Shown: in pieces, positions 1-37,523 of the stretch
How positions within the stretch are numbered: the first letter of the stretch is position 1
Layout of the letters: each line of letters begins with the position of its first letter
IMG/VR virus record: IMGVR_UViG_3300022751_000014
Coordinates: 1 to 37,523 of that record
Reading direction: 5' to 3' (one strand)
Origin: a virus
Length of the DNA: 37,523 bases
Translations under genes and position numbers: made by a program
Notes under the pieces: model-generated
Told to the model about the DNA's origin: nothing
Databases searched by the model: none
What the model saw: only the letters and a program-made list of their open reading frames with translations

Positions 1-127
1 GCTGGAAAGTTTTGACTACGAGATCTTTTGGTCTCACGGTAAGTCACTTCCACAGGCGTTTAATGACCCAACAGAGAAAGCACTCGCAGACCCTAACGTG
101 TTTGCGGTGCTTTTTTGTGAGGATGAC
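1..127. repeat. Direct terminal repeat, left copy
   Basis: These 127 bases are identical to the last 127 bases of the window. An exact repeat of this size at both ends of a contig is what a de Bruijn assembler leaves when it closes a circle (127 is a common k-mer length), so the repeat is more likely an assembly overlap than a phage terminal repeat. It lies inside a coding gene, which also argues against a biological terminus here. Confidence 0.95.
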
Positions 128-727
128 ATGATACTCCCTCAGGGGATACTCAAAGAAATGTTCAACCAGAAGTACCCTGTTGTTGCCTTAGACTATCCAT
201 TCCAACAGAACGGGGACTCAACAGTTCTCCACGATCCACAAGGATTTGCGTATTGGACGGGGACAGGTTTCCTACTAGCAGCACGTGAGGTGCTAGAGGG
301 AGTTCCTAAGCCTATTTGGCAAACAGGGCGTACATTTGACCCATTCGTGGACAAGGACACTATTCACTTCTGGCCACGCCATCTAGAAGGAGTCCATTAT
401 GGGCTGCATGACCTTAACTTTGGACTAGTTCTCTACTCAGCTGGTCTCCCTATTCTTCCAATGGAACGAACAGGTGGTCAGCATAAACTAAGAGCATTAG
501 GCGAGAAGAACGTTAATAACGGTGTCCACGATATCTACGAGTTAACAGAGGTAGGGCGTGATCTGGTGAGTGGTATGATCAACCCCGAGAACTCAGACCT
601 GTTTAGGGGAGCTTTGAACCGAATTAAACATGTGAAGTTCTGGGAAGACATCCCTCCGTTCATTTCTTATGACGATAAGAACCAACCTTACTTAAATGAC
701 GGAAGGAACTATGATGTCGTACGATAG
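1..727 (+). CDS. Glycosyltransferase-like protein, 3' part (gene continues from 37302)
   Basis: The reading frame is open from base 2, and joining the ends gives a 273-residue protein starting at ATG 37302. It looks like a GT-A-fold glycosyltransferase: the Rossmann start motif LPSRGLMFS lies in the 37.3-kb part. An EDDM motif at the end of a hydrophobic strand is a plausible DXD metal/nucleotide-sugar site, and it is followed by DYP and GTGF. The C-terminal half contains GLHDLNF and NNGVHDI. The next gene aligns with it over its whole length (EDDMIL, DYP, GTG, HD, NNG.H.I), so the two are tandem paralogues. The donor and acceptor cannot be read from sequence. It overlaps the following gene by a few bases and heads a six-gene cassette. 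Confidence 0.75.
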   Translation, partial: LESFDYEIFWSHGKSLPQAFNDPTEKALADPNVFAVLFCEDDMILPQGILKEMFNQKYPVVALDYPFQQNGDSTVLHDPQGFAYWTGTGFLLAAREVLEGVPKPIWQTGRTFDPFVDKDTIHFWPRHLEGVHYGLHDLNFGLVLYSAGLPILPMERTGGQHKLRALGEKNVNNGVHDIYELTEVGRDLVSGMINPENSDLFRGALNRIKHVKFWEDIPPFISYDDKNQPYLNDGRNYDVVR

Positions 728-1547
728 TATCAAGGTAGCCGTTATCCTTCCGAGTAGGGGTCTTATGTTCTCTCAAACGGCCGAAGAAATCCTGAATAAC
801 CTTAAGGGTGTGCCGCACAAGATCTTCTTTTCACACCGTAAACCAATACCAGAGTGCTTCGAGTGGCCAACGACAAATGCTTTAGCAGATAGGACAATCA
901 CACACCTATGGTTTGTAGAGGATGACATGATACTACGACCCAATACTCTGCAGAAGCTGTTAGAGGAGAATGCAAACGCGGTAACAGCTGACTACCCTGT
1001 AACCAAAGACGGGAAGGGTTCAGTCTTCTACGACAAGGGCAAGAACGTAGTATTTTGTGGAACTGGCTGTCTACTGGTAAAAAGAAGTGTGTTCGATAAT
1101 CTCAAAACTCCCTATTTCACTAACAAGGTAGTATGGAACATCCTAAACTACGGTGAGTCAATAAAAGTAGTTGGCAACGAGGGTGAGTCTGGATATGGGA
1201 CGCACGACGTTACATTCTCTATCAAGTTATGGAACAACGGCGTCAAGATCAAAGTTGTCAAACAGAAATTAGGACAACGTAAGCTTATTGAACTTGGTAA
1301 GGCAGGATCTAATAACGGTGCTCACAATATAGAAGTATGGCGTAAGATAGTGAAGGAAAAAAGACTCGACGAGATCTTAAGTCAGCCAGTAGCTCTTGGA
1401 GCGAAGACAAAGCTAGTAACAGTAGATACACCAACTGGAGGCATAAACACCACGAGAACGCACGCTGATAGCCTTGTAGCGCAAGGATTGGCAACGTATC
1501 CGCCACGTAGGTATACGATAATTGATGATAGCGACGTAAGTATATGA
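711..1547 (+). CDS. Glycosyltransferase-like protein, paralogue of the preceding gene
   Basis: A 278-residue protein beginning at ATG 711 (or 714). This start was chosen because GGAAGG sits just upstream; an upstream ATG at 696 has no ribosome-binding site. Motifs in order are LPSRGLMFS near residue 17, a hydrophobic strand ending in EDDMIL (the DXD-like site), DYP, FCGTGCLLV, YGTHDVTF and NNGAHNI. The same motifs occur in the same order in the gene before it, showing a tandem duplication with divergence. It overlaps both neighbours, so the cassette is probably translated as coupled units. Likely role: transfer of a sugar to a virion or cell-surface acceptor; the substrate is unknown. Confidence 0.75.
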   Translation: MMSYDSIKVAVILPSRGLMFSQTAEEILNNLKGVPHKIFFSHRKPIPECFEWPTTNALADRTITHLWFVEDDMILRPNTLQKLLEENANAVTADYPVTKDGKGSVFYDKGKNVVFCGTGCLLVKRSVFDNLKTPYFTNKVVWNILNYGESIKVVGNEGESGYGTHDVTFSIKLWNNGVKIKVVKQKLGQRKLIELGKAGSNNGAHNIEVWRKIVKEKRLDEILSQPVALGAKTKLVTVDTPTGGINTTRTHADSLVAQGLATYPPRRYTIIDDSDVSI

Positions 1548-2269
1548 GACTACTTATAACGCTTATCACCTACAATCGCCTCTCATACACGAAACAGACT
1601 CTTAGAAGTCTTTGGGACACGATCGAAGTACCATACTATCTCGTCGTTGTAGATAACAATTCTGATGATGGTACACAAAAGTACCTCAAAGGTCTTAAAG
1701 AACGGGGCCGTATAGATCAGGTCATCCTTAATTCAGAGAATTATTACCCAGGTAAAGCGTGTAATATAGGCTGGACCGAAGGACTGAAAGAATACCCTCA
1801 AGCCACTCACCTCATGCGGCTAGATAACGATATGCACTTTGAAAAGGGTTGGGATACGAGGGCAGAGGAGTATTTCAAGACTATAGACCGTCTAGGTCAG
1901 CTTGGTTTAGACTTCGACGGTGGAGAGAACAAAACTCCTCAGTATTACAACGGTATGGGCATTACTGAATGGCCTGGCTGTGTCGGTGGTCCGAACATCA
2001 TCCGTAGGCTAGTGTTCGATGCAGGTCTTCGGTACTCGGAGGAACGTTGGGAAGGCTCTAATTCTAAATTGCAGGAAGATTCTAAGTTCTCACGGGAAGT
2101 AAAGAACGATGGCTGGATTGTTGGACATATGGATGAACGTTTGTCATGGACTTTTGCAAATAAAGATAACTGGAATGATTTTCCTGATTATTACCTTAAG
2201 ACTATGAACGACCGTGGGTATGATGAACACGTAAAATATATAGAAGGGTTAAAAGATGGAAAAGCCTAA
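1544..2269 (+). CDS. Family 2-type glycosyltransferase
   Basis: A 241-residue protein whose start codon overlaps the previous stop as ATGA. It has a typical GT2 layout: an N-terminal nucleotide-binding strand (LITLITYNR), VVVDNNSDDGT near residues 35-45, a PGKACNIGW segment and a LDNDM metal-binding motif near residue 95. A C-terminal half with GCVGGPNIIRR and an ED-containing helix follows. The NNSDDGT and DND pair is characteristic of inverting GT-A enzymes using nucleotide sugars. It is soluble, with no membrane segment seen. It sits between the paralogous pair and a cytidylyltransferase, which suggests one pathway that makes and attaches an unusual glycan. Confidence 0.85.
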   Translation: MRLLITLITYNRLSYTKQTLRSLWDTIEVPYYLVVVDNNSDDGTQKYLKGLKERGRIDQVILNSENYYPGKACNIGWTEGLKEYPQATHLMRLDNDMHFEKGWDTRAEEYFKTIDRLGQLGLDFDGGENKTPQYYNGMGITEWPGCVGGPNIIRRLVFDAGLRYSEERWEGSNSKLQEDSKFSREVKNDGWIVGHMDERLSWTFANKDNWNDFPDYYLKTMNDRGYDEHVKYIEGLKDGKA

Positions 2270-2690
2270 GAGCGTACTTACGATTGGAACTTTTGATACG
2301 CCGCATCTGGGGCACGCTATCTTATTCAAAAGATCTGAGCAATTAGGGGAGTTAAGTGTCGGAATCAATTCAGATGATTTTGTTGAGAGGTATAAAGGTA
2401 AACGGCCGATCTTTAGTTACGAAGAGCGTGCAAGGTTAATTGGAAAGTTGGGCTATCGCACTTACAGGAATGATTCAGCGGGTCATGAACTTATAGAGGC
2501 TGTGAGGCCTGATTTCCTCGTTATCGGCTCTGACTGGGCAACAAAAGACTATTACTCACAGATTGATGTAACCCAAAGCTTTCTAGATAACAGGGGTATT
2601 TCAGTTGTCTATATGCCATATACAGAGGATATAAGCTCAACAGAGATTAAGAGGCGACTGAGTGAAAGCAATAATAATAGCAACCACTAA
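2256..2690 (+). CDS. Glycerol-3-phosphate cytidylyltransferase-like nucleotidyltransferase
   Basis: A 144-residue protein of the TagD/HIGH nucleotidyltransferase family at its usual size. The catalytic HxGH motif is HLGH at residues 17-20 after GTFDTPH. A KRPIFSYEER segment follows, and the family's second signature appears near the C terminus as ISSTEIKRRL. Such enzymes activate glycerol phosphate or related phospho-alcohols with CTP, giving CDP-glycerol, CDP-ribitol or a similar donor. The exact substrate here is not visible. It overlaps the glycosyltransferase before it and the one after it, so it probably supplies the donor for the cassette. A phage gene of this type inside a structural operon is unusual. 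Confidence 0.88.
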   Translation: MEKPKSVLTIGTFDTPHLGHAILFKRSEQLGELSVGINSDDFVERYKGKRPIFSYEERARLIGKLGYRTYRNDSAGHELIEAVRPDFLVIGSDWATKDYYSQIDVTQSFLDNRGISVVYMPYTEDISSTEIKRRLSESNNNSNH

Positions 2691-3186
2691 AGATCGCTCC
2701 CGTTGGGCTAAGCAGTGTTACGACTCTCTTAAGAGTTATAAGCGCTATCCCGTGATCATTTTAGACCAGTATGAGTATGAACTTGGGAAGATACGATGGG
2801 TATTTGAGAACACTGACCTGGACGAGTTCTTGTTTTTACAGGATTCAGTCAAGATAAAGGATACCTACTGGATAGATGAAGTATTCGACCATAAGGGAAG
2901 CGTATCACTTGCAAGCAGACCTTTCTTCATGTATTTAGGTAAGTATACAAGGGAAGCTCTCACGCAATCTGGTATACCTCACGTCGAGACTAAAAAAGAC
3001 GCTGTAAGATACGAACATGAGTGGACTAATAACTACGCACAAACGTCACCCTACAAAACTATGTTCGACTTGAGTGACACTAATGTATTTAAAAAGCATT
3101 TCTCAAGGGATAATATGATTATAGAGAACGACCATTTAATAAAGTATAAACATATATGGAGTGAGGATATGATCTATGAGTATTAG
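2662..3186 (+). CDS. Small glycosyltransferase-like protein
   Basis: A 174-residue protein read from GTG 2662, overlapping the cytidylyltransferase by 29 bases. It starts with a short nucleotide-binding-like strand (IIIATTKDRSRW) and has a hydrophobic strand ending in FLFLQDSVKIKD where GT-A enzymes carry DXD. The DXD itself is degenerate (QDS), so activity is uncertain. It lacks the usual second half of a GT2 enzyme. It could be a truncated or accessory transferase that works with its neighbours, or a non-catalytic partner. Assignment rests on fold-like motifs and position. Confidence 0.55.
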   Translation: MKAIIIATTKDRSRWAKQCYDSLKSYKRYPVIILDQYEYELGKIRWVFENTDLDEFLFLQDSVKIKDTYWIDEVFDHKGSVSLASRPFFMYLGKYTREALTQSGIPHVETKKDAVRYEHEWTNNYAQTSPYKTMFDLSDTNVFKKHFSRDNMIIENDHLIKYKHIWSEDMIYEY

Positions 3187-3820
3187 TGTAGTAAGTGCCT
3201 ACTATGGGCTAGAGGACATGACCGTAGACTTTCTCAACAATCTTGTAGGAAAACTGCCGGACGACTGTGAACTTATACTCGTTAATGCAGGCTCAAAGAA
3301 AATAGAACACCCATTAATAACACAGAGGATTGACCTTGACATTAATAAAAGCTTCTCTAATTCAATGAATGCTGGTATTAAACAGGCGAAGGGCGACTTT
3401 GTGTGCGTTATCGGCAACGACGTGTTTCCAACTAAGAATAACTGGCTTAAGCGTTTGATAAAGGATGCTAAACAAACAGATGCTTTTATAACCTCACCTA
3501 TAAATGACAAAACCACCCTAAAGAATTACCGACTCGAACACCTTTACGACAAGCTACACGTCGCTGGTTTTTTTCCGGCTGTCTGCTGGGTTATGTCACG
3601 TGAGTGTATTGATAAAGTTGGACTTTTCGACGAGGACTATGAAGGTGGAACTTACGAAGATAACGATTATATGCGGAGAGTGGAACTAGCTGGAGGGAAG
3701 CTTGTAGTTGATACTGGAGTAGTCTTAAACCATCTCGAGAGCCAGACCCTCAAGACACTTGGAGATGTGCACGCGATAAGCATCAGAAACGCTGACTTAT
3801 TTAATAGTAGGTGGTCATGA
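3176..3820 (+). CDS. Family 2 glycosyltransferase (rhamnosyltransferase-like)
   Basis: A 214-residue protein with a clear GT2 signature. It has the N-terminal strand ISVVSAYYG, LILVNAGS, and FSNSMNAGIKQAKGDFVCVIGNDVF, where GND is a DXD variant. Further on come CWVMSRECIDKVGLFDEDY and the diagnostic acidic helix EDNDYMRRVELAG. Enzymes with the GLFDE..EDND arrangement commonly add rhamnose or related sugars. It is the last gene of the glycosylation cassette and overlaps the preceding gene by 11 bases. A late promoter for the fibre genes starts immediately after its stop codon. Confidence 0.88.
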   Translation: MSISVVSAYYGLEDMTVDFLNNLVGKLPDDCELILVNAGSKKIEHPLITQRIDLDINKSFSNSMNAGIKQAKGDFVCVIGNDVFPTKNNWLKRLIKDAKQTDAFITSPINDKTTLKNYRLEHLYDKLHVAGFFPAVCWVMSRECIDKVGLFDEDYEGGTYEDNDYMRRVELAGGKLVVDTGVVLNHLESQTLKTLGDVHAISIRNADLFNSRWS

Positions 3821-3824
3821 TCGT

Positions 3825-3849
3825 GTGCTATAATAACCCTAATACGGGC
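3825..3849 (+). promoter_or_regulatory. Tagged late promoter 1 (fibre genes)
   Basis: An extended -10, TGC TATAAT at 3826-3834, is followed after 7 nt by AATACGGGC ending at 3849, and the ATG lies at 3861. No good -35 is seen. ATACGGGC sits where transcription should start, so it is probably the first eight bases of the mRNA. The same arrangement occurs before 7704, 11817, 32299 and 36223. Confidence 0.8.
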
Positions 3850-3860
3850 ATAGGTTGATA

Positions 3861-5687
3861 ATGAAACCACAAATACCTGACGATCCTATTTCTCGAATAC
3901 AACAAAAAAGACAGGCACAGGCAGGTTTTGACGTTGATCAGTCTCGGACTGATTCTATTATCGACGCTGTGAAATCATCTGGCGGAGAGACCAAAGACGG
4001 TATTACTTCAGCTATGCATGACATACTTATGGCGACTCTCATTGGGAAAGACCCGAAGATAGCCGAAGTTGCGAAGAACCTTGCTGGGCTACTTGAGTCT
4101 ATTGATAAAGCATCAAAGAACGTCAAAAGCAGTAGCCTAGAGGTGTTACCAAGTGTTTACAAGTCGCTTGTCGACGCTATTGCTGAACTACCAGGGAAGC
4201 TTGCGGAAAGCGACAACACAGAAGTTCTTATACCTTATCTTGAGGGTATCAATAAGACGATTCAGGGCAAAAATACAAACCCTGTCGTCACGGTTAACAA
4301 CAAAGATGTGAAGCTCGACGCTAAAGAGGTTGTTGATGCGATTAAAGATCTTAAAAAAGTTCTGCAGAATGTTACTAAGCCTGAGAAAGAAGGTAAAGAA
4401 GCTGATCTGACGCCACTTGTTGATGCAGTGAACAAGGTGACGTTTGCTGTAAACCATCAGCAGTTCCCAGTATCAAATTACGTTCTTCCTTTCAGGGATG
4501 ATTCAGGCGCTGCGACACAAATAACAGCGGTTACTAGTTCAACCGATCCGACTAAGACAGGGCTCATCGCCCTCAATCCTGACGGTTCCAACATATCTGG
4601 CGGCGGTGGAGGTGGAGGAACGCAGTACGCGGAAGGAGTCACAACATCCCCGGCTACTGGTACTGTCTCCCTCGGGCGCTACAGTACGTCTGCGCCAGTG
4701 CTTACTAATGGACAGTTGAATGCTCCCCAGCTTGATGTAAATGGTAATACGAAGATTGTACCTGCGTCAGCAACACTTCCTGTGCAGCTTAACGCATCAC
4801 AGACTACAACAACCGGTTCAATCACCACGTCAACAACAACTATTACTGTGACCGATCTCGCAGGCGTTGGAGCAGTCACAGTAACCATTTTCGGAACGTA
4901 CGCAGGCGTTAACGTCACTTTTGAACAAAGTCTCGATGGCAGCACTTGGGCTAATGCAACGGCGGTTCCTACCACACTGGTGAACCCTACAGCTATCTCA
5001 GGTGCAACAGGTGTACTTACAACTAATAGCACTAATATATGGAATGTATCACCTCTTCTGGGGGTCGCTCAGTTCCGCGTTCGAGCAACTGCATTTGGTT
5101 CTGGTTCAGCTAGTGTTCGAATTGAACCGTCTGCTCAGTTTGTTCAACCTAACGTACTTGTGACTAATCCAACGGCTGCAAACCTAAACGCTACTGTTAC
5201 AGGTACTGTTACTGCTAACATCGGTACAGGTGGGACAGGTGCGACTTCTCTTGGTAAGGCAGAAGATGCTGTCCACGCTTCAGGAGATACTGGAGTTGCT
5301 GTGTGGGGTGTTGTCAACACAGGCGCAGCGACGAGCTTTGCTGCCAATGGAGATTATAGCCCACACGCTGTAGATGTACAGGGACGAAGGTATGTTACTA
5401 TGAAGGCTCCGGCCGCCACCTTGTCCAACGTCTCAGGTTCTGCATCGTCAGTCACTGTTTTAGCAGCTAATACAGGCCGTCTAGGCGCGACAGTCACAAA
5501 TGACTCATCAGCCCTGCTCTACCTTAAATTGGGTGCTACAGCCTCTACAACTAGTTACACAGTTGTGTTGGCGGGTAACGCATCTGCCCCCTTTGCATAT
5601 TATGAGTTACCGTTTGGGTACACTGGCATCATCGACGGCATTTGGAGCAGCGCAACTGGAACCGCCAGGGTGACGGAGTTAAGTTAG
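3861..5687 (+). CDS. Virion structural protein, helical N terminus and beta-rich C terminus
   Basis: A 608-residue protein. The ATG at 3861 is used rather than TTG 3855 because AGG lies just upstream within the tagged leader. Residues 1 to about 200 are charged and helical with many Lys/Glu, like an attachment stalk. A run of glycines near residue 250 marks a flexible hinge. The rest is Thr/Ser/Ala/Val-rich and beta-like, with repeated short segments such as TVTGTVTAN. The C-terminal domain ends with FAYYELPFGYTG, a pattern seen in phage baseplate and fibre proteins. It is the first gene after the glycosylation cassette and its many Ser/Thr residues make it a candidate acceptor. Exact virion location is inferred. 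Confidence 0.7.
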   Translation: MKPQIPDDPISRIQQKRQAQAGFDVDQSRTDSIIDAVKSSGGETKDGITSAMHDILMATLIGKDPKIAEVAKNLAGLLESIDKASKNVKSSSLEVLPSVYKSLVDAIAELPGKLAESDNTEVLIPYLEGINKTIQGKNTNPVVTVNNKDVKLDAKEVVDAIKDLKKVLQNVTKPEKEGKEADLTPLVDAVNKVTFAVNHQQFPVSNYVLPFRDDSGAATQITAVTSSTDPTKTGLIALNPDGSNISGGGGGGGTQYAEGVTTSPATGTVSLGRYSTSAPVLTNGQLNAPQLDVNGNTKIVPASATLPVQLNASQTTTTGSITTSTTTITVTDLAGVGAVTVTIFGTYAGVNVTFEQSLDGSTWANATAVPTTLVNPTAISGATGVLTTNSTNIWNVSPLLGVAQFRVRATAFGSGSASVRIEPSAQFVQPNVLVTNPTAANLNATVTGTVTANIGTGGTGATSLGKAEDAVHASGDTGVAVWGVVNTGAATSFAANGDYSPHAVDVQGRRYVTMKAPAATLSNVSGSASSVTVLAANTGRLGATVTNDSSALLYLKLGATASTTSYTVVLAGNASAPFAYYELPFGYTGIIDGIWSSATGTARVTELS

Positions 5688-5688
5688 C

Positions 5689-7626
5689 ATGCCTTTATTT
5701 AACCAAGGCGTCCAATCAGTATCTAAAACTGGTAGCGCCAAATTGAATGGTGATGTTACACTCACGGGTGGAACAAATGTTACTCTTACACAATCAGGAC
5801 AAGATATCTCTATTGCAGCAACAGGTGGATCAGGTTCAGGGACAGTGAATACAGGAACAGCAAATAAGTTGGCCTTCTATGCTACAAACGGAACGACAGT
5901 CAGTCCTACGACAGACATTAGTATATCTTCTTCTCAGCTGACACTTGGGGTTGCTTCGGGTGTGAGCCAAGGCGCACTTATCATGGCTGGTGGTAGTAGT
6001 GGCACAACAACACTTATACCCACGTCTGTAGCGACGGGCACCCTAACACTTCCATCTGCGACAGACACCCTAGTTGGACGCGCTACAACAGATACTCTTA
6101 CGAATAAGACACTTACATCTCCTATACTGGTAACACCTGCACTTGGAACACCAGCTTCTGGCGTGCTCACGAATGCCACTGGGCTATCGGTACCTGGAGG
6201 GCTATCTGCAACCGGTACACCAAGCAGTACTACATTCCTAAGAGGTGATGGCACGTGGGCTACCCCCTCTGGGTCTGGAGATATGGTACTTGCAGGTATA
6301 CAAACAGTCACAGGTGCTAAAACCTATAACGTTGGTACACTTATAACTGCTGGTTCTACCTCGGGTACTACTACTCTTAACGCATCTGCCATCGCTGGAA
6401 CGACAACTCTCGTACTTCCTGCCGTTAATGATACGCTGGTAGGGAAAGCTACAACCGATGCACTTACTAATAAAGACCTTACCTCTGGTACGAACACCTT
6501 CCCGACCTTTAACCAAAGTACGACAGGTTCGGCAGCAACCCTCACAACCGCAAGAACTATAGGTACTCTTACGGGCGATGTCACTACAGCTGGTTCAACA
6601 TTTAACGGCTCGGCTAATAACACAAATGCGACTGTCCTTGCAACGGTCAACGCAAACGTTGGTTCATTTGGCTCTGCGACACAGGTAATGACTCAAACAG
6701 TCAACGCTAAAGGTCTTACAACTGCTGCGGCAAACGTTACTATTACTCCAGCAGTAGGATCTATAACTGGACTGGGAACCGGAGTGGCGGCGTTCCTTGC
6801 AACTCCTTCTAGTGCAAACCTTGCAACAGCAGTAACTGACGAAACTGGTTCAGGTGCGCTTGTATTAGCTACATCGCCTACTCTTGTAACACCAAGATTT
6901 GGGAGTGCTGGTTCTATAACTGACGCCAACGGAAATGAGCTTATCTTATTCCCAACAACAGTAGCCTCAGCAGTTAACGAAATCACAATAGCCAATGCAG
7001 CTACTCTCAATGCACCTGAAATTCGTCTCACTGGAGGAGATACAAATGTCAGTTTGAACATTGTACCGAAAGGGGCTGGGTCAGTACTCGTCAATAGTAT
7101 CTTGGTTGCAACTGCGAGTAATACACTCTCACTATCTAATAAGGATTTAACTGCAACCACCAACACATTTCCTAATGGGTTTGCTGTTCAAGTTGCAGCA
7201 ACTAACTTCACAGCTTCGACAACTGGTACCACAATAATGCCGTTCGATGATACGATTCCACAGATCACAGAGGGGTTCGAAGTGATGACCCAGGCAATTA
7301 CACCTAAATCAACAAGCAACATTCTTACGATTGAAGCAACCGTCTTCTGTGGTGGTTCAGTTCCAGCATCTATGACAGCTGCGCTATTCCAGGATTCTAC
7401 AGCCAATGCACTCGCAGTTTCATCAACGTATATGTTGACAGCTACGGGACCTATTAATATTAAGTTACAGTACTCGATGACGGCTGGTACTACCTCGTCA
7501 ACGACCTTTAGGATACGCTTGGGAATGGATGTAGTTGGCACCACAACATTCAATGGTGTTGGTGGTACACGTAGATTTGGTGGAATCTCCGCGTCGAATA
7601 TAAAGATTACTGAACACAAGGCTTGA
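5689..7626 (+). CDS. Tail fibre protein with internal repeats
   Basis: A 645-residue Ser/Thr/Gly-rich protein that begins one base after the preceding stop (TAG C ATG), so it is probably translated by reinitiation. Imperfect repeats with the core TLVGKATTDALTNKDLTS occur near residues 125, 245 and 480. Other phage fibre shafts carry TNKTLTSP-type repeats like these. A FLRGDGTWATP segment near residue 185 is a common fibre trimerisation-type motif. The C-terminal 150 residues form a compact, less repetitive domain that probably binds the host receptor. No chaperone or peptidase domain is recognised. Confidence 0.82.
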   Translation: MPLFNQGVQSVSKTGSAKLNGDVTLTGGTNVTLTQSGQDISIAATGGSGSGTVNTGTANKLAFYATNGTTVSPTTDISISSSQLTLGVASGVSQGALIMAGGSSGTTTLIPTSVATGTLTLPSATDTLVGRATTDTLTNKTLTSPILVTPALGTPASGVLTNATGLSVPGGLSATGTPSSTTFLRGDGTWATPSGSGDMVLAGIQTVTGAKTYNVGTLITAGSTSGTTTLNASAIAGTTTLVLPAVNDTLVGKATTDALTNKDLTSGTNTFPTFNQSTTGSAATLTTARTIGTLTGDVTTAGSTFNGSANNTNATVLATVNANVGSFGSATQVMTQTVNAKGLTTAAANVTITPAVGSITGLGTGVAAFLATPSSANLATAVTDETGSGALVLATSPTLVTPRFGSAGSITDANGNELILFPTTVASAVNEITIANAATLNAPEIRLTGGDTNVSLNIVPKGAGSVLVNSILVATASNTLSLSNKDLTATTNTFPNGFAVQVAATNFTASTTGTTIMPFDDTIPQITEGFEVMTQAITPKSTSNILTIEATVFCGGSVPASMTAALFQDSTANALAVSSTYMLTATGPINIKLQYSMTAGTTSSTTFRIRLGMDVVGTTTFNGVGGTRRFGGISASNIKITEHKA

Positions 7627-7666
7627 TATATTTTCTAGTGAATAGTGTTATCCAATGTGTACCATA

Positions 7667-7690
7667 TGTTATAATTAAATCAATACGGGC
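7667..7690 (+). promoter_or_regulatory. Tagged late promoter 2 (adaptor gene)
   Basis: TGT TATAAT ends at 7675, then 7 nt, then ATACGGGC at 7683-7690. The gene starts 21 nt after the first base of the tag, and CGGAGTG inside the leader can serve as ribosome-binding site. Confidence 0.8.
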
Positions 7691-7703
7691 ATCGGAGTGA
7701 CGA

Positions 7704-8375
7704 ATGGCCTATACTGTAGGTGATCTAACCACTAGAGTCCAGCAGCGTATACGAGATACTGGTTACTCTAGTACAGAGATAATTGGATACTTGAACGACG
7801 CCCAAAACGATATTTTTAACGAGTATCGTCTTCCTTTTGTCCAAAGCATACAGCCGTATACGTTGGTTGCTGGAGAATCAGACATAACAAATGGCGTGGG
7901 ACTACCTACCGACTATGTACAAGCGGTAGATATTACATTGACAAGTGGTGGAACACAATCAGTGCTTCCTTACGTTGACGTAACTACCATTGACAACTTC
8001 TATCCGAATCCAGAAGACTCAGTACTCCACCCCCCAGGTATACCTATCTACTGGTACTTCTACGAAGAAACCATAAGGGTTTTCCCTGCTCCGGTAACTG
8101 GACTGACTGTTTCACTACGTTACTATAAGAAGCCAACCGAGCTGTCAGCAGATGGGGATATTCCACAGGTTCCAAGTGAGTTTGCAGAAGCGCTTATCTT
8201 AGGTGCTGCATACAGGGTGTTACAAGTAAAAGACAACTACGATCAGGCGGCTATTCTCCAAAATAAGTTTGACGAGATACTGCAGAAACTCGTGGTTAAA
8301 TATAGTCAGCCACAAGTAGGCACAGCTATGCGGATGCGAATCAACAGGATCGTTACTAGAAAACAGAGTTTTTAA
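7704..8375 (+). CDS. Head-tail adaptor-like protein
   Basis: A 223-residue protein whose N terminus (TTRVQQRIRDTGYSSTEII) and middle (LPTDYVQAVDI, GIPIYWYFYEETIRVFPAP, LRYYKKP) match the pattern of podovirus adaptor proteins. These sit under the portal and recruit the nozzle, as T7 gp11 and P22 gp4 do. It ends with a helical EALILGAAYRVLQ segment and a basic tail. It lies directly upstream of the nozzle-like protein, the order expected for adaptor and nozzle, and has its own tagged promoter. Family assignment is by pattern, not by search. Confidence 0.7.
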   Translation: MAYTVGDLTTRVQQRIRDTGYSSTEIIGYLNDAQNDIFNEYRLPFVQSIQPYTLVAGESDITNGVGLPTDYVQAVDITLTSGGTQSVLPYVDVTTIDNFYPNPEDSVLHPPGIPIYWYFYEETIRVFPAPVTGLTVSLRYYKKPTELSADGDIPQVPSEFAEALILGAAYRVLQVKDNYDQAAILQNKFDEILQKLVVKYSQPQVGTAMRMRINRIVTRKQSF

Positions 8376-8387
8376 GGAGACTACCCT

Positions 8388-10373
8388 ATGGCTTGGGCAC
8401 GAAGAACCACTAAGACAATCCCGCGTGTCGGAAGCAGTGCCGACACGTTTGAGATCAATGACTATAGCGGTGGCTATAACTCTTTTCTGTCCAACGATAA
8501 GTTTCCCTTTAAGAATGGTGGTACAAACATGTGGCGTCTTGCACAGGATGCTCGTATTGCTACTCTTGGTGAGTATGAGAACCGTAAGGGTGTAGATTTT
8601 CACTCTGCTGCCGCTGGAGAGACACAAGACGATACCATTACTTCGACGACAGGTGCTTCAAGTCAGAGTTTCTCTGGTACTCAAAGGCTAGCACAGGTAT
8701 TTACCTCAACTGTTACTCAACGTCTTTCTAAAGTAGAAATAAATATTCGCAACACGGCTAGTGCGACCGGAACTGTTATTGTCGAGATCTGGTCTAACGC
8801 ATCAAGTGCCCCAGGTGTCATGCTTGCTCGGTCATCTATTGCGTCGTCTTCGATCACTAGTTCGTACCAGTATCTCACAGCAAGATTTGTTGAGGCTCCT
8901 ACAATTACCTCAGCAACTAACTACTGGATAGTCGTATACGTTCAGTCGACTGGAACAAACACATATAGCTGGAGCAGTACCACAGCGGAGACAACAGCAA
9001 AGACATCGGCCGACGGTGGTAGTACCTGGTCAACTTCCAGTTTCTCCCTTAACTTCCGCGAACACTATGCGACAAGTGGTGGAACCGTTGGTCTTCATAG
9101 GGCATATAAGAGCGATGGAACGAAGATAACACTGTTTGTTCACGGAACAACACTCTACTCAGTAGATAACGTCACGGGGGCACTCACGGCCGTTAAGACA
9201 GGTCTTAACGCTTCGGCAACACATTATGAGTTTTGGCTTGTCAACGACGTCGTGTACTACGTCAACGGTTACGATGGCTACAGAAAGTGGGACTTTACTA
9301 CCGAGTCACAGGTTAATGCAACCAACTACTCGACGTTGAGGGAACACAAAGGGTTGATGTTCCTCGTTCGTTCTGATGATCCAAACAGAGTAGACTACTC
9401 AAATTTTGGTGAGTACGAGGTATTTACATCGACCGATTTCATCTATGTGCCTTCACCGAAGACTGGCGACCCTGTAACAGCACTAGTATCTTTAAACGGG
9501 TATTTACTTATCCCAACACTAAATAACAAATATATACTCTCTGGTGACGATAACGCTACGTTCTCACTTGACCAAGCGCCTGACCAAAAAGGCACATTCA
9601 CACAGGATACGGTCACATCTGATGATAACTTTGTGTATTACCTTTCAAACGACGGCGTATACCGCTCTAACGGTTCAGAGGCTCAGCTACTTAGTGAGGA
9701 CATCTATAACGAAGTACTTATGATGCCCAATAAGCAAAACGCTTGTGTCACTGTTAGTTCTGGTCTTTTATATGTCTGGTTTACTCCCGCTGGTGGCGTT
9801 GGAAATAGCGAGTGCTACGTGTTTGCACTTAATTATGGTGATGGTGGCGGCACAACCGAAAGCCATGATACCAAGACATTTGTTGCAAAAGGTTTCAATG
9901 GCTTTAGAGATGATAACACATTAATCGTGGGAAGCTCACTCATAGGACAGGTGTACTGGCAGGAACTGGACTCGAATGACAATACCAACCTAGGTGGAGA
10001 CATCAACTTCGAGCTACGTACCCATTACATCATAGGAAAATCTCCTGCGGTACTCAAGGAGATCAGATATTGGGAACCTCGCTTTACTGCTCAGAGCGGC
10101 AACTACAACGTGACTGTTCAGTACGCCACTGACCTTCGTGAAAATTGGCAAACCTATAGTTCGCCCAGCGTACAGGGGTCAGGAGCTACCTATGGAAGTG
10201 GTGTAATCTATGGAAGTGGTGTCACCTACGGAACAACAGCTGAGGTTCAATCCTACCTCTATGTCCCGGGTGAGTATAGAAGGATAGCTCTAAGGTATAT
10301 GCACTATGCGACACGACAACCTCAGAGCTTTTTAGGTCACACTATGGTTATACAAACAAGGAGAATGCGATAA
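8388..10373 (+). CDS. Tail nozzle (tubular B / stabilisation)-like protein with an inserted beta domain
   Basis: A 661-residue protein with ribosome-binding site AAGGAG. The ends match the beta-propeller nozzle proteins of short-tailed phages: an opening GGYNSFLSNDKFP segment, repeated DG.Y / NGYLLIPTLNNKYILSGDD strands, YRSNGSEAQLLSEDIYNE, and a C-terminal beta-sandwich with YVPGEYRRIALRY. Residues about 85-225 interrupt this with a lectin-like beta domain (QVFTSTVTQRLSKVEI, IEIWSNASSAPG-type, TNYWIVVYVQS). That domain resembles the choice-of-anchor domains of bacterial surface proteins. Such an insertion may give the nozzle receptor- or glycan-binding ability. ATYGSG-like triplets repeat near residue 605. 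Confidence 0.75.
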   Translation: MAWARRTTKTIPRVGSSADTFEINDYSGGYNSFLSNDKFPFKNGGTNMWRLAQDARIATLGEYENRKGVDFHSAAAGETQDDTITSTTGASSQSFSGTQRLAQVFTSTVTQRLSKVEINIRNTASATGTVIVEIWSNASSAPGVMLARSSIASSSITSSYQYLTARFVEAPTITSATNYWIVVYVQSTGTNTYSWSSTTAETTAKTSADGGSTWSTSSFSLNFREHYATSGGTVGLHRAYKSDGTKITLFVHGTTLYSVDNVTGALTAVKTGLNASATHYEFWLVNDVVYYVNGYDGYRKWDFTTESQVNATNYSTLREHKGLMFLVRSDDPNRVDYSNFGEYEVFTSTDFIYVPSPKTGDPVTALVSLNGYLLIPTLNNKYILSGDDNATFSLDQAPDQKGTFTQDTVTSDDNFVYYLSNDGVYRSNGSEAQLLSEDIYNEVLMMPNKQNACVTVSSGLLYVWFTPAGGVGNSECYVFALNYGDGGGTTESHDTKTFVAKGFNGFRDDNTLIVGSSLIGQVYWQELDSNDNTNLGGDINFELRTHYIIGKSPAVLKEIRYWEPRFTAQSGNYNVTVQYATDLRENWQTYSSPSVQGSGATYGSGVIYGSGVTYGTTAEVQSYLYVPGEYRRIALRYMHYATRQPQSFLGHTMVIQTRRMR

Positions 10374-10657
10374 TGTCATTCAAGCCTATCATAACAAAGA
10401 ATTCTACTGGCCAGAACTATAGCCAAATTAACGACATGGTACGATCTCTTAACAAAGAGCAGCAAATTAAAACGTTCAACGGACCTGGTGGCTCACCGGC
10501 GATTACTATTGGGAAATACGCTGAGGGAAGATATGGGCTTCTTATCAGTGATGATACAGGCCTGAGACGGGTTCTAATAGGACAAGCTCCGGACGACGGG
10601 AGACCGGGAAGTTGGGTGTCTAAAGAAGGTGAAGACGTGATAACGTTACTTAGCTAG
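10373..10657 (+). CDS. Small structural protein of the tail region
   Basis: A 94-residue protein overlapping the nozzle stop as TAATG. It begins with a helical segment (NYSQINDMVRSLNKEQQIKTF) and continues with a Gly-rich beta segment (GRYGLLISDDTGLRRVLIGQ). Small proteins of this pattern are common in phage tail regions next to fibre genes, often as fibre-attachment or short fibre components. No catalytic motif is seen. The next start follows after one base. Confidence 0.6.
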   Translation: MSFKPIITKNSTGQNYSQINDMVRSLNKEQQIKTFNGPGGSPAITIGKYAEGRYGLLISDDTGLRRVLIGQAPDDGRPGSWVSKEGEDVITLLS

Positions 10658-10658
10658 C

Positions 10659-11342
10659 ATGCCTATTAGTCCTACAAACGCCAAGAATATGTTGCTGACA
10701 AGCGATTACCCATTGGACAAAGTTATCTATTTAGTGGAGGGTTCGACTGCTGTGTCTGGGTTCGGATTCGTTGATATAGACACACCACATGGACTGCCTT
10801 TTACTCCACTCCCTATGGGATCGTGGAGCACCGACTCTACCTGGGATGTATCTTATGAACTGAACAGTGGTCCACTCACTGCTGGTTCACTGACGTATGA
10901 AACCTCTGTATCTGCAAACTCGACTAATGTACGATTTAGCGCAAATAACAACACGGGTTCGTCTGTAACGCTTTACTATAGGATATACGCGTTAGCACCG
11001 AATAGTGCAGATGACCTAGACGTTTCCTTTACTTCTAATCAAGATACCTCGTTCATTCTGAATACAGACTTGAACTACACAAAGCTGTTCGAATCTTCCG
11101 ACTTCACTGAACCATCGACAGGGGGTGCTCCTGTTCTTAGATCTTTCTTTCATGGGCTGGGATACGCTCCACAGGTACTTCTGTGGAAAGAGGTTTCATC
11201 GCAAGTGACACCCCAGAATGGAACAGACGTTGACTTTGGTGATGTTGTCGTAGAGATCACTTCAACGAGTTTAAACGTCACCTTTACCACTTTCTCCAGT
11301 ACAAAGATATACTATAGAATTTATTTGGATGAGCAGTCATGA
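10659..11342 (+). CDS. Beta-rich virion protein, function unknown
   Basis: A 227-residue protein starting one base after the previous stop (TAG C ATG, as at 5689). It appears to hold two related halves: each has a PLDKVIYL / NYTKLFES-like start, a G.P.F...GLPFTPLPMGSW / HGLGYAPQVLLW-like core and an end in VTLYYRIYALAP / TKIYYRIYLDE. The YYRIY repeat at the end of each half suggests an internal duplication of a beta-sandwich. No homologue is recognised with certainty. Position implies an appendage or decoration protein. Confidence 0.65.
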   Translation: MPISPTNAKNMLLTSDYPLDKVIYLVEGSTAVSGFGFVDIDTPHGLPFTPLPMGSWSTDSTWDVSYELNSGPLTAGSLTYETSVSANSTNVRFSANNNTGSSVTLYYRIYALAPNSADDLDVSFTSNQDTSFILNTDLNYTKLFESSDFTEPSTGGAPVLRSFFHGLGYAPQVLLWKEVSSQVTPQNGTDVDFGDVVVEITSTSLNVTFTTFSSTKIYYRIYLDEQS

Positions 11343-11755
11343 CAAAACCAGGCCGATTTGTTTTAAGCACAGACTATGCAACATTGAAGAACGACGCATC
11401 TACTTCCACGACTATTACCATTCCAGCATCCCAAGTGATAGCAGCTGGTAGCCAGTATATCGTAACAAGCGACGTAGTGGTCGGTCAGACCAATGCTGGG
11501 TTACGGGGGCAGATATCTTCCAGCAAAGACAGTAACAAAAGGTATCTCGGAACATATCAATCACGTGTAAGAAGTGGACTTATCACCGGTTTTCCAGCGA
11601 CTTACGACCTGAATGTATACGCAGCCCGTCTCTCCAGTAACACGGTTAGGGTTACGGTTACCGTATTTAATCCCTACTCTGATCCACTTACTACTGCCAC
11701 GGGTGACGAGACGTTTACAATCTACCTCACCACTTTCTTGTCTCCGTTTCAGTAG
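11339..11755 (+). CDS. Beta-rich virion protein, function unknown
   Basis: A 138-residue protein that overlaps the previous gene by four bases (ATGA). It begins GRFVLSTDYATLKND, similar in spirit to the LLTSDYPLDK start of its neighbour, and is otherwise Thr/Ser-rich with alternating beta strands. It lacks cysteines, membrane segments or catalytic motifs. It is last in the 7704-11755 transcription unit, and a tagged promoter follows immediately. A tail appendage or decoration role is inferred from position only. Confidence 0.6.
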   Translation: MTKPGRFVLSTDYATLKNDASTSTTITIPASQVIAAGSQYIVTSDVVVGQTNAGLRGQISSSKDSNKRYLGTYQSRVRSGLITGFPATYDLNVYAARLSSNTVRVTVTVFNPYSDPLTTATGDETFTIYLTTFLSPFQ

Positions 11756-11780
11756 ACTATTGTATACGTAGTAGTTATGC

Positions 11781-11804
11781 TGTTATAATCTAGTTAATAC
11801 GGGC
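11781..11804 (+). promoter_or_regulatory. Tagged late promoter 3 (ejection proteins)
   Basis: TGT TATAAT at 11784-11789, 7 nt, then ATACGGGC from 11797; the gene starts 20 nt after the first tag base. A weak TTGTAT lies 18 nt upstream of the -10 as possible -35. Confidence 0.8.
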
Positions 11805-11816
11805 ATCTGGGAATAT

Positions 11817-12551
11817 ATGGCTAGGACGCTTGAACAGATCATCTCGGAATTGAACCCTACATTCCAACCCCAGGTACAGAGCCTTCAAGAGAGGGCTAAC
11901 CTTATACCCCAACAGATTCAGGCAGAGGAACAGGGTCTACAAGCTAAACAAACTGATGCATTTGGTAGCATTACAGATGGTGCTCGTCGCCGTGGCTTAG
12001 GCTTCTCTGGTATTCCACTTGGAGAACAGGCAAAATATACGGCTAGTGAATACCTACCAGCGATTGCCCGACTTCGACAATCTGGCCAAGAACGGGCTTA
12101 TAGTCTACAAGATGCGATTCTAGGTATTAACGAACGTCGTGATACACTAGGTCAACAGATCTATGGTCAAGAAAAAGATCGTGAATTCCAAGCACAACAA
12201 GCAGAAGCTAATCGACGCGCTCAGGCTGCAGCTTCTGCAGTACCGTCACTTGGCAGTCCATATGGTGGAGGCGCATCACAACCTCAAGCTAGGGTAGAAA
12301 GAAATAAGGCTGGAGGATTTAGTTACTACGGGGCAGATAATACTCCTATTAGTGCGTATCAATATTCTCAAAGTACTGGACAAAACTTTGGTGAAGTGTT
12401 GAGGGGAATGGCAGAAGCTGGAGACTCAAGTGCAATCAATCTTTATAAGACGCTCGCACCGTTTGCTCGTGACGGACAAGAAGAGTTTAATCGTGCTCTG
12501 GCACAATTACGCTCAAGGGGTTACGCAACCCACATTCTAGGAGGCAAATAA
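11817..12551 (+). CDS. Putative internal virion / ejection protein
   Basis: A 244-residue, Gln/Ala/Arg-rich helical protein. Residues 1-140 form long amphipathic helices (LQERANLIPQQIQAEEQGLQAKQ) with coiled-coil character. A Gly/Ser/Pro linker near residue 150 leads to a compact C-terminal part. Short-tailed phages package helical proteins of this size and eject them with the DNA to build a channel across the envelope, and they lie next to large glycine-rich partners as here. CTGGGA in the tagged leader may act as ribosome-binding site. Function is inferred from composition and neighbours. Confidence 0.6.
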   Translation: MARTLEQIISELNPTFQPQVQSLQERANLIPQQIQAEEQGLQAKQTDAFGSITDGARRRGLGFSGIPLGEQAKYTASEYLPAIARLRQSGQERAYSLQDAILGINERRDTLGQQIYGQEKDREFQAQQAEANRRAQAAASAVPSLGSPYGGGASQPQARVERNKAGGFSYYGADNTPISAYQYSQSTGQNFGEVLRGMAEAGDSSAINLYKTLAPFARDGQEEFNRALAQLRSRGYATHILGGK

Positions 12552-14488
12552 TGGTCGCCGTACCTGGGTTCGATAGACCGCTAGGTTCTCAGTCTTCTGA
12601 TTTGTTTACTTCTCGTGCACCTATTAGTCAGACTAAAAAGAAAAAGGATTTCTGGACTGATCAAATTTCTACTGGTGGTGGCATTGGTGGAGCTTTGGGC
12701 GGTGCAGCAACAGGAGCTGCAATTGGTTCTATTGTACCTGGTATCGGTACGGTTATTGGTGGTCTCGCTGGTGGTGTTCTTGGTGGAGCGTTAGGATCGG
12801 GTGGAGGTGAACTTGTAGAAAACACAATCACGGGAGCTGATCCTTGGGAAAACGTGGGTAAAGAGGCATTACTAGGTGGAATCTTTAGTGCGCCTCCTAT
12901 ACGAGCTGCTAGGGGGCTTGTAGGGGCTGCTAAGGGTATTGGAAGTGGAGCTGCTAAGGAAGGTTTTGAACAAGCCTTTGTGGGTACTGCAAAGAATGCC
13001 ACTAGAAATACAGCACAGCGAACTACTAATAACTTACTAGGTGAAGCCTGGGGTATTAGGTCTGGTGCTAAAGTTGGTGGTAAAGCGATTACACCTCAAA
13101 AGGCTAACGAACTTCAAAACTTTGTATTAAAGGACATTGGTGTTCCTAAGACTTCAAATGCAGACATGGTGTTTGAACGTGCTACTAACTATCAAAATGA
13201 AGTCGGTAATGCCATTGGTTCTCTCGTTAAGACGGGTAAACTTGAGCCAAATGCAGTTAATACTCTTTCAAAGTCATTATCTGATCGTTTCTCTAAAACT
13301 ATCGGAGTAGATGCTGGGAATAACCAAGTAGCTAATGATATTATTGGTCTCGTTAATTCTGCAAAATCTCCCGAAGACCTATGGAAAGTACGACGTCAAA
13401 TTGATGACACGCTTATTAACTTTAGCCGTAACCCTACATCTATTGTTCCAGGTGGAGAACAAATAGCTCGCACCGCCAGGGCTGAAATTAACAGTCTTCT
13501 TAATAAAGTGACTCCTGGGCTTAAAGACCTTAATACTAAATACTCTCGTGCCCTTGATGTGTCTGATCTCGTAGCTGGAGCATCTAAGAATCCTAAAGGG
13601 TTTAAATTACCAGGCTTCCAGCAAACGGTTGGTGGTGGTACTGCTCAACGTATAAAGGCTGGTGCTGGTGCTGTGACAAGCAAGCTACCTGGTGGCGGAG
13701 GTAGTGGTGTACCTACTATTCCTGGTTCAGTTAGCAATAGTACTGGGGGACTGGGTGGGTTGATCGCTCGGCAAACTATCGGCCAGAATACACTGGGAAA
13801 TCCAGGTTCTAAGCAGCCTACTCTCGACGACGCATTGATGCAACAAGGTAGTGGTCAACTGATGCAGACTAACCCAGATGGTAGTTATGGAGCTGCGCCT
13901 TTTGGTTCTACTAGTGACACATTTATGTCGAATGATCCATCAGCTATGACTCCTCCTCAGCAAGACCCTTATCCACGAGAAAATCTACTTTACGATATAC
14001 AACGTGATCCACAGAACGCAGATCAATACATTGCCTATTACCAACAAGTACAGGAAGTATTCGGACGACCCGAACAAAAGTCTCTTAGTTCTACGGCTAC
14101 TAAGGATGTTAGTAACGCTAATGTTGGTCTTCAAGCACTCGATCAGATCGAAGGAATTCTAGGTCAAGACCCTGGGGTTCAACAGCGTGGTGGTATTAGC
14201 GGTACATTTAACCCATTTGGTATCGTATCAGGTGCTCTGGGAACTGGTGAATACGAGAATGCTCGGGCACAAGCACGTGACGTTATCGCTCGTATTCGTA
14301 CTGGTGCAGCTCTTACAAATGATGAGGCAAGGGCATTCGATAAATTCCTTCCACAACCAGGAGATGATGCGAATACAGTTAAATCTAAGCTATCCTACCT
14401 CCGTAACCAGTTCCAAGCTATATCCAGTCAACAAGGTGGCGGGTCTCTCGAGGACGCATTACTAACACAACAAAGAGGAGCCTACTAA
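12551..14488 (+). CDS. Large glycine-rich ejection protein with a membrane-active N terminus
   Basis: A 645-residue protein overlapping the preceding stop (TAATG). Residues about 38-95 are a strongly hydrophobic glycine-zipper region (GALGGAATGAAIGSIVPGIG repeated in kind). Such stretches insert in membranes and are usual in phage ejection and pore-forming proteins. The middle is helical and charged. A Gly/Ser-rich linker lies near residues 375-415, and the C-terminal 130 residues are helical. With the preceding gene it probably forms the DNA-injection channel. No lytic enzyme motif was found in it. Confidence 0.68.
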   Translation: MVAVPGFDRPLGSQSSDLFTSRAPISQTKKKKDFWTDQISTGGGIGGALGGAATGAAIGSIVPGIGTVIGGLAGGVLGGALGSGGGELVENTITGADPWENVGKEALLGGIFSAPPIRAARGLVGAAKGIGSGAAKEGFEQAFVGTAKNATRNTAQRTTNNLLGEAWGIRSGAKVGGKAITPQKANELQNFVLKDIGVPKTSNADMVFERATNYQNEVGNAIGSLVKTGKLEPNAVNTLSKSLSDRFSKTIGVDAGNNQVANDIIGLVNSAKSPEDLWKVRRQIDDTLINFSRNPTSIVPGGEQIARTARAEINSLLNKVTPGLKDLNTKYSRALDVSDLVAGASKNPKGFKLPGFQQTVGGGTAQRIKAGAGAVTSKLPGGGGSGVPTIPGSVSNSTGGLGGLIARQTIGQNTLGNPGSKQPTLDDALMQQGSGQLMQTNPDGSYGAAPFGSTSDTFMSNDPSAMTPPQQDPYPRENLLYDIQRDPQNADQYIAYYQQVQEVFGRPEQKSLSSTATKDVSNANVGLQALDQIEGILGQDPGVQQRGGISGTFNPFGIVSGALGTGEYENARAQARDVIARIRTGAALTNDEARAFDKFLPQPGDDANTVKSKLSYLRNQFQAISSQQGGGSLEDALLTQQRGAY

Positions 14489-14489
14489 C

Positions 14490-15002
14490 ATGGGAAACAT
14501 AAGCGTATCTTTACCAAGTGACGGTGATACCATTGATGTAGCAGATTACAACACACCTATCACTACAATCGTTAACGAATTTAACGGGAATATGGACAAC
14601 TCGAATCTATCAGCTAGCGCAGCTATAGCTGGATCAAAACTAGCGGACAGTGCTATAACAACAGCTAAAGTAGCGGACAGTGCTATAACACCAGCTAAAA
14701 TGCTTGGCGTTGATTTATTTGCAGTTACTACGGCACAGAGTGGTACATCACCAACAGCCGGAAGTGGGCAATTTTACATGATAGCTGCTTCAGTAACTGG
14801 AACATTTGCATCAAACGCACTTGATATCAATTTCCCTACGGCGTTCCCTAACGGATTATCCACGGTCGTCATTACGAACGGAGATAATAACACGGGTGAA
14901 GGAATCAGCGTAAACAATGGTTCTACATCAAAAACTGGGTTCCGTGCACAGTGTGGAACAAACGGTTCAAAACGAGTAAATTATATAGCAATAGGATTTT
15001 AA
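14490..15002 (+). CDS. Short tail-fibre-like protein with a duplicated segment
   Basis: A 170-residue protein with ribosome-binding site AGAGGAG. The N terminus (DGDTIDVADYNTPI..IVNEFNGN) followed by twin copies of ADSAIT.AK. near residues 50-70 is a frequent phage fibre pattern in which the repeat forms a trimeric stalk. The repeat is also visible in DNA as two 28-bp near-identical copies at 14639-14700. The C-terminal hundred residues form a beta-rich head. It may be an accessory receptor-binding protein. Confidence 0.7.
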   Translation: MGNISVSLPSDGDTIDVADYNTPITTIVNEFNGNMDNSNLSASAAIAGSKLADSAITTAKVADSAITPAKMLGVDLFAVTTAQSGTSPTAGSGQFYMIAASVTGTFASNALDINFPTAFPNGLSTVVITNGDNNTGEGISVNNGSTSKTGFRAQCGTNGSKRVNYIAIGF

Positions 15003-15014
15003 AGGAGATACATT

Positions 15015-15341
15015 ATGGCACGAGATATCGGTAACGCTAGCCTGGGGCTTGGCACTGGTGCTAAATCTATAAACATCGGGATGTTGGCAACTTATATGCA
15101 AATTGTTGTTAAAGGATCTGGCCTTAAATCGTTTCAAGGGTGGATTCGTAACGGACTACAATATTGTTATCCCGCAGACGGAGAAGCTCTTAACACAACG
15201 AGAGCTATCAAGGTAAAAGACAGCTCAGGAACAGTGGTGCTTGAAGCCACTTTTACGAGTTTCTCTGGTACTAATGTTAACTTTAATGTCATAACTAACA
15301 CTGGAACAGCACCAGACATGTTGCTGATATTTGGTAACTAA
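15015..15341 (+). CDS. Small beta-rich virion protein, function unknown
   Basis: A 108-residue protein with ribosome-binding site AAAGGAG. It is Gly/Thr/Asn-rich with alternating beta strands (AIKVKDSSGTVVLEATF) and a single short hydrophobic end (DMLLIFGN). It follows the short fibre gene and precedes the membrane and lysis block, so it is probably a fibre tip or tail accessory protein. No family is recognised. Confidence 0.6.
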   Translation: MARDIGNASLGLGTGAKSINIGMLATYMQIVVKGSGLKSFQGWIRNGLQYCYPADGEALNTTRAIKVKDSSGTVVLEATFTSFSGTNVNFNVITNTGTAPDMLLIFGN

Positions 15342-15343
15342 AC

Positions 15344-15814
15344 ATGAAGAACAAGCTACTTTATGGACTCATAGGAGTGCTTGTTCTCTTCAGTTTATTT
15401 AACACAGTTAGTAATATACAAAACTCAAGCTCACTTACGAATATACGGTCTACTATAGAAAGCATCCCAAAAGATCCAGTTGTCTACGTAGGAAAAGATG
15501 GTAAGACACCACAGCTAGGTATAGACTACTTCCTCCCTAATGATGGTAAAAATGGTGTCAACTCCATTAGTTTTGTGACAAGCGAAACCATAACCAAAGA
15601 GGTTCCTATTATAGGTTCCCCTGGAGAAAGTGCCTACGATACTTGGATTAGGGTAGGAAACGAAGGAAGTGAAGAAGATTTTATAGAGTCGCTAAAAACC
15701 ACTCAAGATATTAGAGTTAACACAGAAACGAAAGATATTGAGACCAGAGCTTCAAATCAAAGATTTTATTTGGTTCTCGTACCATGCAAAGATTACCGTC
15801 AGGATTGTCCATAA
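15344..15814 (+). CDS. Membrane-anchored protein with a phage surface repeat
   Basis: A 156-residue protein with an N-terminal membrane segment at about residues 4-22 (LLYGLIGVLVLFSLF), which could be a signal anchor. The outside part contains GKDGKTPQLGIDYF and AYDTWIRVGNEGSEEDFIESLK. The latter is a clear member of the AYeiWl..GN.Gte.DFl.sL repeat found in fibre-like and collagen-like proteins. Two cysteines lie at the C terminus. It starts the block of membrane proteins before the endolysin, so roles in lysis or surface modification are both possible. Confidence 0.6.
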   Translation: MKNKLLYGLIGVLVLFSLFNTVSNIQNSSSLTNIRSTIESIPKDPVVYVGKDGKTPQLGIDYFLPNDGKNGVNSISFVTSETITKEVPIIGSPGESAYDTWIRVGNEGSEEDFIESLKTTQDIRVNTETKDIETRASNQRFYLVLVPCKDYRQDCP

Positions 15815-16209
15815 TGGCTATTACAGATAAAGATTTTAGAGACCTTAGAGATAAGGTTAATTCTGTTTCTCAGACCCAAGACACTATAGTTATCCCTGCA
15901 CTGGATGAGATCAAGACAAGCATCGGAAAGCTTGCTTTTGTATCACAGAAAGACCATGATCGTGATATGAGAGACTTACGCAAAGAACTATCAGAGGCAG
16001 TTACTGATCTAAGGGCTGAATTTAAGCCTACTATTGACCAGGTCACCAAAGACACCAAGATTGTAAACAAGGGTGGTGTTAAGGCTATAAACGCGGTATT
16101 TGGAAAGGTTGGTGGTATCCTTGTATTTGCTCTAGCTATAGGCGTGGTAATTGCTATCATCATCGGAGCAGTAACGCTTTACCCAGCAATTAAGGGGGCC
16201 ATCTCATGA
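15814..16209 (+). CDS. Coiled-coil protein with C-terminal membrane helix (holin-like candidate)
   Basis: A 131-residue protein read from ATG 15814, which overlaps the previous stop as TAATG, the habit of this genome. Residues about 5-90 are charged and helical with a heptad-like pattern (KDHDRDMRDLRKELSEAVTDLRAEF). One strong membrane helix follows near residues 103-125 (GGILVFALAIGVVIAIIIGAV). Coiled coil plus C-terminal tail anchor is seen in some phage holin-cassette proteins. It could alternatively be a spanin-like or superinfection membrane protein. Confidence 0.6.
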   Translation: MAITDKDFRDLRDKVNSVSQTQDTIVIPALDEIKTSIGKLAFVSQKDHDRDMRDLRKELSEAVTDLRAEFKPTIDQVTKDTKIVNKGGVKAINAVFGKVGGILVFALAIGVVIAIIIGAVTLYPAIKGAIS

Positions 16210-16913
16210 CCTTTTTAAGGCTTGTAGTTAGTTTCATCACCCGTCACGTAGGGTCACTACTCGCCGCAGTACTTGCGATAGCTATAGCTGGTTTGGTCTT
16301 TGTTAATGTCTTCCCACTTAATGTCGCTGAATTTAAGAAGATTTCAGTTAAACAGGATGCAGTGACTGGTGGAATCCTGGAGTATACGAATGAATATTGC
16401 CAGAATGTTCAAAAAGGTACTGACCGAACCTTGCGACGCTTCTTAGTTCCTAAAGACTCGGCACTTGTTAATCCTATAGAGTTGTCTTCTAGTCCAGAAG
16501 ATGAGACACAGGTTGGTGCTGGCTGCCGCATCTCTCAACCCATTAGGATACCTATCAACGTGGATATACCCGCTGGAGAGTATAAGTTGCGCGTGAAGGC
16601 ATGTTACGATATTATCCTTCGTATTAGGTGCATCCCTGTACAAGGTGAGTCAGACTACTTCAAAATCTCAAAGCTAGGTATAGAAGAACAGCTCACTATA
16701 ATTAATCAGAAGATAGATCAAGTGAATACACAAATAAGGCGGAGTGGAATTAAGACCGTCGTAAACACTCTATACGTACCAACACCTCAACTTATCACTC
16801 CTCCTTTTCAAGACCAGCCAGAGCAAGTTCAACCAGAAGCTCCTATAACCCCTATAGAACCACAAGAGTCTTGCCTTATTACCATAATAGGTATAAAACT
16901 AGTGTGTAATTAA
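16206..16913 (+). CDS. Single-pass membrane protein with an extracytoplasmic beta domain
   Basis: A 235-residue protein overlapping the previous gene by four bases. A membrane anchor lies near residues 12-38 (HVGSLLAAVLAIAIAGLVFVNVF). After it comes a beta-sandwich-like domain of about 120 residues containing four cysteines (EYCQ, GCRI, ACYD, IRCI) that could pair outside the cell. A short helix and a Pro/Gln-rich tail ending with two more cysteines follow. I do not recognise a family. In this position, between a holin-like gene and the endolysin, it may help lysis or act at the cell surface after infection. Confidence 0.55.
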   Translation: MTFLRLVVSFITRHVGSLLAAVLAIAIAGLVFVNVFPLNVAEFKKISVKQDAVTGGILEYTNEYCQNVQKGTDRTLRRFLVPKDSALVNPIELSSSPEDETQVGAGCRISQPIRIPINVDIPAGEYKLRVKACYDIILRIRCIPVQGESDYFKISKLGIEEQLTIINQKIDQVNTQIRRSGIKTVVNTLYVPTPQLITPPFQDQPEQVQPEAPITPIEPQESCLITIIGIKLVCN

Positions 16914-16921
16914 GGAGTGAT

Positions 16922-17614
16922 ATGGCAAAGAATGTAACTCAAAATGGTTGGACAGTCATAAATGGATTAGACCTTGATTCTTCTCCTGTTCCTTCAACCA
17001 GCATTATCCCTGTTCCCGGACTTCGTAAAGGTGATGTGGCGAAGGTTCTATTAGAAGTAGGGAGACAATTCAATGCAACTGTCGCCCCACTATATAATCC
17101 TGGTTGCTGGGGATACGCACCTGCTATACCTATTCCAGGAAGCACTATTCTGTCGAATCATGGTTCGGGAACTGCTATAGACTTCAATGCTCCTTCATTC
17201 CCTTGGAAAAAGAGAACGATGACGGATGCTCAGAGACAAGCCTGTCGGCAAATTGTCGAGAACTTGTCACCTGTTGTTGCCTGGGGTGGTGACTGGACAA
17301 CCGTGGACGAAATGCACTTTGAGATACGAGGTAATGCTGACGAAGTAAAACAAGTAGCTAATAAGATTATAGGAGTAACTATGCCAACAGACAAACAAAT
17401 AGACGAAACAATATCAACACTTCACCAGGACGCATATGGGAAATCCCCGTCAGATGCAGTCTTTGATGATTGGCGCAAAGTTCTAAAGAACAACTACGTA
17501 GAAGGAAACATCTCTATCCTCAAGGGTATTGATAATGACCCGAATGCTCTAAAAAATAAATCAGTAAGTGGTGCAGTCTATGAAGAAGTTACCGTGTATA
17601 GAAAGGTAAAGTGA
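16922..17614 (+). CDS. Endolysin, M15-type peptidoglycan peptidase
   Basis: A 230-residue protein with ribosome-binding site AAGGAG. The N-terminal 145 residues are a zinc peptidase of the VanY/M15_4 kind. The ligand motif is SNHGSGTAIDF with His80 and Asp87. The second motif DEMHF near residue 130 holds the catalytic acid and zinc ligand His132, and a WGGDW segment lies between. Such enzymes cut the peptide stems of peptidoglycan (L-Ala-D-Glu or D-Ala links). The last 75 residues form a separate helical domain that may bind the wall. No signal peptide is present, so export depends on a holin, probably the next gene. Confidence 0.88.
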   Translation: MAKNVTQNGWTVINGLDLDSSPVPSTSIIPVPGLRKGDVAKVLLEVGRQFNATVAPLYNPGCWGYAPAIPIPGSTILSNHGSGTAIDFNAPSFPWKKRTMTDAQRQACRQIVENLSPVVAWGGDWTTVDEMHFEIRGNADEVKQVANKIIGVTMPTDKQIDETISTLHQDAYGKSPSDAVFDDWRKVLKNNYVEGNISILKGIDNDPNALKNKSVSGAVYEEVTVYRKVK

Positions 17615-17802
17615 TGACAAAGTTTAACATTCCAGCAAGAGCACGTGCAATAATTTACATCCTAACGGCACTTAGTACTCCTGTAATAGCTTATTTGTTT
17701 GCAAAAGGATATATAGGCGAGTTAGAAGTAACGCTCTTTGGAGGGCTTATTACGGCCGTCACAGCAATGGCAAGTCTTAACACGCCAACGAGTACAAAAT
17801 GA
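17614..17802 (+). CDS. Two-helix holin-like membrane protein
   Basis: A 62-residue protein read from ATG 17614, which overlaps the endolysin stop (TGATG). Two membrane helices are separated by a short turn: AIIYILTALSTPVIAYLFAKG and EVTLFGGLITAVTAMASLN. The pattern ARAIIY..TALSTPV.AYL.AKG.IGELEV..FGGLITAV resembles small membrane proteins placed after endolysins in many actinobacteriophages. Its size, topology and coupling to the endolysin make it the best holin candidate. Confidence 0.75.
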   Translation: MTKFNIPARARAIIYILTALSTPVIAYLFAKGYIGELEVTLFGGLITAVTAMASLNTPTSTK

Positions 17803-17993
17803 GTGAGCTAATCCACTCGCTCTCAAACCATGAGATCATCACAATGGCTGAGCAAGCACAGTCCGGCGGTGAATATGAAGCAGCGAGACACCTCCTCGCT
17901 AACGAGATGGCACGTAGAGGCATTAATCTTGTTGCAGACGCGACAGGGATTTACGACGCGTTAGAAGACCATATAGTACTAGGGTCTGAGTAA
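17799..17993 (+). CDS. Small hypothetical protein
   Basis: A 64-residue acidic, helical protein whose start overlaps the holin stop as ATGA. It is rich in Ala, Glu and Ile, with no cysteines, membrane helix or DNA-binding pattern that I can name. It is translated in one coupled series with the holin and the next gene, at the end of the late operon. Function unknown. Confidence 0.65.
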   Translation: MSELIHSLSNHEIITMAEQAQSGGEYEAARHLLANEMARRGINLVADATGIYDALEDHIVLGSE

Positions 17994-18184
17994 TGGAACT
18001 CGTCAATTACATCGACATGCCTGTGAAGGCGCTAGATGCAAGGGGCAAAGAACTTACATTATCTTTAAACGGTATTAGGCATTGTCCTGAACGTGTAGAA
18101 CAGATAAAACACGAGCTTGGGAATATAGCCTTTGAGTTATTCTTTCGTCACCAGGATGGCGAATATAACCCAGGTAAAGAATAA
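17993..18184 (+). CDS. Small hypothetical protein, last gene of the late operon
   Basis: A 63-residue protein overlapping the previous stop as TAATG. It reads as a small alpha/beta protein (MPVKALDARGKELTLSLNGIRHCPERVEQIKHELGNIAFELFF). No family is recognised. A strong terminator begins at its stop codon, so it ends the long structural and lysis transcription unit. Confidence 0.65.
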   Translation: MELVNYIDMPVKALDARGKELTLSLNGIRHCPERVEQIKHELGNIAFELFFRHQDGEYNPGKE

Positions 18185-18211
18185 AGCTCGGCTAGATACC
18201 GAGCTTCTTTT
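18184..18211 (+). terminator. Rho-independent terminator of the late operon
   Basis: Stem AAGCTCGG / CCGAGCTT (18184-18191 with 18199-18206), loop of 7, then CTTTTATT. It overlaps the last late gene's stop codon. Read on the minus strand it would also end transcription of the small gene at 18256-18429, though without as good a T run. Confidence 0.88.
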
Positions 18212-18255
18212 ATTCCCTGATTCACAAGCAGTAGTGCGCCTAACGCACCCTCTAA

Positions 18256-18429
18256 TTATACTCCCAGAGCCGCTGGTGCGAACACTGACACAAATATAAC
18301 TACTAGCACTGCAAATATAGAGGATACTGCTATACGGCCTACTACGTTCTCCCAGAAGGTACTGAGCGTATAATGCATTACCGTAAATGCGGATGTAATT
18401 GTTAGTAGAACTGCTAAGATAATTGTCAT
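18256..18429 (-). CDS. Small minus-strand protein with two membrane helices
   Basis: A 57-residue open frame on the minus strand with a textbook ribosome-binding site, AAGGAG, five bases before ATG 18429. Residues about 2-18 (IILAVLLTITSAFTV) and 33-50 (IAVSSIFAVLVVIFVSVF) are membrane helices, joined by a short loop with Trp and charged residues. An extended -10 (TGC TATACT) lies 26 bases upstream on the same strand. It is one of few genes facing the other way. Possible roles are holin antagonist, superinfection exclusion or membrane stress; none can be chosen from sequence. Confidence 0.7.
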   Translation of the reverse strand: MTIILAVLLTITSAFTVMHYTLSTFWENVVGRIAVSSIFAVLVVIFVSVFAPAALGV

Positions 18430-18454
18430 AGAGACTCCTTAAGTTTACTACTAC

Positions 18455-18496
18455 AGTATAGCACTACTTGCAATATTCATAGAATTATGGTATTTT
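18455..18496. promoter_or_regulatory. Divergent promoter pair
   Basis: Plus strand: TTGCAA (18468-18473), 17-nt spacer, TATTTT (18491-18496) preceded by TGG. Minus strand: TGC TATACT (complement of 18455-18463) without a good -35. The plus promoter drives the 18530 gene and the minus promoter drives 18429-18256. Because the two overlap, their use is probably mutually limiting. Confidence 0.65.
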
Positions 18497-18505
18497 GTTT
18501 TCATG

Positions 18506-18543
18506 TATATTACCACGTTAAAGGCAGAAATGAAGAAGGCACT
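18506..18543 (+). repeat. 38-bp gene-start repeat, copy 1
   Basis: Identical to 19734-19771. It holds the AAAGG ribosome-binding site, ATG and first four codons (M K K A) of the 18530 gene plus about 24 bases of leader. Confidence 0.95.
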
Positions 18544-19012
18544 ACTAATATCAATTCCACTACTGATGGTGACAGGGGTTATCTCTGTCGTCAGTGTTAA
18601 CCATGCGGTCTCCTCTGTACCTGTGAGTACCCCATATCCTTCCTTAGAGCCTCTTAGACAGAACATCGAGACAGTAGAGCCGGTTATCACTACTAATGAG
18701 ATAGAACCCGTTTATACGCCCCCTGACGCGCCCGTAGAGGTTATCTCGAGCAACGAAGATCTCAAGGTGTCTTACGGATGGAACATCAGCCCTTATAGCA
18801 CGGCAATTGATGCAATGATCCAGAACTACCCTCAGTTTTTCACTGATCAACTTCGCGCAGCGTCATTCGAATACTTAAAGAACTCTTCACCACCAGTTGC
18901 TGACGGGGGTATCACGTATTTCTTCATAGCTATGCGCGCAAAAGGGTACACAGTACAGGCCTGGATCGAACAGGGAAAACGAAGCGGCCAAGATACATCC
19001 ATTTATGAGTAG
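18530..19012 (+). CDS. Secreted or membrane-anchored small protein
   Basis: A 160-residue protein if read from ATG 18530, which has AAAGG five bases upstream. An upstream in-frame ATG at 18503 lies only 6 nt after the -10 and could serve a leaderless mRNA. The N terminus (MKKALLISIPLLMVTGVISVV) is a signal peptide or anchor. A Pro/Glu/Val-rich spacer follows to about residue 85. A compact domain ends the protein (AAIDAMIQNYPQFF-like, AASFEYLKNSSPPVADGGITYFFIAMRAKGYTVQAW). No catalytic motif is recognised. It may act outside the membrane in superinfection control or wall modification. The next gene overlaps by 8 bases. Confidence 0.65.
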   Translation: MKKALLISIPLLMVTGVISVVSVNHAVSSVPVSTPYPSLEPLRQNIETVEPVITTNEIEPVYTPPDAPVEVISSNEDLKVSYGWNISPYSTAIDAMIQNYPQFFTDQLRAASFEYLKNSSPPVADGGITYFFIAMRAKGYTVQAWIEQGKRSGQDTSIYE

Positions 19013-19223
19013 TGATCAGTATATTGCTGGTGTATACATTGTCGGTGTAATTGCCGGAATTATAGGCTGGATCTATGCCATTGTTACTTGGGGCATTCTA
19101 GGGGTTATATTCGGATGGATATTTGGGTTATTGGTTGGGTTCATTTGTGGTATCCTATGGCCTCTTATAGTAGCTCTGGTGGTGTTGTCTGTTGTTTACT
19201 TAGTAGCTCTATCACGTAGTTGA
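19005..19223 (+). CDS. Small multi-helix membrane protein
   Basis: A 72-residue, almost entirely hydrophobic protein with two or three membrane helices (GVIAGIIGWIYAIVTWGILG, FGWIFGLLVGFICGIL, PLIVALVVLSVVYLVAL) and many glycines. It overlaps the preceding gene, so both membrane proteins are made together from the divergent promoter. A second holin, antiholin or superinfection-exclusion protein are all possible. Its last 28 bases overlap a possible minus-strand gene. Confidence 0.65.
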   Translation: MSSDQYIAGVYIVGVIAGIIGWIYAIVTWGILGVIFGWIFGLLVGFICGILWPLIVALVVLSVVYLVALSRS

Positions 19224-19336
19224 ATAGGGCTATGTCGTAAAATATATGTTGTGCGACCACTGTAACAGGGGTGATTGTTTACTTGGAATACATTTGTTAG
19301 TACATACACCACATATAGCGTGTTAAAAGTTGCCAT
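19196..19336 (-). CDS. Possible small minus-strand protein
   Basis: A 46-residue minus-strand frame with a strong ribosome-binding site (AGGGGG, five bases before ATG 19336). The sequence is mixed in composition (MATFNTLYVVYVLTNVF at the start, basic end) with no recognisable domain. It follows another minus-strand frame at 19356-19514 by 19 bases and could share its transcript. The overlap with the plus-strand membrane gene and the short length keep this tentative. Confidence 0.35.
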   Translation of the reverse strand: MATFNTLYVVYVLTNVFQVNNHPCYSGRTTYILRHSPIQLRDRATK

Positions 19337-19355
19337 ACAGACCCCCTTCTCGCAG

Positions 19356-19514
19356 CTAGAGACCAGGAACAAACACGAACCTTCTACTAGTGTTATTTAA
19401 GACCTTTCCTCTTCCCAAGTACTCAGTAATAACAGCCGAACATTTGATGACATCGCATAGACCAGGTTGACGTTTAGGGGTCAATAAATCAGAGCCTGGG
19501 TTTAACGTCACCAT
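19356..19514 (-). CDS. Possible small minus-strand protein with paired cysteines
   Basis: A 52-residue minus-strand frame from ATG 19514. Its composition is protein-like (GLCDVIKCSAVITEYLGRG, NNTSRRFVFVPGL) and it has a CxxxxC pair, but there is no clear Shine-Dalgarno sequence. A 14-codon GTG frame with a protein-like start (VKVIIEFDGDV) overlaps the beginning in another frame. This may mean a leader peptide or a frameshifted gene. The region 19224-19593 holds nothing convincing on the plus strand. Confidence 0.4.
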   Translation of the reverse strand: MVTLNPGSDLLTPKRQPGLCDVIKCSAVITEYLGRGKVLNNTSRRFVFVPGL

Positions 19515-19593
19515 CAAATTCAATTATTACTTTCACTTCGTTTTTCGTCCTATAAGGGAGGGGCTACGGCAATAACAGGGGTTGTAAAAGTAT

Positions 19594-19621
19594 TTGCAAT
19601 TTGGTGTCTATCTGATAGAAT
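19594..19621 (+). promoter_or_regulatory. Promoter of a short plus-strand RNA
   Basis: TTGCAA, 16-nt spacer, TAGAAT (19616-19621) preceded by TGA (extended -10). A terminator begins only 25 nt after the -10. TTGCAA is self-complementary and might serve a divergent minus-strand promoter too, but no good minus -10 is seen at the right distance. Confidence 0.6.
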
Positions 19622-19626
19622 AAAAG

Positions 19627-19672
19627 AAGACAAAAACATAGCCTTCCCCGCACGCAAATGCGGGGTTCTTTA
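19627..19672 (+). ncRNA. Candidate short terminated RNA (about 45 nt)
   Basis: A promoter ending at 19621 is followed directly by the terminator stem CCCCGCA / TGCGGGG (19646-19652 with 19659-19665, loop CGCAAA) and TTCTTTAT. No open frame fits between. The 5' arm AGACAAAAACA..GCCTT is repeated with two changes at 19707-19724. This may be a small regulatory or decoy RNA, or simply an attenuated leader. Confidence 0.5.
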
Positions 19673-19733
19673 TATCCCAAATTACCCCCTAAAACTGCTT
19701 GTGTTAGACAAAAACACTGCCTTAGGTTATGTT

Positions 19734-19771
19734 TATATTACCACGTTAAAGGCAGAAATGAAGAAGGCACT
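19734..19771 (+). repeat. 38-bp gene-start repeat, copy 2
   Basis: Perfect copy of 18506-18543, including the AAAGG site and ATG. Its own promoter candidate is TAGACA-17-TATGTT at 19705-19733. Confidence 0.95.
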
Positions 19772-19886
19772 TTTTCTAATTCTACAATCTCTTGTGGTGA
19801 GAGTTGTATATTCTACAATATTTGCAGCCCATATTAAAAGGTTGTATTATTGTATTTTACGAATATATAAAATACCCGCCAATTAA
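19758..19886 (+). CDS. Short protein from the duplicated gene start, possibly a remnant
   Basis: The second copy of the gene start runs into a different sequence and encodes 42 residues: MKKALFLILQSLVVRVVYSTIFAA then a basic, Tyr-rich end. The first half is hydrophobic like a signal anchor. After the shared 38 bp there is no similarity to the 18530 gene. It could be a decayed duplicate, a small membrane peptide, or a leader whose translation start is conserved for regulation. Confidence 0.4.
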   Translation: MKKALFLILQSLVVRVVYSTIFAAHIKRLYYCILRIYKIPAN

Positions 19887-19958
19887 GACGGGTTCATTTA
19901 CGGTCAACCTAGAATTTTCATAGGTCAACGACAGGTGCAAAAACTGGCTAACAGTTTC
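19866..19958 (-). ncRNA. Candidate minus-strand small RNA 1 (about 90 nt)
   Basis: A minus-strand extended -10, TGG TATAAT (complement of 19965-19973), is followed by AAACTG-TTAGC-CAGTTT, a six-bp hairpin. The 3' end is a terminator-like hairpin ACCCGTC / GGCGGGT with tail ATTTTATATATT (complement of 19874-19893). One pair of that stem is a G-U wobble only in minus-strand RNA and a mismatch on the plus strand. GTTGACC occurs twice 22 bases apart inside. No plausible open frame was found. Confidence 0.5.
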
Positions 19959-19977
19959 GTCCGTATTATACCACTAA

Positions 19978-20120
19978 GTGAAAAGACCCCCTAGACAGAA
20001 TAGTGCTCCAATAGGGGTCTTACTAAGATTGCAGCAAACAATGAGAGAAGTTCGCTGCTATGATATACCAAAGGTACGTGCCAGACCGTGATCCAGTTCA
20101 ATACCGGTAATCTGGTAATG
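19978..20120 (-). ncRNA. Candidate minus-strand small RNA 2 (about 140 nt)
   Basis: It has the best promoter of the cluster: TTGCCA (complement of 20149-20154), 17-nt spacer, TATATT (complement of 20126-20131) with TGA before it. Predicted hairpins are a CCAGA / TCTGG stem reinforced by CCG / CGG, then GCAGCGAAC / GTTTGCTGC (9 bp with one G-U that pairs only on this strand). The 3' end is a terminator AAGACCCC / GGGGTCTT followed by TTTC, with a long 23-nt loop. No open frame with a start signal was found. It resembles an independently transcribed structured RNA. Confidence 0.6.
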
Positions 20121-20157
20121 CTTAGAATATATCACGTTATATAGGTTATGGCAACAT

Positions 20158-20215
20158 AAAACAAAGTCCGTACTGGACGGACTAAGGGCTGCGTCCACAA
20201 CATGGTAGTACAGTG
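20158..20215 (-). ncRNA. Candidate minus-strand small RNA 3 (about 50 nt)
   Basis: A compact terminator AGTCCGT-CCAGT-ACGGACT followed by TTGTTTTA (complement of 20165-20183) ends a short minus-strand stretch. The best start is an extended -10 TGC TATGCT or TGC TATAGG near 20215-20230 without a good -35, so it may instead be the 3' end of read-through from RNA 4. Confidence 0.4.
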
Positions 20216-20227
20216 CCTATAGCATAG

Positions 20228-20318
20228 CACAAAAGAAAACGCCCCCGTGGAAGAATTGATACAACAAGTGTAAGATTCAGGGGCGTTTGGCTATATCTTA
20301 CCACCTATAAGGTAATAA
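20228..20318 (-). ncRNA. Candidate minus-strand small RNA 4 (about 90 nt)
   Basis: Promoter candidate on the minus strand: TAGCAA (complement of 20348-20353), 17 nt, TATAAG (complement of 20325-20330). The first hairpin is CTTATTACC / GGTGGTAAG with a 5-nt loop; its two wobble pairs form only in minus-strand RNA. The 3' hairpin is AAACGCCCC / GGGGCGTTT with an unusually long 34-nt loop, followed by TCTTTT. No open frame of note was found. Confidence 0.5.
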
Positions 20319-20368
20319 GGCAAGCTTATACAACACACAAGGAATACTTGCTAGTTCTCTAAAACGTA

Positions 20369-20397
20369 TTGCAAAACCACTACCACTGTGCTATTAT
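20369..20397 (+). promoter_or_regulatory. Early promoter E1
   Basis: TTGCAA, 17-nt spacer, TATTAT with TGC before it. The spacer contains ACCACTACCAC and the leader GGAAGGATTGAATAC ends at the ATG. Both the spacer and the leader are shared with promoters at 24003 and 25859, so they are probably a common regulatory signature. Confidence 0.85.
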
Positions 20398-20430
20398 AGA
20401 GGTAAATCAATTTTAGGAAGGATTGAATAC

Positions 20431-21033
20431 ATGAGCGAAACAGTTAAAGTGCCGCAGCAAAAAGTTATGCAGGCAATTCAAAACGTACAGCAACAAGCTG
20501 AATATATTAAGCGTGAATCAGACGGACAAGTAGGACAAGGCAAGTTTAAGTATGCCAACCTCACAAGCACATGGGAAGCCGTTAAACAGCTATTAAAGGA
20601 AAACAACCTAGTCGTCTACCAAACCCCTACAAACGGCTCTAGTGGTCTTCAAGGCAATATGTTTAAGACAACCATCTTTCATATTGAAAGCGGTGAGTCC
20701 GTCACGGAAGAAATGCCAATGGTACTCACACGGCAAGACCCACAGGCGCTGGGAGCCGCAATCACATTTTATCGACGTTACATGCTTACCTCGATGCTAG
20801 GACTCATCCCAGACGATGACAACGACGCTAGAGAGCAACGACTTGCCACAGCACAACAGAAACTACAGATTGTTGGCGCGGTTAAACTCACTTTTGACAA
20901 TAAGGGCGAAGAATGGCGACCGGAACAAATCAACAAGACCATTGAAGATATTATCGGTAAGCACCCGAGTCAGATTCGCGAAGAAGAAGCTGACAATGTT
21001 GTCAACTTGATTAGGGCTTATAAGGCAGAGTAA
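20431..21033 (+). CDS. erf: ERF-family single-strand annealing protein
   Basis: A 200-residue protein with GGAAGG upstream. The core is typical of the ERF recombinase superfamily: KYANLTSTWEAVKQLLKENNLVVYQ, FHIESGESVTEE, then the diagnostic DPQALGAAITFYRRYMLTSMLGLIPDDDNDA near residues 105-137. ERF proteins anneal complementary single strands and support phage recombination, genome circularisation and repair. The last 60 residues are more variable, as usual. It is the first gene of the early operon. No exonuclease partner is recognised nearby. Confidence 0.92.
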   Translation: MSETVKVPQQKVMQAIQNVQQQAEYIKRESDGQVGQGKFKYANLTSTWEAVKQLLKENNLVVYQTPTNGSSGLQGNMFKTTIFHIESGESVTEEMPMVLTRQDPQALGAAITFYRRYMLTSMLGLIPDDDNDAREQRLATAQQKLQIVGAVKLTFDNKGEEWRPEQINKTIEDIIGKHPSQIREEEADNVVNLIRAYKAE

Positions 21034-21064
21034 TGTCTACCTATACAAAGAATTGGAGGGAGAT

Positions 21065-21367
21065 GTGAGTAAGTTAGACGATATAATTGACTACATATAT
21101 TTTAAGTCGCAAATCGCTGATGACGGATATAATATGCAACTGGCTAAGTCACTCAAAGAAGCAAAGCCACAGATTAAAAGTCTTATGAAAGCCGTGCTTG
21201 GCCCCAAAGATGTATATGTTGATATTGACTACCCGCTGAAAGACGAAGAGGGTGAGTTACTGTGGACGAAGAGTAAAATCAAAGACAGCAGAAAGCAAAG
21301 AATGGCGCGCGTAGTGACACGTAATGAGCTGAGAAATGAAACTAGTGGAATCATTGACCAGTTATAG
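21065..21367 (+). CDS. Hypothetical early protein
   Basis: A 100-residue protein read from GTG 21065, chosen because TTGGAGGG lies just before it; an upstream TTG at 21053 would overlap this site. It is charged and mostly helical (DDIIDYIYFKSQIADDGYNMQLAKSLKEAKPQIKSLMK), with a basic C-terminal third. No family is recognised. Position right after the ERF gene suggests a recombination or replication accessory role, but that is inference. Confidence 0.65.
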   Translation: MSKLDDIIDYIYFKSQIADDGYNMQLAKSLKEAKPQIKSLMKAVLGPKDVYVDIDYPLKDEEGELLWTKSKIKDSRKQRMARVVTRNELRNETSGIIDQL

Positions 21368-21414
21368 CACCCCCACAGGAAACATAAGACAGTAACTAAA
21401 CGAAAGGAGGATGT

Positions 21415-21612
21415 ATGAGCGAACTACAAATAAGTTACAAAGATAGTCAGAGTTACGACGAACAAGTGAGTATTGATATACGTTTTAAGGCATACCCAGA
21501 CGAGGCAGACCGCAAGGCGATTATGGATGCAGTTGAAGTTATAAAGAATGTTTCGGAGAAGTGGATGAGACGAAGTGTCGCCCCAATAGCGGTGAAATCT
21601 CCAGGCAAATAA
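21415..21612 (+). CDS. Small hypothetical early protein
   Basis: A 65-residue protein with a strong ribosome-binding site (AAAGGAGG). It has an alternating beta segment (EQVSIDIRFKAYPDEADRK) and a helix (AIMDAVEVIKNVSEKWMRR), which would fit a small alpha/beta fold. No cysteines or membrane parts. Function unknown. Confidence 0.65.
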   Translation: MSELQISYKDSQSYDEQVSIDIRFKAYPDEADRKAIMDAVEVIKNVSEKWMRRSVAPIAVKSPGK

Positions 21613-21635
21613 CTAACGGATTGGAGGATAAGTAA

Positions 21636-21710
21636 ATGAGTAACGGGCAAGAAAATAACAACTTTGGACAGCCAAACCTAGTTAAACAGCTAATAGAAGC
21701 TCAGCTATGA
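21636..21710 (+). CDS. Very small early protein
   Basis: A 24-residue frame with ribosome-binding site GGAGGA and a stop that overlaps the next start as ATGA. It is polar, with Asn and Gln repeats then a short helix (LVKQLIEAQL). The good start signal and the coupled arrangement make it likely to be translated. It may serve mainly to couple translation of the next gene. Confidence 0.5.
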   Translation: MSNGQENNNFGQPNLVKQLIEAQL

Positions 21711-21958
21711 AAACTACAATTCTTATTAAAGAGGGACGCACGCAACTAGTCCTACACCCAGATAGCGAGCATGATAAATCAGTGCTAGATACACTTGAGA
21801 AGCTTCCAAACACGCATAGGACTAATTTATACGACAGACAGGGTGGCTATACAGCCTTCTCAGAGTATGGAACGTCTTATGGTTCACACAGTCAGAATAA
21901 AGACTTAATGATTGTATTTGATGACTCTGTATTAACTAACACAACAGAAGAGGGATAG
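21707..21958 (+). CDS. Hypothetical early protein
   Basis: An 83-residue protein coupled to the small frame before it. It starts with beta strands (TTILIKEGRTQLVLHP) and a helix (HDKSVLDTLEKLP), then a Gly/Tyr/Ser-rich stretch and an acidic end. No family is recognised; nothing suggests membrane or metal binding. Confidence 0.62.
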   Translation: MKTTILIKEGRTQLVLHPDSEHDKSVLDTLEKLPNTHRTNLYDRQGGYTAFSEYGTSYGSHSQNKDLMIVFDDSVLTNTTEEG

Positions 21959-21959
21959 T

Positions 21960-22226
21960 ATGAACCAGATTCCATTTATGAAAGAAGACGGCGAAGTTCC
22001 TTTATGGGCTACAGAACGTAAACAACTTCCTAGCAAACAATGGGTTATAACAGTTTGGCTGAATGATGAGAGAGAAGACTTGTCAAACGCCGTTCACAAA
22101 GAGATTGCACGTGTTGTCAAACGAATGACAAGTAAAACAATACTAGATAAAAGTGGTAGAGAAGTTTGGATAGACGATACTAAAACTGTGGATTTTAACT
22201 GGTCTGACCCCCTACAGAGTAAGTAA
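21960..22226 (+). CDS. Hypothetical early protein
   Basis: An 88-residue protein starting one base after the previous stop. It contains two Trp-rich beta segments (QWVITVWLNDER, REVWIDDTKTVDFNW) around a helix (NAVHKEIARVVKRM). I do not recognise a family. The compact mixed fold and early position would fit a host-takeover or replication accessory protein. Confidence 0.6.
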   Translation: MNQIPFMKEDGEVPLWATERKQLPSKQWVITVWLNDEREDLSNAVHKEIARVVKRMTSKTILDKSGREVWIDDTKTVDFNWSDPLQSK

Positions 22227-22247
22227 TAAAAGAATAAGGAGCTAATA

Positions 22248-22562
22248 ATGAATACAGAAACAAAGAGAGTAGGGCGACCAAAGCTCACCGAAAGAGACCG
22301 TTTATGGAATGAGATTAGAGGTTGTCTACTAAGGAGCGCAATGAATAACATGACTATTCCACAGGCAAAGGTATTTGCGGCGAGTGTCGTCTACCCGTTG
22401 GGTCTACACTTCAGAAACCTTGTAGATATGGAGATAATCGAAGAGCTTGAATCGTTTATTGGTCACGCAAACGAGATACCAGAGTCAGTGCTTAAAACTA
22501 GAGTCGCCGAACTAAAGAGTCTTGCACAGGAGCGCAACACTAACAGATTAATCACTAAGTAG
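22248..22562 (+). CDS. Hypothetical early helical protein with an AT-hook-like start
   Basis: A 104-residue protein with AAGGAG upstream. The N terminus RVGRPKLTERDR has a GRPK core like minor-groove-binding hooks, followed by a helical body (LWNEIRGCLLRSAMNN, DMEIIEELESFIG, RVAELKSLAQER). This may be a small DNA-associated protein. GRPK alone is weak evidence, and no full helix-turn-helix is clear. Confidence 0.6.
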   Translation: MNTETKRVGRPKLTERDRLWNEIRGCLLRSAMNNMTIPQAKVFAASVVYPLGLHFRNLVDMEIIEELESFIGHANEIPESVLKTRVAELKSLAQERNTNRLITK

Positions 22563-22577
22563 TATAAGGAGAGAACA

Positions 22578-22772
22578 ATGCACCCCCAAGAAGATTTATC
22601 AGATATTGAAAAAGACCTGGAACAAGCAATGGTTAGTTTTATGCAGTACGACTACAAGAGTACGACAAACACTTCTGCTAAGATTGCAGCCAGAGACTTC
22701 ACTAGACGTTTTGAAAGATGGGCTAGAGAATATGCCTATATTGAAGCACGAAGATTAACAGGTAAACTTTAA
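22578..22772 (+). CDS. Small hypothetical early protein
   Basis: A 64-residue helical protein with AAGGAGAG upstream. It is acidic at the start (EDLSDIEKDLEQAM) and basic at the end (RRFERWAREYAYIEARRL). No family is recognised. The charge split suggests a small adaptor or oligomer, but no specific role can be given. Confidence 0.6.
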   Translation: MHPQEDLSDIEKDLEQAMVSFMQYDYKSTTNTSAKIAARDFTRRFERWAREYAYIEARRLTGKL

Positions 22773-22795
22773 CCCAACAGGAAGATATATAAGAG

Positions 22796-23056
22796 ATGAG
22801 AACCGCAGTAGTATATCGAACAGAAGCACAGTCACTTAAAGATGACTTTGAGAAAGTGAATTATAATGACGCCAAAGACCCTCAGTTTGAGATGTGCGTG
22901 TTCTCTGACGGACGAGTAGCGCAAAGGTGGCTAGTAGGTGCTGGCAGTTGTGTTTGGTGGGATGACATAAAAAACCTATACGACGTACATGTTTACGCAC
23001 ACCCAGATTACGGTACGAGAGTTGAATGGTCTGACGGGGAAATCGAGCAGTTATGA
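22796..23056 (+). CDS. Hypothetical early protein
   Basis: An 86-residue mixed protein with AAGAGATG near the start. The centre (FEMCVFSDGRVAQRWLVGAGSCVWWDD) is beta-rich and tryptophan-rich and looks like a small compact fold. Similar small DGRV...W proteins occur in actinophages, but I cannot name a family. It overlaps the next gene by four bases. Confidence 0.6.
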   Translation: MRTAVVYRTEAQSLKDDFEKVNYNDAKDPQFEMCVFSDGRVAQRWLVGAGSCVWWDDIKNLYDVHVYAHPDYGTRVEWSDGEIEQL

Positions 23057-23286
23057 AGTGCTCTTGTGGCTTTGGAAGTGAATGTGGCGTCTGGTGTGGT
23101 AACGGTCACAGGAACGGACAATGCCCTCCATACAACGCGAATAACGACGTTAGAGAACGTATTCCACCACAATGTGACTACTGCGGAGACTACGCCCCTT
23201 ACGGAGATGAACGAAACCACTGGATAGGTTATCATGGGGCTTGGTACCACCGATTGTTTTACTACTTAAAAAGGAAACTGAAATGA
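23053..23286 (+). CDS. Small cysteine-rich, probably zinc-binding protein
   Basis: A 77-residue protein with CSCGFGSECGVWCGNGH at the start and QCDYCGDYAPYGDERNHWIGYHG later. The CxC, CxxxC and CxxC plus His residues suggest one or two zinc sites. The basic, aromatic C terminus (RLFYYLKRKLK) may touch nucleic acid. It lies in a series of overlapping small genes that leads to the NinG-like gene. Function unknown. Confidence 0.62.
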   Translation: MKCSCGFGSECGVWCGNGHRNGQCPPYNANNDVRERIPPQCDYCGDYAPYGDERNHWIGYHGAWYHRLFYYLKRKLK

Positions 23287-23417
23287 TTAACCTAGAACCA
23301 ATAGAAGGAATGCTGGATGCTGCCAATGAGGATCTGAGGCTTTACCGTTTGAGACGAGTTGGCTGGCGTAACATGAGCTTCGAGGACATGTGGCGAGAGT
23401 GGTTGAGTCATGGTTAG
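23283..23417 (+). CDS. Small hypothetical early protein
   Basis: A 44-residue frame that overlaps both neighbours (ATGA at its start, eight bases with the next gene). It is helical and charged with several Trp and Arg (LRLYRLRRVGWRNMSFEDMWREW). The tight coupling on both sides supports translation. No family is recognised. Confidence 0.55.
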   Translation: MINLEPIEGMLDAANEDLRLYRLRRVGWRNMSFEDMWREWLSHG

Positions 23418-24006
23418 CCAGGCAAAAGGTGGCTGCAAAGTCTGCAAATCTATGGAGCATACAGCGGTCTATCATAACCGTAAGCATATTAAACGTAGTC
23501 TGATCAGCTATCCCAGAATATATACGATAGATCTGAGTAAGAGGGAAGATAAGAAGCCTCGTAAGAAACGAACAGACAGAGCTAAAGCAAAGGATGCCGC
23601 TTGGGCTAGCTTTTCACGCTACATACGCTTGAGGGACTCTCTAGCAACCACAGGGACTATAGTTGCTTGTGTCTGTATAACTTGTAATGAGCGTGGGGAT
23701 AGTGAACCTAAGCCTTATGCAAAGATTCAAGCCGGTCACGCGATTGGTGGACGAAAAAGCTCGATCCTATTTAATGAAGAAGTGACGAATGGACAATGCG
23801 ATTATTGTAACGCTCAAGGTAGATTTGGTCTCAGCGGAGATTACGGAAACTATGCCGCAGCCCTTATAAAAAAGCATGGGTTAGAACATTACCAAGAGTT
23901 ACAGGCACTTGCAAGAACAACTGTACAATATAAAACACATGATTTTGTTGAAATTAAACAGAGGTACGACGAGAAATTGGCGGCTTTACTAGCATTAGCA
24001 CCTTGA
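23410..24006 (+). CDS. ninG: NinG/Rap-like recombination protein
   Basis: A 198-residue protein matching the NinG layout. It has a cysteine/histidine N terminus (CKVC..MEH), a basic helix (RTDRAKAKDAAWASFSRYIRLRD) and the zinc-type pair CITC near residue 93. Then come QAGHAIGGR, NGQCDYCN and a C-terminal helical part (YAAALIKKHGLEHYQELQ). In lambda, NinG (Rap) is a structure-specific nuclease that increases recombination. With ERF it forms the recombination set of this phage. It is the last gene before the next early promoter. Confidence 0.85.
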   Translation: MVSQAKGGCKVCKSMEHTAVYHNRKHIKRSLISYPRIYTIDLSKREDKKPRKKRTDRAKAKDAAWASFSRYIRLRDSLATTGTIVACVCITCNERGDSEPKPYAKIQAGHAIGGRKSSILFNEEVTNGQCDYCNAQGRFGLSGDYGNYAAALIKKHGLEHYQELQALARTTVQYKTHDFVEIKQRYDEKLAALLALAP

Positions 24007-24031
24007 CTTAACCATGACCATGTGCTACAAT
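24003..24031 (+). promoter_or_regulatory. Early promoter E3
   Basis: TTGACT, 17-nt spacer, TACAAT with TGC before it. The spacer (AACCATGACCATGTGC) matches E1 and E2 in pattern, and GGAAGGATTGATAC follows at 24049. Unlike E1 and E2, no start codon follows this leader; the first good gene starts over 200 nt later. Confidence 0.8.
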
Positions 24032-24037
24032 GAATTT

Positions 24038-24253
24038 ATCAATCAAACGGAAGGATTGATACAGAACCAGGGCGAGATGCAGACTCTCGGGACATACGGT
24101 AAAAGTCACCCCACAACGGTTCACGAATTAACAAACAAATCAACGGCTCCTACCTGGAGAACCAATACAGTAAGATGTGAAACCCATCTCAAGCCCTCCT
24201 AAGCAAAATGTCATCAAGGTCTCTGGGTAAAAGCCGTTGAAGAAAAGAGTAAT
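24038..24253 (+). ncRNA. Long structured leader, or small RNA
   Basis: No convincing gene lies between E3 and ATG 24254. Helices seen are CGAGA / TCTCG around 24072-24088, a GGTTC / GAACC pair, AGATG / CATCT near 24175-24189, and a perfect long-range stem CAACGGCT / AGCCGTTG (24141-24148 with 24232-24239). That stem closes a 99-nt domain ending 14 bases before the gene start. It may control the frameshifted lysozyme gene or belong to the large RNA downstream. A 42-codon frame from ATG 24077 exists but looks weak. Confidence 0.5.
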
Positions 24254-24801
24254 ATGTCAAAAGAACAAGCACCTGTAAAAAAGAACAAGAAAAAAGTTAA
24301 CATGACAAAGCTACAACTCATTGGGTTTTGGTCAGTCGTCATCCTACTCGCAACCTTTTGGTTCGGTACATTTGTAGGAACACAAGCAACTCTCAGCTCA
24401 CAAGCTAACGAAGCACAGATCAAAGCGCAAGCGGTTGAGTCCTACAAAGCGTCTTTAAACAAGCAGTAGACACGCCACAAGCTACTGAAACAACAAACGT
24501 GGCAACTATTGCACCTGAACAAGAAACAGTCGTTACAGAGCCTTTGAAGCATACCAGCGAGGATGAAGCAAAGGCATACATATACTTTAAGGAATCAACT
24601 AACCGACTCGATGCAGTCAACGCTTCATCAGGAGCATGTGGCATTGGTCAGAGTCTTCCTTGTAGTAAGTTAGCGAACGACTGTCCATCTTGGCAAACAG
24701 ATTATGCTTGCCAAGATAACTGGTTTACTGGTTACATGGAACGTAGGTATTCTACGTGGAGTAATGCACAAGCCTTCCATATAGAAAATGGCTGGTGGTA
24801 A
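24254..24801 (+). CDS. Membrane-anchored lysozyme-like protein made by -1 frameshifting
   Basis: Frame 0 (24254-24469) encodes 71 residues: a Lys-rich cytoplasmic start, a membrane anchor at about 20-42 (LQLIGFWSVVILLATFWFGTFVG) and a spacer. Its last codons contain T TTA AAC (24454-24460), the classical slippery heptamer. A shift of -1 there passes the TAG and continues to 24801, giving about 182 residues. The added part is a Thr/Glu linker and a lysozyme-like (transglycosylase-type) domain: AYIYFKESTNRLDAVNASS, GACGIGQSLPCSK, a CQDNWFTGYMERRYSTW core and an end in NGWW. Saccharibacteria and relatives carry this wall-enzyme type. The catalytic Glu would be in KESTNR. The downstream frame alone has no start signal. 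Confidence 0.8.
24454..24503 (+). promoter_or_regulatory. Programmed -1 frameshift signal: slippery site and pseudoknot
   Basis: TTTAAAC at 24454-24460 is in the correct phase (T TTA AAC). Three bases later stem 1 is CAGTAG / CTACTG (24464-24469 with 24482-24487), which contains the frame-0 stop. Stem 2 is GCCAC / GTGGC (24474-24478 with 24499-24503), joining the loop to downstream sequence. The crossing loop is AAACAACAAAC, A-rich as in known H-type frameshift pseudoknots. The 3-nt spacer is shorter than usual. Confidence 0.8.
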
Positions 24802-24811
24802 TTTAACAATT
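24798..24811 (+). repeat. 14-bp direct repeat flanking RNA domain 1, left
   Basis: GTAATTTAACAATT, repeated exactly at 25025-25038. The two copies bracket domain 1 of the large RNA candidate almost precisely. Confidence 0.9.
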
Positions 24812-25460
24812 CGACTGTTCACATGGACACATAAGCAAGCGTCGCAAGACACTAGTCACTTCGGTGAGACAGAGCCCCTTGTGTGTTCTTCATGGCTACA
24901 CAAGAGAGGGTCGTAAGAAATATACGAACTGAGCAAAGCACACCCGTGTAGTCAGCTAGTAGTTAACCCCAAAAGGTAAAATCTCTAAGGTCTGTTGCTA
25001 CTAGCAGCCATGTGAGCAGTCGATGTAATTTAACAATTAGGTTGAGTATCAGTTGTGCTGGCAAAGACTCGCCGTCATGCACCCAAGGCATTGGGAGATG
25101 GGAATAAGCTCTTTGCCTGGCACCATGATACTCAACAATAACTAATCTCTATATAATGCTGGGAGTAAGCATGACGATAGGTACTTAGCGGTATAGGCGC
25201 ATGGAGTTAGCTTAATTAGCAGTCTAACTATCAAGGCAAAAGCGGTTCTGTGTTTCTATCACAATAGGGGTTCATGACCTGACGATACTAGATAACAGTT
25301 CATAATGAGGGTTCGATTCCACTCACGTTCTTGCTCTTGGCATCGTATAGAGATTAGAGTACAAAGACTTATAGATAGTTGTGTCCCCATAAGTTCGGGC
25401 GAAAGCCTAACGCTCTGCCATGATGCATCAACGCAGGAAATGCTTATGGGGCATCCACCT
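24812..25460 (+). ncRNA. Candidate giant ornate RNA with four closed domains
   Basis: The stretch 24802-25501 has no credible gene but folds strongly. Domain 1 is closed by a 15-bp helix, 24812-24826 with 25008-25022, and has inner stems CTTGTGT / ACACAAG, GCTAGTAG / CTACTAGC and a UUCG hairpin. Domain 2 is a perfect 10-bp stem 25041-25050 / 25127-25136 with GGCAAAGA / TCTTTGCC inside. Domain 3 is closed by 25144-25160 / 25339-25355 (16 of 17 paired) and holds a T-loop hairpin. Domain 4 is CCCCATAAG / CTTATGGGG with a GAAA tetraloop arm and a 10-base palindrome in another loop. Size, phage context and complexity recall GOLLD and ROOL RNAs, but identity is not shown. Confidence 0.78.
25025..25038 (+). 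repeat. 14-bp direct repeat flanking RNA domain 1, right
   Basis: Exact copy of 24798-24811, between domains 1 and 2. Confidence 0.9.
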
Positions 25461-25501
25461 GCTTATAAGGTTAATAACAATAATTAGTAAGAGGAGATAA
25501 G

Positions 25502-25711
25502 ATGAGCAAAAAGCAAAGTTTTGAAGAGTTACTGTCACAGCCATATGAACGACTTACAACAGAACAAAAGTTCGAGATAATTGGTATAGCTATAGAGGTT
25601 ATGGAAAATAAGAGAATCCGACTTAAAGAACTTAAAAATGCCAGAAAGACAGTTAAAGTAAAAGGTCGCCGTTACCGATTGAATGATATAAGAAAGCTTA
25701 AAGAGTACTAA
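25502..25711 (+). CDS. Small basic hypothetical protein
   Basis: A 69-residue protein with ribosome-binding site AGAGGAG. It is helical and strongly basic in its second half (ENKRIRLKELKNARKTVKVKGRRYRLNDIRKLKEY), so RNA or DNA binding is plausible. It directly follows the large RNA candidate and may be read from the same transcript, which makes RNA binding attractive, but this is inference. Confidence 0.62.
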   Translation: MSKKQSFEELLSQPYERLTTEQKFEIIGIAIEVMENKRIRLKELKNARKTVKVKGRRYRLNDIRKLKEY

Positions 25712-25733
25712 CCCTTAATATAACAAGGAAACT

Positions 25734-25829
25734 ATGCAGTCCAAACTATCAAGATTTCACATAGCATTTGAATACGATCTTGGCCTCCGGGCGATCAAGA
25801 AACGAAACAGAAAAGTAAAGGCGATCTAA
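25734..25829 (+). CDS. Very small basic protein
   Basis: A 31-residue frame with AAGGA seven bases before ATG. It begins MQSKLSRFHIAFEYDLGLRA and ends with Lys/Arg residues. Its 3' end lies inside the following terminator. It is coherent but short, so translation is uncertain. Confidence 0.4.
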   Translation: MQSKLSRFHIAFEYDLGLRAIKKRNRKVKAI

Positions 25830-25846
25830 CACATCGCTTTTTTCTT
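25821..25846 (+). terminator. Rho-independent terminator
   Basis: Stem GCGAT / ATCGC (25821-25825 with 25833-25837), 7-nt loop, then TTTTTTCTT. It ends the E3 transcript or large-RNA unit just before promoter E2. Confidence 0.8.
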
Positions 25847-25858
25847 ATGCTAAAGGTA

Positions 25859-25887
25859 TTTACAAAACCACTACCACGTGCTACACT
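25859..25887 (+). promoter_or_regulatory. Early promoter E2
   Basis: TTTACA, 17-nt spacer, TACACT with TGC before it. The spacer ACCACTACCAC is the same as in E1, and GGAAGGATTGAATATG gives the start of the next gene. Confidence 0.82.
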
Positions 25888-25919
25888 AAGGGTACATTTA
25901 AATCACGGAAGGATTGAAT

Positions 25920-26039
25920 ATGAACATCGAAGAACAGAAAAAAGGACTAAAACGAATCTTAGCTAAGGCACAGGCTGAAAAAGAAGCGAAGGCCAACGGT
26001 CTTTGGGACTACCGTACCGGAAAGATTGTGGAGGCGTAG
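25920..26039 (+). CDS. Small early protein, first gene of the E2 operon
   Basis: A 39-residue protein whose start is fixed by the GGAAGG leader shared with E1. It is a Lys/Glu/Ala-rich helix (EEQKKGLKRILAKAQAEKEAKANG) followed by LWDYRTGKIVEA. No family is recognised. Its stop overlaps the ribosome-binding region of the next gene. Confidence 0.65.
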   Translation: MNIEEQKKGLKRILAKAQAEKEAKANGLWDYRTGKIVEA

Positions 26040-26040
26040 G

Positions 26041-26235
26041 ATGAAAACATTTGCAGAAGAACTACGTGATCTTTATGACGCAGCGCAATCAATTGAATTT
26101 GAAGGCTGGGATGAAACGGCAAAACAAGCAATCGAAAAACACATTATAGTTCCTCAAGAAGCTAAAGAATACTGGCCGGTATGGAAAAAAGAGTTAACCG
26201 AGAGGCAACGTAAATCACTATGGGGTAAAGAATAA
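26041..26235 (+). CDS. Small hypothetical early protein
   Basis: A 64-residue protein; ATG 26041 is preferred over GTG 26026 because GGAGG lies six bases upstream. It is acidic and helical (MKTFAEELRDLYDAAQSIE..AIEKHI) with several Trp residues near the end. No recognisable family. Confidence 0.62.
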   Translation: MKTFAEELRDLYDAAQSIEFEGWDETAKQAIEKHIIVPQEAKEYWPVWKKELTERQRKSLWGKE

Positions 26236-26375
26236 TGCTAAACTTCTTTGAACAAAACATCCAACCACTTAGTGACGAGCTTCAAGAACTCCTAGACGAT
26301 AAAATGCGCGCTCAAGCCCAACTAGAAGAAGACGAGGCAAGGGCGGAGCTAGAGGAATCAAACGACTGTGAATGA
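26235..26375 (+). CDS. Small acidic hypothetical protein
   Basis: A 46-residue frame overlapping the previous stop (TAATG) and the next start. It is very acidic and helical (LSDELQELLDDKMRAQAQLEED). The coupled overlaps support translation. Such acidic small phage proteins sometimes mimic DNA or bind host polymerase, but nothing specific is visible. Confidence 0.55.
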   Translation: MLNFFEQNIQPLSDELQELLDDKMRAQAQLEEDEARAELEESNDCE

Positions 26376-26733
26376 TATCAACCTCAACAAGATACAAAAG
26401 AACGTCCTAGACGTCTGCACACGCTACCCAGAAGCTGTAGACAATCGTAACCTACTTTTGGAGCGTTACTGGATTGAGTACGATTTTTGGCAGGAGGACA
26501 AAAGCCTATATTGGAACTTACAGCGATCTACCCGGCCGGAAACTATTGTGAGACGTTTACGAGAGATCAGGGAGATGGGACTAGTTGAACACTCACTCGA
26601 AGTAGCCAAGAAGAACATCCAAGCTATGAAGAACGAACGTGACCGGGTGAAGTACTTGCATAGTCAGGTAAAGTCCAACGCACCAGCCCCGAAGTTCGTA
26701 ATGATAGACGGGGAGCAAGTAGCAATACTATGA
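26368..26733 (+). CDS. Putative winged-helix-like early protein
   Basis: A 121-residue protein from GTG 26368. The segment KIQKNVLDVCTRYPEAVDNRNLLLERYW followed by RPETIVRRLREIREMGLVEHS has the spacing of a helix-turn-helix and wing, as in small phage replication or regulatory proteins. The C-terminal half is a basic helix and an end with FVMIDGEQVAIL. A DNA-binding role is likely but not proven. Confidence 0.6.
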   Translation: MNDINLNKIQKNVLDVCTRYPEAVDNRNLLLERYWIEYDFWQEDKSLYWNLQRSTRPETIVRRLREIREMGLVEHSLEVAKKNIQAMKNERDRVKYLHSQVKSNAPAPKFVMIDGEQVAIL

Positions 26734-26879
26734 TTGAGGTTCACTGGACTCACAAAGCAAAGATGGCTAAGTTCTACAGAGAAGGTTTTACACGTGAAGA
26801 ACTTTCGATAATGTACAAGCTTCCGTACTGGTATATAAAAGAACTAACCAAGATGATTACACAAGTTGAAAGGATATAA
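26730..26879 (+). CDS. Small helix-turn-helix protein
   Basis: A 49-residue protein coupled to its neighbour by ATGA. Residues 9-44 (KAKMAKFYREGFTREELSIMYKLPYWYIKELTKMI) show a clear helix-turn-helix of the sigma-region or resolvase type: helix, GFTREELSIMYKLP, recognition helix. It is short for a repressor, so it may be a transcription modulator, perhaps for the shared early or late promoters. That link is inference. Confidence 0.6.
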   Translation: MIEVHWTHKAKMAKFYREGFTREELSIMYKLPYWYIKELTKMITQVERI

Positions 26880-26880
26880 G

Positions 26881-27147
26881 GTGAGTAACCAAACACCACA
26901 GTCTACATTTGATGAACTTTTGGACGAGATACTGGAACGCTATAGAACCTATTATTCAACGAAAGAAACTAAGGTAGCAATCACCTCACTTGTACTGAGA
27001 GATGTAATAGGCGAAGACAGACCGTATCAAAAATACGAGATGTGCCCAATCTGTCAGGATATGCAGTATAAGTGTTGCTGCGATGAAGCAGAGAGCCGCT
27101 TTCGCGCCCAACAACGTTCAATAATCACAAAGGAGAAACATGAATAA
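26881..27147 (+). CDS. Small protein with a zinc-finger-like cysteine cluster
   Basis: An 88-residue protein from GTG 26881 with AAGGA upstream. The N terminus is helical (STFDELLDEILERYRTYY). Residues about 60-75 read MCPICQDMQYKCCCDE, a probable zinc site, followed by a basic tail. Early phage proteins with one zinc finger are common host-takeover candidates. Function unknown. Confidence 0.6.
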   Translation: MSNQTPQSTFDELLDEILERYRTYYSTKETKVAITSLVLRDVIGEDRPYQKYEMCPICQDMQYKCCCDEAESRFRAQQRSIITKEKHE

Positions 27148-27334
27148 AACAACACCATGGTACGAAAGAATGCTAAAAAAGTTCAACGGAGACGAAAAAG
27201 CCCTTGAAGAACACATGAGGACGATTGGCAAGAAGGGAGGTGCCTCTACGCGTGGCTATGAGTTTGCACACGGAGCTTTGAACGCCCGGGAAACTGGCCT
27301 CAAGGGTGGTAGACCAAAGAAAGTACGATCATGA
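27140..27334 (+). CDS. Small KGG-motif basic protein
   Basis: A 64-residue protein with AAAGGAG upstream. It has GKKGGASTRGYEFAHG and TGLKGGRPKK, the twin KGG pattern found in stress proteins and small phage DNA-associated proteins. It is basic at the C terminus and probably touches nucleic acid. Start and stop overlap both neighbours. Confidence 0.62.
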   Translation: MNKTTPWYERMLKKFNGDEKALEEHMRTIGKKGGASTRGYEFAHGALNARETGLKGGRPKKVRS

Positions 27335-27456
27335 GTAAAGTACTTTGTGAAAATTGTGAAGGTGACGGATACCTTGAAGAATGGAATAAAGATCAGACGG
27401 GCGTTACTACTGAACTATTTCAGTTTTGCGAAGGAACTGGTGAGGTTGAATTATGA
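27331..27456 (+). CDS. Very small zinc-ribbon-like protein
   Basis: A 41-residue frame coupled on both sides by ATGA. It has CENCEGDGYLEEW early and FCEGTGEVEL at the end, like a DnaJ-type CxxCxGxG repeat pair in which the second CxxC has lost one cysteine. It may bind one zinc ion. Function unknown. Confidence 0.55.
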   Translation: MSKVLCENCEGDGYLEEWNKDQTGVTTELFQFCEGTGEVEL

Positions 27457-27806
27457 GTAATATAGATAACGAGTTACGAGAGAGCCTAAAAGACAAGCCT
27501 GTAACCTATGGATATGACCCAGCGTCACCAGACGGGGACTATTCAGCCCTGACTGTAAAAAAAGACGGAAAGTTCTATAGCTTTGTAGGCGATGAAGCAG
27601 ACGCCATATATAAATTAGTAGTAGAGGAAAGACTTGCGGAAAACGATTATTGGTTTAAGGAGTACACCGACTATAATCAACTAACACGTGACGGAAATAA
27701 CCGCATATCACCTTGGTTAAATACTCGACCTATAAGTTTAGTTAGAATTGAAGACCACAGAGACCAGCTTCAATCTCAACTCTCATCTATAGGGGAATCT
27801 AAATGA
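27453..27806 (+). CDS. Hypothetical early protein
   Basis: A 117-residue protein overlapping its neighbours. The stretch YGYDPASPDGDYSALTVKKDGKFYSFVG is a DxAS..DYSALTV pattern common in small phage proteins of unknown role. The rest is helical and charged. The D-rich strand recalls an RNase H-like first strand, but the protein is too short for that fold. Confidence 0.6.
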   Translation: MSNIDNELRESLKDKPVTYGYDPASPDGDYSALTVKKDGKFYSFVGDEADAIYKLVVEERLAENDYWFKEYTDYNQLTRDGNNRISPWLNTRPISLVRIEDHRDQLQSQLSSIGESK

Positions 27807-28093
27807 ATACAGGTCACAGAGAAGTCCTAATGCCAGACGGTCAGACTATCACACAATGGCTTCAACCAGTTATTAAAGACGAGTCTCGTAGGTTCGGAGT
27901 TGATATGCCTACGGACAAACAGATTGCACTTGTAGTATCTGCCCTGCGTATGCACACAGTTATGGAACATGCAGCACTCTACGACCGTAGCGAGTTGGGC
28001 AAACCAGGCGAAGAAACGAAATACTGGCCAATCGAATCTAGTATTGGTAGGTATTTTAGAGATGCATCACGAGAAATTTTGGAGAGTAACTGA
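27803..28093 (+). CDS. Hypothetical early protein
   Basis: A 96-residue protein coupled to its neighbour by ATGA. It is mixed helical (DKQIALVVSALRMHTVMEHAALYD) with an acidic centre and a helical end (IGRYFRDASREILES). No family is recognised. Confidence 0.58.
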   Translation: MNTGHREVLMPDGQTITQWLQPVIKDESRRFGVDMPTDKQIALVVSALRMHTVMEHAALYDRSELGKPGEETKYWPIESSIGRYFRDASREILESN

Positions 28094-28094
28094 T

Positions 28095-28346
28095 ATGAAC
28101 GGTTTACGTAAAGAAATAACATATACTTTAGCAGATAAGTCTGTACTATCTAGAGGAGTTGGAGACGTGGCAGACCAAATCTTGGGCGCTATCCTACAGG
28201 CTTTACCAGAAGAGAAGAAGCACAGGAAAGAGCACACTCAGGTGCGGCGTTCGTATGATGCTGGTTATAACGTGGCGCTAACAGAGGTAAAAGAAATCCT
28301 CACCGAAGCTCTATCTAACACTCCTAAACAGAAGGAAGAAGAGTAA
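28095..28346 (+). CDS. Hypothetical early protein
   Basis: An 83-residue protein. ATG 28095 just after the previous stop is chosen; upstream starts would overlap most of the preceding gene. It is helical and charged (VADQILGAILQALPEEKKHRKEH, GYNVALTEVKEILTEAL). No family recognised. Confidence 0.6.
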   Translation: MNGLRKEITYTLADKSVLSRGVGDVADQILGAILQALPEEKKHRKEHTQVRRSYDAGYNVALTEVKEILTEALSNTPKQKEEE

Positions 28347-28441
28347 TGGATACTGTACTTTATATACTCGTAGGTGCGGCACTCGGTATGTTTATCGGTT
28401 TACTAATAGGTTGTGCGATTATAAGGATATTTGATTTATGA
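28346..28441 (+). CDS. Very small single-helix membrane protein
   Basis: A 31-residue frame overlapping both neighbours (TAATG and ATGA). Nearly all of it is one membrane helix (YILVGAALGMFIGLLIGCAII) with small-residue spacing that favours helix packing. Early one-helix proteins of this kind are often superinfection or host-membrane modifiers. Translation is supported by coupling only. Confidence 0.55.
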   Translation: MDTVLYILVGAALGMFIGLLIGCAIIRIFDL

Positions 28442-28698
28442 AGCCTACACCATTCGATATAGACCTAGACACCCTGGACTTGAGTTTCGCTCAGAAGCAA
28501 CTAATAAAACAGTTCGTAGAGGCTCACATCATTGGAGAAGACAAAAAAGGCGAGTGGGTAAATACGGGTTGTCCTGACTTTGAACCAGGATGCTTAGTAC
28601 TACACAGAGCCTTCCAGATGACCCAGAAGGTGCATGACCAGAATGAACAAAACAAAGCACAACGTTTAGCCCTCTACGGGATTAAGGAGCAATCATGA
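28438..28698 (+). CDS. Hypothetical early protein
   Basis: An 86-residue protein coupled by ATGA to both neighbours. It is acidic at the N terminus (FDIDLDTLDLSFAQKQLIKQFVEAHI) and contains a CPDFEPGCL segment. No family recognised; soluble. Confidence 0.58.
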   Translation: MKPTPFDIDLDTLDLSFAQKQLIKQFVEAHIIGEDKKGEWVNTGCPDFEPGCLVLHRAFQMTQKVHDQNEQNKAQRLALYGIKEQS

Positions 28699-28835
28699 AA
28701 CCAGGTTACGAAGTTGAATACGTAAATGCGAATATGTACTTAGTAAAACCGACCCAGTTTTTAGTTAAGCCGTTGTCACGTAAACAACTAGAAGCATTTA
28801 TCAAGAAGCTAGACGCAATCTGGGAGCAACTATAA
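28695..28835 (+). CDS. Small hypothetical protein
   Basis: A 46-residue frame overlapping both neighbours. It reads as beta strand plus helix (YEVEYVNANMYLVKP, SRKQLEAFIKKLDAIWEQL). AAGGAG lies eight bases before the ATG. Likely translated; function unknown. Confidence 0.55.
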   Translation: MKPGYEVEYVNANMYLVKPTQFLVKPLSRKQLEAFIKKLDAIWEQL

Positions 28836-29050
28836 TGCCTTCTAATGATGTACAAAGCGAAGAACGACTACATGAGTTGAGGATTATTGCTGATATGGTA
28901 ATTGGACGCATGTGGCGACTAGATAGAGAATACGCAGTTAGATATGTCAATGAGCTACCAGAGTTTTATCACAGGTCTGACCGCATCCAATCATTAAACG
29001 AAGACAACAACCTAAACGCTAAATCAAATAAAGGAGTTAAAGATGAATAA
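28835..29050 (+). CDS. Small early protein with a duplicated start
   Basis: A 71-residue helical, acidic protein (RLHELRIIADMVIGRMWRLDREYAVRYVNEL). Its first ten codons (MPSNDVQSEE) are nearly identical in DNA to an internal part of the 29474 gene. This indicates local duplication. No family recognised. Confidence 0.6.
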   Translation: MPSNDVQSEERLHELRIIADMVIGRMWRLDREYAVRYVNELPEFYHRSDRIQSLNEDNNLNAKSNKGVKDE

Positions 29051-29474
29051 GGGAACTGGTATTTACATGGTAATTGTAGCGATAGTTGCATTCGTAGGTC
29101 TCGCTTTTTTTCGTGATGAGCTTTGGGCTAAATTTGTAGCAGGTTTCGCGGTTGGGCTACTTTTTAGCACTAGTATACTAACGATAGTCGCTAATAGGAA
29201 ACAAATCATGACATCACAGAACACTCCAGAAGATGAGATAGACAAAATCTTTAAATCGTACATTGAGACAGACCTAGAAGAACTGATAGATGCAGACGCA
29301 GCCAAACAAGCTATCGAACAATATGTACAGCGTAAAGTAACCGAAGCACAGATAAGAGAAGTCGAAGGTATTATTGCACTGACTAGTTCATTAGATCGAG
29401 GTATTAAGGTATATAACGAATGTCGGAAAACAGGACAGGCGGTTGATATTTGCTTAACAGAGGATGGCAACTAA
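29043..29474 (+). CDS. Membrane protein with a helical cytoplasmic domain
   Basis: A 143-residue protein with two N-terminal membrane helices (IYMVIVAIVAFVGLAFF, FVAGFAVGLLFSTSILTIVA) and a 90-residue acidic helical tail starting at MTSQNTPEDEIDKIF. That Met could be an internal start for the soluble part alone. It may attach to the host membrane early in infection. AAAGGAG precedes the start. Confidence 0.6.
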   Translation: MNKGTGIYMVIVAIVAFVGLAFFRDELWAKFVAGFAVGLLFSTSILTIVANRKQIMTSQNTPEDEIDKIFKSYIETDLEELIDADAAKQAIEQYVQRKVTEAQIREVEGIIALTSSLDRGIKVYNECRKTGQAVDICLTEDGN

Positions 29475-29953
29475 TGAGTGATATTGAAACGACTCTATCG
29501 GGAAAATATAAAAACGCTACAACTGGAACGGTCTATACACGAGTAACTGAAAGAAATGGCATTTACACTGTTACTAACGAGGCTGGTTCTCAATACTTTG
29601 TAAAGAGAGACAAACTTGTGCCGATACCTAATAGAACGCCTCTAATGCCTTCTAATGATGTACACAGCGAAGAAACTAGCGAGTTTGCTTACATTGATGG
29701 CACAGATGTAAAGAAACCTACGATTGAGTTTTTGATAGACGAGATATGCCCTCACTCACCACTACTTGATTTCAACAAACAAAGGCTATTGAAACTCATC
29801 CGCAACAAACTAAGAGAAGCCCGTATAGACGAACTACAAAATCTTCCAATGACTGCGAGAGGTATCCAGTGGGGAGGTAGGATGCACAATGTTGTAATGG
29901 ACTTCGCTATCGAGCGTCGTATTGCAGCCCTGACCTCAGAGGATAACAAATGA
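29474..29953 (+). CDS. Two-part early protein containing the duplicated MPSNDV segment
   Basis: A 159-residue protein from ATG 29474 (TAATG overlap). The first 57 residues are a small beta-like unit (SGKYKNATTGTVYTRVTERNG..YFVKRDKLVPIP). At residue 58 the sequence MPSNDVHSEE begins, the same words that start the 28835 protein, and a helical part follows (RLLKLIRNKLREARIDELQ). This looks like an in-frame fusion created by duplication. An internal start at ATG 29645 may also be used. Confidence 0.6.
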   Translation: MSDIETTLSGKYKNATTGTVYTRVTERNGIYTVTNEAGSQYFVKRDKLVPIPNRTPLMPSNDVHSEETSEFAYIDGTDVKKPTIEFLIDEICPHSPLLDFNKQRLLKLIRNKLREARIDELQNLPMTARGIQWGGRMHNVVMDFAIERRIAALTSEDNK

Positions 29954-30102
29954 TTAACCCATACGAAGACCAACTACCAACCAGCCCGGTAACGCCACCA
30001 CACGAACATATTGAGTTTAAAGGAGCCTACACCTCTCGTAGGAACCTGAAAAAGTGCGGTATATGTTTTGAGTTTTACAACGACGAGGAACAGACAGAAT
30101 GA
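29950..30102 (+). CDS. Small protein with a CxxC motif
   Basis: A 50-residue frame coupled on both sides by ATGA. It is proline-rich at the start (YEDQLPTSPVTPPHEH) and ends with KKCGICFEFYNDEE. The single CxxC may bind metal as a dimer. Function unknown. Confidence 0.52.
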   Translation: MINPYEDQLPTSPVTPPHEHIEFKGAYTSRRNLKKCGICFEFYNDEEQTE

Positions 30103-30197
30103 GTACAGAAATGGGTAACACAATAGTATTCTGGTACTGTGCAATAGGGCTATTTATTACTATCCTGTGGGCTATCTTTGGAGACAGGCATGACTAA
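30099..30197 (+). CDS. Very small membrane protein
   Basis: A 32-residue frame overlapping both neighbours. One membrane helix (TIVFWYCAIGLFITILWAIF) with a short charged end. Translation is supported by coupling only. Confidence 0.5.
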   Translation: MSTEMGNTIVFWYCAIGLFITILWAIFGDRHD

Positions 30198-30279
30198 AAT
30201 ATACTGCAACTACTGTTCAACAAATTTACACAGCAACACTTCATGTCCATGGCAGATTAAAGTAAAGGAGAATGTATGA
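30190..30279 (+). CDS. Very small zinc-finger-like protein
   Basis: A 29-residue frame, MTKIYCNYCSTNLHSNTSC..., with a CxxC and a later His and Cys that could complete one zinc site. It overlaps its neighbours. Confidence is limited by length. Confidence 0.48.
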   Translation: MTKIYCNYCSTNLHSNTSCPWQIKVKENV

Positions 30280-30449
30280 ACATAGAAGAACTGAACCAAC
30301 GGAAGCAAGAAATCGAGACTAAATTTAACCAGTTACAAGAACAGACAACCCAGATTGAGCAAGAGAAACTGAGGCTACAAGGTGAGTATAGAACAGTAGA
30401 AGGTTTCATCAAAGAGATGGAGGCTAGCAGTAAGAAGTCTAAAAAGTAG
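30276..30449 (+). CDS. Small coiled-coil protein
   Basis: A 57-residue protein with AAAGGAG upstream. Nearly the whole length is a Gln/Glu/Lys-rich coiled coil (EELNQRKQEIETKFNQLQEQ) with a lysine-rich end. It is the last gene of the early operon; its stop codon overlaps the -35 of the terminase promoter. Confidence 0.6.
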   Translation: MNIEELNQRKQEIETKFNQLQEQTTQIEQEKLRLQGEYRTVEGFIKEMEASSKKSKK

Positions 30450-30475
30450 ACAATCAGAAGTGTAAGTGTTACATT
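30447..30475 (+). promoter_or_regulatory. Promoter of the terminase genes, apparently leaderless
   Basis: TAGACA, 17-nt spacer, TACATT with TGT before it. The terS ATG at 30485 lies nine bases after the -10, so the mRNA would start about at the ATG. No Shine-Dalgarno sequence precedes the gene. Confidence 0.65.
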
Positions 30476-30484
30476 ATATACATC

Positions 30485-30928
30485 ATGGCTAGACCTACTC
30501 TTTATACAAATCCAGAAGAAGTTGAGTCAATAATTGATGAGTACTTTACTTATTGTGATAACCGTATTCAGCAAGTCTACAGTGCTAAAGCGGATGGTGT
30601 TATTGAGGTATTAGATCCCGCCCCCTATACTATGGCTGGACTTGCTTATGCCTTAGGAATGGATAGACGATCTCTCCTTAACTACTCTAAAAAGGAACAG
30701 TTTTTTCCCACCATAAAGAGGGCAAGGGAGAGAGTTGAACGAGATGTCGAGGAAAGAATGAACGATAAAGGTAGATTTACTGTCGGTCTCATCTTTAACG
30801 CGAAGAACAACTTTGGTTGGGTCGAGAAGACAGAACTAAACGCGAGAGTAGAGAATGTGACACCTATTCTTGGTGGAAAGAGTGCTGAAGACGTCACTGA
30901 TGATATAACAGAAGACCAGGGGCGCTAG
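30485..30928 (+). CDS. terS: Terminase small subunit
   Basis: A 147-residue protein resembling the P22 gp3-type packaging family: TNPEEVESIIDEYF at the start, then YTMAGLAYALGMDRRSLLNYSKKEQF, a helix-turn-helix. It continues with IKRARERVERDVEERM and a terminal FNAKNNFGWVEK, which is diagnostic of these small subunits. It forms a ring that recognises the pac or cos site and presents it to the large subunit. It lies directly before terL, and the packaging site is likely within or near this gene. Confidence 0.9.
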   Translation: MARPTLYTNPEEVESIIDEYFTYCDNRIQQVYSAKADGVIEVLDPAPYTMAGLAYALGMDRRSLLNYSKKEQFFPTIKRARERVERDVEERMNDKGRFTVGLIFNAKNNFGWVEKTELNARVENVTPILGGKSAEDVTDDITEDQGR

Positions 30929-30993
30929 TTAAGTGCCAGGAATCACGGGCTGGTATCAACATAAAGCAAAAACATTACTCATGGATGATATAA

Positions 30994-32169
30994 ATGGCAT
31001 TTACTGAAACAACAGCATTGCATAAGATCCTAAAGATGAAAGCACGCAATCGTGTCGTCCAAGGCGGCGCACGGGCTGGTAAATCGATCGCTATACTTCT
31101 TATCTTGATAGACATCGCTCAATCACAGAAGGGTAAGACAATATCTGTTGTATCTGAGACTGTCCCTCACTTGAAGCGTGGTGTAATCCGTGACTTCTTG
31201 AGTATCCTAAAAGAACAAAACTACTACAAAGACGATCGTTGGAATAGAACAGATTTTATTTACACATTCGAGACAGGTTCGTTTATAGAGTTCTTCTCGG
31301 CAGACTCACCGGACAAAGTGCGTGGACCAGCTCGTAACATCCTATTCATCAACGAGTGCAACAATGTATCATTTGATGTGTACACACAGCTTGCTATTCG
31401 TACGACTGACTTTATCTACCTGGACTACAACCCGGTAAGTGAGTTTTGGGTACACGAGGAAGTTATCACTAAGGATAACCACGACTTTGACATTCTTACT
31501 TACAAGGATAACGAAGCGCTATCACCAAATATCGTACAGGAGATTGAGTCACGAAGAGGCAATAAGGCGTTCTGGCGTGTCTTTGGTGAAGGCTTGATTG
31601 GTGAAGCTGAAGGTAAAGTATTTACAGGTTGGAAGCTAGACCTTGAGGAGATCCCACACGAAGCAAGGCTTGAGCGTTACGGACTAGACTTTGGGTACTC
31701 CAATGACCCATCGTGTCTTGTTGCAATTTACTATTATAACGGCGGGTATATCCTCGATGAAGTTTTATATCAGAAGGGATTGAGTAATAAGCAGATAGCT
31801 GACGTCATCCAGAACCAACCTGCAGCACTCGTGATGGCTGACAGCGCAGAGCCAAAGAGTATTGATGAGCTCAAGCTTTATGGTGTCAACGTCACAGCTA
31901 CGATTAAAGGACAGGGTTCTATTAACCAGGGTATCCAATATGTTCAGGACCAAAAGATAACACTCACTAAGCGGTCTATCAATGGGATTAGGGAATATCG
32001 TAACTACATGTGGGCTACTGATAAAGACGGAAAGATTCTCAACAAACCGATCGACATATGGAATCACTTCATGGACGCGACACGGTACGGCTTCGAAGGT
32101 CTAAGGGGCACGAGCCAAGTTATACACGCTTACAAACCAGCAGATATGTTACGAGCAAAACACAGGTAG
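30994..32169 (+). CDS. terL: Terminase large subunit (ATPase and nuclease)
   Basis: A 391-residue packaging motor. Walker A is GGARAGKS at residues 24-31 and Walker B is ILFINE ending at the catalytic Glu121. The C-terminal RNase H-like nuclease has the acidic positions LDFGYSNDPS, MADSAEPKSID and NHFMDATRYG. The length is slightly below the common 400-500. The pattern is that of the PBSX/Terminase_3 group often paired with headful-type packaging. The 65-bp gap after terS holds a 24-codon GTG frame that I do not consider real. Confidence 0.95.
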   Translation: MAFTETTALHKILKMKARNRVVQGGARAGKSIAILLILIDIAQSQKGKTISVVSETVPHLKRGVIRDFLSILKEQNYYKDDRWNRTDFIYTFETGSFIEFFSADSPDKVRGPARNILFINECNNVSFDVYTQLAIRTTDFIYLDYNPVSEFWVHEEVITKDNHDFDILTYKDNEALSPNIVQEIESRRGNKAFWRVFGEGLIGEAEGKVFTGWKLDLEEIPHEARLERYGLDFGYSNDPSCLVAIYYYNGGYILDEVLYQKGLSNKQIADVIQNQPAALVMADSAEPKSIDELKLYGVNVTATIKGQGSINQGIQYVQDQKITLTKRSINGIREYRNYMWATDKDGKILNKPIDIWNHFMDATRYGFEGLRGTSQVIHAYKPADMLRAKHR

Positions 32170-32179
32170 CTTTTATGAG

Positions 32180-32227
32180 CGCCGGGACTAAGTAATTAAA
32201 CACTCAGTATCCAAACCCGGCGTTCTT
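32180..32227 (+). terminator. Long-loop hairpin after terL, probable terminator
   Basis: Stem CGCCGGG / CCCGGCG (32180-32186 with 32216-32222) with a 29-nt loop, followed by TTCTTAAAAT. The T run is weak. Its position just before a tagged promoter supports a boundary between transcription units. Several hairpins in this phage share unusually long loops. Confidence 0.5.
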
Positions 32228-32257
32228 AAAATCTACTTGTACAAACTAAAGAGTTAA

Positions 32258-32285
32258 TGCTATAATTCCCTCATTGGATACGGGT
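32258..32285 (+). promoter_or_regulatory. Tagged late promoter 4 (portal gene)
   Basis: TGC TATAAT at 32261-32266; ATACGGGT starts after 11 nt at 32278, a longer gap than in the other copies. TTGTAC at 32237 is a possible -35 with an 18-nt spacer. ATG 32299 lies 21 nt after the first tag base. Confidence 0.75.
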
Positions 32286-32298
32286 GTTAGGACAACTA

Positions 32299-34143
32299 AT
32301 GCCTTCTAAGAGATCTCAAAAAGCGGTTCCTAAAGATGACGCACTCAATACAGTCGTCACCGCGTTTGACCGTTCTTGGGAGTATACAGAGGGTTCCTGG
32401 CACACCCGTTGGGATAACAACTACAAGCTCTATAACAACAACCGTGTAAAGCGTGGGTATCAAGGTATTACAGACACTTTTGTACCTATGTCTTTCTCTA
32501 CAGTTGAGACGCTTACATCAGGACTGTTCGGTGCTAAGCCTAAGTTCGACTACCTTCCTCCTCAAGAGAAACAAGATCAGAAAACGGATATTCTTAACTC
32601 AGCACTCGACTACTATTGGGATAAGGACCAATGGTCACTAAAGATCATTAATACCGGCCGCAATATGTTCAAGCTCGGGACAGCAATTGACTTCTTTATA
32701 TGGGACATAGACCATCCATGCCTTATTAACGTTCCCATTCGTGACTTCTTTATCTCACCTGAGTCGTCTGAACTATCAGAGGCAAACACACGCTACTGTG
32801 GACGCCGCTACCTTACCTCCAAAGAGGAGCTAGAAGGCTTTGAGATCGTTGACCTTGAAGGTGAGCCTGACGAAGACGGCAACTACCCACTAAAGAAGAA
32901 ATACAAGAACCTCGATAAGATCTCGTACGATGGTGGTACACAGGGTGAAAATACAGATAAAGAACAGAAGGACATGTTCTATGGATCTACTGTGTCTGAG
33001 GCTCATAAGACTCAAGTTGAGGTAATCGAATATTGGACCGTTGATCGAATCATCTCAGTCGCTAATAGGTCAGTTGTCATTGAGGACACAGAGAACTACT
33101 TTAAAGCCAAAGACAAGGCTAACGGATCTAAATACCCTAAGGGACTACTCCCGTTTGCCGACGCTCGTGACTACGTAGACGAATCACTTTTCTATGCGAA
33201 GGGAGAGATTGATATTATCGCCGACGAGCAAGAACTTCTCAACGATATCACTAACCAGAATATCGACTCTATTACCTACACGCTGAACCAGATGTACACG
33301 CTTGATCCTAAGTACGCTCACCTACTCAGTGAGATTGAGAACCTACCAGGTGCTGTCTATCCCGTTGAAGCAAACGCGCTTGTTCCTATCCCACAAAGGC
33401 CTATCCCACCAGATGCTTTCTTAGAACGTCAGAACATCAAGAACGAGATCCGTGAAACTACAGCGTCTAGCGAGATTGTAAAAGGTGTCGGAGAGCAAGG
33501 TGCTGGTAAGTCTACAGCTACTGAGATTAACGCTCAAGTAGCAGGTGCAGGCCAACGCTTCTCTCTTAAAGTGACACAGATTGAAAACGGTTACTTCTAT
33601 CGCATGGCAAAGATCATCTTTAGAATGATTCAGCTATACGTTACAGAGCCTATGATGGTTCGTATTGTTGGTAAAGATGGTGCTCGTTGGGAAGAGTTTG
33701 ACCCATCTGAGTTCCAGGGTGAATACGAGCCACGTGTACAACTTGAAGCAACTATCAATAACGAGAAACAGAATCAAGCTAACGACGCTAAAGAGCTGCT
33801 TGGTGCTTTTCTCGGAGACCCAGACGTTAACCAACAGGAGCTAAAAAAGCTCGTGTTACAACGCTCATTTGACCTTGATCCTGACGAAGTTGAAGCACTT
33901 ATGGCCCCTATGGTACAAGGCGGAATGGGAGCACCTATTGATCCAGCTATGGCCAACCTGCCGCCTGAGCTAGCTGGTATGGGTGGTGGCATGCCTCCTG
34001 AGATGATGGCTCCTCCCCCAGATCCTAGTGCTGAGATCAAGGCTGCAAAAGAACAACAACAAATGGAACAGTCTGCTGAGCAGCATGAAATTGACATGGC
34101 GATGAAGGTTGCTAAACTACGTCAGATGCAAGGAGGTGTATAA
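32299..34143 (+). CDS. Portal protein
   Basis: A 614-residue protein from ATG 32299, with TTAGGACA upstream; an upstream GTG at 32284 lies within the promoter tag. It matches podovirus-type portals: an N-terminal WHTRWDNNYKLYNNNR, TFVPMSFSTVETLTSGLFGAKPKFDYLPP, IPIRDFF-type, LYFAKGEID-type and NDITNQNIDSI. The clip and wing part contains TTASSEIVKGVGEQG.GKSTATEIN. The last 80 residues are Met/Pro/Gly-rich followed by a Gln-rich helix, as in P22-like barrels. The dodecameric portal is the DNA gate and nucleates head assembly. Confidence 0.92.
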   Translation: MPSKRSQKAVPKDDALNTVVTAFDRSWEYTEGSWHTRWDNNYKLYNNNRVKRGYQGITDTFVPMSFSTVETLTSGLFGAKPKFDYLPPQEKQDQKTDILNSALDYYWDKDQWSLKIINTGRNMFKLGTAIDFFIWDIDHPCLINVPIRDFFISPESSELSEANTRYCGRRYLTSKEELEGFEIVDLEGEPDEDGNYPLKKKYKNLDKISYDGGTQGENTDKEQKDMFYGSTVSEAHKTQVEVIEYWTVDRIISVANRSVVIEDTENYFKAKDKANGSKYPKGLLPFADARDYVDESLFYAKGEIDIIADEQELLNDITNQNIDSITYTLNQMYTLDPKYAHLLSEIENLPGAVYPVEANALVPIPQRPIPPDAFLERQNIKNEIRETTASSEIVKGVGEQGAGKSTATEINAQVAGAGQRFSLKVTQIENGYFYRMAKIIFRMIQLYVTEPMMVRIVGKDGARWEEFDPSEFQGEYEPRVQLEATINNEKQNQANDAKELLGAFLGDPDVNQQELKKLVLQRSFDLDPDEVEALMAPMVQGGMGAPIDPAMANLPPELAGMGGGMPPEMMAPPPDPSAEIKAAKEQQQMEQSAEQHEIDMAMKVAKLRQMQGGV

Positions 34144-34364
34144 TGAAGACCCCTACTAATCTTGTTAACGCTTACCAACAGTTCTTTTTAAAGAGCGAAG
34201 ATGGTCAGTTCTTCCTGGAGACGATGGAGAAGATTATTTCAGACCAACATGAACTTGCAGAGAAGGATGGAGATAAGGCAAGAGACCATACACAGAGGGC
34301 TAAGGGCGCACGCTTAGTTCAGGAACATATCCAAAGCGTGCTAGGAGGTGTAAAGAAAACCTGA
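34143..34364 (+). CDS. Small protein between portal and scaffold
   Basis: A 73-residue protein overlapping the portal stop (TAATG). It is charged and helical (LVNAYQQFFLKSEDGQFFLETMEKIISDQHELAEKDGD) and ends in a Lys-rich tail. Small helical proteins in this position are common between portal and scaffold genes and may aid assembly. No family is recognised. Confidence 0.62.
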   Translation: MKTPTNLVNAYQQFFLKSEDGQFFLETMEKIISDQHELAEKDGDKARDHTQRAKGARLVQEHIQSVLGGVKKT

Positions 34365-34375
34365 TCGTTATTCGG

Positions 34376-34437
34376 AATAGTAGCTGGAATATTATTTAAT
34401 ACTAGCCCGTATTAAACCAGCTACTATTCGGGCTAGT
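34376..34437 (+). promoter_or_regulatory. Intergenic pseudoknot carrying the antisense of the late tag
   Basis: Stem A is AATAGTAGCTGG / CCAGCTACTATT (34376-34387 with 34417-34428). Stem B is ACTAGCCCG / CGGGCTAGT (34401-34409 with 34429-34437). The 5' strand of B lies in the loop of A and its 3' strand abuts A, so both can form together as an H-type pseudoknot with 21 stacked pairs. A small hairpin TTAATAC / GTATTAA competes inside the loop. GCCCGTATTA (34405-34414) is the exact complement of the late tag TAATACGGGC. Confidence 0.75.
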
Positions 34438-34454
34438 GATAATGAGGTACAACA

Positions 34455-35237
34455 ATGGACGATAAAACCACAACTGATGCTCCTGTTGAACCTGGCGAGG
34501 TACAGACCATTAACGGAATCGCAATCGACGATCAAGGAATGGCAATCTCAGAACCAGACGAAACAACGGAATCTAATTCAGCGGTTGAAACAACCAGTGA
34601 AACCGAGCAAGAAGCTGTAGAAGCGAATCAAGAGCCATCTGAAGAAGATGAACAACTCACCAAGTTCGCTGAAACAAAGGGACTAACGCTCGATAGCGAC
34701 AACGCTAGAAAAGCAGCTAAAATGGCTATGAACGCCGAGAAGCTGATGCACAGTAAAGCTAACAAAGCGAGCGAACTAGAGCGAACTATGGGGCAAATGT
34801 CCGATGATTCTGCTTCTCAGGTAGCTCAAGCAACAGGACAAGACCCAGAAGTTCTAAAACGACTACAGCGTATGGAAGTCAAAGACTCTATTCGTGAGTT
34901 TTGGGACGGTAACCCTGACGCAAAGCAGTACGAGTCAGAGATGGCAAAGATTGCAGTTGAGTCAGGACTCTACGGGTCACCAGAAGCTATTTTAAAAGCA
35001 AGCTATGCTATGGCAGTCGCTGGCAATACAGATACTATCAAGTCACAGGGGAAACGAGAAGGTCTCGAATCCTTAGCCCACAAACAACAAGCAGCCGTCC
35101 CACGTGGTAATGCCGTTACATCTGGCGCGTCCAGTGAAGCAATTACACCACAAAACGTTGACTATCTAGTTGGTAAGAATGACATGTCATGGTACATGTC
35201 TCACCGCGATGAAATCAACAAGGTGATGGCTTCATAA
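34455..35237 (+). CDS. Scaffolding protein
   Basis: A 260-residue protein placed directly before the coat gene. Residues 1-75 are very acidic and Thr/Glu/Asp-rich. The middle is helical (NARKAAKMAMNAEKLMHSKANKASELERTM) and the C terminus is a small domain ending in MSWYMSHRDEINKVMAS. Acidic start, helical middle and helix-loop-helix end are typical of phage scaffolds that guide coat assembly and leave before maturation. Its leader contains the pseudoknot at 34376-34437. GAGGTAC is the best ribosome-binding site. Confidence 0.8.
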   Translation: MDDKTTTDAPVEPGEVQTINGIAIDDQGMAISEPDETTESNSAVETTSETEQEAVEANQEPSEEDEQLTKFAETKGLTLDSDNARKAAKMAMNAEKLMHSKANKASELERTMGQMSDDSASQVAQATGQDPEVLKRLQRMEVKDSIREFWDGNPDAKQYESEMAKIAVESGLYGSPEAILKASYAMAVAGNTDTIKSQGKREGLESLAHKQQAAVPRGNAVTSGASSEAITPQNVDYLVGKNDMSWYMSHRDEINKVMAS

Positions 35238-35260
35238 TTTAATATATTGGAGAACACATT

Positions 35261-36142
35261 ATGGTATCAGGACTTTACGGTTCAGGTGCGGTAAACATTG
35301 GCGCAACAGCTGCTAACGTTTTCCGACCTAACATTTGGTCAAAGGAAGTATTGATGTTTGTTAAATCAAACCTCGTACTCCTCCCACTTATCAAACACTA
35401 CGACGCAGACGTTAAAGCTGGTGGTCAGACACTTGAGATCCCTAACGTTTCAGCTATTACAGCTAACCTTAAGAATCAGAATACTGTCGTCACGCTTAAC
35501 TACAACACAGAAACAAAAACAACGATCGTCTTAAACAAGCACTACGAAAGCTCATTCATCGTTGAAGACCTCGTTAAGATTCAATCGGTCTACGACCTTC
35601 GTAGCGACTACACAATGGCCGCTGCGTATGCGATCTCAGAGAAGATTGACTCAGACCTAGCTACTAACATGACAAGTACATGGAAGACAGCTGGACAAGC
35701 TTACGGTACATACGGTACAGCATTGAATGATAACCTCATCCTAACTGTTAACCGTTACCTAAGTGAAAATAAAGCACCTCGTTCAGACCGAAGCCTTGTT
35801 GTTGCACCTAAGGGTGAAGCAGAAATGCTTGCGATTGACAAGTATGTTCGTTACGATGCCCTCGGTGTTGGTGGCGATGACAACTCAATCCGCAACGGTA
35901 AGATTGGTCGTATCTACGGCGCAGACGTGTACATGAGCCAAAACCTCGTATACCTCGACACTGCAACAGACGAATACAACCACCTATTCTTCCACAAAGA
36001 AGCATGGGCGATCGCACTGCAACAGACACCACGTACTCAGGCACAATACAAGCAAGAGTACCTTGGTTGGTTGGTTACAGTTGATGTACTTTATGGACAC
36101 AACGCCCTACGTACCAACTTTGGATTTGTTCTTAAGAGTTAA
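35261..36142 (+). CDS. Major capsid protein
   Basis: A 293-residue protein with TTGGAG upstream. It has features of the HK97-fold coat group in short-tailed phages: an N-terminal ATAANVFRPNIWSKEVLMFVKSNLV, then LEIPNVSAI, and YNTETKTTIVLNKHYESSFIVEDLVKIQ. It continues with ISEKIDSDLATNM, RSLVVAPKGEAEML and a C-terminal GLF-type YLGWLVTVDVLYGHNALRTNFGFVL. The size is in the usual range for this fold. A terminator follows closely, as expected for the most highly expressed gene. Confidence 0.9.
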   Translation: MVSGLYGSGAVNIGATAANVFRPNIWSKEVLMFVKSNLVLLPLIKHYDADVKAGGQTLEIPNVSAITANLKNQNTVVTLNYNTETKTTIVLNKHYESSFIVEDLVKIQSVYDLRSDYTMAAAYAISEKIDSDLATNMTSTWKTAGQAYGTYGTALNDNLILTVNRYLSENKAPRSDRSLVVAPKGEAEMLAIDKYVRYDALGVGGDDNSIRNGKIGRIYGADVYMSQNLVYLDTATDEYNHLFFHKEAWAIALQQTPRTQAQYKQEYLGWLVTVDVLYGHNALRTNFGFVLKS

Positions 36143-36164
36143 TCTTACACAAACCAAACAATTT

Positions 36165-36187
36165 AGCTCCTTCGGGAGCTTTTTTGT
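36165..36187 (+). terminator. Rho-independent terminator of the capsid operon
   Basis: Stem AGCTCC, UUCG tetraloop, GGAGCT, then TTTTT. The T run is immediately followed by the extended -10 of the next promoter, so termination and initiation are back to back. Confidence 0.92.
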
Positions 36188-36207
36188 TATAATAGATGTA
36201 TACGGGC
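36185..36207 (+). promoter_or_regulatory. Tagged late promoter 5 (downstream of capsid)
   Basis: TGT TATAAT (36185-36193), 6 nt, ATACGGGC at 36200-36207; the gene starts at 36223 after TAGGAGA. This is the most compact copy of the arrangement. Confidence 0.82.
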
Positions 36208-36222
36208 TATAGGAGAACCAGA

Positions 36223-36591
36223 ATGACTAAAGTATATCCATTCGGTGAACCAGAGAAAACTAAAGTACAAGATAATTCAGTTGACACACCACAACAAAAG
36301 AAATTCGAAAAGCGAACTGGCAAAGACTCAGACGGCGCTGTAGGCCCTATAGAGAAGAAATCGGCACAGAACCCAACAGAAGCACCACAAGCGACGGGAG
36401 CACTCAAGGAAGACCTTAAAACGCCTTCAGGACTTGATAAAGATGCATGGGCTGAAGCTGAGAAGACATGGCGTAACATGAGTGGCGCTTCAGGCACGAC
36501 TCCTGAAGATTCAGAGAAGCAGATCCGCTACCACTATGACCAGATTGTTGCGAACAATGAACAGACACGTAAATGGGAAGGTAAAGAATAG
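36223..36591 (+). CDS. Hypothetical head-region protein
   Basis: A 122-residue protein from ATG 36223 with AGGAG upstream; an earlier frame opening at 36196 would include the promoter tag. It is polar and charged, mostly disordered (PFGEPEKTKVQDNSVDTPQQKKFEKRTGKDSDG), with a helical end (DAWAEAEKTWRNM, SEKQIRYHYDQIVANNEQTR). It may be a minor head protein. No family is recognised. Confidence 0.62.
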   Translation: MTKVYPFGEPEKTKVQDNSVDTPQQKKFEKRTGKDSDGAVGPIEKKSAQNPTEAPQATGALKEDLKTPSGLDKDAWAEAEKTWRNMSGASGTTPEDSEKQIRYHYDQIVANNEQTRKWEGKE

Positions 36592-36713
36592 TGGGTAGGA
36601 TGAAAGACCTCGGTAAGAAGAATAAGGGCGGCAAGTTAGACCTTCCGACTCAACTTCCGACTCCTAAAGCAGCGGTTAAACGACTTAAACGAAAGAAACC
36701 AGAACAACTATGA
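36591..36713 (+). CDS. Very small basic protein
   Basis: A 40-residue frame from GTG 36591, with GGAAGG about ten bases upstream (ATG 36600 is an alternative). It is rich in Lys, Pro and Leu (MKDLGKKNKGGKLDLPTQLP, then KRLKRKKPEQL) and overlaps the next gene as ATGA. It could be a DNA-binding minor head component. Confidence 0.5.
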   Translation: MGRMKDLGKKNKGGKLDLPTQLPTPKAAVKRLKRKKPEQL

Positions 36714-36928
36714 CCCACAAACTAACCATTCAACTAGATCCAATTGGTGACACGCCTAAACAAGTAGAAGATAAGGTTCGAGCACTCCCTGTTAATCAAG
36801 GGAAGAACGAAGATGAAATGCGCCGACTTATTGACGATGAAGTAGAGACAGTACGCAAAGAGAACAAGTTACGTGATACAGAAGCCTACCATGCACCAGA
36901 AACAGGCGACGTTCACGGTAACGCTTAA
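36710..36928 (+). CDS. Small hypothetical head-region protein
   Basis: A 72-residue acidic, helical protein (KQVEDKVRALPVNQGKNEDEMRRLIDDEVETVRKEN) coupled to its neighbour by ATGA. No family is recognised. It ends just before an untagged promoter. Confidence 0.58.
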   Translation: MTHKLTIQLDPIGDTPKQVEDKVRALPVNQGKNEDEMRRLIDDEVETVRKENKLRDTEAYHAPETGDVHGNA

Positions 36929-36949
36929 CGCTGTAAAAAAAGTAACACT

Positions 36950-36973
36950 TGGTTATAATTCTTGTGCTATAAT
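36950..36973 (+). promoter_or_regulatory. Untagged promoter before the 110-residue gene and glycosylation cassette
   Basis: TGC TATAAT at 36965-36973, with a second TATAAT at 36954-36959. The leader TAACATAAGGAGC lacks the ATACGGGC tag. It probably drives 36998 and, through it, the glycosyltransferase genes across the ends. Confidence 0.7.
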
Positions 36974-36997
36974 TTCCTTATAACATAAGGAGCATAC

Positions 36998-37330
36998 ATG
37001 GCTAGTCCACTCGAATTATACAAAGAAGTTGCAGAAGAATTTAAGGTAGGGACTGACAAACAGCTACATGATCGTCAGAAGCAAGCATTCGTTGAATCAC
37101 AGGTAGGCGAACAGAAGGCAGTCGTGAACCGTCTCCTTGTTGACACCGCTATGGCACGTCATGAACTGGCAGGTGCTAAAGACGATGCGACTAAAGCAGC
37201 CTACGGTAAGAAGGTGGCTCAATTCGAGGATGATCTACGTCAGTTCACTAAGACACTAAGCTTCTTCCAGGAACTAGCAGAAGAATTGGGCGCTAACTCA
37301 GATGCTGAACCAAGCTACGACTCCATCTAA
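36998..37330 (+). CDS. Hypothetical coiled-coil protein
   Basis: A 110-residue protein with AAGGAG upstream. It is helical and charged with heptad-like stretches (FVESQVGEQKAVVNRLLVDTAMARHELAG, KKVAQFEDDLRQFTKTLSFFQELAEEL). It overlaps the first glycosyltransferase gene by 29 bases, so it leads the cassette. A structural or adaptor role is possible. Confidence 0.62.
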   Translation: MASPLELYKEVAEEFKVGTDKQLHDRQKQAFVESQVGEQKAVVNRLLVDTAMARHELAGAKDDATKAAYGKKVAQFEDDLRQFTKTLSFFQELAEELGANSDAEPSYDSI

Positions 37331-37523
37331 GCTTGCAGTCGTGTTACCGTCTCGCGGTTTAATGTTCTCCGAAACACTAGAGGACTTGCTCAACGAGCTG
37401 GAAAGTTTTGACTACGAGATCTTTTGGTCTCACGGTAAGTCACTTCCACAGGCGTTTAATGACCCAACAGAGAAAGCACTCGCAGACCCTAACGTGTTTG
37501 CGGTGCTTTTTTGTGAGGATGAC
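37302..37523 (+). CDS. Glycosyltransferase-like protein, 5' part (continues at base 1)
   Basis: ATG 37302 opens a frame that runs to the window end and, through the 127-base repeat, continues to 727. The start MLNQATTPSKLAVV is followed by LPSRGLMFSETLEDLLNEL, which matches the start of the paralogue at 711. There is no strong ribosome-binding site, so translation may be coupled to the overlapping gene before it. See the entry at 1-727 for motifs. Confidence 0.75.
   Translation, partial: MLNQATTPSKLAVVLPSRGLMFSETLEDLLNELESFDYEIFWSHGKSLPQAFNDPTEKALADPNVFAVLFCEDD
37397..37523. repeat. Direct terminal repeat, right copy
   Basis: Identical to bases 1-127; it shows that the contig closes into a circle of 37,396 bp. 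Confidence 0.95.

Follow-up and report, generated by a model that had tools for sequence, protein, structure and literature searches.

The stretch analysed here, which we call the window, comprises 37,523 nt of a virus record from IMG/VR and carries five late operons, each headed by the same unit, consisting of an extended −10 (TGnTATAAT), a gap of 6-11 nt, the tag ATACGGG followed by C or T, a further 11-15 nt and the ATG (Table 1). A search for TATAAT-N(4,14)-ATACGG returned five matches in the window, on the + strand only (at 3829, 7670, 11784, 32261 and 36188), whereas shuffled sequences gave 0.08 on average and never more than 2, and a chance origin of the units was rejected, since 0 of 100 shuffles reached five. 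TGn precedes the −10 in 5/5 units; in the order of the units, the gaps are 7, 7, 7, 11 and 6 nt between −10 and tag, and 11, 13, 12, 13 and 15 nt between tag and ATG, with the start of the tag lying 19-23 nt ahead of the ATG. The original prediction had described just such a five-copy late promoter unit, whose 5′ leader bears a conserved tag, including TGn, the gaps and the final T of the copy at 32278, and the pattern search and the shuffles agree with it. Gene content likewise agrees with the label "late", as PHROG matches were obtained for the portal, the major capsid protein and two virion/tail proteins; there was no PHROG match for the products of the genes starting at 3861, 11817 and 36223. 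The tag is missing at 36965, where a sixth extended −10 lies, and at the promoter of the ERF gene (20389). A phage RNA polymerase or sigma factor, earlier noted as not seen, was not found in 20 protein scans (10 against PHROGs and 10 against Pfam, with one protein scanned against each), and for that set the statement holds.

The relationship of the tag to transcription turned out to be looser than first thought. The tag had been placed at the expected transcription start, but its distance from the −10 varies, from 6 to 11 nt in the window and from 6 to 9 nt at the orthologous post-capsid promoter, and because of this variation a plain polymerase-escape signal is disfavoured. Among the three functions originally guessed for the tag, it is the mRNA mark for translation or stability that survives, and a reading of the tag in terms of transcription only was rejected. 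The original prediction had also suggested looking for the motif in the host. The tag is no host promoter feature: 96 genomes from the phylum of the presumed host contained 20 matches, which is not above the reversed-pattern control, and mimicry of host promoters was accordingly dropped.

A probable partner for the tag lies within the portal-scaffold-capsid operon. The reverse complement of the tag, GCCCGTATTAA, occurs exactly at two places on the + strand, one inside a gene (29819) and one (34405) in an intergenic element that forms an H-type pseudoknot, with two interleaved helices carrying strong compensatory changes. In an alignment of eight rows, which represents the close clade of the window only, 93.7% of cells are paired and 11/26 pairs have changed on both sides, as compared to 22-43% of cells paired in slid versions; for stem S2, these values are 100% and 2/6 pairs. 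A second alignment, in which S1 was misaligned between subgroups, was left out of these counts. The pseudoknot score exceeded the best of 6 shuffles in 37/38 loci. Rfam had no match at the element in the window at E<=1, and none in L008, and promoter-like sites near the element showed no excess (12 versus a shuffle mean of 8.8). The original prediction had treated the tag as a self-standing signal; the units are real, but the partner, a covarying pseudoknot with the complementary strand in the scaffold/capsid leader, had been overlooked.

Table 1. Promoter units, tags, pseudoknot element and neighbouring genes in the window
Feature	Position	Strand	Remark
Extended −10 TGCTATAAT	3826..3834	+	Operon starting at 3861
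Tag TAATACGGGC	3840..3849	+	10 contiguous Watson-Crick pairs possible with anti-tag; ATG at 3861
Extended −10 TGTTATAAT	7667..7675	+	Operon starting at 7704 (virion/tail protein)
Tag AATACGGGC	7682..7690	+	9 pairs possible with anti-tag
Extended −10 TGTTATAAT	11781..11789	+	Operon starting at 11817
Tag TTAATACGGGC	11794..11804	+	11 pairs possible with anti-tag
Extended −10 TGCTATAAT	32258..32266	+	Portal-scaffold-capsid operon; TGTACA 17 nt upstream
Portal tag GATACGGGT	32277..32285	+	Odd last T would give a U.G wobble with anti-tag
Pseudoknot element	34366..34442	+	Between 73-aa ORF and scaffold gene
Stem S1, 5′ arm GAATAGTAGCTGG	34375..34387	+	Both sides changed in 8/13 pairs (8 relatives)
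Apical stem, 5′ half TTAATAC	34396..34402	+	
Stem S2, 5′ strand TACTAGCCC	34400..34408	+	
Anti-tag GCCCGTATTAA	34405..34415	+	GTATTAA is the apical stem 3′ half; GCCC is part of S2
Stem S1, 3′ arm CCAGCTACTATTC	34417..34429	+	Pairs with 34375..34387
Stem S2, 3′ strand GGGCTAGTG	34430..34438	+	
Presumed scaffold gene	34455..35237	+	First gene past the element, precedes capsid gene; no PHROG match
Major capsid protein gene	35261..36142	+	PHROG 267, E 1.8e-41
Extended −10 TGTTATAAT	36185..36193	+	Operon starting at 36223; terminator-like hairpin (36165-36180) directly upstream
Tag ATACGGGCTA	36200..36209	+	10 pairs possible with anti-tag

Among relatives, the tags differ in sequence, and the anti-tag strand of the pseudoknot differs in step with them. 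Thus, G004 combines three tags ACATGGGC with the anti-tag GCCCATGT, L024 the tag ACTGAGT with GCTCAGT, L097 two tags TTGGGC with GCCCAA, G013-G015 and L066 the tag ACAAGGCGGG with CCTGCCTTGT, and L031 the tag CGGGCAGGG with CCCTGCCCG. Tags fit the anti-tag of their own lineage better than those of other lineages: for 56 leaders from 18 groups, picked without regard to the tag, own anti-tags scored 279.0 as compared to 222.9 (sd 12.7) for permuted ones, a value reached in 0/20,000 permutations, and with three later-found lineages added the result was 0/50,000 both for 21 groups and after thinning to 13 clades, though kinship inflates such tests. In lineages examined after the idea had been formed, the own anti-tag ranked first of 24 in L089 (10 bp) and second in L091 (10 bp) and L087 (7 bp). 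Using 9-nt windows and at least 8 Watson-Crick pairs, the own anti-tag matched 36/76 leaders, foreign anti-tags a mean of 8.4 and shuffled ones 1.3. The fit is not uniform, in that the own anti-tag ranks low in L069, L020, L035, L047 and L097 (ranks 7-12 of 18), and in G002, L008 and G004 the portal tag is mismatched to it at 1-2 positions. Complementarity across the genome was rejected as the sole criterion, because it is not specific to the tags: the window has 23 contiguous helices on the + strand and 16 on the − strand that score >=16, and among these only the five leaders also follow an extended −10.

These observations bear on the notion that the tag stands alone, either because promoter copies have spread by duplication or because it is a partnerless mark for polymerase escape or stability. 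The units are indeed real and multi-copy. However, the five copies show no relatedness in the stretch from −10 to tag, while the tag itself persists, and the tags of one genome change jointly and together with the anti-tag; the permutation test weakens this notion further, and we regard it as most improbable. The G-rich tags of two relatives (GGCGGG in G014 and G015) resemble the ops element, and the tags sit at operon heads. They could be ops- or nut-like sites that load an antitermination factor onto RNA polymerase near the starts of the late operons (for RfaH and ops, see PMC5449661). Such a signal would predict neither a complementary strand in the scaffold leader nor its co-evolution with the tags, and no NusG-like or N-like protein was found among the 20 protein scans, all of which makes it very unlikely.

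Alternatively, a phage regulator might bind AATACGGGC as a DNA operator over the late promoter starts, with the copy in the scaffold leader being a further, inverted site. The tag does overlap the expected transcription start at five promoters, and the sites of one regulator would co-evolve within each genome too. What this leaves unexplained is that the inverted copy invariably belongs to the covarying pseudoknot as one of its strands, that many deviations are G.U only, and that the end of the tag keeps its spacing to the Shine-Dalgarno sequence (3.0 nt, sd 1.7, n=40); the distance from −10 to tag is 6.5 nt (sd 2.6, n=49). In own pairings, 17/22 positions that are not Watson-Crick are G.U (20% in shuffled, 46% in foreign pairings), though the excess over foreign pairs shifts with the choice of window, the value being reached by 0, 1, 5, 22 and 23 of 100 controls in five settings. 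Since lineage-specific fits often run through G.U wobbles, pairing between RNAs is favoured over a DNA operator, for which we see only a small chance.

Not all lineages follow the pattern. At the junction just ahead of the scaffold gene, 37 rows carry the element and 7 a terminator plus promoter, with 3 changes on the capsid tree; these labels were assigned by eye, L017 and L065 being unlabelled and L076 being too short for the tree. Scaffold starts called by script were wrong in L032, L037, L044, L048, L055, L064 and L065. In seven contigs of the promoter type, the portal mRNAs are near-leaderless and untagged. L098 and L099 retain the pseudoknot, and those of their leaders that were seen lack the tag or are near-leaderless; the same applies at the portal to L090 and L096, which also keep the knot. 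In the distant L250 and L252-L258, look-alike knots were identified by eye, and a tag of this kind was not seen. Because these lineages have the knot or its look-alike but not the tag, the knot may serve a role that is independent of tags.

This could mean that a phage RNA-binding protein, e.g., scaffold or capsid, represses its own leader through the pseudoknot, and that the tags are simpler single-strand sites that copy the 3′ strand of S2 (GGGC). Autogenous phage pseudoknots are known, e.g., from T4 gene 32 (PMC535899), and L098 and L099 have the knot without tags. However, beyond S2 the tags match the complement of the anti-tag (AATAC, AACAT, AACAAG), over which the 3′ strand of S2 differs from them, and L051 has lost this strand and yet keeps a tag pairing of 10-11 bp, such that a bound protein is an unlikely explanation.

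We therefore consider it fairly probable that the late mRNAs bear the tag in their 5′ leaders as a target for base pairing, that its partner is the pseudoknot anti-tag of the scaffold/capsid mRNA, and that the two set the ratios of virion proteins. As judged from sequence comparison, the pairing of tag and anti-tag is well supported; that the duplex forms in cells and acts on translation is what we infer from it, with a negative effect on the tagged genes being somewhat favoured over a positive one. In the folded element, two helices would keep hold of the anti-tag, namely the apical stem (UUAAUAC with GUAUUAA) and stem S2 (GCCC with GGGC). The tag UUAAUACGGGC corresponds to both holding sequences joined in line, so that a tagged mRNA could invade and capture the anti-tag strand as a single duplex of 8-12 bp. 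The predicted gain from the heteroduplex is only 4-7 kcal/mol, a figure that ignores the knot. For the portal mRNA, pairing would be possible in cis, at a distance of 2.1 kb on one molecule; for the other four late mRNAs it would necessarily be in trans. Because the duplex would stop about 3 nt ahead of the Shine-Dalgarno sequence, pairing is expected to dampen the translation of the portal, tail, internal and fibre proteins, which are virion proteins of low copy number, to a degree proportional to the scaffold/capsid mRNA, and perhaps also to open the capsid leader.

A bolder version, which we put forward tentatively and hold to be rather less likely than not to be correct, is that virion stoichiometry is set by RNA alone. 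The anti-tag would exchange strands with the identical tags of the other late mRNAs, each silenced message for a minor protein would open one capsid message, and the lock and key would form a private code in each lineage, with some lineages having swapped to a terminator plus promoter. If so, this code would also stop co-infecting relatives from cross-regulating one another.

The presumed hosts of the phage are Saccharibacteria, which are tiny bacteria; capsid relatives (66-71%) are found in one Saccharibacteria MAG (L097, L099) and in another MAG (L098), though binned phage contigs can mislead. In a collection of phages, there was no match at the DNA level, and a capsid search gave distant relatives only (<60%). 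The pattern TATAATN5-12ATACGGGC hit at least 119 stretches in IMG/VR, with a single match in each of 80 among the matches listed, and thus is of no use as a finder.

A pairing code between late mRNAs would, if true, amount to a new post-transcriptional layer in phages that are uncultured, have presumed Patescibacteria hosts and are little described in their regulation, and the many natural pairs of tag and anti-tag would be useful as orthogonal riboregulators. From linked genes, a tailed phage produces capsid protein in hundreds of copies and portal protein in about a dozen, a difference usually put down to promoter strength and translation signals. Long-distance RNA pairing governs virion protein ratios in RNA phages such as MS2 and Q-beta, as we propose here, but there it takes place within one RNA genome and not between separate transcripts of a dsDNA phage. 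Our searches found no literature uniting Patescibacteria, phage and pseudoknot, and nothing alike, at the level of titles and the beginnings of abstracts, on phage sRNAs, scaffold pseudoknots or long-range antisense.

The leader of T4 gene 32 also folds into an H-type pseudoknot, and we know of no tags on other mRNAs in that system. In both cases the knot precedes the gene for a protein that the phage needs in large amounts; the difference is that gene 32 is repressed autogenously by protein binding (PMC535899). The lambda RNAs OOP, aQ and PreS likewise are encoded by a phage and act by pairing with mRNAs of phage or host, but the accessible part of PMC12197685 describes RNAs that are cis-antisense or host-targeting, and none in which every late operon shares a tag that fits the capsid mRNA. 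With SdhX, an Hfq-dependent RNA from the sdh-suc operon mRNA (PMC6393394), the phage element would share that part of one operon transcript controls other messages through base pairing; SdhX, however, derives from a processed 3′ end, whereas the element lies between two genes, upstream of scaffold. Like the multi-target sRNA GcvB, which pairs just upstream of the yifK Shine-Dalgarno sequence with repression proven there (PMC3879156), the anti-tag is one RNA strand complementary to several leaders immediately upstream of their Shine-Dalgarno sequences. Unlike in GcvB, this strand resides within a pseudoknot of the leader of a protein-coding mRNA, and all targets seen are the phage's own late operons, which bear a common tag.

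The five promoter-tag units, each consisting of an extended -10 (TGnTATAAT), a short gap, a tag (ATACGGG[C/T]) and an ATG, are laid out exactly as the original prediction had described them, and they are far above chance, no count as high being seen in 100 shuffles. Within the window, the stretches that join -10 to tag are unrelated to one another, and the units are thus not recent duplications. The arrangement is kept in close relatives. The related phage contig G001 carries tagged leaders ahead of its portal gene, its post-capsid gene and its homologues of the genes at 3861, 7704 and 11817, and contig G002 has five matching this set, with ATACGAGT as the portal copy. More distant relatives have equivalent promoters with another tag that is repeated inside one genome, namely ACATGGGC (three times in G004), AAGGCGGG (three times each in G014 and G015), a ACAGGGCAG-like tag (G013, locus L066) or a AACTGGGC-like one (L026, L051 and others). 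Such concerted change within a genome needs a common partner. The distant relative L251 shows a different leader motif, approximately AACAAARACTT after TATAAT, which is perhaps a second, unrelated tag system.

The tag's reverse complement, the anti-tag, lies in an inverted repeat between a 73-aa ORF and the presumed scaffold gene, and relatives carry at the equivalent junction a structure with the complement of each one's own tag. The predicted fold is an H-type pseudoknot in the order S1 (13 bp in the window), a loop strand that includes the anti-tag, S1', and a GGGC strand pairing back to GCCC. It scored above the best of six shuffles in 37 of 38 scanned loci, the exception being L035; L051 scored above its shuffles, yet lacks the GGGC strand. 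A comparison of eight close relatives showed both partners altered in 11 of 26 pairs. The paired share of cells was 93.7%, as compared to 22-43% with slid partners. No Rfam family matched the knot when the window was searched at E up to 1. Ahead of the scaffold gene, L250, L252-L258 and L260 have knot-like folds built on a GCACC/GGTGC core, with a long S1'-to-S2' gap; those of L250 and L252-L258, read by eye only, differ in their loops. The element type may therefore extend past the tagged clade.

Co-evolution was evaluated on all extended -10 leaders ahead of ORFs of 180 aa or more, chosen without regard to the tag. They came from 31 contigs, among which there were 21 distinct anti-tag strands, 18 of them with such leaders (56 distinct). 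The own-pair complementarity sum was 279.0, versus 222.9 (sd 12.7) with anti-tags permuted among groups, and none of 20,000 permutations was as high. In three lineages examined later, the own anti-tag ranked second (L087), first (L089) and second (L091) of 24; with them included, the observed sum was not reached in any of 50,000 permutations, nor in any of 50,000 on a set thinned to 13 clades. Single events can also be seen: in L024, the tag went from GGG to GAG and the anti-tag from CCC to CTC, and in L097, both tags changed C to T and the anti-tag G to A.

The knot is also present in L098, L099, L090 and L096, where the leaders seen are untagged, and no tag of this kind was seen in L250 and L252-L258. 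Own pairings are weak in L069, L020, L035, L047 and the L097 portal, mismatches occur in the portal tags of G002, L008 and G004, and the window has further stretches complementary to the anti-tag besides the tags. Together with the distant knot-like folds, this argues that the knot probably has a role independent of the tags, whose pairing with it may be a later addition. A 17-nt near-perfect anti-tag complement, GGCACAAGGCAGGGTGT, lies away from the tagged leaders in G015 (L229/L230).

Imperfect tag/anti-tag positions are frequently G.U, and the odd T of the portal tag, flagged in the original prediction, forms a U.G pair with the anti-tag. Among 9-nt windows in which 8 or more pairs were Watson-Crick, G.U accounted for 17 of 22 exceptions; the share was 20% in shuffled leaders and 46% in foreign pairs, and 5 of 100 draws of foreign pairs reached the observed level. 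With at least 7 of 9, the count was 26/50 versus 25% (0/100), and with at least 6 of 8 in 8-nt windows 20/60 versus 23% (1/100); a minimum of 7 in 8-nt windows (23/100) or of 8 in 10-nt windows (22/100) gave no significant excess over foreign pairs. The tag ends 3.0 nt before the Shine-Dalgarno (sd 1.7; the 40 of 49 leaders with a recognised one) and lies 6.5 from the -10 (sd 2.6; 49 leaders), both with tag bounds themselves defined by pairing; its spacing to the translation signal is thus somewhat tighter. Tag and anti-tag would accordingly appear to act as RNA rather than DNA.

Positions of features (in the window unless another contig is named)
Feature	Position	Remark
Tagged transcription units	3861, 7704, 11817, 32299, 36223	+ strand; 32299 is portal
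Pseudoknot	34366..34442	+ strand
Anti-tag	34405-34415
Terminator-like hairpin	36165-36193	span includes the extended -10 of the next promoter, which the hairpin directly adjoins; T-run extends into it
ORF run	98-3820	between capsid and tail genes; resembles glycosyltransferases by eye
Cytidylyltransferase-like protein	2256-2690	PF01467; within ORF run
38-nt direct repeat, identical copies	18506-18543, 19734-19771
Mostly non-coding 1.2-kb stretch	19223-20431	contains second repeat copy
L251 leaders	4782, 5467, 9633, 13670	on L251
Anti-tag complement	12627	on G015

The window, an IMG/VR virus record 37,523 bases long, has identical first and last 127 bases and is therefore probably a complete phage genome, terminally redundant or circular. 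PHROG matches comprise portal, major capsid, large terminase and two virion/tail proteins, and Pfam matches a gp3-like packaging protein, ERF, NinG and an M15 peptidase. The 38-nt repeat looks as if it were a copied gene start. Capsid relatives were found at 71 IMG/VR loci and on three GTDB contigs, of which a single Saccharibacteria MAG contains two and another MAG the third, which makes Saccharibacteria or a related group the probable host, MAG binning errors being possible.

At the scaffold junction, the capsid tree has 37 rows with the element and seven with promoter elements, most of these preceded by a terminator-like hairpin, and requires three changes. L063, the sister of L099, has retained GGGCGAGCAATTTAA, and TTTACT...TATAAT replaces the 5' half of the knot. 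In L053, L054, L057, L058, L061, L065 and L071, only a few bases separate the -10 from the portal start, and there is no tag. These natural swaps and near-leaderless portals suggest that the element does via RNA what other lineages do via transcription, namely uncouple capsid output from portal output. In L044, L048, L055, L064, L065 and L246, the capsid match begins at query residue 22-24; the stretch before it in L044, L048, L055 and L246 includes an ORF of some 150 aa and, at its end, a shared intron-like sequence (...GGGGAA...AACCC...GGTATAATGA). The capsid gene may thus contain an intron or an inserted gene, and an Rfam search of five of the six loci (all but L246) gave no match.

As to mechanism, the anti-tag strand is common to the apical stem and the pseudoknot stem, and the tag corresponds to the two sequences that pair with it there, joined in line, which makes it plausible that a tagged mRNA invades the knot. 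Co-folding predicts a gain of 4-7 kcal/mol, with the knot left out of the calculation. The main effect could possibly be the opening of the scaffold leader, or pairing could possibly activate the tagged genes. A term search of PMC10746230 found neither promoters nor untranslated regions mentioned. We favour repression of the tagged, low-copy genes, by analogy with yifK of enteric bacteria, which, according to PMC3879156, is repressed by pairing at the equivalent place, immediately upstream of the Shine-Dalgarno.

Follow-up and report, generated by a model that had tools for sequence, protein, structure and literature searches.

A minus-strand cluster of predicted small RNAs between the late and early genes of an uncultured phage, and a probable antisense RNA to its early leaders

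The DNA analysed here (the window) is the whole of the virus record IMGVR_UViG_3300022751_000014, a stretch of 37,523 nucleotides (37.5 kb). Since the record carries a 127-nt terminal repeat, it is probably a complete circular assembly. Of the structural and packaging genes, those for the small and large terminase, the portal, the major head protein, an internal virion protein and an endolysin were recognised, and the early region encodes an Erf annealing protein at 20431 and NinG. The late genes end at 19223 and the first early gene, that of Erf, starts at 20431, with the RNA cluster described below lying between them. No integrase, repressor or other recognisable lysogeny gene was found among the reading frames tested in the genome, no tRNA or tmRNA was detected with ARAGORN, and the 72-aa protein at the end of the late operon had no detectable relatives in viral contigs. 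The search among named phages matched no nucleotide relatives. Relatives of the portal protein were found on 42 viral contigs and on six contigs from bacterial metagenome-assembled genomes, three of which, including the closest full-length one (45%), are labelled Candidatus Saccharibacteria. On the basis of these portal relatives, the host of the phage is probably a member of the Saccharibacteria.

The initial annotation had described four terminator-like hairpins within 450 bp on the minus strand of the gene-free stretch, and all four are present, each followed by a U-rich tail:

19893-19874, minus strand: hairpin H1, terminator-like
20021-19983, minus strand: hairpin H2, terminator-like
20183-20165, minus strand: hairpin H3, terminator-like
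20288-20237, minus strand: hairpin H4, terminator-like

Three further minus-strand stems (19929-19903, 20058-20031 and 20115-20081) lie between them. As had been noted from the reading frames, no plausible protein gene accounts for the stretch, which holds only frames of a size expected by chance. No Rfam family reached the curated gathering score anywhere in the window, and the best match in the region at a permissive threshold was to an unrelated sRNA family (E 0.08).

To fold the minus strand, a segment of 453 nt was used, which gave -141.0 kcal/mol (z -4.78, with none of 100 shuffles as good), compared with -119.8 kcal/mol (z -2.99) for the plus strand of the same segment. The difference of -21.2 kcal/mol, which was reached by 1 of 200 shuffles, has its source in G-U pairs. 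Wobble pairs that exist only on the minus strand had been reported for three hairpins, and these proved to be H1, H2 and H4, in which G-U pairs correspond to A-C on the plus strand. Minus-only G-U pairs are also found in the stems 19903-19929, 20031-20058 and 20081-20115, and H3 has none. A scan of the 37.5 kb for stems of at least 8 pairs followed by a T tail returned 20 minus-strand hairpins, three of them inside the 450-bp stretch, where simple arithmetic gives an expectation of about 0.2.

Extended -10 promoters had been claimed ahead of at least three of the hairpins. We found four such sites, one of them weak, ahead of four units, so that promoter, structured body and terminator are aligned four times and predict the following small RNAs:

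20295..20323, minus strand: putative promoter of RNA d by sequence match, TGGTAAGAT (TAAGAT preceded by TGG; 20303-20295), with TTGCCT at 17 nt
20230..20289 (about), minus strand: RNA d, predicted small RNA with a rod-like hairpin and terminator (stem 20288-20237, 11 pairs, tail TCTTTTGT; fold z -3.68), candidate antisense RNA to early leaders
20229-20221, minus strand: weak extended -10 of RNA c, TGCTATGCT
20158..20214, minus strand: RNA c, predicted small RNA ending in the terminator-like H3 (fold z -1.1)
20126..20154, minus strand: putative promoter of RNA b, TGATATATT (TATATT with TG; 20134-20126), with TTGCCA at 17 nt; 10 of 12 consensus letters plus TG
19977..20119, minus strand: RNA b, predicted RNA of about 143 nt with stems 20115-20081 and 20058-20031 and the terminator-like H2 (fold z -3.19)
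19965..19973, minus strand: extended -10 of RNA a, TGGTATAAT, 6 of 6 letters plus TG
19866..19958, minus strand: RNA a, predicted RNA of about 93 nt with stem 19929-19903 and the terminator-like H1 found in the terminator scan (fold z -3.21)

Units a and b, with good structure and promoters, are predicted RNA genes. Unit c, the fold of which is not better than that of shuffles, is the weakest. Related phages were gathered through searches with the portal, Erf and endolysin proteins together with a DNA pattern, and they share the layout of the window, i.e., late genes, about 1.1 kb of gene-free DNA, and early genes. In seven of them this stretch contains 15 minus-strand extended -10 sites against 3.9 expected, a number that none of 300 shuffles reached, and only 2 plus-strand sites. 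The fourfold alignment and the recurrence of the promoter excess support the original proposal of a run of small structured RNAs on the minus strand.

A small plus-strand ORF (19757-19886) has its stop codon in the region of H1, and two-way terminators stand at the H1 position in the relatives G004, G005 and G023; H1 may therefore double as a plus-strand terminator. These two-way terminators, like the minus-strand terminator-like tails in general, would also be expected if the hairpins were insulators only, halting stray antisense transcription into the late genes and plus-strand transcription into the early genes. However, insulation needs neither a minus-strand promoter for each hairpin nor long loops, and it does not predict the match of a loop to the early leaders described below, and we regard it as quite improbable.

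The small ORF itself is preceded by a perfect 38-nt repeat (18506-18543 and 19734-19771), through which the leader and start of a 169-aa gene are copied ahead of the frame 19757-19886 (MKKALFLILQ...); a like copy is present in G005. Further upstream, a conserved noncoding element at 19340-19575, with the core GCATAGACCAGG..TGACGTT..ATCAGAGCCTGGGTTTA, is common to at least six related phages. Its outer helices covary, with compensatory changes at 7 pairs among six sequences, and the element, which is not in Rfam, has the appearance of a structured RNA belonging to this phage group. At 19593-19745, a plus-strand promoter is directly followed by an intrinsic terminator, and a word of 9-18 nt starting at the predicted transcription start recurs 46-72 nt further on, past the terminator. 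This arrangement is kept in all eight sequences compared (the window, G004, G005, G012, G001, G023, L103 and L102), with a word that varies by phage and mostly ACCCCC between its copies. Five of the eight have a minus-strand extended -10 beyond the second copy, and a minus-strand RNA starting there would form a duplex with the first copy.

The genome contains three exact copies of the 11-mer GGAAGGATTGA, each just after an early-type promoter (ACCAC or a similar sequence followed by TGTGCTA or GTGCTA) and 17-19 nt downstream of its -10 box. The early promoters, the words and the complementary site in RNA d are as follows:

20369..20397, plus strand: early promoter 1 (Erf operon), TTGCAA, 17 nt, TATTAT with TG
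20416..20426, plus strand: early-leader word 1, GGAAGGATTGA, containing the Shine-Dalgarno sequence of Erf (20431)
20431..21033, plus strand: gene of the Erf-type single-strand annealing protein (PHROG 155, Pfam ERF), the first early gene and the proposed main target of RNA d
24003..24031, plus strand: early promoter 2, TTGACT ... TACAAT with TG
24049..24059, plus strand: early-leader word 2, GGAAGGATTGA, where a 16-nt match to RNA d extends to 24064
25859..25887, plus strand: early promoter 3, TTTACA ... TACACT with TG
25907..25917, plus strand: early-leader word 3, GGAAGGATTGA, the Shine-Dalgarno sequence of a frame starting at 25921
20249..20264, minus strand: pairing site in the loop of RNA d, UUGUAUCAAUUCUUCC, complementary to the early leaders

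Along its full length, UUGUAUCAAUUCUUCC forms 16 pairs (2 G-U) with 24049-24064, and UCAAUUCUUCC in the same loop forms 11 pairs (1 G-U) with each of 20416-20426 and 25907-25917, which makes the pairing in the window short at these two leaders. The pairing scores of RNA d with early leaders 1, 2 and 3 were 24.5, 34.0 and 24.5, compared with at most 20.5 for the leaders of other promoters, and the match to leader 2 is the second-best of RNA d genome-wide. In the predicted fold, the pairing site is among the 3% most exposed stretches of that RNA. No target had been proposed in the initial annotation. A comparison with the leaders of the early and other promoters gave no convincing target for units a-c, the best candidate being the leader at 11781 for unit a (p 0.04, uncorrected).

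The start of the second early transcript (24049-24140) is conserved with G005 at about 4850-4915 (CAGAACCAGGGCGAGATGCAGACTCTC...). As the two differ by a frame-shifting indel, this transcript looks noncoding rather than like a gene. Three promoters within the late genes (3826-3852, 7667-7693 and 11781-11807) have a common leader word of their own, AATACGGGCAT, which is also found after promoters in G004 and G005 and perhaps plays the part of the early word for the late genes. Its complement, GCCCGTATTAA, is present in a hairpin at 34402-34436 that is conserved in the same two relatives.

The relatives have minus-strand hairpins with T tails at the equivalent position. The initial annotation had looked to conserved stems as a sign of function, and this expectation did not hold: stem sequences differ between the phages, so a test of stem conservation would fail. 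Conserved are instead the position, the anatomy, and, for the unit adjoining the early promoter, the ability to pair with early leaders of the same phage. The corresponding RNA of G012 finds its best and joint second-best genome-wide matches in two early leaders (21 and 14 nt), and a nearly identical word is present in a third. In G023, TAAAGGGGA is common to three early leaders and the RNA loop reads AAAUCCCCUUUA. A further phage, G014, was found later by searching solely for words common to promoter leaders. Three of its early leaders share GCTAATAGGA ahead of a Shine-Dalgarno sequence and ATG, and two of them carry TAAGCTAATAGGAAAGGT. The complement, UCCUAUUAGC, occurs a single time, in a gene-free stretch, in the loop of a plus-strand hairpin with a promoter and a T tail:

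18206-18275, plus strand, of G014 (IMGVR_UViG_3300025896_000012): predicted early-leader RNA, with promoter-like TTGAAT, 17 nt, TAAAAT adjoining the stem

The search with Erf for more relatives yielded only one further locus, a distant one.

The matching of loops and words was assessed in an eight-by-eight comparison of RNA units and leader sets, using a score for near-contiguous pairing. Duplex scoring of the whole minus-strand stretch with free bulges, in which 185 of 500 shuffles equalled the window, was too blunt and was replaced by this score. The RNA of each phage against its own leaders gave p values of 0.002 for the window, 0.002 for G012, 0.005 for G023, 0.002 for G014, 0.005 for G001, 0.07 for G002, 0.11 for G004 and 0.025 for G005, i.e., significant pairing in six of eight phages (Fisher p 1.8e-9). 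The regions, units and scoring were fixed after a first match had been seen by eye, and this is offset only in part by the controls with mismatched pairs and opposite strands and by the subsequent finding of G014. The 56 mismatched comparisons had a median p of 0.48, and 8 of them fell below 0.05 compared with 2.8 expected, perhaps because every word has a purine-rich Shine-Dalgarno sequence. Neither the opposite strands nor units a-c of the window were significant in the same test. In six of the seven RNAs folded, the pairing site is more exposed than the remaining RNA, the exception being G005.

If inverted repeats and the complement of purine-rich Shine-Dalgarno sequences had simply come together by chance out of many comparisons, unremarkable single pairings such as those of G004 and G002 would be expected. 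However, the combined p value over the eight phages, with mismatched comparisons near background, and the four phages in which several leaders have one word complementary to one loop make chance a very improbable explanation. A phage protein that binds GGAAGGATTGA-like sites, as DNA or RNA, at the early leaders could also be envisaged, with the copy in unit d as an extra site. The plus-strand copy at 20249, GGAAGAATTGA, does resemble the leader words, and the distance from word to early promoter is nearly constant, even where no start codon follows. Against such an operator, the copy is antisense within a minus-strand RNA in seven phages and is flipped in G014 together with a plus-strand RNA gene, as an antisense RNA would require and an operator copy would not. 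Moreover, the copy is flanked by a minus-strand promoter and a terminator tail and is mostly found in an exposed loop, and plus-strand promoters are nearly absent from the stretch. We therefore consider the operator unlikely. The locus is probably a cluster of minus-strand small RNA genes between the late and early genes, with RNA d as a trans-acting antisense RNA that would repress the early operons.

From these features we infer how an antisense RNA d would work. Transcription of this RNA of about 60 nt would start next to its own stem, the GC-rich outer part of which would serve as the terminator and also keep the UCAAUUCUUCC loop open. The pyrimidine-rich loop would then pair with GGAAGGATTGA in the three early leaders. 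At leaders 1 and 3, the duplex would cover the Shine-Dalgarno sequence. Pairing would mask the ribosome-binding site or make the leader accessible to RNase III, and early expression would be lowered, e.g., at the change from early to late genes or against a superinfecting sister phage. Leader 2 of the window, and apparently also the second leaders of G012 and G023, has no start codon immediately downstream, and a block of translation can therefore not be the full account there; pairing may cause cleavage, or leader 2 may titrate RNA d. Units a-c are predicted to be RNAs built like d.

At the sequence level, RNA d has the features of a trans-acting base-pairing sRNA, i.e., a putative promoter and intrinsic terminator of its own, a location apart from its targets, and short imperfect pairing to several 5' leaders. 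We rejected a cis-antisense RNA, since about 127 nt separate RNA d from the closest of its target words and 3.8 and 5.6 kb from the other two. The CI RNA of satellite phage P4 is likewise a short RNA that pairs with complementary words in early leaders, but its source is the leader of the very operon that it regulates, and its effect is premature termination. The C4 antisense RNA of phages P1 and P7 (PMC5320573), which serves immunity, is similar in being a phage RNA with loops that pair on phage mRNAs. However, C4 has three stem-loops and a conserved Rfam motif and is cut from a longer transcript by RNase P, whereas RNA d would be a free-standing gene on the opposite strand with one main hairpin and several early operons as targets. 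Although the complementarity of loop and target is present, RNA d matches no Rfam covariance model and was not assigned to the C4 family; a promoter adjoining its own stem would also argue against processing by RNase P. The sar RNA of P22 (PMC12197685), another small RNA of a phage, binds a phage message by base pairing and hinders translation initiation, but its target is the single message ant, while RNA d has its gene at a distance from its targets and is complementary to three leaders. RNAIII of Staphylococcus aureus (PMC2837412) docks an exposed C-rich hairpin loop on the Shine-Dalgarno sequences of several mRNAs; it is chromosomal, much longer and unrelated in sequence, and the analogy is one of mechanism only. 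As a single phage repressor that covers the translation starts of many early messages, RegA of T4 (PMC3014915) is comparable as well, although it is a protein and RNA d an RNA. A TIGR array (TIGR-Tas; PMC12045711) was rejected, as the genome has no match to the Nop domain PF01798, for which the controls were detected, and 19860-20330 contains no direct repeats, stem-loop variants without repeats being outside the scope of this comparison. In the open-access literature, we found no reports of such RNAs in phages of Saccharibacteria.

A wider reading, which we put forward as a doubtful possibility, is that the cycle of Saccharibacteria phages is largely governed by RNA. A block of small RNAs on the opposite strand would each read the address word of one set of operons, and the joint change of word and loop would prevent cross-regulation between related phages. 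RNA d would then act on the early operons, and other sets would be addressed by units a-c and by an antisense RNA of the repeat near 19700. The second early transcript, the word of which forms the longest duplex with RNA d within the window, would be a sponge.

To our knowledge, little is known about gene regulation in episymbiotic bacteria. As no recognisable lysogeny gene was found among the frames tested, an RNA that mutes the early operons would be the first candidate regulator of the cycle of this phage. The joint change of loop and leader words from one phage to the next suggests that each has an address of its own. It provides a simple rule by which RNAs of this kind could be sought in other uncultured phages, and a testable basis for immunity to superinfection in viruses whose hosts are episymbiotic bacteria.

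Follow-up and report, generated by a model that had tools for sequence, protein, structure and literature searches.

The window, by which we mean the whole stretch of 37,523 nucleotides analysed here (positions 1 to 37,523 of IMG/VR virus record IMGVR_UViG_3300022751_000014), holds an array of four back-to-back closed RNA domains at 24811-25469, with a transglycosylase gene on one side and a small ORF on the other. On the plus strand, where all features of the locus lie, a small membrane protein gene (24254..24469), putatively holin-like by its position and with homologues that adjoin modules elsewhere, is followed by the transglycosylase-like gene (phrog_12661, 24499..24801) directly upstream of the array, and the gap of ~700 bases from this gene to the ORF at 25502 accommodates all four domains. 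Domain 1 ('X' type, 24811..25023) has a closing helix and three more arms at a conserved junction, and is flanked by a 13-base direct repeat, the linker TAATTTAACAATT, whose first copy (24799..24811) shares bases with the stop codon of the preceding gene and whose second copy (25026..25038) is also found before domain 2 in the related phage L087, which is without domain 1. Domain 2 (the 'Y' module, 25041..25136) combines a closing helix, a GUU/CA internal loop and an acceptor-like stem in a pre-tRNA-like arrangement, with the RCCA-type motif GCACCA (25120..25125) at the 3' foot of that stem. Domain 3 ('Z', 25142..25357) consists of a closing helix and an interior with a T-loop-like stem, and the linker AGTACAAAGA (25358..25367), near-invariant across seven core members, leads to domain 4 ('W', 25368..25469) with its outer helix, inner helix (25385/25451) and GAAA tetraloop. 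The 3' linker GTTAATAACAAT (25470..25481) precedes the ribosome-binding region of the next ORF. The leader of the gene for the small membrane protein has two more closed stems (24063-24123 and about 24139-24242), the former of which (GAACC...GGTTC, with a common interior) is also present in L101 at about 2528-2587. Elsewhere in the window, a 1.2-kb stretch at 19224-20430 has no ORF above 61 aa, is weakly structured (z -2.6) and contains a terminator-like hairpin.

The analysis of the fold bears out an earlier note on this DNA, which had claimed four closing helices, all of them found in place with small corrections. The domain 1 helix is 16 bp long (24811/25023, one G-U) rather than 15 bp, the helix of domain 2 is perfect and lies at 25041/25136 as described but measures 11 rather than 10 bp, that of domain 3 begins at 25142/25357, two bases farther out than the proposed 25144/25355, and the 9-10 bp at 25385/25451 in domain 4 agree with the 9 bp given. 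Overlooked at that time was the outer helix of domain 4, in which CTTATAGATAG (25368-25378) pairs with CTGCTTATAAG (25459-25469), nearly invariant in relatives. Both tetraloops, UUCG and GAAA, are in the sequence, and the reported T-loop corresponds to a T-loop-like stem, GAGGGTTCGATTCCACTC, that carries a bulged A. The plus strand folds with an MFE of -226.3 versus a mean of -185.1 (sd 6.8) for 100 dinucleotide shuffles, the best of which reached -208.2 (z -6.05; an earlier z of -10.35 came from 20 shuffles alone), and the minus strand gives a z of -4.33 against dinucleotide shuffles. Helices of at least 11 bp number 25 in the whole window versus 18-20 in shuffles, which is near chance density; within the array three of them are consecutive and non-overlapping. 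The view that no gene fits also holds: the sole plus-strand ORF of at least 60 aa in the region is 25305-25487 (60 aa), no relative has a matching frame, and no conserved protein frame covers the region in the relatives.

Seven IMG/VR phages, namely the window, L002, L087, L101, L102, L106 and L124, share a core in which the linker AGTACAAAGA, which reads AGCAAAAATA in L124, leads into the helix CTTATAGATRG/CTGYTTATAAG, with one U for C in L102. L002 was found via the terminase (30994-32169; protein 91% identical), and its stretch after the transglycosylase has only short blocks in common with the window; the other five were found by DNA patterns and a neighbouring gene. The core model R1 scores 100-132 bits across the seven members (window 127.9 bits), and a search of 1.2 Mb of terminase relatives with R1 returned no member beyond them. 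Low-energy intergenic stretches of the terminase relatives L043, L073, L041, L044 and L052 were without a common motif, and L097 and L098 carry different domains of the same kind. Since the outer helix of domain 4 hardly varies, covariation is uninformative there, and the informative changes come from the other domains. In domain 2, six versions of the closing helix all pair completely, with double changes at 7 of 10 pairs, and the domain 3 helix shows double changes at 7 of its 9 outer pairs with 95.6% of cells paired among relatives, both counts having been made on helix strands alone with the interiors swapped for a spacer. A particularly clear case is domain 2 of L098: over 105 nt its interior matches the L087 one at 90% identity, yet the closing helix around it has had both strands replaced (GTTGAGCGTTGT/ACAACGCTCAAC versus ATTAAAGACAG/CTGTCTTTAAT). 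For domain 1, comparison of the window with L106 and L102 shows all 22 pairs of the three arms retained and four double changes among them, and the junction letters are constant. Compensatory changes are thus seen in independent helices of related phages, and this covariation supports a large structured phage RNA, as the earlier note had proposed.

This RNA was then compared with known families and sequences. All Rfam families were tested, including GOLLD, ROOL, HEARO, OLE and the group I/II introns, without a match: the window gave nothing at curated cut-offs, the array region under permissive filters (E<=10) gave only a chance snoRNA (E 1.8), and the relatives (E<=1) gave no family match besides tRNAs or chance. 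Membership in GOLLD or ROOL, one of three readings offered earlier, is therefore not supported; a relation to them too distant for covariance models may exist, and the third reading, a new class, fits best. Neither ARAGORN nor the Rfam tRNA model detected a tRNA cloverleaf in the window, GenBank phages and PLSDB plasmids contained no similar DNA by blastn, a module query against phages gave chance matches alone, and exact search of GTDB genomes for a conserved 20-mer gave zero matches. Most matches of an 18-mer scan lay inside coding DNA and were rejected as chance. An integron attC site (RYYYAAC in the 5' arm, GTTRRRY in the 3' arm) was considered and rejected because the arms are in reversed order in the window; other members, e.g., ATTCGACTGTA, are without them.

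Domain 2 is a widespread module that recurs well outside this group of phages, with Y modules in about 30 loci. The 16-mer GTAGTAGTGCTGGTAG matched 94 IMG/VR stretches, of which 27, L097 and L100 included, contained the complete module. Of the module, this search constrained just the 5' part of the inner stem and not the outer helix, but retention of a locus required 7 or more outer pairs together with a loosely defined 3' pattern. In the alignment of 28 sequences 99.6% of cells are paired, a percentage partly due to this locus filter, and 60 cells are double-changed relative to the commonest pair, a variety of pair types that the filter does not produce. This observation is further strengthened by controls in which none of 500 shuffles reached any of five measures and slid versions attained at most 49.6% pairing. 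With the 3' loop left free, exactly CA follows the GCAC-like hexamer in 27 of 30 modules. The window has every element that defines the Y family, namely a covarying closing helix, a GUA or GUU / CA loop and a GUGC..GCAC stem, and scores 53.8 bits (E 1.5e-12) with model R2, for which it is one of 28 training rows; outside the training set, R2 recovers L124 (46.1 bits), L087 (42.4 bits), L098 and extra copies in L103 and L100. Tandem Y copies are joined by ACATTAACAATT in L100 and L283, and ACATTAACAATT lies 3' of the module in L260. Several ORFs accompany these modules. Those of 64-77 aa overlap Y modules in L302 (minus strand, near 7371-7665), L296 (7655-7940), L259 (3170-3389) and L265 (2431-2650), the ORF being wholly within the module in L296 and L302. 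HNH-type ORFs, comparable to homing endonucleases in intron loops, lie inside the Y module of L002 (3293-3721) and just before that of L097 (3676-4110); in L002, AATTAAGCGTA stands before the ORF and CATACGCTTAAT overlaps its end.

The geometry of the Y module is that of a tRNA precursor. Its inner stem ends in GCACCA within a leader-trailer-like helix, as in a pre-tRNA-Leu that is itself an R2 match: in the class of the genome of L125, the sole match to R2 is the chromosomal tRNA-Leu gene L321 (35.5 bits; 1515-1622), whose leader pairs with its trailer in a long perfect helix. L321 and the Y modules are in the same register, with a leader ...CGUA, a short loop, GU|GCUGG..., ...AGC|ACCA and a trailer UACG..., the leader and trailer being paired. 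Y modules accordingly present the ends of a precursor, that is, an acceptor-like stem then RCCA inside a paired leader and trailer, and their continuous inner stem extends 11-12 bp from the supposed cleavage point. This is about the length of an acceptor plus T stem, of which minimal RNase P substrates are built. Further tRNA likeness is found in and beside the arrays of relatives, where the Rfam tRNA model, whose cut-off is 29 bits, gives 31.0 bits inside domain 4 of L101 and a complete tRNA-His lies directly 3' of the array in L002. T-arm-like hairpins (5 bp) are ~30x denser in array stretches than in background phage DNA, a figure based on n=4, one of which is the tRNA-His; the same analysis detected no tRNA in the window, and most Y interiors are without a T-arm or D-arm. 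Degenerate tRNA-like elements, in which parts of an acceptor, T-arm or D-arm are clearly recognisable, were observed in or adjoining the arrays of L103 (3315-3393), L100 (3200-3295) and L232 (minus strand, near 4430-4500).

The genomes of cellular organisms provide some indication of the host. Of 393 genomes belonging to the same class as G021 (the source genome of L154, titled Candidatus Saccharibacteria), R2 matched 4, and three of these matches, L317, L318 and L319, are convincing. The fourth, L320, was discarded as it looks by eye like a Der-like GTPase gene. Judging gene names by eye, L317 adjoins chromosomal-looking genes, L318 adjoins tRNA-Gly, tRNA-Phe and a stomatin-like gene, and L319 adjoins tRNA-Gly, surroundings that are as expected for integrated elements. 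R2 matched none of 480 genomes from the Arthrobacter class (247) and the Woesebacteria class (233), neither of which offers a positive control, and a search of genomes for terminase relatives did not single out a clear host, the matches being scattered across mixed and metagenome-binned organisms. The window phage itself is not placed directly; the occurrence of the wider module family in Saccharibacteria genomes would point to a host of that kind.

Comparison among relatives makes it clear that domains have been exchanged both between phages, whose terminases are 41-64% identical, and between positions. Domain 4 and its flanks are 98% identical over 131 nt between the window and L102, with terminases at 64%, and the domain 1 type of the window occupies the domain 3 position in L102 and in L106, the terminase of which is 41% identical over the aligned part. 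Similarly, the L002 RNA carries at its 5' end a 72-nt piece that corresponds to the interior of L124 domain 3 (92%), and the number and identity of domains differ widely at one gene junction among relatives. Because each domain has its own covarying closing helix and short conserved linkers, domains can be swapped by recombination without breakage of the fold. A long near-perfect inverted repeat at the contig end of L020 (1-410; z -23.7) is probably an assembly artefact.

Taken together, the best reading is that these modular phage RNA arrays, tRNA-like in part, form a new family, whose function we infer. We tentatively favour, at less than even confidence, a trans-acting array cut from the late transcript by tRNA-processing enzymes to give tRNA mimics or decoys. 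An array of independently folding domains in the phage late region would be transcribed together with its neighbours, host RNase P and the 3' tRNA-processing enzymes would cut at or bind its tRNA-like ends, and the product would be a stable RNA with a role in trans; that role would most probably be one of tRNA mimicry or decoy, with interiors that change under selection. The decoy role is favoured since constant ends with exchanged interiors are the expected trace of an arms race, and it is this pattern of variable interiors that would point to decoy action. The trans-acting reading is favoured by the fold z, the covariation in domains 1 to 3, the exchange and spread of modules, the register common to Y modules and tRNA-Leu, the conserved GCACCA, the tRNA match in L101 and the tRNA-His of L002; against it count the lack of a T-arm or D-arm in most Y interiors, the failure to detect a tRNA in the window and the occurrence of single modules in gaps by lysis-type genes. 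A more specific version, which we regard as doubtful, would see in the modules pre-tRNA-shaped cassettes with constant ends for host tRNA-processing enzymes and hypervariable interiors that phages of ultra-small bacteria pass among themselves; these cassettes would act as a changeable set of tRNA decoys against tRNA-cutting defences.

Almost as likely as the trans-acting decoy array, if still on the unlikely side, is a cis role near lysis-type genes, whereby intercistronic mRNA structures would protect, separate or time late genes such as those for the small membrane protein and the transglycosylase. This ranking follows from 29 module loci, 11 of which have a transglycosylase homologue no more than 3.5 kb away and often only a few hundred bases from the module, even though none is nearby in the remaining 18. 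Closed structures in the leader of the window's membrane-protein gene, the lack of any promoter excess near the array and single modules in ordinary intergenic gaps adjoining lysis-type genes would all suit such elements; the wide variation of domain count and identity at the same junction would not, and a simple spacer or stabiliser would have no need of a constant GCACCA and internal loop. Rather unlikely is a GOLLD- or ROOL-like scaffold, a large ornate multimerising RNA with cargo (tRNAs, ORFs) in variable loops. Size, phage origin and a tRNA or ORF in loops or adjoining the array speak for it, as does the constant domain 4 helix with a variable 5' part, comparable to the constant 3' and variable 5' regions of GOLLD (PMC12286853), but there is no Rfam match, and mosaic members of one to many domains hardly suit a fixed quaternary assembly. 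We consider it improbable that the array is primarily a landing ground for selfish elements, in which mobile cassettes with HNH-type ORFs would persist since a closed fold and linkers render their insertion harmless: the HNH ORFs in L002 and L097, the ORFs inside the L296 and L302 modules and the direct repeats around domain 1 fit this proposal, yet most copies carry no ORF, and base-pair selection across many lineages implies that the RNA fold itself has a use. Chance folding of a featureless non-coding gap can be virtually dismissed, contradicted as it is by the covariation (domains 2 and 3, and the 28-sequence alignment) and the fold z, with no support left by the comparison with relatives.

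Large phage RNAs are few and their function is mostly unknown. The present array adds to them a natural experiment, in which closing helices stay constant, interiors are exchangeable and a pre-tRNA-like module recurs in ~30 phage loci and in Saccharibacteria genomes, and RNase P processing offers a concrete entry point to function in phages of a host group with little-known phage biology. Among known systems, the cage-forming phage RNAs GOLLD and ROOL are comparable in size and lie near tRNAs (PMC12286853). GOLLD resembles the array in being phage-encoded, longer than 600 nt and constant in its 3' but variable in its 5' region, with tRNAs in or near it and sometimes in its linker (PMC12286853), whereas the array has no covariance-model match, exchanges its closed domains and has one that recurs alone. 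ROOL is likewise phage-encoded, of similar length and near tRNAs, with 5' and 3' regions described as intertwined (PMC12286853), in contrast to the separate domains of the array, which has no covariance-model match to ROOL either; the array may work in a GOLLD/ROOL-like way, with variable loops of a large structured RNA carrying the cargo. The tRNA precursors, as represented by L321 tRNA-Leu, share with the Y module the leader-trailer helix and an identical register of acceptor stem and ACCA, and differ in that most Y modules have no cloverleaf and that the Y interior is variable, about 80-260 nt. Lastly, the tRNA cluster of phage T4 includes stable non-tRNA RNAs of unknown function that are made beside tRNAs and processed by tRNA enzymes, and their likeness to the array, by description only, provides a lead.

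Follow-up and report, generated by a model that had tools for sequence, protein, structure and literature searches.

A conserved pseudoknot before the scaffold gene of uncultured tailed phages carries a loop complementary to the 5′ ends of predicted late mRNAs

Results

Why should the leader of a phage scaffold gene hold, inside a pseudoknot, the complement of the sequence with which other late mRNAs of the same phage are predicted to begin? The locus that raises this question lies in a 37.5-kb virus record, the whole of which (37,523 nt) was analyzed and is called the window here. A perfect 127-nt terminal repeat bounds it (window positions 1–127 and 37397–37523), so the record probably represents a whole phage genome. 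Between 30485 and 36142 the gene order is terminase, portal, a 73-aa ORF, putative scaffold and capsid, with the pseudoknot lying downstream of the 73-aa ORF and ahead of the scaffold gene. The portal gene spans 32284–34143; the 73-aa ORF (34143–34364, plus strand), whose stop codon abuts the structure, has positional counterparts in relatives, and no family match was obtained for it. The major capsid gene (35261–36142) matched phrog_267 (E = 1.8e-41). The 260-aa product of the gene at 34455–35237 (plus strand) is a putative scaffolding protein by its position between the portal and major capsid genes, no family match having been found for the protein itself. Its probable Shine-Dalgarno sequence, ATGAGG, read off the sequence at 34442–34447 (plus strand), lies outside the structure, and no masking of the ribosome-binding site by the fold is visible. 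Elsewhere in the window, the interval 19224–20430 is gene-poor, lies between the late and early regions and contains several hairpins, and a 38-nt exact repeat occurs at 18506–18543 and 19734–19771.

Among the relatives described below, three capsid relatives were found in metagenome-assembled genome (MAG) contigs, two of them in one Saccharibacteria MAG. This MAG membership, in itself weak evidence, points to Saccharibacteria as the probable hosts of these uncultured tailed phages. Isolated phages gave no nucleotide match and just remote capsid relatives with diverse hosts, and terminase matches were uninformative on the host.

A sequence-only reading of this DNA had described perfect stems of 12 and 9 bp that interlock before the scaffold gene. 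Both stems were recovered, within a pseudoknot that spans 34375–34437 as a whole (all strands of the structure are given on the plus strand). P1, the stem of the anti-tag hairpin, pairs GAATAGTAGCTGG (34375–34387) with CCAGCTACTATTC (34417–34429) in 13 perfect pairs. P2 pairs ACTAGCCC (34401–34408), inside the P1 loop, with GGGCTAGT (34430–34437) in 8 pairs, and the two helices adjoin on the 3′ side with no gap. Because the pair G34409–C34429 can be assigned to P2 in place of P1, the stem lengths are readable as either 12+9 or 13+8. Two further helices add to the original pair of stems: an inner hairpin, P3, which is the palindrome TTAATAC-TAGCCC-GTATTAA at 34396–34415 (5′ strand, 34396–34402; 3′ strand, 34409–34415) and has two bases in common with P2, and a short closing helix, P0, between ATC (34364–34366) and GAT (34438–34440). 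Nested folding permits a longer P0 that consumes part of the P2 3′ strand. The loop contains the anti-tag GCCCGTATTA (34405–34414), which overlaps P3 and is, as the same reading had noticed, a 10-nt perfect complement of the late tag TAATACGGGC; the downstream arm that it had likened to the tag is the P2 3′ strand, an internal tag-like copy that we call the pseudo-tag. A perfect 12-bp inverted repeat within 60 nt arose in 6 of 60 dinucleotide shuffles of the window, and such a repeat together with a second, interlocking stem of 8 bp in none of the 60. Rough energies were −17.3 kcal/mol for the tag duplex, −13.1 kcal/mol for the P2 duplex and about −4 kcal/mol for P3. These values put tag invasion and the cis fold in a similar range, so that competition between pairing in cis and in trans is plausible.

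To follow the structure in relatives, loci were collected by a capsid-protein search of viral contigs, which gave 71, and a profile search, which gave 80; two further searches widened the set. The same pseudoknot stands ahead of the scaffold gene in many of them, the most diverged being L164, at 54% capsid identity. An automatic pseudoknot search mis-assigned several leaders, so the helices were assigned manually before the pairs were counted; MAFFT alignments of mixed sets shift P2 between clades and were left out of the pair counts. In the window's group (8 sequences), 98.3% of the helix cells of P0, P1, P2 and P3 were paired, compared with only 21–40% in slid controls, and 11 of 30 pairs had changed on both sides. 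P1 had double changes in 8 of 14 pairs, with 99.1% of cells paired, and P3 had one double-change pair (CG/UA), with 94.6% paired. All cells of the three P0 pairs were paired and one pair showed double changes (AU/GC/GU), the helix being ATC/GAT in the window and GTC/GAC or GTT/AAC in other clades; its support is weaker than that of P1 because the pairs are few. A second clade was 100% paired, with 5 double-change pairs. The covariation signal comes mostly from P1 and to some extent from P0, as P2 is nearly constant within a clade. The outer pairs of P2 differ between clades in a compensating manner, and its pairs 5–8 occur as several pair types across 27 leaders. The conserved fold also has a conserved GGGC and an A-rich loop. 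Covariation had been proposed beforehand as the check on this structure, and with compensatory changes in the helices of two clades the structure is almost certainly real and conserved.

No match at the Rfam 15 gathering threshold was obtained in 20 sources, and the best sub-threshold matches in an E-value search were chance microRNA-like hairpins. A self-cleaving ribozyme was considered and rejected, as no family matched. Searches of an open-access library yielded no precedent in the form of a phage leader pseudoknot or a late-mRNA-pairing RNA. In three loci (L168, L171 and L177), another nested hairpin pair (GCTTG...CAAG around AAGCC...GGCTT) stands before the scaffold gene and replaces the pseudoknot. 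In six loci (L039, L043, L050, L159, L160 and L189), the capsid gene is split near codon 21 by an insert with an ORF of ~150 aa that, judged by eye, resembles LAGLIDADG proteins; for L039, L050 and L189 an Rfam scan gave no group I intron.

The late genes of the window are preceded by extended −10 promoters (TGnTATAAT) without a clear −35 box. With start sites predicted from the −10 box and tags taken from the predicted promoters, late transcripts are predicted to start with AATACGGGC or ATACGGGC; a tag stands at the predicted +1 of several late genes. On the plus strand, AATACGGGC is found before a 610-aa gene (3841–3849; promoter TGCTATAAT at 3826–3834), the gene of a 223-aa virion protein (7682–7690) and a 244-aa gene (11796–11804), and ATACGGGC before the gene that follows the capsid gene (36200–36207). 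The portal mRNA has a tag-like 5′ end, ATTGGATACGGG (32273–32284, plus strand), which pairs with the loop through GATACGGG. No tag was found at the early promoter at 20389 or at promoter 36965 of the window. The longer form TAATACGGGC is exact at 3840–3849 and 11795–11804 and has one change at 7681–7690; with at most one mismatch it has 8 matches on both strands, versus 1.42 expected.

The exact complement of the tag on the coding strand is essentially confined to the scaffold leader; outside it there is one copy each in G001 and G003, neither of them within a recognisable hairpin leader. A separate anti-tag small RNA encoded elsewhere was judged unlikely, as exact complements outside the leader are rare and a G–U-compatible second anti-tag at window position 19959 (GTCCGTATTA) lies in a context not comparable to the leader. 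A small RNA carrying the anti-tag may nevertheless be processed from the leader itself. We discarded a minus-strand promoter that would read the inverted tag, as there is no −10 element, and base pairing of the tag with the 16S decoding region, as the tags of L008 and clade F do not fit.

If loop and tag pair, both should change together between phages. Over whole contigs, tags are genome-specific, the tag of a genome recurring at several late promoters in the fuller contigs, and the tag/loop pairs differ: AATACGGGC/GCCCGTATT is replaced by AACATGGGC/GCCCATGTT in L008, ACACGGGC/GCCCGTGT in L009, AACTGGGC/GCCCAGTT in L028, CGGGCAGGG/CCCTGCCCG in L026, ACAAGGCGGG/CCTGCCTTGT in L069 (through one G–U) and CGGGCGAG/CTCGCCCG in L164. 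Own tag/loop duplexes exceeded cross pairings across 9 clades with hand-picked tags (p about 1e-5, clade permutation); because these tags had been picked for a GGG core, two stricter tests were added, in which own pairing ranked 2 of 5040 permutations when all rule-found promoters of 7 clades were used, and tags matched the loop outside the shared GGGC core by 3.0 nt versus 1.3 by permutation (p about 2e-4), the p-values being guides because clades share ancestry and permuting clades controls relatedness only partly. By contrast, the pseudo-tag matches the loop outside the core by about 1 nt, indicating that the 3′ half of the loop is tuned to the tags and not to P2. Within one clade, tags vary in ways that preserve loop pairing through G–U, and their position shifts by a few nucleotides relative to the predicted +1. 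L046 and L159 have lost the P2 partner and keep an 8-bp loop/tag match with different G–U positions.

Relatives that keep the tag and lose the complementary loop had been named as the case that would speak against pairing. Such relatives were mainly not seen; the loop changes with the tag and most relatives keep the complementarity. The exceptions are L012, which keeps the stem and has lost the GCCC loop, L179, which has the promoter and no hairpin, and clades H, I and J, where the match lies mainly within the core. In L178 the match extends over just 5 nt, and no tags were recognised in G020 and G006. Complementarity is kept by covariation between genomes, as expected of RNA–RNA pairing, which makes a functional pairing of loop and tag likely.

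More distant phages, with ~50–70% capsid identity (L048, L052, L053, L056, L157, L066, L044, L189, L211, L167, L170, L172 and L219), have no adjacent P2 strand. Their order is a stable hairpin (z −3.4 to −5.9; 12 folded), then a promoter, then the scaffold gene, and the hairpin loop complements the first 6–8 nt of the predicted scaffold mRNA and covaries with them, the loop/5′-end pairs including TACGCTC/GAGCGTA, AAAAGCTC/GAGCTTTT, ACACTC/GAGTGT and TTGCACCT/AGGTGCAA. Across 14 distant loci, a mean of 6.6 consecutive Watson-Crick pairs was found versus 3.8 expected (p 1e-5); with the 7 distinct tags only, p was 2.8e-4. Since these loops match 5′ ends without a P2, loop/5′-end complementarity is broader than the pseudoknot. 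In the distant contigs examined, the scaffold promoter is the only one that carries the tag, so that a role across the late regulon would be limited to the window's group. The P2 3′ strand of the window seems to correspond to a tagged leader, because the distant phages have a promoter and a true 5′ tag at that place.

Depending on the clade, the stop codon of the upstream ORF lies anywhere from 13 nt before the hairpin to 45 nt into it, suggesting that ribosomes on this ORF probably melt the hairpin. In L114, L163 and L115, a perfect extended −10 sequence, TGGTATAAT, lies inside the upstream ORF at a distance of roughly 75–100 nt from the hairpin; codon usage may account for it, or it may be the promoter of a short RNA.

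Discussion

From the comparative sequence evidence we conclude that the leader holds a conserved RNA–RNA recognition module, apparently able to pair either in cis, as the pseudoknot, or with late-mRNA 5′ ends. Such a module suggests that virion genes are controlled by a circuit of RNA acting on RNA. We lean towards a full regulatory account in which the leader acts as a riboregulatory hairpin of the portal–scaffold–capsid mRNA. P1 would present a loop, the anti-tag, built for pairing with the tag, the first 8–11 nt of late mRNAs. For phages of the window's group this loop would have a second partner, the tag-like sequence that directly follows the stem on its 3′ side, and the resulting H-type pseudoknot would lie shortly before the ribosome-binding site of the scaffold gene. 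Pairing in cis and in trans would compete, because the same loop bases serve both, and trans invasion by the tag may be rare because proximity favours the P2 helix in cis; translation of the short upstream ORF probably melts and resets the hairpin. We infer that the pairing forms in cells and acts after transcription, on the translation or decay of late mRNAs, where it would balance scaffold and capsid output against the other late mRNAs; repression of translation and protection of 5′ ends are other possible outcomes.

Two proposals made from the window alone fit parts of this account. One, that the structure is a switch derived from a tagged leader that has diverged, gains some support from the P2 3′ strand, which stands where distant relatives have their true tag; the other, that the RNA may sense tagged transcripts in trans, gains some from the covariation of loop and late tag across clades, as trans pairing requires. 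A bolder extension, which we regard as possible and put forward tentatively, is an RNA address code specific to each genome: the tag would be common to most late mRNAs, the loop in the head-gene mRNA would read it, the late mRNAs would directly regulate the scaffold–capsid mRNA or tether to it, and the internal tag copy would set the threshold.

The strong covariation of P1 and the intercistronic position would also suit a pseudoknot that acts only in cis within its own mRNA, for example as a block to a 5′–3′ exonuclease or as a translation element separating portal from scaffold and capsid, with the likeness to the tags a by-product of some other function that the P2 3′ strand has in common with the 5′ tags. 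The apical loop pairs just 3′ of the stem as in xrRNA_D elements, which are also intergenic (PMC6299227), and a flaviviral xrRNA halts bacterial RNase J1 (PMC5760640); the exonuclease block stays in play because the Saccharibacteria MAG that holds relatives encodes an RNase J homologue. However, tags pair with the loop past P2 on its 3′ side and the pseudo-tag does not, distant relatives hold the complementarity without an adjacent P2 strand, and L046 and L159 keep the tag match without P2. We therefore consider action in cis alone rather unlikely as the whole explanation.

Tags occupy roughly positions +1 to +10 of promoters that have an extended −10 and no clear −35, as one would expect if the tag were a downstream promoter part to which a phage transcription factor binds and the leader contained an inverted copy of the site; the loop is indeed the tag on the other strand, and an inverted copy flanks the promoter in the distant group. 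Such a DNA-level element is very improbable, given that tags move several nucleotides relative to the −10 box, that their differences preserve G–U pairing, that P1, P0 and P3 covary as RNA helices and that no −10 box precedes the inverted copy. It is also improbable that the fold is a target for a phage protein, such as scaffold or capsid, which would thereby repress its own synthesis: the site directly before the scaffold gene, the conserved fold, GGGC and the A-rich loop would all suit such control, but it does not predict covariation with the tags of other late mRNAs, and no protein partner is known.

If the riboregulatory account is true, virion genes would be coordinated by one mRNA that pairs with the 5′ ends of others and not by a protein or a dedicated small RNA, and the leader would add a new family of structured RNAs, found in phages whose hosts, the Patescibacteria, are little studied. 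Natural covariation has already produced matched tag/anti-tag pairs, which suggest themselves as ready-made compensatory swaps.

Three known systems invite comparison. In T4, a pseudoknot in the gene 32 leader is bound by gp32, which represses its own synthesis. Like the leader described here, it is a pseudoknot in a phage mRNA upstream of a phage gene; unlike it, the T4 pseudoknot is bound by the gene's own protein, and we know of no complementarity between it and tags in other mRNAs. In Staphylococcus aureus, RNAIII and the icaR 3′UTR use C-rich hairpin loops to pair with mRNA leaders. The likeness is a C-rich loop facing a G-rich leader near a ribosome-binding site, whereas in the phages the target is the 5′-terminal tag of many late mRNAs and the hairpin lies within another late mRNA.

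The xrRNA_D elements of dianthoviruses, tombusviruses and luteoviruses are exoribonuclease-resistant RNAs, which stop a 5′–3′ exoribonuclease and whose published consensus has highly conserved L1 and L2B sequences. They also occur between genes and before coding regions (PMC6299227), and the RNase J1 that a flaviviral xrRNA stops is a bacterial enzyme (PMC5760640). At the level of topology, at which this comparison is made, xrRNA_D and the leader both consist of a stem with an inner stem and a loop that forms a pseudoknot with the bases just 3′ of the outer stem, this pseudoknot contact of xrRNA_D being found in the leader as well. The leader differs from xrRNA_D in its P1 of mostly 10–13 bp, in the closing helix P0 and in a loop that matches the 5′ ends of other mRNAs.
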